Part shown: positions 1-42,146 of the stretch, piece after piece
Layout of the letters: each line of letters begins with the position of its first letter
Position numbering within the stretch: the first letter of the stretch is position 1
Assembly: GCA_020080175.1 (NCBI GenBank)
Contig: JAGHQL010000210.1
Span: forward strand, 1 to 42,146
Direction: 5' to 3'
DNA length: 42,146 nucleotides
From: Glutinoglossum americanum
Lineage: Eukaryota; Ascomycota; Geoglossomycetes; Geoglossales; Geoglossaceae
Notes under the pieces: generated by a model
Told to the model about the DNA's origin: nothing
The model's input: the letters and a program-made list of their open reading frames with translations, nothing else
Databases searched by the model: none
Position numbers and translations under genes: made by a program

Positions 1-189
1 TATTAAGCTATTCGAGACCCTATTTACATTGTGTAACCGTTGATCATTACCATTCTGCTGTTTCGAGCATAACTAACAACACATAGCTTCAGACAGGGCC
101 GCTTTAGCATGATGAGGCAGAGGGTGTAAGATACCGGGAACAATATCGACAACAATTTCTCTTATACATGTTTTGATTGTTTGCAGCCA
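1..189. other. Left edge, no gene seen
   Basis: No reading frame or RNA signature that I can support. It leads into the HET-like relic, and its right part may hold that gene's former upstream region. Confidence 0.4.
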
Positions 190-2358
190 GATGCAGAGTT
201 TTTGCGGGACAACGGACTTCAGCTTTGCCTTCGTAACCAAGATGAAGATCTGGGTTTGGTGGCAACTAGACCCATGTCGTGGATAACGGCTTCGCCCTTA
301 AACTTCACTTCTTAAACGACTCGACGAGCCGGAGATGCTACCTGAGCGGCCAGTTAGTCCAACGTTTTGTACAGGCTGCAGGAATACTCGCACCTTTCCT
401 GAGAGCTTCGAGCTCTCTAAGTTACACAGGACATCGGAGGAGTGTGGCTTCTGCAGAATGTTCCATCGATATGTTGAGCGGGATATTGCAAGCGATCACG
501 AAACCATCAAGGTTCGGATGGTTAATTCGATGTTGAAATTGGATGGGAGTGACCGGCCCATTCTTAGATTATGTACTGATACTAGCTTCTTCTAATATCC
601 AAGCCAGATTTCCGATGCTACCCAACGCAAGGAGTCAGGCCTTCCCGTATTGCTCCGGGAATGCCTCCGGGTTTGCGATGGAAAGCACGAATGTCACCCT
701 CGATGTGATGACCTCCTACAAGAGTCCTTAATGCGAGACGTCATAGAACGTCGAGATCGCTGCGTCTTTATTATACAACCGAAGATAATAAAGGAAAAAA
801 TCCGTTGGCTTGTCTCACCGGTGGGTGTGCTTCGAGAGGATCAGAAATTTTGCACATATAGGTGCAATATCAACGTTCCATGTACAAGCATAGACTTCAA
901 TAAATTACCACAGCCATTCCAAGCCGCTGTCATCGTCATTCGAAAGCTCGGCATCTGGTATCTCTGGGTTAACTTGATTTGCATAGTTCAGCCTCACAAA
1001 AACTGCTCCGGTGGATGCTGTGCAAGTATTGACTGGGATATCAAGGCCCACAAGATGGAACAGTACTCCAACTCGGCCTACAGCACCATTATTTCTACGT
1101 CCGCTGAAGCCTACACTACTAGATTTCTTCGGTCTAGGTCGTGGTCAACAGGACAATGTCTAAAGGGCCCCGATACCTCGGACACACCGCTATATGTGCG
1201 AATCTACCGACGATTTCCATCGCGATGTGGGGGGAGCAGAGCTGAGTAATCGTGAGTGGGTGTTGCAGGAGAGAATCTTATCATGTCGAATAATCCATTA
1301 TACTGCAACTCAGGCTTATTGGTAATGCGGCGAAAGGGGTCCACTGGGAAACCCTTACAATGCATCTCTAAGTCTATCTAGCAATAAACCCACTCTAATT
1401 CCATAGGGAGATAGCTTTCTTCCTATTACCTTTATATAGCTCTAATTTTTAGCTTCTGTCTCTCCGTTCCGTTGGAGCTGACGTCGACTATCTTACCGGA
1501 TTTAACCTGCTAACCCTAGCCCAAAAGCAAGTTTTCTTAGCGAAACTCGATTTCCGGACGATGTTATGAGACATCATAAGAGAAATAGAATCTGACTTTT
1601 TCAGATCCTCTCTGAGAGATATCCGAAGCCGGCTCTTACAGGACCGGTCGATAGGCCTACTGTAATCCCCTGATTGAAGAAACGACTGGCACGTGCTTTC
1701 GATACCAAAGGGAAACACTGCATTTTCGACCGCTAACTACACAGAAACCTGCTATGGCAGCGGTCCAGTGATAATAGGCTAAAGTGGATCCCATCCTCAA
1801 CAATTCATCGGAAAGTACCATCGTGATGGCATATGAGGGAGAGATCAGTTATATGGATATTCCATTCGAAGAGGTAGGATGGGACGATGATATCAAATGC
1901 TTGGTCCGGGGGTCCGATGGCAATCCAATTGCCGTTGGATTGAGAGCTCAGTCGAGAGAATCCTTATTGGATGAAACCGGTGAGGAAAGAGGGTGGCTGA
2001 TCTTTGATAAATTGGATGAAACGAATATTCAAGGACTAAAGAGCATTGTCGTTGGAAGGAAATACTGGTGTCCGAACCAATCGAGGAGCAAGAACATTAT
2101 GTGCTCGTTGTCAAGCTAACATCCTCTGGAAGACATGGAAGAGCCGGGGTTGGTTCTGTCCGGAGGAGAAACCATATTGTTCACGGAACAGGAGCCCATT
2201 TTTATAATAGCCCAGATGCTAACTCCGGGGAATCCCTCTGCGAGGTATTTGAGCTATTTGGTGTCAACAGGAACGGTTTCATTTCACCTACTGGCCCGCG
2301 TCGTGACGCGGGGATCGTAAAGGCGGGAGGTCTGCAGATGATAAGATTAGAGGAATAG
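190..2358 (+). pseudogene. Broken HET-domain (heterokaryon incompatibility) gene relic
   Basis: HET proteins are cytoplasmic cell-death and non-self-recognition factors of filamentous ascomycetes. Three parts of one such gene are visible in order on the + strand. A Cys-containing N-terminal lead lies at about 335-595 (CGFCRMF). A HET-core-like segment at about 890-1110 reads LGIWYLWVNLICIVQ, matching the family pattern LG..YLWID.LCI.Q, followed by MEQYSNSAYSTI, matching the M..YSNA..TI pattern. A C-terminal part at about 1784-2358 includes EQEHYVLVVKL and RAGVGSV, like the C-terminal tail of many HET proteins. The parts lie in different frames and are interrupted by roughly four or more breaks, so I treat the whole as a fossil. 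Assignment to the HET family rests on the core motif; the outer limits are approximate. Confidence 0.6.
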
Positions 2359-2480
2359 TCTGAAACTTCAACCTAGATGGGGGTGGGCAGATTATCTGTA
2401 TGCTACGCCTCTATTTAAAATAATAGATACTGTAACTTACCTTCCACATAGACAGAAAGCTCGCCCAATTAACGCCTAGA

Positions 2481-3011
2481 ATGTGGCGCGACGACGACAG
2501 CTCTGAGGAATGGATCCGCAGTGCCTTTAAGGCTATGAATGTTCACAACAGAGTTTATTTCTCATCTGCTGAATTGCGTCAAGTCTTGATGGCCGGGAGC
2601 GGGAAGTGGGCGGATGCCGGGATTGACGAGGTGATCCAAGAATTCGAGTTCACCAAGATGTGGCAGACTGAAATAAAATATACAGAGGACGAATCTTTCT
2701 TTAGCAAACTGGGGCAAGAAGAGGGAGACTGTCTCCTTTCAACCATATATCTCTCCTTGCAGCGGCACATTTCTTTCCTCCGAATAATTATCCGATTCCT
2801 TTCGAGAGAAACGAAACTACCTAGTTTTAGTTCTAGTCACATCTTACTAGATCTAATATCAGGAAGGCAATACGTACTCTTACCCCGTAGAGATTGTAAA
2901 GGCTATGTGCGTGCATCCAGACCCCGACTTATTAAGACGAAAAGGACTAAGGGTGCGCACATTTGGCCCCTTCATCGCTTCACAAGGAGTTTGTCTCTAT
3001 TCCACATATAG
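2481..3011 (+). CDS. Hypothetical ORF, 176 codons, doubtful
   Basis: ATG-initiated open frame directly after the HET-like relic. The N-terminal half (MWRDDDSSEEWIRSAFKAM...) is acidic, amphipathic and protein-like. From about residue 95 the composition turns Ser/Arg-rich and looks like read-through of non-coding sequence. I recognise no domain. It may be a small gene with a missed intron after about position 2770, part of the decayed neighbourhood, or chance. No neighbouring gene supports a role. Confidence 0.2.
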   Translation: MWRDDDSSEEWIRSAFKAMNVHNRVYFSSAELRQVLMAGSGKWADAGIDEVIQEFEFTKMWQTEIKYTEDESFFSKLGQEEGDCLLSTIYLSLQRHISFLRIIIRFLSRETKLPSFSSSHILLDLISGRQYVLLPRRDCKGYVRASRPRLIKTKRTKGAHIWPLHRFTRSLSLFHI

Positions 3012-5363
3012 TAATGAGCGGTCCAAAACGCATGGAGGCTTGCATACACAAGTCGGGAGTCTAAAGTTCTGACTGGTAACCCGATGATAGCGACTACATC
3101 CATTTGTGGGACGAGATCTATCACTAGCCAAACACGCAATCCGCATCGTCAGTTCCATTCGCACTACTAACCCCTTCAGGCGGATTGGAGGGAGGCACCT
3201 ATATCCTGATCACTAACCCCGCCGCCCCACAGTAATACAAACACACTTAGTTTTACCGTGCACTATTCAGCAGTGATGTTGGTAGCTTGAACCTATGCGT
3301 GTATAAGGACCTTGAAGCACGGGCGAAAATAGTTCTATGTGGGAAACGATTCGACCTAGTGGTAATTCTATCCAGAAATTACTCCCCAGCTTCTCTAAGA
3401 AAGATTGCCTCCCAAAATCGCTCTTATGAACATGAGGATTCTCAAGCAAGCGCTATGTTTGTATAGACATTGTAAGACAATGACTAGCCTCACGGCCAAA
3501 TATTGTGAATGATGGCGGCATGATTTTTGAAATGCATTTCATGAGTTCAACTTCGCCCCAGACAAGTTGAGAACAGGAAGGGTTCTTGCTCCAGCCTCTC
3601 GTCCAACGATGGCCATCCATATATCGAATGAGAGCATCATGATGGGAGGAGAAAGTTCTAGCAGAGTGATAGAGAGAAAGTTCGCCGAGGCAGAAGAGAC
3701 AGAGACTGTGTACCTAGGCAGGATATTAGAAACAGATTGGAGTCCTCACACGTACTATACTCATCCTACTTAGAGACTTAGCGAGGGCCTTCAGGGCGGC
3801 CACACGGAAAGATAATGTCTCATAAAGCGTTCGGCCGATTTTTGTACCTCATGTTCCGACAAAGAAGACTGGCTAGCCACTCCCGTTCTCCGAATGTGAG
3901 TGTTGGTGTTACTTCTGTAGTCGTAGAAGTGGTTCCACAACGCTGCTCATTCATATGTCTGATGCCGGAGTTTTTGAGATAACTCTCCCAATGTCTGTCA
4001 AATCCGGGGTGTCTCGCTCGCTCTTTCCTAGATCTCAGATCCGCAAGTGTCGTGCGGTAGTCGTCGCGCGGTGCCGCACCCGTTGCCAATTTGATGTTCC
4101 CAAACTTTGTGATTGTATTAGCACTAGGTTGAGCTCATTGGTCTTCAAGTGTTTGCACTTCTGGTTCGGGTTTAACTGCTCGTTGGTCCGGTGGGATTGA
4201 GCTTGGAGATCTCGAGTTAAGTTCATATGGCAGGCGAGGTTGATGAGTGCGTCTTTAGAAGGAGTTCCAAGATATGCCGACTTGGTATCGTACCGACAAC
4301 CCGGCTGAGGTAGTACTCGAAGTCCATGGTACCTTTTGAAGCTCAAGCGGTCAATATTCATAGCTTTAAGAAAAGAAACTGAGGGCATCTCTAGTTGAGG
4401 TGAGGACGCACTTCTCCCAGATCTCCAGGTCGGTTTACCCCCTTCTCGGTCAAGGCACTTATTCGGAATAGAGATGGCGCCAACTCTTTATCCACATAGA
4501 GCCATTCACAGTATCCCGCATCAAGATACGGACCCACTTTCTTCATACCCTGCCCATTATGATCGCTGCTAACGTAGACGTGGACAGGAGTGCGTTGTGG
4601 AGAGAGTGATACAGACTGAGGGAGCGACAGGGACGAGTAAGAAAGTGAGAATAAGTTGGTGGTTTCGCCGCGAGCAAGGAAGGAATGCCTGAAGATGAGG
4701 ATAGGAAGACATGATCTCAGTTGGGTTTGCTGCCATAGTTAAATAGACGGAGACGGCGAGGTGACCGGCTCATGACTTAGAGGGGAGGGGCCCGTTTCAG
4801 CTCTTGGAGGGACGTTGTGGCGTCCACTGTTGGAAAGTCATCGAGATCCTCATTTTTCGGCGGCCGCTTCACCGACATAATCGCGTTACTCCATGCATAC
4901 AACCGGAAACTAGTTTACGATGCTTTCTTCCTGTGCTAAGGTTGAATCCCACCGTAATACCCTAAAATGGAGGGAGGACAGCTCATTATTAAGCGACTCT
5001 ACAGCCAATGAGAAACGTCAATTAATTAGCTTTCTACTCCTCTCCATTACGTGATTCTCAGAGACAAAAATGTCAAATGTAATAGGCCTATGGCCAAAGG
5101 GTTTCCTGCTACAAAAAAGGGTGCGTCCCCTGCAAATGCACAAACCGGGCCGAAAAAAGCCTTTTGAGCGAATGGTACTAAGAGGTTCCGGTGAACAGAA
5201 ACAAAAGAGTTTTTTTTTAAGACTCGAAATACGCTGCAGGGGTTTTGGAAAACAAAAGCGCCACACTTCTGCCATGACATTCTGTTGTACTGCACAAAAC
5301 CAATTAGACTAATACCACAAAGAGTCCACATCCCCCGGTCCGCTGGTGCCGGTCCAAGTTTGC
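3012..5363. other. Gene-poor interval left of SLA2
   Basis: No gene I can support. Two overlapping minus-strand frames (4035-4388 and 3820-4089) have a somewhat protein-like composition but no recognised motif and no clear splice link. The right end (about 5050-5363) is the 3' flank of SLA2; long frames there on either strand carry no family signal. A short T tract lies at about 5211-5219. No mating-type HMG box or alpha box is seen. Confidence 0.45.
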
Positions 5364-8300
5364 TCATTCTTGGTAAGAGACCTTCCGCATATCACCTAGC
5401 CTCTGCCGTGCCTGTGCGAGACTGTTCTCTAGTTGCAGAATCTCAACCTACCATATTCGCGTAGTCCATCAGTACGACCCCCCTTCAAGAACCTAAGTAG
5501 GTAGATCACAGAAGGAAAATAACTAACCTGTTGCTCCATTTCTCTAACCTTAAACTCGTGTCCGCTAAGCTTGGAGTAATCCACCACTTCATTCTCTTCG
5601 TGGTTACGTGTAGTGATAATATCCTGAACCTGGCGCACGAGCGACCGACAGGCGTTTGTGACCGCTTTGGATGCTGTCTCTAGCCGATCCTGGGTCTTGG
5701 ACATAAATGTGGCCTTTACCCTAGAAGCGGCAACAAGTTGAGCCGTTGAAGCAGCGACGTCGTTTGATGCTACTATAAGCTGTTCAGGGCTATTGCGCCC
5801 ACTAATAACGCCATCAGCGGTTTCGATGAGCATGTTAGTGGAAGCAGCGACAGCTTTGGCTGCCGAAATAAGCCCTTCAGTCCAGCGATTGTGGCGCTTG
5901 TAGAACGCGGTTCGGCTGCTGCTGCCTTTCCCTTGCGCTACGATTTCTTGCTGAGAGGCTGTTGCAGCCTTAATAAGCTGCGCGATGGCGTTTGTAACTG
6001 CAATTGCCGCCTCAAGGATCACACTATCGGAGAATTGTTAGAAGCATAACCCTACCCCAAAAGGCGGTTCGGACATACCCATGAATCTTCAGATCATAAG
6101 TGGAGTAGCTAGCGTCCTTTGGCTTATTCTTGAGCTTCGTCAGCCTCTCAGTCGCCGCCTCAATAGCAGAGGCAGCGTTCGTCAATTCGCGGTCAACGAG
6201 ATCTCCGATATCGCCGGTTGTATTTGAGATCTTTCCACTCCTGGGAGCAAATGCCTCAGCAAGTTTCGAGAGTTTCTGCAGGTTAACCTGCACTTCATTG
6301 TTGGCGTTTATGACGTGGTCAGTCTTCTGCTCTGGATTCAGGCCGTCAAGACGGAAGGACTGAACTCCATTGAAGAACTTCACTGTTGTCTGTGCGGATT
6401 GGCGTGCTGCATTGATTAGCGCGTCGGCCTTCTTATCATCGGTAGCGAAACGCGTAAGGCCCTTAGTATTACTAAGAACATCTGCTATAGACCCTGCGAA
6501 CTGGTTTACGGTCCGGATGATCTCCGTGTGAGGGCTGCTTGGGCCATCAGCTATGAAATTGTTAAAGGCAGTAGCGAATTCCGTGGCATTGGCGGAAGCC
6601 TTTTCAATCTGTGAAAGAACATATGCTGGGGATGCATTCTGATTCCCAGCTTGCATCGAAGAATCGAGTTCATAAAGTGCATCATCCACTCGCTGCACCC
6701 CGCTCCTCAGAACAGAGTCTACATTCATCAGCGATATCCTCAAGGGGCAGGGGCGCTTACATACCAATAATGTCTCCAATCTTCCGGATGCTATCCAATT
6801 GGATTTCACCGATCTGACCATCTACAACATGATCGGTTGTTTGATTTTGCTTCGAAGGTCAGCAGAGTTTCTGGAATAGGTCCCTAGGCAACCGTACCAG
6901 TCTCAAATCATTGAGCTGCAGTAATGTTTCATCCATGCCAGCCTTGAAGATCTCCAATTCTTCTTCCTTCTCGCGGAGAGTCCGCTCAAGGTCTGAATCG
7001 CGCTCTCCATACTTGGTATGAACTTCATCTAAGGCTCGTGTTTTATTCTGTTATGCGTCAGTATCTCCGCAAGATCTCTAAGCTAGGTAATGAGGCTTAC
7101 TCTCAGGGCCTCCTCGAGGTCAGCCATCTCACGGTTATATTTCGCAAGTAGAGATGACACTTCCGAGGCTTTCGTACGCTCCGCATTTTCTGCCTTTTCT
7201 AGAGCGAACCGTAGCTCGCGCTTGAGCTTTTCAACTTCCTCTTTATTACCCTACTCAACAGCTTCAGCAATCACACCATTAAATCGACATGACGGGAATG
7301 CAATACTCACCCCCTTCAATCTGTCAACATCATGGAGCGCTCTATCTCTCTCTCGAATCATATCTGCAAGTTCCAAATTCTTTGTCTTGATTTCCCGCTC
7401 CATTTTCTCCCGCTTATCGACCGCCTCTTGGGCCGATGCAGCTTTCAGCTGCACTTGCTTGAATTTCTGTAACAGCTCAAGGTGTTCGTGTCGTAGTTGA
7501 GAGTAGAGCTTAGCGAGTGCCTCATATTTTGTCCGCCATGTATTTACTTGCTCTGTGGAGTGTTAGTTGGGGGAGCAAGCCTGAAGAAAAATCGACTAAC
7601 CTTGTAGGGCACGAATCTGATCATCCTTTGAAGCTGTCTGCTGGTTAAAATTTGAGTTTAGCTGTTGTAATTCGTTTTCGAGCGCCTTCACTCTCTGTAA
7701 TTGATCGCGTTAGCGCCAGTAACCATGACGCAAGATCTTACTATGAGTTTACCCTATCATATTGTTCCAACATCAACTGATCTTGTTCATACTGGGCTCT
7801 CGCATTCAGATTTTCCCTCTCTAATTCGGCCATCCGGCCCTCAGTCTGTCTTTGGTAATGGTCGCGGGCCAGTTGCTCTTGTGCTAATCTCTGTTGTTCA
7901 AGCTGCAGCCGCTGCTGCTCCTCAAATTCCCGTTGTGCTTGTTGAGCTTGCAGCTGCTGTTGGTAGAGCTGCGCCTCTCGTTGCTCTACCAGCCTCCGTT
8001 GCTCTTCGGCATATTCGTCTTGCTGGCGGCGCTGCTCACTCTTCCAAAACTCATTGATGGGCTCAGGATCAATGGCGGATGCTGTGCGTGGAGGTGTAGG
8101 TGTGGGCTCTGGTTGCTCGATCTCTCGCGCCGGGCGGCGAGGCAGTGAAGGTCTCTCATCATCTTCTGATAGAATATTCGGCGGCTCCTGCAAAACAATT
8201 AGATGAAAGAACCGACAGATTTCAAAGTCACTAACCTGTGGCAATTTTGGTACCGTGATTAAACTTGTCAGGTATCTCAGGTTAGAGCACTCATAGTAGA

Positions 8301-9460
8301 AGTTGAGAAGCCGGAAATGCTGGGCGTTGTAACGATCTCTAAGCGGTTCGAGTGCCTCACCATCGCCAGTAGCTTTTGATATCCAGTTAGCATCTCATAC
8401 AAGATATGGCATGAGGAAACACACTGGTATGCATCGCACGAAGCATGCTTGTTATAAATTTATAGATTCCATAGCTCTCCTGTACAAGAGGGACCAGAGA
8501 GGATATGCGGCATTCGTTGTTTGTTCCATGCTTGAACTGAGAAAATACTAATTTCTGGAATGAGTCGATTTGATCCTGAAGGGTCATGAGATCGGTGATG
8601 GTCTCATAGCTAAGGAGGTTATTAGCTTCAAGTGCTAAGTGAGGGTAAACCTGAAAGGCAAAGTAGCTCACCCCTCATTAGGGTCATCAATAGACTTGAG
8701 ACTGATGTACTCCTCATATTCAAAGGTTCCTGAGTCACAAGTAAGCAATCAACAAGATAGATATAGGCGGGGTTGACCCAAGACATCATACCGTTGAACT
8801 CGGGGTGCTGCCGATGAAATGCCAACTTCGCCAGAAGGAAATAGACGTACTCCCGAATAAGCGGTCCGTAGCCTATAACAATATCAGCACCAAAGAGCAA
8901 TTCGGAGAGCAATTGCCCAATGGGTACCCTTGTCCAATGGCCACTGGAGCGACGCACCTCTAAGGCCATCTCCAGAGACACCTCTCTTCAAGCTCTCTAA
9001 CCAACCAACGTGCGACTGCGCTTCCTTAATTGTGATCGGGTGACCTTCTTGAAGAACCTTGTGAATCGTTATCAGTGCTTTAAAGGTTTGAACTTCATCT
9101 GCTAAGATGGGTTGCCTGGTGAGTTTGGAAGTCAATTTTCCGAAAATGAAAGAAGGGTTGACAGAAAGCCCCGCAGCTTACACTTTCATGCCCGACCAGA
9201 ACGATTGGGATGATTTGTGGTCCCATGTATAGACAATACAGCTTCGGACATGCTTGCCTGCGGCACATGAGCCTTTGTTCTCGAAATGATATTTATAATG
9301 AGGTAAGCATTCGTACGTTTTGGAGCGGTTTCCTCTGAATCGGCAACCCATCGTCAGCAAGCTCCTTCGGAGGCATCCACGTCCCAAAAATAATTCATAG
9401 CTCACCAATATTGGTGGCCTTCTTTATGTTCATGGCCAATTCCGACTCTGACCTGTGCAT
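5364..9460 (-). CDS. SLA2: SLA2/End4 endocytic actin-clathrin adaptor (HIP1R family), 17 exons
   Basis: Couples clathrin coats and PI(4,5)P2 membranes to cortical actin during endocytosis. Exons on the minus strand: 9460-9406, 9334-9317, 9257-9182, 9115-8958, 8872-8792, 8729-8672, 8609-8425, 8372-8236, 8187-7753, 7694-7601, 7552-7311, 7250-7101, 7047-6898, 6813-6765, 6718-6079, 6023-5528 and 5447-5364; the sum is 3108 nt, 1035 aa, usual for the family. The ANTH domain is residues 1 to about 256 (RKHVRSCIVYTWDHKSS, YGPLIREYV, GYETITDLMTLQDQID). A Pro-rich linker (EPTPTPPRTA), a Gln/Glu-rich coiled coil to about 630, and the THATCH / I/LWEQ actin-binding module to the C terminus follow. The start MHRSESELAMNIKKA matches the conserved family N terminus. 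One exon is only 18 nt. The acceptor of the 6813-6765 exon was chosen by phase and is the least certain. The gene is a classic MAT-locus neighbour. Confidence 0.96.
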
Positions 9461-10337
9461 GGGCTTCAGACATCATAGCTCTCGTTACTCTCTCCTAGCA
9501 GCAGCCTTACCTGCCCAGATCCACGTTCCGCGTCGATGAGCCGTAGAGAGCCATCTCTCAAGCGCTCGTCGCAACACAAAAGAGACACAGACTAGAGTCA
9601 GCACAGAGCTGAGTATGGATCACCAGAGGAAAAAACGGAGCGGACCAGAGAGAGTCAGAGGTATGCGTGATGAAACAATGGGTCCGCAGAAAGTGACTTG
9701 TTGCGCGGTAATGTTGGAGTTTCCCAGGATTGTCTTGGCACACACGCAACCCAAGGCGACAGAGCGAAGGCAACGTCAGCGCTTCCCCAAGAAGTTGAGA
9801 TAACGTTGCTCCCGTCAAAAAGACAGCTCAGTGCCCGCGCACACGTGTCGTACGTGCCACGAGAGGGCAATTTGGCCCGAAGGTGCAAGTATCTCGAATA
9901 TGAGGGTGTGCACTGAGTTGTCGGGAGCTCTTGAGAACAAGGAAACTTCACTCTGCTATTGGACATGAGTTTACCATGGAACGACTCTTCGCTGCAACTA
10001 CAGTTCCGGAGATATTTTTCAGCAAACCCAGACCCGGACTTCAACCAATTTAACACACACACCGCACACGCACGCACACACACGCACACACACACGGCGC
10101 CGCTCGCTTTTTATTCATTGAAGCCGTTTTAAAGATAAGATAGATGACCATAATCTGAATTGCTGGAGATTATGTAGCATGCGACTATAGAGTGTGCAGT
10201 AGGAAGAAGAACTCTAGACTAGCTCCAAACCCTGCAATCCTTCTTAGAAACGCCGTCTTTGATGTACCGCTTGCTTAGCTTGACGAGTATGTGAGGGTAT
10301 TATCCAAAAGAAACACCAATGGATTCCATCTTAACCA
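9461..10337. promoter_or_regulatory. SLA2 upstream region and NVJ2 3' flank
   Basis: The left part is the promoter side of SLA2 (transcribed leftward from 9460); the right part is downstream of the NVJ2-type gene, which ends at 10338. It contains the CA microsatellite at 10051-10096. Open frames here (for example 9655-10095, minus) are low-complexity read-through of the CA tract and have no family signal. No defined promoter element can be named. Confidence 0.4.
10051..10096. repeat. CA/CG-interrupted dinucleotide microsatellite
   Basis: Run of ACAC units interrupted by CG (acacacaccgcacacgcacg then further CA repeats). It lies between NVJ2 and SLA2 and is likely length-polymorphic. Confidence 0.85.
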
Positions 10338-13183
10338 CTAGGAGTGTCCGTTATCTGTATCAGCCCATATACTCTTCGACCGTGCCTCCTCTTCCTGTGC
10401 CGCCTGCCAGTTAGACATAGCCGTCGCCTTGTCATCTGACGGTTCCAACTCTCCTCGATCGGTTTGTCCCGGATAGCTTCTGGGTGGTAATTGCGGACGG
10501 CTACTATGCTGCTCTTGGGGTTCTTTGTTAGACTCCAATCCGTTATCTACGTCATCATCAAGTTCCAAGGAATGGATGAAATCATTCCTAGAATCTTCTA
10601 ATGGAGTTGTCGGCTCCGAATCTGGCGGCGCAGCTACCACGAGTAACCCGTCATCCCCCTCATCAGCTCTATGAAGCTCGCCGGTTTGCCGTGGCGGCAG
10701 GGGTGGTATTGGCACCGGCCTTCGTTCTGTTTCCCCCTCATGCTGTCGTTGAGAAAAGAGAGGGGGCGGCAGAGACTTTCTCTTTGGAACATTCACCGGT
10801 GTTGACTTGTTTCGGTTTCTTTCCGGCGGAGGAAGTGGGACGCCAGGCGGTGGAAGGGGCCGTCCGCGCCCAACCGGTTGAGTAGGTGAACCCTCTTTTG
10901 CCGAATTTGCTACTCCGTCAGTTCCGGTTCTAGGCTCATTGCTACGGCTCAAGACCCCCCATCCCCATTTCTTGGCTGCCGCGGTTGCCGCGGTTGCTGC
11001 GGAACCAATGGAAGCAACAGAATGTCGTTTTTCTGACGGGCTTGCAGAATGGGCAACGGAGAGGGTCGATCCGCTCCTGCTTGGGACATTCCCAAGCGCA
11101 GCGGGATGCTTTTGAGCGTCCAAATTCAAGTCTGAGGGATTAGACGGGGTATGCGGTGGTGCCATTGATAACCCGGCCGCTAGGTCTGTATCAGGATTGT
11201 CTTCCTTCGACGATGCCGAAGAGTAACTACTTCCTTCAGAGATGGTTGTGCTAGCCCTTGACGGCGATCCGACGGGGGAATCCGTAGGTGTGGGAGACTG
11301 AGAGCGGTTTGATATTGCCATCATCACCGTTGCCGCATTCTGACGCTCCCCTTCCTTGCGCTCGCGTACGGCGTCGACATTTGTTGTATCCATGCTGACT
11401 ACCGGAGATGCTGCAGATGTGAAAGATCCCGACCTCATGTGTCTTGGTTTCCCTGCACGCACTCTCGCCTCTATAGCGGATGATATTCCACTCTCTTTGA
11501 CTTGGCTAAGAGAATGCGTCGATGCTATATGTGCCGAAGTAGACATAGGGAGCGCAGGCATACTCATAGACTTCTCTTTCGATCCAAGCACACTAATTCC
11601 AGGCCGTCCCACGCTGCTCTCTATTTCATTCTTCTCCTCATCACCGGTAGCAACATCTCGACTATGCCTCAATTTGTCATTGGCCCAAATTCCCCCTCGG
11701 AAGCGCTGCCGCATCGTATCAGTGAAAGAGATGTCATCCCAATGTGGCAAGACTAGTGTCTCAGCGATGACCTCTCTAATCCTGCTTTCTATTGCCCGGA
11801 GGATGATGTTGTATGTGATCTGTCTCGAGCTCACAATTGGCTCAATGGACAGCTCTATCTTTGGCATCGTCTCAAACGTAATCCATATACGGTTGCTTGG
11901 AGGAGGCTTGAAGCGGACAATAAAGTGTCCTTCAAGTTTCTTGACAACGACTGCCAGGACCAAGTTGACCTCTCGGGCTTTGAAGCGGGAGCCCAGATCA
12001 ATTCGAGCGGTTGCAGCTACCTCAATCCTGAAGTTTCCCGTATAGTTCAAGTCCATTTCGGCGGAAGAGTCCCCATCCACCGTCAGATCCCTCAATCGAG
12101 GATTTGTTATGTAAGGTGCCCCCTCACCCATATAAATCTTCTGCAGTACGATATCAGACAAAAAATTTGGTTTCTTCACCCGTGAAATTTTTTTGGCAAT
12201 CTTCATCCGAACAGCATTCTCGATCTCAGGCGTCTTGTAGAGGGCCAAGAACAGCCTGCCGACCAAACCATTGATCCAGCGAGTTTGTAAATGCTCTTCT
12301 GAGGAATGAAGCCTTTGCACGAGACCGATAATATCCTTCACCTCAAATTGTAGTGGCTTGGGAGTCTCTTCTTTCGACTCATGTGTGTGGTCCTGGTTCT
12401 GAAGTAGCGCAAAGTAGAAATCTTCCTTATCCGAACAATTTTCGGCGAACAAGTAGAACGGTTTTGATACCAAACCGTCCGCCGTAAGTTCACCAACATC
12501 TCCCTTTCTCGTTAGACATATCGCATTGCGCCGAATCCACAGCTCTCCATCAGGTATAGGATCTCCGCCGCCAGTGATACTGACGCTGTGATGAGTTAAC
12601 GAGATAACATGGCGGACTTCGAGCTGTTCCGAGTCATCGTATAGCATCAAGTGACCGTGCCTGCGCTACGTTTTAGCACTGTCCAGTTGAGTGGGGTCCT
12701 TCGACGCGAACCCAGATCAGGAAATAATAACCTTAGAACAACAAAGAACACGTTCCTCGCTCGTTTCGCTCCCTTCGCGGGATCGAGACTCGGCGACTGC
12801 TTCCTGTCGAATATGCTCCGATACATACTCTGGTATACGCTTGGGCTCTCCGGAACCACCGTTCCCACTGGTGTTGTACGTTCTGGAGGCTTCCCGTTTA
12901 TGCCTCCCGGCACATACTCCCTGCATACCGCAAAATAGCCCGCCGCGACATCCGGTTCGTGGCCTCGCGGTCGAGCGAATTTTTCAAAGTCTTCAGTACC
13001 AGACTTTAATATGCTCTCATCGTCACCAGGACGCTGGAGGGAGATTTTTGCATCCTCATCGTCGGCGAGAGTGCGAGTCGGAAAGGCGAAATAAGCATGG
13101 AAGAGGACAAGACAGAGGATAAGCGGAATGAAAGTAAGACCGCCGAAGATGTAAACTACAAGAAACTGGGTGAGAGTCCACAT
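10338..13183 (-). CDS. NVJ2: NVJ2/TEX2-type PH and SMP-domain lipid-transfer protein
   Basis: Orthologue of yeast Nvj2 and metazoan TEX2, ER-anchored proteins that move lipids at membrane contact sites (nucleus-vacuole junction, ER-Golgi). Two exons: 13183-12732 and 12660-10338; 2775 nt, 924 aa. The ATG at 13183 puts a transmembrane anchor at the extreme N terminus (QFLVVYIFGGLTFIPLILCL). A PH-like domain at about residues 125-255 spans the intron (NVFFVVLR, then HGHLMLYDDSEQLEVRHVISL read in two parts; NAICLTRK). An SMP domain follows at about 265-465 (RWINGLVGRLFLALYKTPE, LDLGSRFKAREVNLVLAVVV-like core). The last 450 residues are Ser/Pro-rich and probably disordered, with polyproline stretches (GRPLPPPGVPLPPPE). 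An in-frame GTG lies ten codons upstream but is not a likely eukaryotic start. The gene is called TEX2 in MAT synteny work. Confidence 0.93.
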
Positions 13184-13769
13184 TACACCAGCACTGGGGA
13201 AGAATGTGGACACTCTGCGAAGCTGTAGTGTTTATGAACAGTTGTTCGTTGTCAAAGAGCGCTTCCGCACTTTATGCATTAAACAAGCGGGAATTCCCAG
13301 TTTCTGCATAAAAACATAAAAACGCATGGTGACCTCATCAAATTCTCAGCGCCTCCAACTCAAACCAAACATTTTCTCATCCCACTCTATATTGTAAGGA
13401 CCCCAAGAGAATAATCCGATTGAAGGCTAAAACCAGTAGCATAAGACCCTCTTACCCAAAACACATGGATTCCCGGATGGGATGAACTCTAGATGAATTG
13501 TTTGCCGGATAAAGAACTAACCATTGCTAGAGAATTTCAATTGATCCACTCCCTGTACTGCCTCAAGTGGACTAATCTCTAGTAGGATATTCCCGAGGAA
13601 CTTAAGAGACCCACCACCCCCGCCAGGGGTTGCTATTAAATTTTTAACAATAATCCATCAAAACTCCGCTTTCCATCCTATATAACTAGACCCATGGTGG
13701 ATCGGTAAAATGCACTAGGATACCGGACCTTTTACAGCGCTAATCTAAAACTCTACCTTAAGGAATATA
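13184..13769. promoter_or_regulatory. NVJ2 promoter region and REV3 3' flank
   Basis: 586 bases between the NVJ2-type start and the REV3 stop. The part next to 13184 should hold the NVJ2 promoter. It contains a short AT-rich repeat around 13310-13325 (cataaaaacataaaaacgca). No ORF or RNA gene is supported. Confidence 0.4.
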
Positions 13770-16700
13770 TCACCATACGCTCCAGTCCCCTCTCAATTCT
13801 TCCAGTATCTTCATCACAGGCCGTCCAGATGCTTTTATGCTCCTCAGCTCAGCCATCTGCCTGGTGCGCGAGTAGAATACTGGACAGTCCATGCTATCGC
13901 ACTTCACCTCCTCACTAAATGCCAGACCAGCACAAGAGCGACACACGTTCAACAGATCGACGGCTTTCTTCTCCCTCTTTGTAAGCCTCGTCCTAAGTGT
14001 GAGCATCGACGTCTCGCGACTTCGAACACAGCCATCGCAGATAGCGACTCTAGAATCTTGTCTCTCTCCGCAGACAAAGCAAGACGATGACTTCATATAA
14101 GATTCTATTGTTTTCTTCGAGTTCGCGGCCTCCTGTACACCATCGCCATGGCTGCGGCTTTCTATTCTGCGAATACGTTGAAATTTTGGCATTTCATCGT
14201 ACCATGTCCGGACGTTAGCCCCAACGAGATTGAAGATGCGTTCCAGCGGTGGGATTAAGTTCTTGGAGATATAATACTCAGCATCGAGTTCAATATGACT
14301 GACCAGTTCGTATATCAGCAGGACGGCCTAACAAATATCATAAGGCTAGAGCTACCCACTTATTCTTCAGCAGGGTCTCCGGAGAAACACAACGGTCAAT
14401 AAGCCTAGCCCCCGGAGCGCCAGTGACAACGACATATGGAACCCGTTCTCCATACTGCGGTTCAGCCCTCGGATCCTCCTTCATCTTTCTCGTGCTGATC
14501 AGAGCACCTGGCGGAGGCGGGCCCTTTTCGCTGTACGTGCCCAACCTAACCTCTCTAGCAAAACAGAAGTCCTGCACAGATACTTTCCCCTTCATAATCT
14601 TGCTGCATTGTCGCTGAAAATATTCTTTTACCTGGCTAAGATCTGACGTCTGAAACAAGATCCTCAGGGCCTTCTCCTCGATCTTTTGCTCCGCCGGTGT
14701 CCCATCTCGGCGAACCGTTTCAGTGCCTTTTGCCTCGAATTCAGGCTCTTTCTGACCCTTGTGCTCATACTTGAAGCCTATGTAACGCTTCTTTGCCAAT
14801 AGGACACAAGGGAAATATACCTTTTCAAACTTGAGCTTTACCGGCCGAGGATTTATATTAGTGACCGCATTCGCAATCTCTTCGCCAATATCGAACGCTT
14901 CATCTTTCGTGCGACCTTTTAGGTGAATAAAGATACTGTCTGTATCGCCATACACTACTTCTGCGCCCCATCGTTCCACCGAATGGATAAAGGCTATAGC
15001 CTTTTCCAACGTCTCTCGGCCACTCTGGACAATGCTGTCTGCAATCTCTGAACAAGGCATACGGCCAGAAAAAGATGCTGAAGTGTACCCATAGGTAACA
15101 TTAGCCAGCAGCTTCAACGCCAACTGCCGGTTGTTGAGCAGTCGTTGCAAAGTCCTATCGTCTTTATCCGTCTTCATGCCGCTCTTCACCATCACCCGAG
15201 TCTCAAGGATCTCGCCCAGCATCTTGGCCAAAAGAGACTTGCGGATTTCTTGTTTAACATACATGATACCATTCGGGGCAACTAAAGCGGGTTAGAGGGA
15301 TCTGAACAAAGAGTCAGTGCAACTTACCATTTATTTGGTCCCTGAACAACCCTAGGAGTCCCAGCTTTCTCTCATAATTCGTGAATCCCATTTTGTTCTG
15401 GCCTTTCCAACTCACCACTCTCCCCAAGAACGTAGAGTAGCAATAATTATAGGCGATCATTATGCTAGGGTACAGGGACTGAAAATCCAATACAAGCACC
15501 GGGCTGGTGTAGAAAGCGCTTTGAGGTTCCATGACCAGGGGTAGACATTCCAAAGCATTCTGGCCGCCCACTTGCTTCCGACTTGGCGAAGGGAGTATAA
15601 AGTTCTCCGGCTTTGCAAGGCGAAACATGATTGACTCGACTTTAAATTGCGAGCCTCTTGAGATAACCGAAAAGAAATCAACACCAAGTATGCGGGCCTG
15701 CTCGCTAGTTCGGGGGATAAGTTCGTTTCGGTCGAGAATCTCGAGATTCAGTCGCACACGAGAGACATAATAGTCTATGCACTTCGCAAGATCTTGCCCT
15801 TTCCCGTTCTGGTACCAGGCCGTCAAATCCCCATGTGGATAGTGCGGGATCCTCCTATGCAAGAGGTGGAATACAACATTCTCCAACGTATACTGCAACA
15901 GGTGCAATTCACTTTGAACCATCCGCCAGATGTTTAGCAAGTGTCTTCCCGTTACCACATTGGCCTGGCCATGGGAAATTTCCCAACTAGTCATTTGTGG
16001 TTTGGATCGGCCACTGAGATGGGATACCGTCCGCGATAGTTCGTCGCTGAGGTTATAGTCGTACTTATGCCCAGCGCGCTCCATCAGATAACCCCAAGAT
16101 CCTCTATAAACTTCATAGCCAGCCAAAATGTCAGGGTCGTAGAACCGAACAACATCTACAACTCTATTGATAAGATCCAACTCTGTTGGCTCTTCTTCGA
16201 CGCGTACAGCAACCTGTTTTGATATTTTTTTGGCCAGGCCATCTTCACAAGAGAGGGCGATAATGCCGATGTGAGTCCCCTCGTTGATGCCATTGCTCTC
16301 CAAACCCTCCTCGTCGGACTGCAGACACCAGAAAACACACGAGACTTCGTCCTGTTCTGGATCTGGTGCTAGGTTTCCCCTCGTATTAACATGGATCTCT
16401 AGACTCATGATGCTCATATACTGCGTCTCGTGTCGAACACTGGTTGTTTCTTGTTTCTGAGAATACATGAAGCCATGCCGGTTCTTCTGGGTCGGACCGT
16501 CGATTTGTGATAGCTCACCTCCTTTAGAACGGTTCTTCTCGCCTGTGCCAATCTCTGGGGATTCATTTCCTCGCCTTAACCATTCTTTAACTTCCCCTCG
16601 GCTCGGTGGCATCTCGCTGATTTCCCAACTCCGCAACCTACAAGCTCGCCTTCTATACTGGAGAACTTTCTCTTCCTTGGTTTTGTCAAATCTAGACCCA

Positions 16701-19094
16701 ATCCTCTCGATTGTTGAGTCAAAAGGGCCTCCAGTGTTGAATTCCGGTAGAAATGGTGCAGTGTCGCTCTCAAGCTTAAACTCCCTTCCAGCATATTCTC
16801 TTGGCCGATCCGGGACATCCTTCTCATTGCTGTAGTAGGGGTCCCGGTAGATGACTTGAGGCAACTCGAAGTCCCCCATCGTGGATAGCAGAGAGGCCCC
16901 GTCTGGGGGAGCAAGCGTGAAGAGCAAAGTCTGGGTTTCAGTTGGGATATTGAAAGACAAGTGAATGCTCTTAGCCACATGAAACATCTCGGTGCTTGTA
17001 CCTGTCTCACGCCCCGAAGATGCTACGGAATTCGAGCTGAAATCTAGTGATACGCGCGCTTTTGCCCCGGAGTCCGCGGACTCTAACGAAACTTCCCCAC
17101 TAATAAGCGACTTTAGGCCCTCCTGAGCGGCATCACTGTGCTGGCTTAGCCTTTGAATGGTACCCAGGTCATTTGGATCCTTGACCACAGGATATGGGAG
17201 TGCTCTATTCCCGCTAGCGCTGTTGGCCCTAGAAGCTCCACCGATCCGTTGGGAGCGCTGCGAGCTCAGAAACGGATCTGGCGTAAAAACATTATTGGCA
17301 GATGGTTTCCCTCCTTGCAGGCCTTTGTTATTGCCACTAGTCGGTTTGGCGTGCTGGGCGAAAGGGAGTAACTTGTCCTCTACAGTCTCTGCCCCGGTGC
17401 TAGTTGTAATTTCACCCCTAGGACGGTATGATCCCGTATTGTGGAATACCTTTCTCCGCTTGCTCGGGGGTAGTGTAAGGGGTTCCCTCATTGACTGCAG
17501 TGCTGTTTTGCTTGCTGAAGTTATATCGCTCGCAAATTCTGGCAAAACGTCGAAGTCGTCTTCGCTAATGTGATTGAAATCGTTGATATCTCGGATCCCA
17601 AGTCGCGCTAATTCGTTCGGGGATGTGCGATTTAGAACCGCATTCGGGGCGGGCTGAGCTCCATCTCTGTGTTCACCTCTAGAAGAAAGATAGGAGTGAT
17701 CACCTTTGATCGCTATGTCTTCTTCCTCGGGCTTTGTTTGTTGACCTCCATGTATCCTTTGGGATAGCAGATCTAATTCTTTCGCTAAGCCTTCATCAGA
17801 ATCGTATGGATAATCTTCCTCCTCCATAGTATATATTCTGGTTTCGTTAACCTCCACATCTCCTGTCTCGCCATCTATCGTAGCCCTAAGATTTGCTTGA
17901 TACCATTCGCAGGACTTGGCCTGTTCTTCCCCAAGTTCATCGGGGTAGAAATCCTCAACGCTGCTATACACAGATCTAACAATTGCTTCGGCAGGATCTG
18001 CCTTGACAAAGGTGTCGAAGGATACTTCCTGTTCGCCATTTTTAGATCTCTCATCTGTGGTGAGAGCATCAATCATTCCCGTATACTCGTCTTCGTGAAT
18101 CCAGCCACTTTTCTGTGAGCTTCTCGGTTCTGCGGACATCGAAACCAAAGCATCCAGCGGAAACGGACTGCTGTCAGGATCTGCAGCTGGGTTCATAGCT
18201 TTTCGCCTACGTGCCTCATCTTCCCATAGCCCTGCCATACTTGGAACTAGCTTCACATCCGGCGGCAAAGGATTTGTCATTTCTGTGAAATCATGATGAA
18301 TAGGCCGGGGCTCGACGTCTCTCCGGTTTAGTATGTCCTGTGCACAGATATCCACCTCTAGAGAGCAGTGGCTCTGTCTTTGAAAACTGTTCTCATCAGA
18401 GATCATCTGGGGTGTGATGGACTGGCTATGCCACAAATGCGCCGGGCTATTGATTTCCTCGTAGTCCGGAACTGGGTTTCTAAATTTTACCTTCCCACAA
18501 TCGATGTAACCGCAACCATAAAGATTATAGTCACACATCCATTGAAGAAGGTATTGTAGGTGGCTTTCGTAGGGCTGGAACACTGTTTTCATGATTGAGC
18601 CCTGCTGCAAGAGGTCCACGAGCCGTGTCATATGACGGGGATTAAAGATGTAAATTTTGAGAAAATAGGTATGCCCCACATGGTAGCCGTAGAAAGGAAC
18701 ACCCTTGACTGGTGTGATACGTGCGACAAATTTCGAGTCATTCTTATTTCGCCGAAAACTGACAGAAAGTGCATGGTCAATGGAGAGGTGAAGTCGGTGG
18801 ATATAGGGATTTACTAGAATCGTTAGAAGTCCATCTGCGTCAGCGGACTTCATATCGCATACCTTTTTCAGGGTCCAATTTTCCGTGGTATTGAATAAAC
18901 ACATAAGGGAATGCGCCATGAATATGCGCACATACTTTCTGGCCAGTTTCTGTCGCGCCAAAAACACGTATCACTGGAACTTCCGGTACAACGTCCTTAC
19001 TGATCCCATCCCCCCGGAATATTTGAGGATCGAAATGAGATGGTACGGCCTGGTAGTGGTCGATGCAGTTCAGACGCATGCGAAACTGCGCCAT
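13770..19094 (-). CDS. REV3: REV3, catalytic subunit of DNA polymerase zeta
   Basis: B-family translesion DNA polymerase, extender in error-prone lesion bypass with Rev7, Rev1 and Pol31/Pol32; nuclear. Exons: 19094-18863, 18813-15328, 15281-14360 and 14298-13770; 5169 nt, 1722 aa. The ATG gives MAQFRMRLNCIDHYQAVPSH, the conserved Rev3 N terminus. Motif A (DFQSLYPSIMIAYNY) is near residue 1187, motif B (KLLANVTYGYTSASFSG) near 1297 and motif C (YGDTDSIF) near 1350, so the polymerase centre is intact. The exonuclease I position reads LSLEIHVNTRG instead of the D-I-E of proofreading enzymes, normal for Rev3. Two Cys clusters close the protein: CysA CFVCGERQDSRVAICDGC near 1619 and CysB (C-x2-C ... 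C-x4-C) near 1669, the latter the Fe-S/Pol31-binding module. A long, probably disordered insert fills about residues 250-800. Divergent from SLU7 across 333 bases. Confidence 0.96.
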
Positions 19095-19427
19095 CAATGC
19101 GATTACCTCGGGCAAGACCGTAAGATTACCATACTTGCGAGAGGGAAATTGCAACTATTGAAAAGAAATCAGAGTCAAGATAGCAAGGCGTGTGCGCGAG
19201 TAGAAGTGAAGTGAAATAGGCAGCATAAGTACAATATTACTCGCATCTGAAGAGCGATCAAAACACGAGATCAAGTGATTGGCAGGTTTGCAGGGATGAC
19301 GCGATATGTCGTGCATGAGGCTCAAAGCTTGTCCAACAATCACGTGAGATGTACTGGATCGAACCGTCTGTTGCAGCTTGACAATAGGGCGGTCCCCAGA
19401 CTCCTGCTCGCCACCTACATCACCACC
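19095..19427. promoter_or_regulatory. Shared REV3-SLU7 intergenic promoter
   Basis: 333 bases between two divergent start codons (REV3 ATG at 19094, minus; SLU7 ATG at 19428, plus). It must contain both 5' UTRs and promoters. No classical TATA box stands out. The context before the SLU7 start, caccaccATG, is a good Kozak-like sequence. Confidence 0.6.
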
Positions 19428-20888
19428 ATGCCTCCTCCACGGAAACCCGCCGACGTATCGGCCACCTCGAAAGAACGCAATGAATATATCCCATCCTTCA
19501 TCTCCAAAAAGCCATTTTACGTTGACGATGACTCTTCCACCTCAGACTATCTTGAACATCAGCGACTCCAGAAGGCTGCCGCTGACAACTCTGCATGGTA
19601 TGAACGCGGCCAAAAACTCGGCCCCGCTGCGACCAAGTTTCGCAAGGGTGCATGTGAGAACTGCGGCGCCATGACACATAAGACTAAGGAGTGCCTTAAT
19701 CGACCTAGAAAACTAGGTGCAAAGTGGACTGGAAAGGACATTCAAGCGGATGAGGTTGTGCAGAATGTGCAATTGGGATGGGATGCAAAGAGAGATCGAT
19801 GGAATGGGTATGAAGCAACGGAGTACAAGAGCGTTATCGAAGAATATGGGCGTTTAGAAGAGCTGAGGAAGCAAGCCCGAGAAGAAAGCAGGGAGAAAAT
19901 GAAGAGTGGTGATGGGGGCGATGATGAAGATGGCAATGTGGAAGAGGCTAAATATGCGGAAGAATCAGATATGGGGAGGCAACAGAGTACCGCAACTCGG
20001 AACTTAAGAATCCGTGAAGATACCGCCAAATACCTCCTTAATTTGGACCTCGACTCGGCGAAGTATGACCCCAAGACTAGGTCTATGGTGGACAGCGGTG
20101 CCACCGCTGATCTAGCTGCTGCCCTCGTCGCGGAGGATAACTTCATGCGAGCATCTGGTGATGCTGCGGAGTTTGAGAGGGCGCAGAAGTACGCATGGGA
20201 GTCACAGGAGCGTGGGGAAGCTGCGAAGCAGCATTTGCAAGCAAACCCGACTGAAGGCGAGTTCTACCGGCGAAAGGATCAAGAGGAAGCCGCTGCCAAG
20301 CGCGAAGCACAACGTAAAGCGCTTTTAGAAAAGTATGGGGGGGAGAACCACCTGATGCCAGCACCCCTGCGCGACGCGACGGTCACCGAGAATGAGCGGT
20401 ACGTGGAGTACGACTCGTCAGGGGCAATTAAAGGACAGCCGAAAACCGTTGCAAAGTCAAAATACCAAGAGGACAAATTCATCAACAACCATAAGTCGGT
20501 GTGGGGGAGCTGGTGGTCGAATTTTAAGTGGGGGTATGCATGCTGTCACTCCGTCGTCAAGAATAGCTACTGCACTGGGGAAGACGGTATCAGAGCTTTC
20601 GAGGAAGCGGATAAGATGCGAAATGCTACAGTACTAGTAGAAGAGACGAAGGAGATTGAGTGGCGGGGAAATAGAAGTACAGAAGATAAGAAAGGAGCTG
20701 AAGAGAAAGATGTGGCTGAGAATAACGGAGTTGACGCCAACCCTGAGAATATAGCAAAGAAGAGGACATTAGAAGAAATGAAAGGCGGTGTCACCGAGGA
20801 GGAGCTCGATGCTTATCGCCGGAAACGGACGATGGCCGAAGATCCAATGGCGAAATTTCTGAGCAATGACGAAGTCACTCCTTTGTGA
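19428..20888 (+). CDS. SLU7: SLU7 pre-mRNA splicing factor
   Basis: Second-step splicing factor that helps 3' splice-site choice in the spliceosome (with Prp18); nuclear. Intronless, 486 aa. The start [20 protein letters not shown] agrees with the family; an open frame upstream lacks a suitable ATG. The conserved [14 protein letters not shown] segment is near residue 21. The CCHC zinc knuckle [14 protein letters not shown] uses C76, C79, H84 and C89. Further family blocks are [47 protein letters not shown] and [20 protein letters not shown], all intact. An acidic region ([13 protein letters not shown]) sits near residue 165. The gene stands out as intronless among intron-rich neighbours. Confidence 0.97.
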
Positions 20889-21089
20889 GGAGCCGTTTCC
20901 ATATCTTCATAGTTCATTCATACATAGCTGGCGTTCGGAATGCATTCTACGGTTGCATGTATATCAAAATCTTAGCGTTAAGATAGTTTAGTATTTTAAC
21001 GCTTCTACGAAAGACGCCTATTGCAAACGTTCGATTTTACAATCCCATCACAGTTGGCAATGTAATCTTTAGTGATATAGATTCCATCT
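20889..21089. other. Convergent 3' flanks of SLU7 and RPS9
   Basis: 201 bases between two convergent stop codons. AT-rich, consistent with two 3' UTRs; no gene. Confidence 0.6.
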
Positions 21090-21994
21090 CTACTCCTCAT
21101 CCTCATCCTCAGCCTCATCTCCACCCTTCTCGGCGGCCTTGGCCTTCTTTCTCCTCACACGTCCAGGGCGTCCGCCACCGAATGGAGAGGTCAGAGCAAA
21201 GTCGATGTGTTTCTGGGAATCAAGACGGACGACAAAGGAGGGGACGTTGACGATTTGTTTGCCGACACTATAACTCCCAGCACCGTGTTAAAGCATGGAC
21301 CTAACAGTAGCACGGGTATAGTGCACAATAATTAAGTAAGTACTCACCGGATATGACGTTGCTTGATCAATACACGGGCATGATGGATACTCTTTGCCAG
21401 CCCGAGCTTATAAACGCAGGTCTGAAGTCGACGCTCCAGGAAGTCCTCGACCTTAAGAGCAAGCACGTAATCGAGTTTCATACGAGATTCGTCCAACACA
21501 CCAACGCGGACGAGGCGGCGAATGAGAGCATTGCCTTCGAAGAGTCGTTTGGGGTCTTTCTCATCCATAGTAAGAAGTTGACTAGATATACATCAGATAA
21601 GTTCTGAACAATAGGCTTTGTCCCTATATGAAAATTCATACCGAGCCGCACGACGGATTTTAGAGAGTGTAAGCTGGACACGCCACACTTCGCGCTTGTT
21701 GCGGAGACCGTATTCACCAACAATCTTCAATTCAGAGTCACTATCGCGAGAAGGCTAGTTAGTCTAAAGCACTCGACATAAGCAGAGACAAGCTCGTGCT
21801 CAGTGGCCGTGGACAACTAACAGGCGGGCTGACTCGAAAGCTGGAAGAGCGATTAGTTGCTGGCCTTTCAATCGGTCATAGGATCGAAGCAATACTTACG
21901 ACGAGTAGGGACCTTGTAGGTCTTGGAGTAAGAACGACTACAAAATAAGTTAGTATAGACCGATGGTGCTGGGACGTTAAGCTTACGGCGCCAT
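21090..21994 (-). CDS. RPS9: 40S ribosomal protein S9 (uS4 family)
   Basis: Small-subunit protein that binds 18S rRNA and takes part in early 40S assembly and decoding fidelity. Six exons: 21994-21987 (8 nt), 21937-21900, 21840-21822 (19 nt), 21740-21642, 21581-21348 and 21267-21090; 576 nt, 191 aa. Reading across junctions gives [20 protein letters not shown] then [20 protein letters not shown], the canonical uS4 eukaryotic N terminus. The S4 RNA-binding domain is [20 protein letters not shown] onward, and the C terminus is the usual basic-then-acidic tail ([14 protein letters not shown]...EDEDEE). The two micro-exons were placed by phase and conservation. Divergent from RPL21 across 236 bases. 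In MAT synteny papers this gene is called S4-9. Confidence 0.96.
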
Positions 21995-22230
21995 CGTTAC
22001 GATTCGGTTCTGCGCTCAGTTGTCGTAAGGTGAACTGGCGCGGGTGTTGTCCGTCGGAAGCTGATGAGATGTGGGTGCTAAGACTCGCTTAATTATGACT
22101 GCCTCTCAAGATCTAGGGCTCTGCCCACTTGAGCCTCAACACAACCTGAAGCGACCACTAAACAAAAGTCCAAATTTGGGAAGTACCAACATACGACAAA
22201 CGCAAAACTATTTCGACCTAAAACTTCAAA
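21995..22230. promoter_or_regulatory. Bidirectional promoter of RPS9 and RPL21
   Basis: 236 bases separate the RPS9 ATG (minus, 21994) from the RPL21 ATG (plus, 22231). Two highly expressed ribosomal protein genes must share this space, so co-regulation is likely. I cannot assign a specific ribosomal-protein promoter motif. Confidence 0.7.
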
Positions 22231-22950
22231 ATGGGCCATTCAGCAGGTCTAAGGGCTGGCACTCGCGTATGTTTATGTCTCGGAAAAAACGATGTCCATT
22301 TAGCTCGGGGCTTACAAGATCGATAGTATGCCTTCTCGCGCGACTTCAAGAAGAAGGGCATGATCCCGCTCTCAACCTATCTCAGACTATATCGGTATAT
22401 AACGGCAGTATGCAGAAATTTAAACTACAAGGTGGACTAACTTTTATAATAGTGTTGGCGACATTGTGGACATAAAAGCGAACGGAGCAGTACAGAAAGG
22501 GTCTGTAACTCCAATTCCAATTTTTGCTGCAACGCACTTTATCCTAGGCCTGAAATTCTGTGCCCCCTATAGAGGAGTTTAAGATGCAAAAATATGAACC
22601 TGTTGCTAACTCGGAACAGCATGCCTTACAAAGTTTACCACGGAAAGACCGGCGTCATCTACAACGTCACCAAGAGCGCAGTCGGAGTCATCATTTACAA
22701 GAAAGTGGGCAACCGGTACATTGAGAAGCGCATCAATGTCCGCATTGAGCACGTCTCGCACTCACGGTCTCGGGATGAGTTCGTTCGACGTGTTAAGGAG
22801 AACGCCGAAAAGAAGCGGAAGGCAAAGGCCGATGGTACACACATTCATCTCAAACGACAACCCGCTATGCCACGAGGGGAGCATACTGTCAGTATGAAGG
22901 GCAATTTGCCGGAGACGATCACACCAGTTCCGTACGAGACCACGATCTAA
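22231..22950 (+). CDS. RPL21: 60S ribosomal protein L21 (eL21)
   Basis: Large-subunit ribosomal protein. Four exons: 22231-22266, 22327-22394, 22453-22500 and 22620-22950; 483 nt, 160 aa. Joined reading gives MGHSAGLRAGTRYAFSRDFK, KKGMIPLSTYLRLYRVGDIV, DIKANGAVQKGMPYKVYHGK, then the GNRYIEKRINVRIEHV core and the C terminus ETITPVPYETTI, all typical of fungal eL21. The intron before the last exon has a textbook gctaac branch site shortly before its acceptor. Named L21e in descriptions of the MAT-flanking block. Confidence 0.97.
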
Positions 22951-23905
22951 ACTGGGGGCAATTGGGTTTGTACATTTCGATTCGTGGGTTAGCCTTTATC
23001 TATTGCAAACGCTGCACTATCTTAGTGCTGGTCATGCATTCCAGGCCACCTTGCACTTTCTAAAGAGCTGGCGAAGGGGGATGATTCAAGGGCATCTGGG
23101 TTCTCATCCATGCTTTCTGTTGTGAAGAGCGGTACCCGATTGCTGTAACTCGAAAATGCAAAACACCATACTGGCGATACTCCTCATTAATGGGTTATCA
23201 TTTATCCCAATTTCTTTGAATCTCCCAGACCTCCAAAAGCATCTCCGTGCTTTCAAGGGTCTCAGCGAGCAACCGCGTATGAAACTCGGCCCCCTCCTCC
23301 GCGCCCAGTAATTATAAAATCATCAGGATGATTCCCTAATAACTCTTACTAGTCGGGAGTCCCAAAATTCGGGTTATAAGGCTAGAGCGTTTCGATGGGC
23401 GTGCGCGCTCCTCAGTTGACGCGCGCGATATCCTAGCAAATTATACGCACCCAAATCGTTTGCACCCTCTTCGCGCGCAGTAGGTAAACATCTCCCTTGT
23501 GGTCCTAGGTCCCCTAATAAGAGCCTCGTCCCATAGCAAACTAAACCATTAGACAGGGTCGCCCAAACCGCCAGATCGACGCAAATGCTAATCAATAAGG
23601 TTATCAAGTACTGCAGGTAGACCATATTGCGCACTTTCGGTAAGAAACGCATCTAAAGTGGGGACTTTCACGAGACCTTCACAGGGAACCTGACGCGGCT
23701 TTCCGCTTTGGGAATTCTCTCTCGACGTGAATGCGCCCCTGAGCCGCACTAGTCCTGATTAAGAAATTTTTTTTGATGAGCCCGTTTTCATCATGACCAG
23801 AACGATGCCATTTAAAACGGCTAGATGAGCCTTTCTCCTCCGGCCCCTCATCATCTCTGATCACCATAAGAGAGCAATTGTGCTCTCTAGTCATTATTGC
23901 CATAC
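22951..23905. other. RPL21 3' flank and RIM2 upstream region
   Basis: 955 bases with no supported gene. Short minus-strand frames at 23374-23652 and 23679-23903 have no recognised motif. The right end should carry the RIM2 promoter; a T tract lies at 23767-23774. Confidence 0.45.
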
Positions 23906-25289
23906 ATGACCTTAATTACCAACTCTCATAACCTTCCGCAGACTCGAAATAGTTCTCATTCCCAACTATTGCACCAGAGCCCACTGCTGCAACCCAAAGA
24001 AAATGGAGATTCTGTATCGGAATCTTTTATCGGCGCACGACCGCCGGTAGTGACGCGTGGATCTCCTGTTGCAAAGTCATGGGCTCATTTCGTGGCTGGC
24101 GGGTATGCCCTCTACGCCCGCGTGAAAACTACATTCTCCTAATAGAGTAACTGATGGATTACAGTGTTGGTGGAATGACAGCCGCGTTTCTTACTTCCCC
24201 CCTCGACGTCCTGAAGACCCGCCTCCAGTCCGATTTCTACAAAGCTCAACTCGCCTCGGCCCGGACTGTCCGTAACCTGCCTCCCGTCTCGTCACTCTCT
24301 CTTCCCCGCCAGTCCTTAATCCACTTCCAAGAAACATTTCAGATTCTCTTTTCCATTCATCGCGTTGAAGGTTGGCGCGCCCTCTTCAAGGGACTAGGGC
24401 CCAACCTTACGGGTGTCGTTCCGGCCCGTGCCATAAACTTCTACACGTACGGGAATGGGAAGAGAATCATTTCGACGTACTTCAATAACGGCCAAGAATC
24501 GGCTTGGGTTCATTTATGTGCTGCGGCTACTGCTGGTATCGTGACTAGCACAGCTACAAACCCAATTTGGCTTATCAAGACACGCCTCCAGCTGGATAAA
24601 TCACAAGCCTTGGAGAAGTCGTCGCCGTCAACCTCCGCTGCGTCACAGCGTCTCTACAAAAATTCCTTGGACTGTACGGTTCAAGTTTTGCGCCAGGAAG
24701 GCATCCGGGGGTTGTACCGTGGACTCAGCGCAAGCTACTTAGGGGTATCTGAGAGCACTTTGCAGTGGGTGCTGTATGAACAGATGAAGCTATACCTGGT
24801 GAAGCGAGAGGAACGGCTTATTGCAAGCGAGAGAGACCGCACAGCATGGGACCATGTGGTCAGCTATGGTGGGAAACTTGGAGCGGCTGGCGGCGCCAAG
24901 TTCTTTGCGGCGTTGATTACATATCCCCATGAGGTGCGTACCTTCCATTTCTGATGGTACCTTCAGAACGTATCCTGTTGCTCTGACTCAAACTAAATCC
25001 TCAGGTCGCGCGAACCCGCTTACGCCAGGCGCCAACCCAGAATGGCCAACTAAAATACACCGGCCTCCTTCAATGCTTCCGAGTTATCTGGAAGGAAGAG
25101 GGGTTGGTCTCCATGTATGGTGGTTTAACGCCACATCTCCTTCGCGTGGTCCCGTCAGCCGCTATCATGTTCGGAATGTGAGCACCCCTTCCCCTCTCAC
25201 ACATCTGGCAGGTAGGCGACACAAAATGCTAAGCCGAGTTACGTTACAGGTATGAGATGATCCTCCGATTATTCGGCGCGCCCTCATGA
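23906..25289 (+). CDS. RIM2: RIM2-type mitochondrial pyrimidine nucleotide carrier
   Basis: Inner-membrane carrier of the SLC25 family; yeast Rim2 exchanges pyrimidine nucleotides (CTP, TTP, UTP) with matrix nucleotides and supports mtDNA maintenance. Exons: 23906-24102, 24165-24933, 25005-25177 and 25250-25289; 1179 nt, 392 aa. Three carrier repeats are seen: repeat 1 TSPLDVLKTRLQSDFY, repeat 2 TNPIWLIKTRLQLD, with the P-I-W signature shared by Rim2/NAD/folate-type carriers, and repeat 3 TYPHEVARTRLRQ across an intron. KGLGPNLTGVVPARAINFY and the final SAAIMFGMYEMILRLFGAP are family blocks. The N-terminal leader before GARPPVVTRGSPVAKSW is variable, so the ATG at 23906 is the nearest candidate, not certain. 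Confidence 0.94.
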
Positions 25290-28200
25290 AATCCCCCAAG
25301 CCGACTCCTTACGAACCATATCGATATGTATACACCCACCATCAGATGATAGCTTCTTTTTCTTTTTCTTTTTTTTTGGCTACGAAATCCTCCCAAAAGG
25401 AATCTGCATCCGCATCACAAAAAGAGTGTACCTGGCGAAAATGAGCTGCTCTTACGGGTTTGGGCACCTGCTGGCGTTATTAGATGTATCATAGTGGAAA
25501 CCTTGACACGAGGCACCCCTTTTCCCCCGCATATCACGGCGGGGTCCTAATGGAGAAACTTAATTTTGTTTACTCTACTCTCTCCTTTGTTACACTAGTG
25601 CCTTTGCATAGCGGAGGGAAAAAAGTTTTTCTGGTGGTCATGTACACTAACCCACAATAATCAATCAACGGGTCCCCAAGGTTGACCCAATCCTCAAATA
25701 TCGGGTCGCTTATGGCGTCCGGTTTGGGTTTAGTGTGTGGCCACAATCCCCACGTTCATGCTCGTGGACGTCCACCCATATTCGAACGGCTTCTCTCGAC
25801 GGGGGAAAAAAAAAGAAAAGAACAACATAAAGGAACTTTATCCGAATAGGATACCCATAACCTTTAGTCTTATTTACTCAGATACCAATACGCGAGATCT
25901 TGTCGAATACACCAACATAACAGTTTGGAGGATACTCCGGTCAACTCGGTTCCGTAGCAGTCTCACCGGGACACCGCCTTCCGGCTCACTCCCAACCACG
26001 ACAGGCCGATGGAGATCAAGATGACGTAGGTCCCCGTCTCGCCTTCCTCCTATACAGCCTCACTAACACGAACCACCAGTTCACAACCCCAACTCATCCT
26101 CGCAAAGACGCTCCTAGGCCCAGAGTCTCAGCCAACTCAGGAACCCCATCCCCCATCCCAACAAACTCTCATACAACATGTACAAGAAGCCGCGGCAGAG
26201 CCGTGAGCACCCCCCCCCCAAACTCTAGCCACGGAGCAACCACCCCGATGCCACAACACAACCGAGATCGCGCGAGATCTGCCCCGATGCCGCGAAGTTG
26301 GCATCACCAACGAACGACGGGCGGTTCGGGCGGGACGACGGGTGTCATCGCCGACGCCACACAAAAGACGTACATGGACCGCCGCTCGGAGGACCTTGCC
26401 TCCGTGTTTGTGGAGACGACCGGGGACCCTCGGTCTTGGTATTCGGAATATTTTTTTTTTTTGCGTTGCGGGATCTCTACTCTGTGTCGGTCAGTATCGG
26501 AGTGCGGTTTTGCGGTCCGGCACTCTAACATTCAAACAGCTCCGTAGTTAGAGCTTACTGGCCCATGGACGTCACGCTCACCCGGTGCAAGACACACCCC
26601 GTGTCTGAAACTAGCGACTATGGTATGGGCCACTCTGTTGGCGTGTCTTGTGGAGAAGTGACGCGGACTACCGGCTCGCGGCATAGCAATCGCCCCCGTG
26701 CTCATTTTGTTTCTGCCACGGGCCGTGCATGCACAGAAGGGGAATTCAATTGATGGGAACTACTTGCCGTGCAAGGGTACAACTGCTGGTTCTGTTGCTT
26801 CGGTGTGGGGAACGCAGTGCTCTCACATGTAAAGTAAAACCTCCTGCAGTAGCTATTATTATTGTCTTGTCATCTTGTCAATAGAATCCGCCGTACGCAT
26901 CCAGGTGGGGGAAATCTTCCCGTTTCATTTTCCAAAAAAAAAAAAGCCATCACCCTCCCCCAGGAGGGCAAAAAGGTTCGGGGTTTTCCCCCCTACATCC
27001 TTTGCCGACTTGGTTTGTTATCCGTTTGATATTATTTATTCTACGCCCGTTAGTTCCGTACTTTTTAATTTATTTGGGTAATCTGCCTACATGTATTATT
27101 TTCCACCTGCTCCTTCCCCCATTTTTTTCTTTTTTTTTTTTTTGCGCTTATCGGGATTCGAACCCGTGGACGTTCCGGTTCAACTTGACGGGCTCCTGCG
27201 TCAGGTTTACTTGCGCCAAGTTGCTGCCGGGTTGAAAAGAGGTGAGTTAACTTAGTTTATGTGCCTTCTGAGGAAGTGCGTGCGCGGTGCGGAGGCTCCG
27301 AACGCTCCCACGCCTGCGCGCAGATAACACCACTCTCTGCACTCGCGCCTCCACCTGCTCAGCTGCCTTTTGAGTTACCCAGCCCCATGTGCCAAAAAAA
27401 AAATTAGGCCAAAGATACGATCGCGATCTAGCGCTGCAGACCGTCCTCTCCGCAAAACACCACATACAACATATAGTATATCCTACGCATCACATTATCT
27501 TTTGTCCCTATTTTACCCCTTTTTTTGTCGATCTTGGTTATCCGTCATGCTGCTGCTTGTGAGGTATTCTGTGGGTTTGTTGGCTCACTTTACAGAATGC
27601 CGTCGCTATCCGCTGGTTACCCACGGTGTAGATGCCACCGGTGTGAGCATATGTACGGTTGGGGGGTGGGTGGCTGGTGCGGTTCAGCAAGCAGACCCAC
27701 AAAGGTCTGTCTACACTCGTTTGTTCCCTTAATGACATAGATGAGCCTAGCTTATGGAACACCCTAGATCCCAAGTGATAGACAGTTATACCAGAGTCAA
27801 CCCCTTGACGCGACATATGGAACCTATCGGCATGCTTAGCAGATTGTGGAGTTACTGATTATCCCTTATCAAAGCATGACAGGGGTTGCCCTCCCGCAGC
27901 CTGACTAGTCGAACAGCGAAGAAAACCACTTATGCGAGCCTGCAGGATATAAGTTATCGAGTTTGGCTTTGCGAAGCAAGGCAGGCTGACGCTCCAAAGG
28001 ACAGGGGTCGGCATGAGACGATAGCTGGACGCGGCTTGGATGGTGTGGATACACACCCTCTTGGCGAGGGATACAGAACCTGGTCCACTCTCGTTGGAAC
28101 AGTCAATGAGCGAACCCATTCGGACGTCTGGCCCTTACTACATTGGTGTTTACTTGACGGCAGATCTCTTTCCATATATCCATTTGAGTGTTATTTTTCG

Positions 28201-28404
28201 TGTAAAGTGTGTGAGCCCACATTCACTATTTTTATTTCAATCAAAGCATACGTTAAAATACATGAATTTACGGAAGTCAGTTTCCTCGAAACTCTCTTAG
28301 ACTAGGAAATCTGGAGAATATTTAGGAATGCCGCCTTTTCCCTAGCTTTTATGAGAAGTTACTAGCTGTTCTGAGATGTATTATGGGCTTTTCCTACCAA
28401 TGTG
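25290..28404. other. Repeat-prone interval without a supported gene
   Basis: 3.1 kb downstream of RIM2. It holds homopolymer tracts in both orientations: T-rich at about 25359-25378, T at 26449-26461, A at 26933-26945, T at 27123-27143 and A at 27393-27403. It also holds the tRNA-like relic at 27147-27222. The many short overlapping frames (for example several at 26137-26551) show no family motif. It looks like accumulated debris of small insertions, but I could not identify families. Confidence 0.45.
27147..27222 (-). tRNA. tRNA-like relic with a Pol III B box
   Basis: On the minus strand the sequence GGGTTCGAATCCC is a perfect T-loop/B-box with a 4-bp T stem, and TGGCGCAAG about 55 nt upstream resembles an A box. 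However, the acceptor ends do not pair, a clean anticodon arm cannot be folded, and an A tract rather than a T terminator follows on the minus strand. A decayed tRNA gene or the head of a tRNA-derived SINE fits better than a working tRNA. Confidence 0.35.
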
Positions 28405-28827
28405 CTAATCAAGACCGAGGCGTTTTTGCAACCGGTCTAACCAGTCCTCTAACTTGATCTTCATAAGAAAGTCTTTTCTTCTCTTCAGGTGGGCCTTCCT
28501 CTTTTCTGTAGATTGCGGGCCAGCAGGTATAGACCCCCTCTTAGTGTATTCTCGCAGCTCTAGCCAAAGAATGTTTAATCCCATATCGTCTACCGCCAGC
28601 TGGTTATTAAGGACACGGTCTAGATAATCGCTCAGTATCTCAAACCCCAAGCTTTCCATCCCTTGGCAATATGTGATCCGTTTTCTGGTCCCGTGTTCAA
28701 CACCGCACCATCCCATGGGATCCCTCCCCCCAATCTCCCGATTAAAGCAGGCACCAAGTCTCCATGCCCCGGCTAATCGGTAGTCTCTCGATCGGTCAGC
28801 GCTAGTTCCAAACCCCGGATCTCCCAT
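28405..28827 (-). CDS. Unrecognised 140-aa protein
   Basis: Open frame from ATG at 28827; an in-frame GTG lies further upstream but is unlikely as a start. The N-terminal half is Gly/Arg-rich with aromatic residues (DYRLAGAWRLGACF, GGRDPMGWCGVEHG). The C-terminal half is predicted helical and strongly basic (STEKRKAHLKRRKDFLMKIK, ending LDRLQKRLGLD). There is no signal peptide or membrane segment and no family I recognise. It is divergent from the ORF starting at 29001, with 173 bases between start codons. It may be a lineage-specific gene or an exon of a larger one. Confidence 0.4.
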   Translation of the reverse strand: MGDPGFGTSADRSRDYRLAGAWRLGACFNREIGGRDPMGWCGVEHGTRKRITYCQGMESLGFEILSDYLDRVLNNQLAVDDMGLNILWLELREYTKRGSIPAGPQSTEKRKAHLKRRKDFLMKIKLEDWLDRLQKRLGLD

Positions 28828-29000
28828 CTTCCATTGGGCTCTCGAGGCCACTGAGCGCTAGGAATGGCTCATATATTCCGGGCTAGTCAACATATCGGTG
28901 GGAGTGATGGATGTGGATTCATCAGCCAGCCTTTAATTCCCATTATTTTCCTCGCTCTTGAACCATCGCATCAAACCTATTTCCTTCCATTGTCGCTGTG
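28828..29000. promoter_or_regulatory. Short divergent intergenic space between two orphan ORFs
   Basis: 173 bases between the start codons of the leftward 140-aa and rightward 193-aa frames. If both are real, this is a shared promoter. No named element is visible. Confidence 0.3.
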
Positions 29001-29582
29001 ATGCCTCATATATTGCTTGCTACGGCGGCGGCATTTAAACCTCGATCTTCGGCTATAGTAGTCCTCGAAACAACGGCTGACCCACCTTGGTTATGGAGAA
29101 TGCTTAAAGAAATTGGCATTCACAAGAAGGACCGGGTTGATAGTATCCGTTCGAAAAAGGCACTCTCCAAGGTCTTATCATCCCCGGATGCCACACGGAC
29201 GCTCTATTCTCTTACGCTCCAGTCGAAACCTGGCTCTCAGCTCCAAAAGCACCCCAACCTGCTAGTCGAGACGATTTCCAACTACCAGATAATCCACATT
29301 GAGGCTTATGTCGTCTATGTCGATCTGGTACAATCCAAGGAGCTGGCTTTCAAATCAACACCAGAGTCGATATCCGGCCTTGCGAAATACCGCAGGCATA
29401 TCCATCTCGTTGATGCTCGTAATGGTCGGTCTGAGGAAGCTGAAAAGCTCCAGCATGAATTCATCGAGTTAGTCAACGGATTTGTTTATCGGACAGATTG
29501 TGAAGCGTTGCTCGGTTTTACGTCCGGGGGGCTCTCGCAGGGAGTGACGAAGTCAAGAATGGGGTTAGCCAGCAGCAATTGA
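29001..29582 (+). CDS. Unrecognised 193-aa protein
   Basis: Intronless frame from ATG at 29001 (MPHILLATAAAFKPRSS). The composition is globular and protein-like, with alternating hydrophobic strands and charged helices (LLVETISNYQIIHIEAYVVY, GLAKYRRHIHLVDARNG, EEAEKLQHEFIELVNGFVYR). No catalytic motif, zinc ligand set or membrane segment is obvious. No HMG box or alpha box is present, so it is not a recognisable mating-type regulator despite its position between SLA2-block genes and APC5. The C-terminal end (GGLSQGVTKSRMGLASSN) is low in information and could run into an unspliced intron. Confidence 0.5.
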   Translation: MPHILLATAAAFKPRSSAIVVLETTADPPWLWRMLKEIGIHKKDRVDSIRSKKALSKVLSSPDATRTLYSLTLQSKPGSQLQKHPNLLVETISNYQIIHIEAYVVYVDLVQSKELAFKSTPESISGLAKYRRHIHLVDARNGRSEEAEKLQHEFIELVNGFVYRTDCEALLGFTSGGLSQGVTKSRMGLASSN

Positions 29583-30690
29583 TCCCGGTGGCGCTGCGGA
29601 TGGGGTCAACTGCTGCTACTAATTCCAGTGACCTACTGAAACTTGCACCGTTGCAAGTTTTGGTCGTTGGTTGAGTAACTGTTAAATGTACATTAAAATA
29701 TTTAGCTGATTTGTATTTCCTAATGGTCTCTCCCGTATCCTAATAATTGCTACTTTATACAACATGCTGACAATTTTAGAGTATCCGTCTAATTGCGAAG
29801 CGACCGCCTCAAATTGTCGTTGTGAGGTGTACATATCCGTACTCGACTAGAACTAAAATCATGTATCAGGCAGTAGGCAATATTACTTCGCGATACCACT
29901 ACGAGGTCTGTCTGGGAGCAAGATGTTGATCACGCCTAGATTTCCGAGATAGGATGATGGTTATTAGACAATATAAGGTCATATCATTAACTCTATGTAC
30001 TTCTTCAAGGCTGATAATCAAGTCCCAACAAGCTTATATACCATCCGCTAGATGATCTCGCACAAAGCTACGCAACTCATCTTGAACGTCATCGGTACCA
30101 GACATTTCCAAAAATATATTAGCATTGCTGGAACAATCAGCCGGGAAACTCACCTGCGACGAGCATCTTGCTGTCTTTCCCACTCGGTCTCCCGGATTCG
30201 AGTTCTTCCTCTACGAGAGTTTTTGTATTCTAGTCAACGGTTTCGATCTGCTTCTTCTCGGTGTCCTCTTCCGTGACTTCTACCTAATAATATCCTACAA
30301 TGGAGCCTTGCCTGGATAAAAGGTAGCGAGTTTAACAAATGGTTCCTTCGGGATATCGTTGGATTCCCAGTAGATCGAGATGGAGAGAATATACCCCCTA
30401 TTAGCAAGACAAACAAATCATGACTTTTATAGTTGCCTTGCTTGATTCCGGGAACCTGTAAGCAAGGCATCTACCATGTCTTTGATTCGCTAGAACCGCA
30501 AGAACACGACCAAATTAAATCTGGTGGTGGTACTGTAGTGCTCGGAGCGACTCCTTGGGTTGTAGGTAGAATGATTGCTAAAGTACGTACACGCGAGAAA
30601 CTATATAGGGGGTGGTCTGCCAAGACCCCGTTGCTCGGCTCCGCCGAGCCACTCCGGACAGCCATTCCAGGCCAACTTCCGGGCTCTACA
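29583..30690. other. Interval without a supported gene
   Basis: AT-rich to about 30300, then more balanced. It contains the 10-bp perfect hairpin at 30434-30469. Short frames (30052-30276, 30433-30723) have no family signal. Confidence 0.4.
30434..30469. repeat. Perfect 10-bp inverted repeat (hairpin)
   Basis: TGCCTTGCTT at 30434-30443 pairs exactly with AAGCAAGGCA at 30460-30469 around a 16-nt loop. Role unknown; it is not beside a gene end. Confidence 0.7.
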
Positions 30691-31053
30691 GTACTAGTAC
30701 CAGTGACCCTTGCGATAAAGTAATTGGCCACAAGGGTCATTGGTACTGGTACCATCAAACTACTGCAAGGGACATTGGTACTGGTACTATCAAGTGCCGC
30801 AAGGGGACATTGGTACTGGTGCCATCAAGCTGCTGCAAGGTGGTACGATCAAGCTCAAGGGTCATCGATCGCAAGGGTTTTGGTACTAGTACCATGAAGC
30901 GCCACAAGGGTCAATGGTACTGGTACCATTAAGCTGTTTTGCAGATACCCGTAGGTGCCAATGCGGCATCGCAGGGGTCGTTCTGCCAATTGGTAGTGAT
31001 ACCGCAAAAGTCATCGATTCTGATAGAGCGGTACCAGTACTAATGACCCTGGC
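30691..31053. repeat. Minisatellite, about 35-bp units, capped by inverted copies
   Basis: Imperfect direct units of the type CAAGGGTCATTGGTACTGGT followed by ACCATCAAGCTGCTG begin near 30731, 30766, 30801, 30877 and 30903, with a shortened unit between 30837 and 30876. The core GGTACTGGTACC is nearly palindromic. The same core occurs in opposite orientation at both ends (CTAGTACCAGTGACCCTTGC near 30694 and GGTACCAGTACTAATGACCC near 31030), so the array is bracketed by inverted copies. No ORF or CRISPR-like uniform spacing. Confidence 0.8.
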
Positions 31054-31375
31054 AAAGCTCTTGCTCAATGGTGGCTAGAGCATGCTCCTCCAAAACAGGC
31101 GAAATAACTCCAACTAAAAGGGCCATCTCTAAAAATGACTTTTCCAGAAATAGATAGGGGTGTGGGTAGTTGTTGAGTAATACCGTTGGATAACGTATTA
31201 GTACTGGTAATATTCATTATTAAAAGTATTATTGTCTTAAGGAAATACTATTTTCTCTTTCATAGAGGTAAGGATGTTAGGATTAGTATTTAGGATGACC
31301 AGTGTCAATTAATACGAATATCACTCTATTGCAATAGCAAGTTTGTCATGCGCCAATATATCTCCGATAAGATAA
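31054..31375. other. 3' flank of the CFEM-like gene, no gene seen
   Basis: AT-rich stretch between the minisatellite and the stop codon of the CFEM-like gene; it probably holds that gene's 3' UTR. Confidence 0.4.
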
Positions 31376-32088
31376 TCAACGACGACGAAAGAGAATTATA
31401 ACGCCGATAACTGTGAAAAATCCAGTTATGGAACCAATAATGGTCCCGGCAATTTCGCCCTTAGATAACCCAGATTTACCTGAGACCGACTCTGTTGGTC
31501 GGCTGGATGCTGTTGTAGGAGAGGTAAAGCCCTCGGAAGGCGATATAGTGAATGTTGAACGTGTTGTGGGAGAGGTGAAACCGTGTGAAGGCGATGTAAT
31601 GAATGTTGAAGGTGTTATGGGAGAGGGAAGAGAAGCAACTGTGGTTGTGGTGTACGTCTTAGAATAGACAATGCTCTCTGTGATATCTGTCTGGGAATCA
31701 GGTTAGGTCCGCAATACTGATCAGCTGGAGGTATACGACCCACTTTGAGAATGACTTGGAGATTGCACTCTTTGCTGAAGAAATTCATGACCGTATTGTA
31801 ATTATTGACTGTCCAGCAGCTGCCCCCACCCTTTTTCAGGCACTCATCCAGCAAGTCGGCAATGGTCTGGGGGTCACTGCACACACATTCCTTGGTCGAG
31901 CACGAAATCGTCCCAACAGAATACAGCCATGAGTAGGTATTTTGTCCCGCAGCACAATCCTGCTGGCAGGCATTCATAGCGGTGTAGCCGGGTGCATTCC
32001 TGAAAATGATACGCACTGAGTCGGGGGCCGCAAGAGCACTGTAAATCATCAACAGCAGAAATAAAATGTATGTGAAGATTGTCGTCAT
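31376..32088 (-). CDS. CFEM-like secreted/membrane protein with Thr/Ser/Pro stalk and one TM helix
   Basis: Two exons, 32088-31744 and 31690-31376, joined across a 53-nt intron with donor gtgggt and a cctaac branch site; 660 nt, 219 aa. The signal peptide is MTTIFTYILFLLLMIYSALA. The mature N-terminal domain has exactly eight cysteines (C-x3-C ... C-x4-C-x-C ... C-x7-C ... C), the count and CxC core of CFEM-type domains, although the Asp before CxC seen in haem-binding CFEMs is absent (STKECVC). Exon 2 encodes a Thr/Ser/Pro stalk with two tandem 17-residue units (STFITSPSHGFTSPTTR, STFTISPSEGFTSPTTA), then KGEIAGTIIGSITGF and FTVIGVIILF as a single transmembrane segment ending in RRR. Predicted cell-surface protein, topology N-out. 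Receptor, wall sensor or iron-uptake role is not decidable from sequence. Confidence 0.75.
31511..31612 (-). repeat. Two tandem 51-nt units in the stalk of the CFEM-like gene
   Basis: Two adjacent 17-codon units, STFITSPSHGFTSPTTR and STFTISPSEGFTSPTTA, match at 13 of 17 residues. A typical length-variable O-glycosylated stalk. Confidence 0.8.
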
Positions 32089-33284
32089 TTGAGCTAGAGG
32101 TGGATACTAATTATGAGATAGGGTGATAGCAGGTTCTTGAAATCTTGGAGCTTCAAGTCCGGAATCTGGCTAACTTAGAGGCTCTCGATGTGACCCTGTG
32201 AAGTGGGGCATTCAAGAGGTCTTTCTTTCTACCGCTGACTTTTGATTCTTGTTATTGCTTCTTCACAGACGGTGCCATGATAGGTTGTAGTGGTGCAGCA
32301 ATAGTCTGGGCGCTGCGTGCCATCCCCATTCCTGCAAGAGATGAGCAAAATAGTAGCCTCATTTGCGCGAGCTGAGTGTAGTTCATAGCCAATGAAAAGC
32401 CTTAGGTAGGACGGTGTCGCTCAAACTGGATAGAAGCGAAGGTGGCGAACTTCTTATCTTGACTAGTGTTCGAGACACGTGAGCAAACCTTCAATGTCAA
32501 CTCAGATGAAGGATCCTCATTTCTAGCATGGTCCTCGACAAAAACTATGGGCAAGGGTCATAGAGGTGGTGTCAAGTTAGGAAAGAGAAGGCATGATCTC
32601 ATCCGATAACATTCCATCTGTGGGGGAGGTCACCATTGTTGTGAGACAGGTCAGTGATAGTGCAAGGTGGTGAGAGTTGGCAGAATTGAAGTGAGCTTTG
32701 GACGTAAGGATCTTGATGGTTGCAGAAACCCGAGTCACGAGAGCGGAAGCTTCACCATTGCTTCGAGGGTCGTCCATGGTGCTTCTTCCCCCTGCCGTGC
32801 TTGCTCACTTGCCTTGAATTTTCCTATCAAAGCATCATGACTTTTCCAGCTCACAGAGGCACGAACGACGGACACCAATCTACATACTAATGTATTTTAC
32901 CCCCAACAACATCCTTTCTCAAGATTCTATTGACCCTTTCCTCGGCTAGGAGGACCATGCTAGAGGACCTCTTCTCAACCTGTCACACAGCCTAGACCCC
33001 TAGAGGGAGGCCGAAATGTACTCACCGGGCAACACACTATCGATCACTAGACGGTTTTATGGTCATCAGCAATACCGAGGTGAGTTAAGGGGGTATTTAG
33101 CTGCGGTCGAACGGGTTGCAGTACGTCAGGTGAGTCGCAATTTTAGAGATTCAATAGCTCACGAGAAGTCGAGGCTGTACTCCACCAGCGAGCCTGCCCA
33201 TTCCAGATCATCACGGCAACTGACATAATTCTTATGGACTTGTCTGTACAGATCTGAGTAGATACAAGCCTATTTGGGCTCCTC
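32089..33284. other. Interval without a supported gene
   Basis: The part near 32089 should contain the promoter of the leftward CFEM-like gene. Small frames at 32577-32777 (minus) and 33016-33228 (plus) carry no family signal. Confidence 0.4.
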
Positions 33285-33754
33285 CTAGCCGCGCCCCAAA
33301 ATTTCCCACGCAATCCAGTCTTTTAGGCCAGGGGCACCCCCCACCAGATCATCCTTCTTACCATACCATTTGAACGTCCGGCCCGAAACCTTTGTGCTGT
33401 CCTCCAGCGCAATAGAACAACCTGTATTTATGTAGCGCGCCTCGTCTCATAGGCTTCCAAGAGCTTCACCTCCTCTGGTGATTGGATTTCGTAAACGACG
33501 CCATGAACGGTCGCGCCTGAACGATCGTCAATGAGAGCTGGGTATGGACCCCACATCATGCATCGGTATCCGATAACTTTAGCGGGCCGCAGCACAGGCT
33601 GATCCGGGCGACCTAGGACTCTAGCAAGGGTAGCAGGGTCCATCAACGTTCCATAGAAGAAGTAGGGTTGCTTGCGAAAGGCATAACATGGATTATTCGG
33701 ATCGAGATCGCGGTAAGGCGCTCCTTCGTTGGCCATGAGGAACTTGCGTGCCAT
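33285..33754 (-). pseudogene. AIG2-like / gamma-glutamylcyclotransferase-fold gene with a frameshift
   Basis: Reading from ATG at 33754: EGAPYRDLDPNNPCYAFRKQ then PYFFYGTLMDPATLARVLGR, with the YGTL motif that binds the gamma-glutamyl substrate loop, and VIGYRCMMWGPYPALIDD, HGVVYEI and LLEAYET, all family blocks. The frame then closes at 33428. The C-terminal family sequence continues immediately in another frame: ARYINTGCSIALED, KVSGRTFKWYGKKDDL, GLKDWIAW, stop at 33285. No intron fits between them; one base appears to be missing near 33440. Fungal relatives also carry about 40 more N-terminal residues, which a stop just upstream of 33754 prevents here. It may be a young pseudogene or a sequencing error in a live gene. 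AIG2-like proteins are small cytosolic cyclotransferase-fold enzymes of mostly unknown substrate. Confidence 0.75.
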
Positions 33755-34768
33755 TATCGAAGGAGGCCGTTGATTCTCCTAGCCAGGCAGGACAATGACG
33801 GTCTGGGGCGGTGACTAGCTCAAGTTATGAAGTTGGAAACTACCGCATTTCGTGGGTCCAATTCTGAGGAAAGGATACCTGGCAGCTTGCGCTGAGATGA
33901 CCGTCCTGCCAACTTGCTCCGTCGTCCTGCCTCTCATGTTTCTTGCTCCCACACAGGCGTGTAGCTAGCAGGTTGTATTGAGTTGGTGAGGACTGAGAAT
34001 CGTTTATGCAGAAGTATATGGAGGTCTATAGGGCAAAAGTATTGCTAGTTTTGCTGGTCCATGTTGCGGGGTGCTCAGGCACCGCCTCGTTGGCACCCCT
34101 GAGTAGTTGAAGGGTGTCCGTGACGGGCTGAGTGTTACCCCTGAGCAGCTGCTATAGTAAGTTTTATATCGGCAGGGCCGATATGCTTCCGGACTGGCCG
34201 AAGGATAGTCGGAGTAGCCACGGGCTGGCTATGGAGGCCGCAGAGCGGCCAACTACTTATATAACTTCATTTCTACATAGCTAGCATTCAGTAGTTGCGA
34301 GAAATTTAATTGATTTTACCCCTATACACTATTCTATTGTTTACATAAGCCTAGCCGCCATTAACCTCTATCGAGCATAACCTTCAACAGTCCATACATG
34401 ATGCAATAGTGCTTTCGAATCGACTCAACTCAGTGAAGACTTAATCAATTTCCGTGAAAGGCTCCGTAAGGTAAATGATAGTCTGGAGAATATGCCAGCC
34501 CAATTTTCAGTAATCGAATATATTGAGGCTGAATTTTCGTTGAGCGACACTGGTGGTTTTCCGGGTGTATCAATAAAACTTATGCCCTGTATCTCTGTAG
34601 AAGTAGTACGTGTGCTTTGAGAGCGAATTTGAACTGAGTTTTCGTTGAATGAAGCGCCATCGTGAAACCTTCCTACTATGTAAGTAGCGTAACCCAGTCG
34701 GGTGGGAAGGGAACCGGACGTCCTTTATACGAGAGTTTATGCGCGTGTACAGACGGAGTGTGAAGGTG
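33755..34768. other. Interval without a supported gene; GC-rich stem-loop segment
   Basis: A GC-rich segment at about 34065-34260 is full of short inverted repeats (for example ggggtgctcaggcacc against ggcacccctgag). A 75-codon open stretch about 34398-34620 (plus, no ATG at its head) has protein-like composition (LINFRERLRKVNDSLENMPA) but no recognised family. No gene can be supported. Confidence 0.35.
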
Positions 34769-34828
34769 AAAGTGGTGGGATGCGCTCACACGAGCTTAGG
34801 GTGAGCATCATCACCCAGCCCACCACTT
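34769..34828. repeat. Imperfect inverted repeat (hairpin) beside the MITE
   Basis: AAGTGGTGGG at the left pairs with CCCACCACTT at the right; inside, GATGCGCTCAC faces GTGAGCATC. The whole 60-nt segment can fold into one long interrupted stem. It may be a tiny internally deleted element or a structural relic. Confidence 0.6.
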
Positions 34829-34880
34829 AAAGCGGCGCCAGCCAGGTGAGGCCCTCATGAGCAAAAAGCGGTTCACTATA

Positions 34881-35152
34881 ACGGTAATTTACCACCCTGC
34901 GCCCAGTACCATCCCACGCGCGCAAGTACCTCGCTTACCAGTTACAGCAAAAAGGTACTTAATTCGAAGGTCTTATAAATCTACCCACATTTATCCAAAA
35001 TTAAATAATTTACAGATATACTGGATAAATGCACATATATTTAATGTTGGAAGCGATATTGCTGTTTAGTATAGTGCTTGTTGTGATAAGTCGAAAATTT
35101 GTATGGGAAACGGCGGTAGGGTGGTACTGGGCGCAGGGTGGTAAATTGACGT
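34881..35152. mobile_element. MITE, 272 bp, Tc1/mariner-type with TA target duplication
   Basis: Terminal inverted repeats of at least 34 bp: left end ACGGTAATTTACCACCCTGC..., and the right end read on the minus strand starts ACGTCAATTTACCACCCTGC. They differ at positions 4 and 5 and then match for 26 bases, through CGCCCAGTACCA. Both ends are flanked by TA (34879-34880 and 35153-35154), the target duplication of Tc1/mariner/Fot1-type elements. The interior is AT-rich with no transposase frame, so it is non-autonomous. The low TIR divergence suggests it is not very old. No second copy is seen in the window. Confidence 0.8.
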
Positions 35153-35154
35153 TA

Positions 35155-35871
35155 TGGCCAAGCCACGGTTTGAGTAGCCGTTACGAAGGTTGCAGCAGGT
35201 CCCGCCAGCAAAGGCGAGCCAATATATATAGAATAGACCCTTAGTTTGCACTTCCGCATGGAGCAGGGCGCCGTCTCTACCAGCGGTCAATCCCACATAT
35301 CCGATGTAATTAGAGTAGAAACGCCTCAGATCTAGTCGTTGGATCAATTTGGGGAAGGTTCTATAATTCCGCTTGGCGAAGAAGCATTGCCAACGATGCT
35401 ACAAACCGAGCGTATGCCACATCGTTTATTCATGCGGGGATGCCCTATTTGATCGGACAGTTGCTCTTATGTATATGTATGTATGTTAGATTGATATTTC
35501 TCGATGTGGGAGACATGGAAATTCCTCTTTGTCGCACGTATTATGAGCTCTCCTGGTTCTTTATTTTACAGCACTAACACGCACAACGCGCGATCCGTGG
35601 AACGAAGCAAGGAAGCCAGAGAGCACGGGACTCGGGAAACGAGGTATCACCATTTTTATATATCCCCCCACCCCCTCAGTAACTAGTTGAAGAGAGCAAA
35701 CGCAGAGCCCGATCTAAGTTTCTAATACCATCATCGGCATTGAAAAGGAAAGAAGCCGCAATATGCGCCAGACCTGCAGACCGCCGGGATATCTTTAGTT
35801 AATGAAAGCAAGCTTAGTCCCCGTATTCTACTCGCTTTTCCCCCTTCCCCCTGGAAATAAGGTTCGTGAAT
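35155..35871. other. MITE to APC5 3' flank, no gene seen
   Basis: 717 bases with no supported frame. The right end is the 3' flank of APC5 (stop at 35872). AT-rich around 35460-35500, with a TATG repeat (tatgtatatgtatgtatg). Confidence 0.4.
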
Positions 35872-38810
35872 CTATGAGTTAACCATTGCTCCTCTTCCCC
35901 ATTGGCTCTCGACTTCTCCCTCCCTGTCCCATCTCTCGTCCAGAGCCACATACTTTAACGCATACTCGTTGCACAGAACTAGATCCCCAGACATCTTATA
36001 GGCAGTGGATTTCTTCATGAGCACCTCGAGCATGCCGGAGATGTCCTCAGCGTGGGAGAATTCTGAGAGAGCAATGATGCGTGTTAGATATATGGTTCAC
36101 TTCTCAAAGAAGGGTGGGAAAGATTATAGGGTTGCCGGAAAATGGGATGGGGTATTGGATAGTAGACGTACCAGCAAAGGCCTTATCAAGGAGATCTTGC
36201 GCTTTGGTTATGTATTCTGTACGTTTGATACTGCCGTGGCCTGCCTCGCCGGCAAGACCCATTGTGGCATCAATGAAACAAGAGTAGCTCTGACCAATTA
36301 AATATGCGTCTTCGCACTCGTGTATCTAGTACAGTACTAATTGTTAGTAGCGGCTGCCACCATCGAACCCAGCGAGGGAGGGAAGGGAAGAAGCTAACTC
36401 ACTTGGGGCATTATGCTATCCATAAGTTTCCATGCAGCGTCGCATTCTTTAAACTCCACCAGGCACTTTGAGACCGCACCAACTGCAGCATACAGCGCTG
36501 AAAGGTTCTTAGCACGCTTGGCAATGCTCATGGCTCTAACGGCAATCGACCAGCCCTTCTGCGTTCGGCCGCATTTATCAAAAAGTTGCGCCTTCAGAGT
36601 CATGAGACGGATGCGCTGATGGATATCCGCAGGTCCTTCCTCAAGTTCCTTGAATGTTTTTTCTAGGAGAGCCAGAGCGCCACTATAGTCGGATCGACGG
36701 ATGAGTAGATCGTATCTCAATAGAGTTAGCTCAAATGAGACGTCGGGATCCACAGATGGAGCAGTAAGGAGTTGCGAGAGGAATTCTGTTGCAGCATCAA
36801 AGTTGCCCCTAAATTGAAATGAGCGTTGCGAGAGAAACCGATGATTGATTTGAGATAAGAGCCTACCGGTGAAGCTGGCGCTTGAGCTTGAGGAGACCGG
36901 AGAAGGTGGTCCAGTATTGATATATTCTGAGATTTTTCATGTCCTCTACCTCTATTTCGTCGAGTTTCGCCATTGCATCATCGTAGCGACCCTTCAGGGT
37001 CATCTGTAGCTGTAAGACACACGCCAATCTACTAGGGGATAGTTGTCTTACTAAGAATGCGATTCGGCAAGTAACCTTCACAATATCGTCTATAGGGGCG
37101 TTAGAAGCATTGCATACGAGGAAAGTTTCGCATTCATCAAGCGCGAGAGGGCTGACTCCTGGGGGATAAAGACCAGATTAGTTTCAGTATTGCCCAAGTG
37201 TGGCGCGATGGCTAACTGACCTAGGCGGCTCCAGAGCGAAGACTTTAACAAAACCTGAGATCCAATCACATTGGTGACGCCTTTCACAACGCTTAGATGA
37301 GAGCTCTGCGAGATATTCTCAAAGGCTTTTGCCAGATTTTCGCCCTTATGCTCCAATAGACAGTGTTAGTCTCGTGGATTAACCTTCTCCTTTCGATAGG
37401 AGTCAGACGGAAACTCACGTTGGCCATTATCATCCTGGCTTCACTTAAGAGTGATGTGGCCATCAAACTCCACATCCCATTCTCCTTAGCCTTGGCCTTT
37501 AGAAAAGCTAGTCCCTCCCGCTCGACACCCATCATACCTCCCTTTGTGTCTTGGTTCACCTCACCCGGGTGGACTTTCCCGAAATGATACAGCCAGCTCA
37601 AGCTGAAGTTCAGACAGCCCAGATCCTTGTTCTCTCTGGCGGTAGCAATCGTCTCTCGCATAGCAGCAAGAGCTTCGCTATAGCAACCGAAATCTGCCTG
37701 CAGGATTGCGAGATTTAGGAGAGCATATTGGTAGAAGGTGCGATCTCGATTGTGCATAGTGTAATCGAAGTAACGGTGAAGGCTCTCGAAAGAGGTAGGA
37801 TAATCGCCAGCGCGCCAAGCGTCAAGGAACCTATGAGAGTAGTTAGGTAGCTGTCTTTACGAGTATGACCGAGCATAAATGGGTATCTACTTCACGTATT
37901 GTGAAAGACTCGGGACCGTGACTCCGCTATCTAGCATAGTTCGTAGCTGTTTTTTAATCTCACCTGGTATCCTGTTACCCATCTCTGAGCGGCATCGTTA
38001 ACTTAGTCCTTCTACCTGTATCCGTTAATGAGGGAATAACATACTTTGCATTTCTTCAACTTGAAACTCCAACAGTCTCTCAACATCGTCAGTGCTCACT
38101 AACCCGGTTGGTCCCTCAACCTTGCTCTTCCCCTCATCGGCCAACTTCAGCTTCTCATAGACGATGGTTGTCAATTGGTCCTCCCATTTGAGTCCGCTGT
38201 CTTTCAGATTGACATCGAAGCTAGTTTCCCCGGCGGTCGAGTTTCTCCTCTTCCACTCCGATAGCGTTTCGTTGCGGAAACTCACCAAACTCTCCCACAA
38301 TGCTTTCGAATCGTGAAATTGCAATCTAGTGAACTCGAGATGCGAACGACGGACGAAGTTGCCCATGGGTGAGGCGCGAGAGAGAAGCATCTTGTTGGTG
38401 TCTTGTGGTGGAAGCCCTTGTTCTATATCCTGTTCCTTCTCCTGACGTGTCTTGGCTATCATTGCGGGTAGTCCCTCAAAGAAAAGGAACAGTGCATCGA
38501 GAGAATTGATTTCCCATAGCTTCTTAAGGAAGAGATCCCACATATTACGGCCAGGGATGATAGACTGATGAATGATGAGGGCCTCCTGAAAATCCTCCAA
38601 CAAGATGACCGAGCTAACTGGCTTGCTTGCCGAAGAAGCTGAAGACAAGGCCGAGGAGCCATCGCTGGTACTGGACGTGTCTGGAGGGAGGATATATTTG
38701 ACGAGGAAAGTTAGAAAAGGTACGGTAGACTTGGTAGGGAGGACGCTGTCGGCGTAGAGAACAACCAATGCAAGGAGGCCGATCTTCGAAGGAGTGAGAA
38801 AACGCGGCAT
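35872..38810 (-). CDS. APC5: APC5, anaphase-promoting complex subunit 5, 9 exons
   Basis: TPR scaffold subunit of the APC/C ubiquitin ligase platform, which drives mitotic exit; nuclear. Exons: 38810-38045, 37984-37891, 37830-37419, 37350-37221, 37158-37052, 37009-36867, 36808-36403, 36325-36172 and 36062-35872; 2403 nt, 800 aa, usual length. The start MPRFLTPSKIGLLALVVLY is the canonical APC5 N terminus. NFVRRSHLEFTRLQFHDSKA and the helix-rich central part follow (QYALLNLAILQADFGCYSEA is a TPR-like helix pair). The C-terminal TPR stretch includes YWTTFSGLLKLKRQLHRGNF and CFIDATMGLAGEAGHGSIKR. The intron at 37010-37051 is only 42 nt and a multiple of three, so its retention would not break the frame. 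APC5 is a frequent neighbour of APN2/COX13 on one side of MAT in Pezizomycotina. Confidence 0.95.
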
Positions 38811-40612
38811 CTCTAGATTGTGGGGTCTTCAGCCTCTCCGGGATTCACATTTGGACCTTGGGGTACATGATGTAGTTGGACGCGGACGGTTGGTGGGGGA
38901 CGCGTTGCGGCATCTCCCGTTGGTTCGTGAGCCGCAAGGCCTAGCGTCTCGCTTATGGCTGAATCCAAGAACCACAAAGTAAACGTTATGTGTCGAAAGT
39001 CTTGAGCTTGGTGTGGCTTTAAACTCTCTTTATATCCTCTAGGGTACGTCCAATAGTCATTGGGGGTCATTCCTCGGCATGCGCAGCTTACAAAGTCGGA
39101 ATATTCTACGCATTAGCTTGTATGGCGACAGTTCCTCGGCGGAATTAGGTGCATTCATTGGGAGCGACATGCCAAGGTTAAATACATTACGTTGCTGTCA
39201 TCAGGAAGAAGAGTTGCTCTGGGGCTCGCCTAGCTCACCGTTTAAAACGGGGTGAGGCGCCCTTTTACCGCTGTTGGCTCCGTTTCTCTCGACCCGTTTT
39301 CCTTCATTTATCACGTTGGGGTCCAGGCACCGATTTTCGGGCGCACTGTCTTCCAACCGAACTCTGATACTAAGGGGCGCGACTGGCTTTTTTTTATTGA
39401 ATTTGCTTTTACTTTAGGAGACAAGCATCTGAACGGGGCTTGATGTGAGGTCTGGTTTAGGTGCCTGGTTGACGGATGGTGTGACTTTCTCGAAAAGCGT
39501 GTCGGCTATGATGTTCCTCTGGTTACTCCATAACCCCTAAAGTAAGGTTGGCTACTATATTTCCTAGAGCCACGAGCAATAACTTATCCTTTGTTCAGAA
39601 CAGCTCCGCGGCATATGTGCACGAGCTGCGACTCCGCTCCACCAATTTGCCTGATCAATCTGCTTGTGACAGGGGAAATGCCATCGTGCCGCTCTCTCGA
39701 GGTAAGATGCATACAAAGTGCGTGGCAGTTCTCCTCGGCTGGGCATAATAACAGCTATTTCCGGGCGCTCATGCATTGTAACGTCGCGAGCTGGTGGAGA
39801 GTAAAGTTACTGCGCTAGGCTTCCCTAAAGGGGTTTAACTCAGGTACGAGAGATTACCTTTCCTCTGCCGAACCAACAGCAACTCCAATCGCAGAGTGCA
39901 CATCACCCGCTCATCAAGCTTTTTCGGGCTTCGGGATGCCTCCGGACAATTCCGTCAAGCCACAGCAATCATATCATTCTGGCCTTCGCAGACAAGCTAC
40001 TCGTACCCTGGCCGGCCAAGCCTTCAGCCGTTGCACACTCTTGACATTTCTGCTCAAATCGGGCATGGCGCCGACTTCTGGACGCCGATATCCACATCTT
40101 GTCCCACCGTGCACCCAACCTCCGGATCAGGGTTGCACAAAGAATGAACATCGCTCTGCATTTACAATTGATGGAGATGCAATACTCTATAGCTTTATTC
40201 TTCTCGACGCACTTAGCTAAAATGGCTTTAAAATGGCATAATAGCGATGGCTTGGAGGAACGGATAGGGATGATGGCCCTGTGCGTGCTATGATATTAGC
40301 ATTTATTCCTTTGGCTGGGGCCATTGTGTCGGAGTAGGTACCATCATGTTTTCCATAGTCCGCACCTCGTATAACCGAATGGGCATGCTCCGTCTAGCGT
40401 TTCCGCTCTCGCGGCCGGGTGCCTTCTCATTCTCCCAGGCACTCGTATTTTTCCCTCTCCTTCTCTCTCTTCCTCACGATCCTTATCACTCATTTCAGCA
40501 GAACTATCTTCTGCGTACACTCGTTGACGGGCATTGTCCATACCACGCTCGTTTTTCCGGCTTTGGCCGTCCATTCTTTTTAGGATTATCCCGTACTTAA
40601 TTTTCAGTAACC
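38811..40612. other. Divergent intergenic region between APC5 and the repeat-protein gene
   Basis: 1.8 kb. The left end holds the APC5 promoter and the right end that of the rightward gene starting at 40613. Frames within (for example 39252-39443, 39896-40293 and 40344-40631) show no family signal. No APN2 or COX13 is found here. Confidence 0.45.
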
Positions 40613-42146
40613 ATGCTGCGACAGCCTCCATCGTTCATGGCTTTAGCCATATTCCTATGCTTATTTTCTTTCTTCATTAGTGCTTTTGCGAGCCCGGTGC
40701 CCAACCCATTCAATGGGGTATGTTATCTCTCAGGTCCCTACCGGCGGATTAGGATGTGGCGTTGACAAGCCTTTTTCAATTAGGGTCAGGGTCAGGGTCA
40801 TACGACTACGACGACTACCTCGAGTACGACATCTACACATCCGGTACAGTGCAGTGCATCCTGGGTTTTCATTTACGGATTAGGGTGCGAGATTAACATG
40901 TCTCTTTCCTCCTAGGGTTATCACGTCTCTACCTCGAGTACAAGGACCACCTCGAGTACGACATCTACACATCCGGTACAGTGCAGTGCATCCTGGGTTT
41001 TCATTTACGGATTAGGGTGCGAGATTAACATGTCTCTTTCCTCCTAGGGTTATCACGTCTCTACCTCGAGTACAAGGACCACCTCGAGTACGACATCTAC
41101 ACATCCGGTACAGTGCCTCCTGGGTTCTCATTAACGGATTAGGGTGCGAGGTTAACATGTCTCTTTTCCTCCTAGGGTTATCATGTCTCTACCACGACAG
41201 CCGCCTCGTGTACAACATCTACACATTCGGTACACTATATCTCGAGTCCGACAACCACTGCACATGTTACGTCTACGGAGGCCCCTACGACTACTGAGGA
41301 TTCTGATGACGAATACCCAACATCCACGGAGGCCCCGACAACCACAGAGGATTCCGACGAATATACAACGTCCGCAGAAGCCCCGACAACTACTGAGGAT
41401 TCCGATGACGAATATCCAGCGTCCACGGAGGCCCCGACAACCACAGAGGATTCTGACGAATATCCAACATCCACGACAACTACTGAGGATTCTGATGACG
41501 AATATCCAACATCTACTACGGAGGCCCCGACAACTACTGAAGATTTGGATGACGAGTATCCAACGTCTACTACAGAGGCCCCGACAACCACTGAAGATTT
41601 AGATGACGAGTATCCAACGTCCACTACAGAGGCCCCGACAACTACTGAAGATTTGGATGACGAGTATCCAACGTCTACTACAGAGGCCCCGACAACCACT
41701 GAAGATTTAGATGACGAGTATCCAACGTCCACTACAGAGGCCCCGACAACTACTGAAGATTTGGATGACGAGTATCCAACGTCTACTACAGAGGCCCCCA
41801 CAACTACTGAGGATTTGGATGACGAGTATCCAACATCCACAGAGGTCCCAACTACTACTGAGGATTTGGATGATGAATATCCATCTACTACAGAGGCCCC
41901 GACAACTACTGAGGATTTAGACGAGTATCCAACGTCCACTACAGAGGCCCCGACAACTACTGAGGATTTAGATGATGAGTATCCAACGTCCACAGAGGCC
42001 CCGACAACTACTGAAGATTTGGATGACGAGTATCCATCTACTACAGAGGCCCCGACTACTACTGAGGATTTAGACGAGTATCCAACGTCCACTACAGAGG
42101 CCCCGACAACTACTGAGGATTTAGATGATGAGTATCCAACGTCCAC
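40613..42146 (+). CDS. Secreted Thr-rich acidic repeat protein, partial (runs off the window)
   Basis: Five exons read by hand: 40613-40717, 40784-40843, 40916-40975, 41048-41107 and 41176 to the edge; every junction is phase 0. Exon 1 encodes a signal peptide (MLRQPPSFMALAIFLCLF then SFFISAFA) and the mature start SPVPNPFNG. Exons 2-4 each encode 20 residues rich in Thr/Ser (GYHVSTSSTRTTSSTTSTHP in exons 3 and 4). Exon 5 continues with tandem 18-residue units EAPTTTEDLDDEYPTSTT; I count 17 E-D cores before the edge, all in frame. The product resembles fungal cell-wall or surface mucins, with likely heavy O-glycosylation on Thr/Ser and a regular acidic EDLDDEY face. No catalytic domain or GPI signal is visible because the 3' end is missing. 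Function unknown. Confidence 0.75.
40817..41175 (+). repeat. Tandem exon-intron units, 132-bp period
   Basis: A 132-bp unit made of one 60-nt exon and one 72-nt intron repeats in tandem. Introns 40844-40915 and 40976-41047 are identical over all 72 bases, and exons 40916-40975 and 41048-41107 are identical over all 60. The third intron (41108-41175) is a 68-nt diverged copy. Each unit keeps donor gtacag and acceptor cctag. Confidence 0.88.
41270..42146 (+). repeat. Coding minisatellite, 54-nt units with a 108-nt higher-order period
   Basis: 54-nt units (18 codons, EAPTTTEDLDDEYPTSTT), some shortened by one to four codons. From 41530 to 41799, units alternate between two synonymous versions (act/ttg/tct against acc/tta/tcc), giving 2.5 perfect copies of a 108-nt dimer. 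The array continues past the window edge. Confidence 0.9.

Follow-up and report, generated by a model that had tools for sequence, protein, structure and literature searches.

A conserved SLA2-side block with APC5 nearby and no MAT gene detected in a contig of Glutinoglossum americanum

APC5 is usually reported along with APN2 and COX13 (PMC10298223; PMC7263672), although its status as an ancestral partner has been questioned (PMC10745113), and within Aspergillus section Nidulantes MAT is flanked by apc5 and sla2 in the heterothallic species (PMC11787670). Published sources place SLA2 apart from MAT in Incumbomyces (PMC8900376) and Arthrocladium (PMC7263672), both Chaetothyriales, and report that in Eutypa lata (Xylariales) the MAT1-2-1 homologue is unlinked to sla2 and apn2 (PMC9007359, from Robinson and Natvig 2019). 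For Hymenoscyphus, a figure legend lists MAT1-1-1, SLU, DNA pol, and SLA, so that SLU7, not SLA2, is named beside MAT1-1-1. If this list follows the map, which may not be the case, a polymerase left unspecified in the legend would lie between SLU7 and SLA2, as in the locus described here, consistent with REV3. In Neurospora crassa, we take S9/un-16 to be NCU01949, REV3/upr-1 to be NCU01951, and SLA2 to be NCU01956; no paper on these locus names came up in our literature search. The mat A genes are NCU01958-01960. These locus numbers point the same way, as they would agree with a polymerase between SLU7 and SLA2.

We analyzed the window, that is, the whole stretch of 42,146 nucleotides, by Pfam and PDB searches and by spliced gene models. 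The genes were read in the order SLA2, TEX2/NVJ2-like, REV3, SLU7, S9/uS4, eL21, RIM2-like carrier, and then APC5 (Table 1), and the domains of all eight are unbroken in the models. The outer limits fall at the SLA2 stop codon and at the APC5 ATG. The identities, order, and outer coordinates proposed in a first-pass annotation were borne out to the exact same positions, as was its view that the run is made up of known MAT-flanking genes and that no MAT gene is to be seen in the window. The gene block is real; it is best explained as the SLA2-side synteny block of the filamentous-ascomycete MAT region, made of housekeeping genes whose neighborhood has been kept and probably without a function as a unit.

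Table 1. Features of the window, with positions counted from its first letter
Feature	Coordinates	Strand	Remarks
SLA2 (cytoskeleton assembly control)	5364..9189	-	14 exons, 1004-aa model; 3' end leftward; first exons uncertain
TEX2/NVJ2-like (PH + SMP)	10338..13183	-	spliced model; 5' exons uncertain
REV3, DNA polymerase zeta catalytic subunit	13770..19088	-	model plus REV3_N match; start codon not fixed
SLU7 splicing factor	19428..20888	+	Slu7 E 1.3e-90 on ORF 19251-20885 (Pfam); start picked by eye at the MPPPRK methionine
Ribosomal protein S9 (uS4)	21090..21994	-	191 aa, 6 exons; Ribosomal_S4 and S4 (Pfam)
Ribosomal protein eL21	22231..22950	+	160 aa, 4 exons; Ribosomal_L21e E 4.6e-45 on spliced model
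Mitochondrial carrier, RIM2-like	23906..25181	+	Mito_carr E 1.8e-44, further downstream E 1.8e-10; model ends uncertain
Gene-poor interval	25182..35871		no MAT, APN2 or COX13 domains detected (six-frame Pfam, gene models)
GGACT (AIG2-like) gene fragment	33428..33754	-	frame stops inside domain; sequence inspected by eye
APC5, anaphase-promoting complex subunit 5	35872..38810	-	774-aa model, 9 exons

Individual assignments were supported as follows. SLA2 matched I/LWEQ (E 2.4e-53), its last exon included, and pieces of ANTH with values down to E 3.8e-16. The TEX2/NVJ2-like gene matched PH_11 (E 4.7e-12) and, weakly, the SMP family MMM1 (E 2e-5). The REV3 model proper covers 13770-18853 and gives 1658 aa, leaving out an N-terminal exon, and the REV3_N match (E 2.2e-19 at 18918-19088) carries the gene further; DNA_pol_B was found at E 1.8e-76, and the best PDB match, at E 3.1e-123, was the catalytic subunit of DNA polymerase zeta. 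An extra first exon in the SLU7 model, overlapping REV3_N, was dropped. APC5 matched ANAPC5 (E 3.7e-38, and 1e-38 in a second Pfam scan) as well as APC5 in the PDB (E 5.6e-14), and the carrier is tentatively termed RIM2-like after a motif. The best PDB chain was 7r81_K2 for S9 (E 1.5e-44) and 7olc/5oql for eL21; we take the former to be from Neurospora and the latter from Chaetomium, but other filamentous ascomycetes may be sparsely represented in the PDB. Two further chains matched by S9 and eL21 are named KLLA0E23673p and KLLA0E23651p, systematic names 22 apart, which we take to be from Kluyveromyces lactis. Because these names lie so close, by the numbering convention, the S9-eL21 pair seems to be anciently linked. 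Protein searches with SLU7, REV3, SLA2, and carrier pieces in viral contigs, and with SLU7 in genome contigs, turned up no relative. No tRNA was predicted in the window by ARAGORN with bacterial settings, and Rfam gave nothing at gathering score.

The window has the SLA2 flank expected of a canonical MAT locus in Pezizomycotina (Pfam, spliced model), and the alpha box of MAT1-1-1 or HMG box of MAT1-2-1 expected between the flanks was not found there. Six-frame Pfam searches of 1-5600, 8300-10400, 13100-13800, 18800-19450, 20889-24152, 24952-36398, and 38829-42146 returned no domain of the HMG-box, alpha-box, APN2-type endonuclease/exonuclease, or COX6A (COX13) type; the remainder of the window, occupied by the named genes, was covered by Pfam on long ORFs only. 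Within the scanned parts, this agrees with the earlier remark that none of these genes was visible. By phmmer over the whole window, the best HMG-like match scored 7.4 bits, a chance level reached by 5 of 30 shuffles, the sensitivity being such that one half of a planted split HMG box scored 24.4 bits and the other half just 7.4. Neither APN2 nor COX13 was detected in the 10.7 kb between the carrier and APC5 or in the 3.3 kb from APC5 to the window end, and both may lie outside the window. The closeness of APC5 to the SLA2-side block, already pointed out in the first-pass annotation, stands as unusual against its reported company of APN2 and COX13 (PMC10298223 and PMC7263672; questioned in PMC10745113). 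The peculiarity is that APC5 follows the carrier, on the L21 side of the SLA2 block, and that neither MAT nor APN2 or COX13 was seen between them.

The stretch between the carrier and APC5 had been described as 10.6 kb of repeat-rich DNA. It measures about 10.7 kb and proved gene-poor, not repeat-rich, by 13-mer recurrence and TRF. Indeed, 13-mers recurring in the window made up 1.0% of it, slightly more than the 0.1-0.4% of other stretches, as compared with 70.9% in an array at 40.8-42.1 kb; this count is internal to one window and does not reach repeats dispersed over the genome. Two small arrays (30731-30840 and 31511-31626, TRF) and the sole listed inverted-repeat pair of at least 30 nt (34878-35155) also lie in the interval. 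Credible gene models were few. The GGACT fragment matched positions 1-75 of the 120 of its profile (E 3.2e-12; 9.6e-14 in a second Pfam scan). A small gene may exist at 29100-29582 on the forward strand; the ORF at 28962-29579 had a best Pfam E of 0.034 and a best PDB E of 1.3, its 160-aa part had no Pfam match, and its 206 aa fall within chance, the 95% limit in shuffles of the interval being 209. The RIP composite index was negative in every 1.5-kb step of the window except 21.0-22.5 kb (0.05) and 40.5-42.0 kb (0.17).

How did this order arise? The first-pass annotation had proposed that a single inversion turned the stretch from L21 to TEX2 against SLA2 and brought APC5 close; such an inversion would be private to this lineage. 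This follows if the ancestral order truly was SLA2-L21-S9-SLU7-REV3-TEX2, as assumed there, and the strands in our gene models are compatible with a block turned as a whole. However, no statement of that order was met in the literature that we searched, the Hymenoscyphus listing, as worded in its legend, fits the opposite one, and turning the L21-TEX2 segment alone would not draw APC5 near. Inverted repeats at the breakpoints would be supportive of an inversion without being required for it, and here inverted matches shared by the two proposed breakpoints ran to 12 bases at most, a chance level equaled in 5 of 60 shuffle pairs. The inversion hangs on an assumed reference order that was not found in the literature searched; it is unsupported, and we regard it as distinctly unlikely. 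In some class, such as Onygenales, the assumed order may hold. An assembly misjoin somewhere in 9-36 kb would create the order by a join in intergenic DNA, but the window holds no N, its GC content shows no abrupt change, SLA2, TEX2, REV3, SLU7, S9, and L21 are packed so closely that only short gaps are left between them, and S9 and L21 are linked by name in K. lactis too. A misjoin inside 25.2-35.9 kb would be unaffected by the packing, GC, and S9-L21 points; overall, we hold a misjoin to be very improbable.

A further possibility was that the space between the carrier/L21 end and APC5 was formerly occupied by MAT together with APN2 and COX13, and that MAT was lost or moved, the 10.7-kb interval being its scar. 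In the Hymenoscyphus listing, the block would have MAT1-1-1 by SLU7 and SLA2 at its opposite end. The second classic flank consists of APC5 with APN2/COX13 (PMC10298223), and in section Nidulantes of Aspergillus the MAT locus of heterothallic species has apc5 and sla2 as its borders (PMC11787670). The interval itself, with its broken GGACT gene and few credible models, would suit a scar. Against this, it holds no Pfam or above-chance HMG- or alpha-box trace and no six-frame Pfam match to a piece of APN2 or COX13, and inverted matches between it and the DNA left of SLA2 were no longer than 14 bases, a length found in 7 of 60 shuffle pairs. Gene-poor DNA is, besides, common in such genomes, which we counted against a scar. 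We think such a former MAT site unlikely. Its more specific form is quite improbable, namely, that a MAT+APN2+COX13 cassette was removed as a unit from 25.2-35.9 kb, so that its old flanks, the SLA2-L21 block and APC5, came to face each other over decayed DNA, with MAT now elsewhere.

We favor, with a probability of roughly 0.55, the reading that this is an SLA2-side block in the ordinary order of its lineage, with MAT, APN2, and COX13 outside the window and APC5 uncoupled from them by rearrangement. Judging by one figure legend and general background, the order SLA2-TEX2-REV3-SLU7-S9-L21 is probably ordinary for the lineage and not a private inversion. MAT, with APN2 and COX13, would lie left of position 1, past the 3' end of SLA2, or elsewhere, and APC5 would have been separated from APN2/COX13 by a rearrangement whose breakpoints would fall in decayed DNA, poor in genes, that surrounds the block. 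We counted the separation of SLA2 from MAT in Incumbomyces, Arthrocladium, and Eutypa lata in favor of this reading. Yet, the Hymenoscyphus legend, in naming SLU7 beside MAT1-1-1, would favor a lost or moved MAT over the reading that we prefer.

Should MAT indeed have been expelled from a place between its former flanks, the locus would make a good case for studying how mating-type genes relocate. At present, it is a further example of loosened MAT-flank synteny, and it cautions that calling an order inverted requires a documented reference order. What it has in common with the Hymenoscyphus (Helotiaceae) MAT loci is SLU7, a DNA polymerase, and SLA2, all three of which the legend names alongside MAT1-1-1, whereas MAT1-1-1 itself is present in Hymenoscyphus and the legend names no TEX2, S9, L21, or APC5. 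Compared with the Pezizomycotina SLA2-MAT-APN2/COX13/APC5 locus, it has both classic flanks, SLA2 and APC5 (PMC10298223 and PMC11787670), but no MAT, APN2, or COX13 was detected within the window, and APC5 lies past the carrier, on the L21 side of the block that SLA2 belongs to. In the Chaetothyriales Incumbomyces and Arthrocladium, APC5 reportedly keeps with APN2, COX13, and MAT, whereas here it is with the SLA2 block; the likeness, as far as the window reaches, is an SLA2 gene without MAT beside it. The same holds for Eutypa lata, a member of the Xylariales without a canonical MAT region, in which sla2 is likewise reported as unlinked to a MAT gene (PMC9007359).

The run of genes that usually flank the mating-type (MAT) locus, pointed out in the first-pass annotation, is genuine: eight genes were identified and no break was observed, in 42,146 bases holding zero N and with a GC content of 44-55% per 1-kb step. 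Genes were identified with Pfam, run on long ORFs and, for intergenic parts, on all six frames. The carrier is presumably RIM2-like, a label taken from a motif. For gene modelling, a compact dynamic program that allows for splicing was trained on coding ORFs of the window itself, and the final modelling was done gene by gene within limits chosen by hand, because an unlimited run fused adjacent genes. Model ends are rough, those of SLA2, TEX2 and the carrier being uncertain, and the REV3 model is without its N-terminal exon. The first exon of the SLU7 model overlaps that REV3 exon and was discarded. The SLA2 stop and APC5 start previously proposed as limits of the block were the same in both modelling runs. 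On profile match, the spliced models of S9 and eL21, an adjacent and divergent pair, cover almost the entire family profiles. Their PDB counterparts from Kluyveromyces lactis, KLLA0E23673p and KLLA0E23651p, have systematic names that differ by 22, hinting at a linked pair of ancient origin.

Genes of the run, left to right, and other features
Feature	Coordinates	Strand	Model or ORF	Evidence or description
SLA2	stop 5364	-	1004 aa	I/LWEQ E 2.4e-53; ANTH in pieces across several frames
TEX2/NVJ2-like protein		-		PH_11 E 4.7e-12; MMM1/SMP weak
REV3	N-terminal exon 18918-19088	-	1658 aa	DNA_pol_B E 1.8e-76; REV3_N (N-terminal exon) E 2.2e-19; top PDB match polymerase zeta catalytic subunit, E 3.1e-123
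SLU7		+		Pfam E 1.3e-90
S9/uS4	21090-22950, with eL21	-	191 aa	Pfam and PDB matches
eL21	21090-22950, with S9	+	160 aa	Pfam and PDB matches
Mitochondrial carrier		+		Pfam E 1.8e-44
APC5	start 38810	-	774 aa	Pfam E 3.7e-38; PDB APC5 E 5.6e-14
HET (heterokaryon incompatibility) piece	896-1135	+	ORF 596-1246	E 1.3e-7, profile 28-99/146
DUF3435 matches	3853-4292	-		two, collinear, separate frames; 18.3 and 14.5 bits (family cut-off 25.8)
Coding-like frame	29100-29582	+	160 aa, single exon	best interval model
Cysteine-containing ORF	31618-32106	-	163 aa	signal-peptide-like start, several cysteines (by eye)
Inverted repeat	34878-35155			40-nt arms, 90% complementary, spacing 198 nt
Direct repeats, then tandem array	40803-42146			132 bp, 3.3 copies; then 54/51-bp units

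As the first-pass annotation had stated, no MAT gene was detected. Six-frame Pfam scans (E up to 1, stops as X) of seven ranges (1-5600, 8300-10400, 13100-13800, 18800-19450, 20889-24152, 24952-36398 and 38829-42146) gave no HMG box, MAT alpha box, APN2-type endonuclease or COX6A, and the same scans picked up intron-split ANTH, S4, L21e, Mito_carr and I/LWEQ pieces as a built-in control. A phmmer search with HMG- and alpha-like strings, covering the entire window as 1464 six-frame fragments, scored 7.4 bits at best (31027-31104), which 5 of 30 shuffled windows equalled. A planted split HMG control marks the limit of this search: its halves scored 24.4 bits and just 7.4 bits. A MAT gene in advanced decay would escape these searches.

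The window ends carry other features. The partial HET domain at the left looks degraded, judged by eye. Between it and the SLA2 3' end, the two DUF3435 matches are a probable relic of a gene of this family, which includes Starship captain recombinases. At the right, the 54/51-bp array encodes a Thr/Ser/Pro-rich repeat protein continuing past the window end.

The proposed inversion of the eL21-to-TEX2 segment was not supported. Its reference order, SLA2-L21-S9-SLU7-REV3-TEX2, comes from the first-pass annotation. Literature searches on members of the run turned up a single relevant paper, PMC10569646, and nowhere the reference order. A Hymenoscyphus figure legend lists MAT1-1-1, SLU, DNA pol and SLA; if the list follows map order and its polymerase is REV3, that gene sits between SLU7 and SLA2 in Hymenoscyphus, matching the order of the window. 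The Neurospora locus numbers, probably NCU01949 for S9, NCU01951 for REV3 and NCU01956 for SLA2, would agree with this; a literature search by those names gave no paper. Neurospora mat A is NCU01958-01960 (PMC9949647). If the reference order and the Neurospora numbers were both right, the block would be turned between classes and be no peculiarity of the present genome. The two proposed breakpoints share an inverted match of 12 bases at most, and 5 of 60 shuffle pairs had one as long.

The interval between carrier and APC5 (25.2-35.9 kb) is gene-poor, not certainly empty. It had been called repeat-rich, a description at odds with its recurrent 13-mers: 1.0%, vs 0.1-0.4% in other stretches and 70.9% in the array at 40.8-42.1 kb. 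The two longest of its ORFs, at 208 and 206 aa, lie narrowly within the shuffles' 95% limit of 209 aa; 15 ORFs reach at least 100 aa, against a shuffle mean of 7.3, an excess that favours small genes or remnants of coding sequence. Among five weak gene models, the best is the 160-aa frame of coding-like codon use; at equal start penalty it scores 11.8, above eL21 (10.7) and below the remaining seven named genes (17.1 to 179.9). It had zero Pfam matches at E up to 1 and could represent either a remnant or a small gene. A GGACT gene is a clear remnant, its reading frame stopping inside the domain. The 163-aa ORF, on which Pfam was silent at E up to 1, may encode a small secreted protein. The inverted repeat also lies here.

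What stays unusual is the placement of APC5, which lies opposite the SLA2 block (SLA2 through carrier), facing its carrier end across this interval. We favour the view that APC5 was relocated here, with MAT left of SLA2 or elsewhere, as the interval bears no MAT trace and SLA2 is already known to be uncoupled from MAT in published cases (PMC8900376, PMC7263672, PMC9007359). That same lack of trace weighs against the less favoured alternative that the interval formerly housed MAT, APN2 and COX13, since departed, for which the listing of SLU7, not SLA2, beside MAT1-1-1 in the Hymenoscyphus legend can be cited. Displacement of APC5 is likely, and of a kind already known. APC5 is mostly reported beside APN2 and COX13 (PMC10298223, PMC7263672), with one source doubting it as an ancestral MAT partner (PMC10745113).
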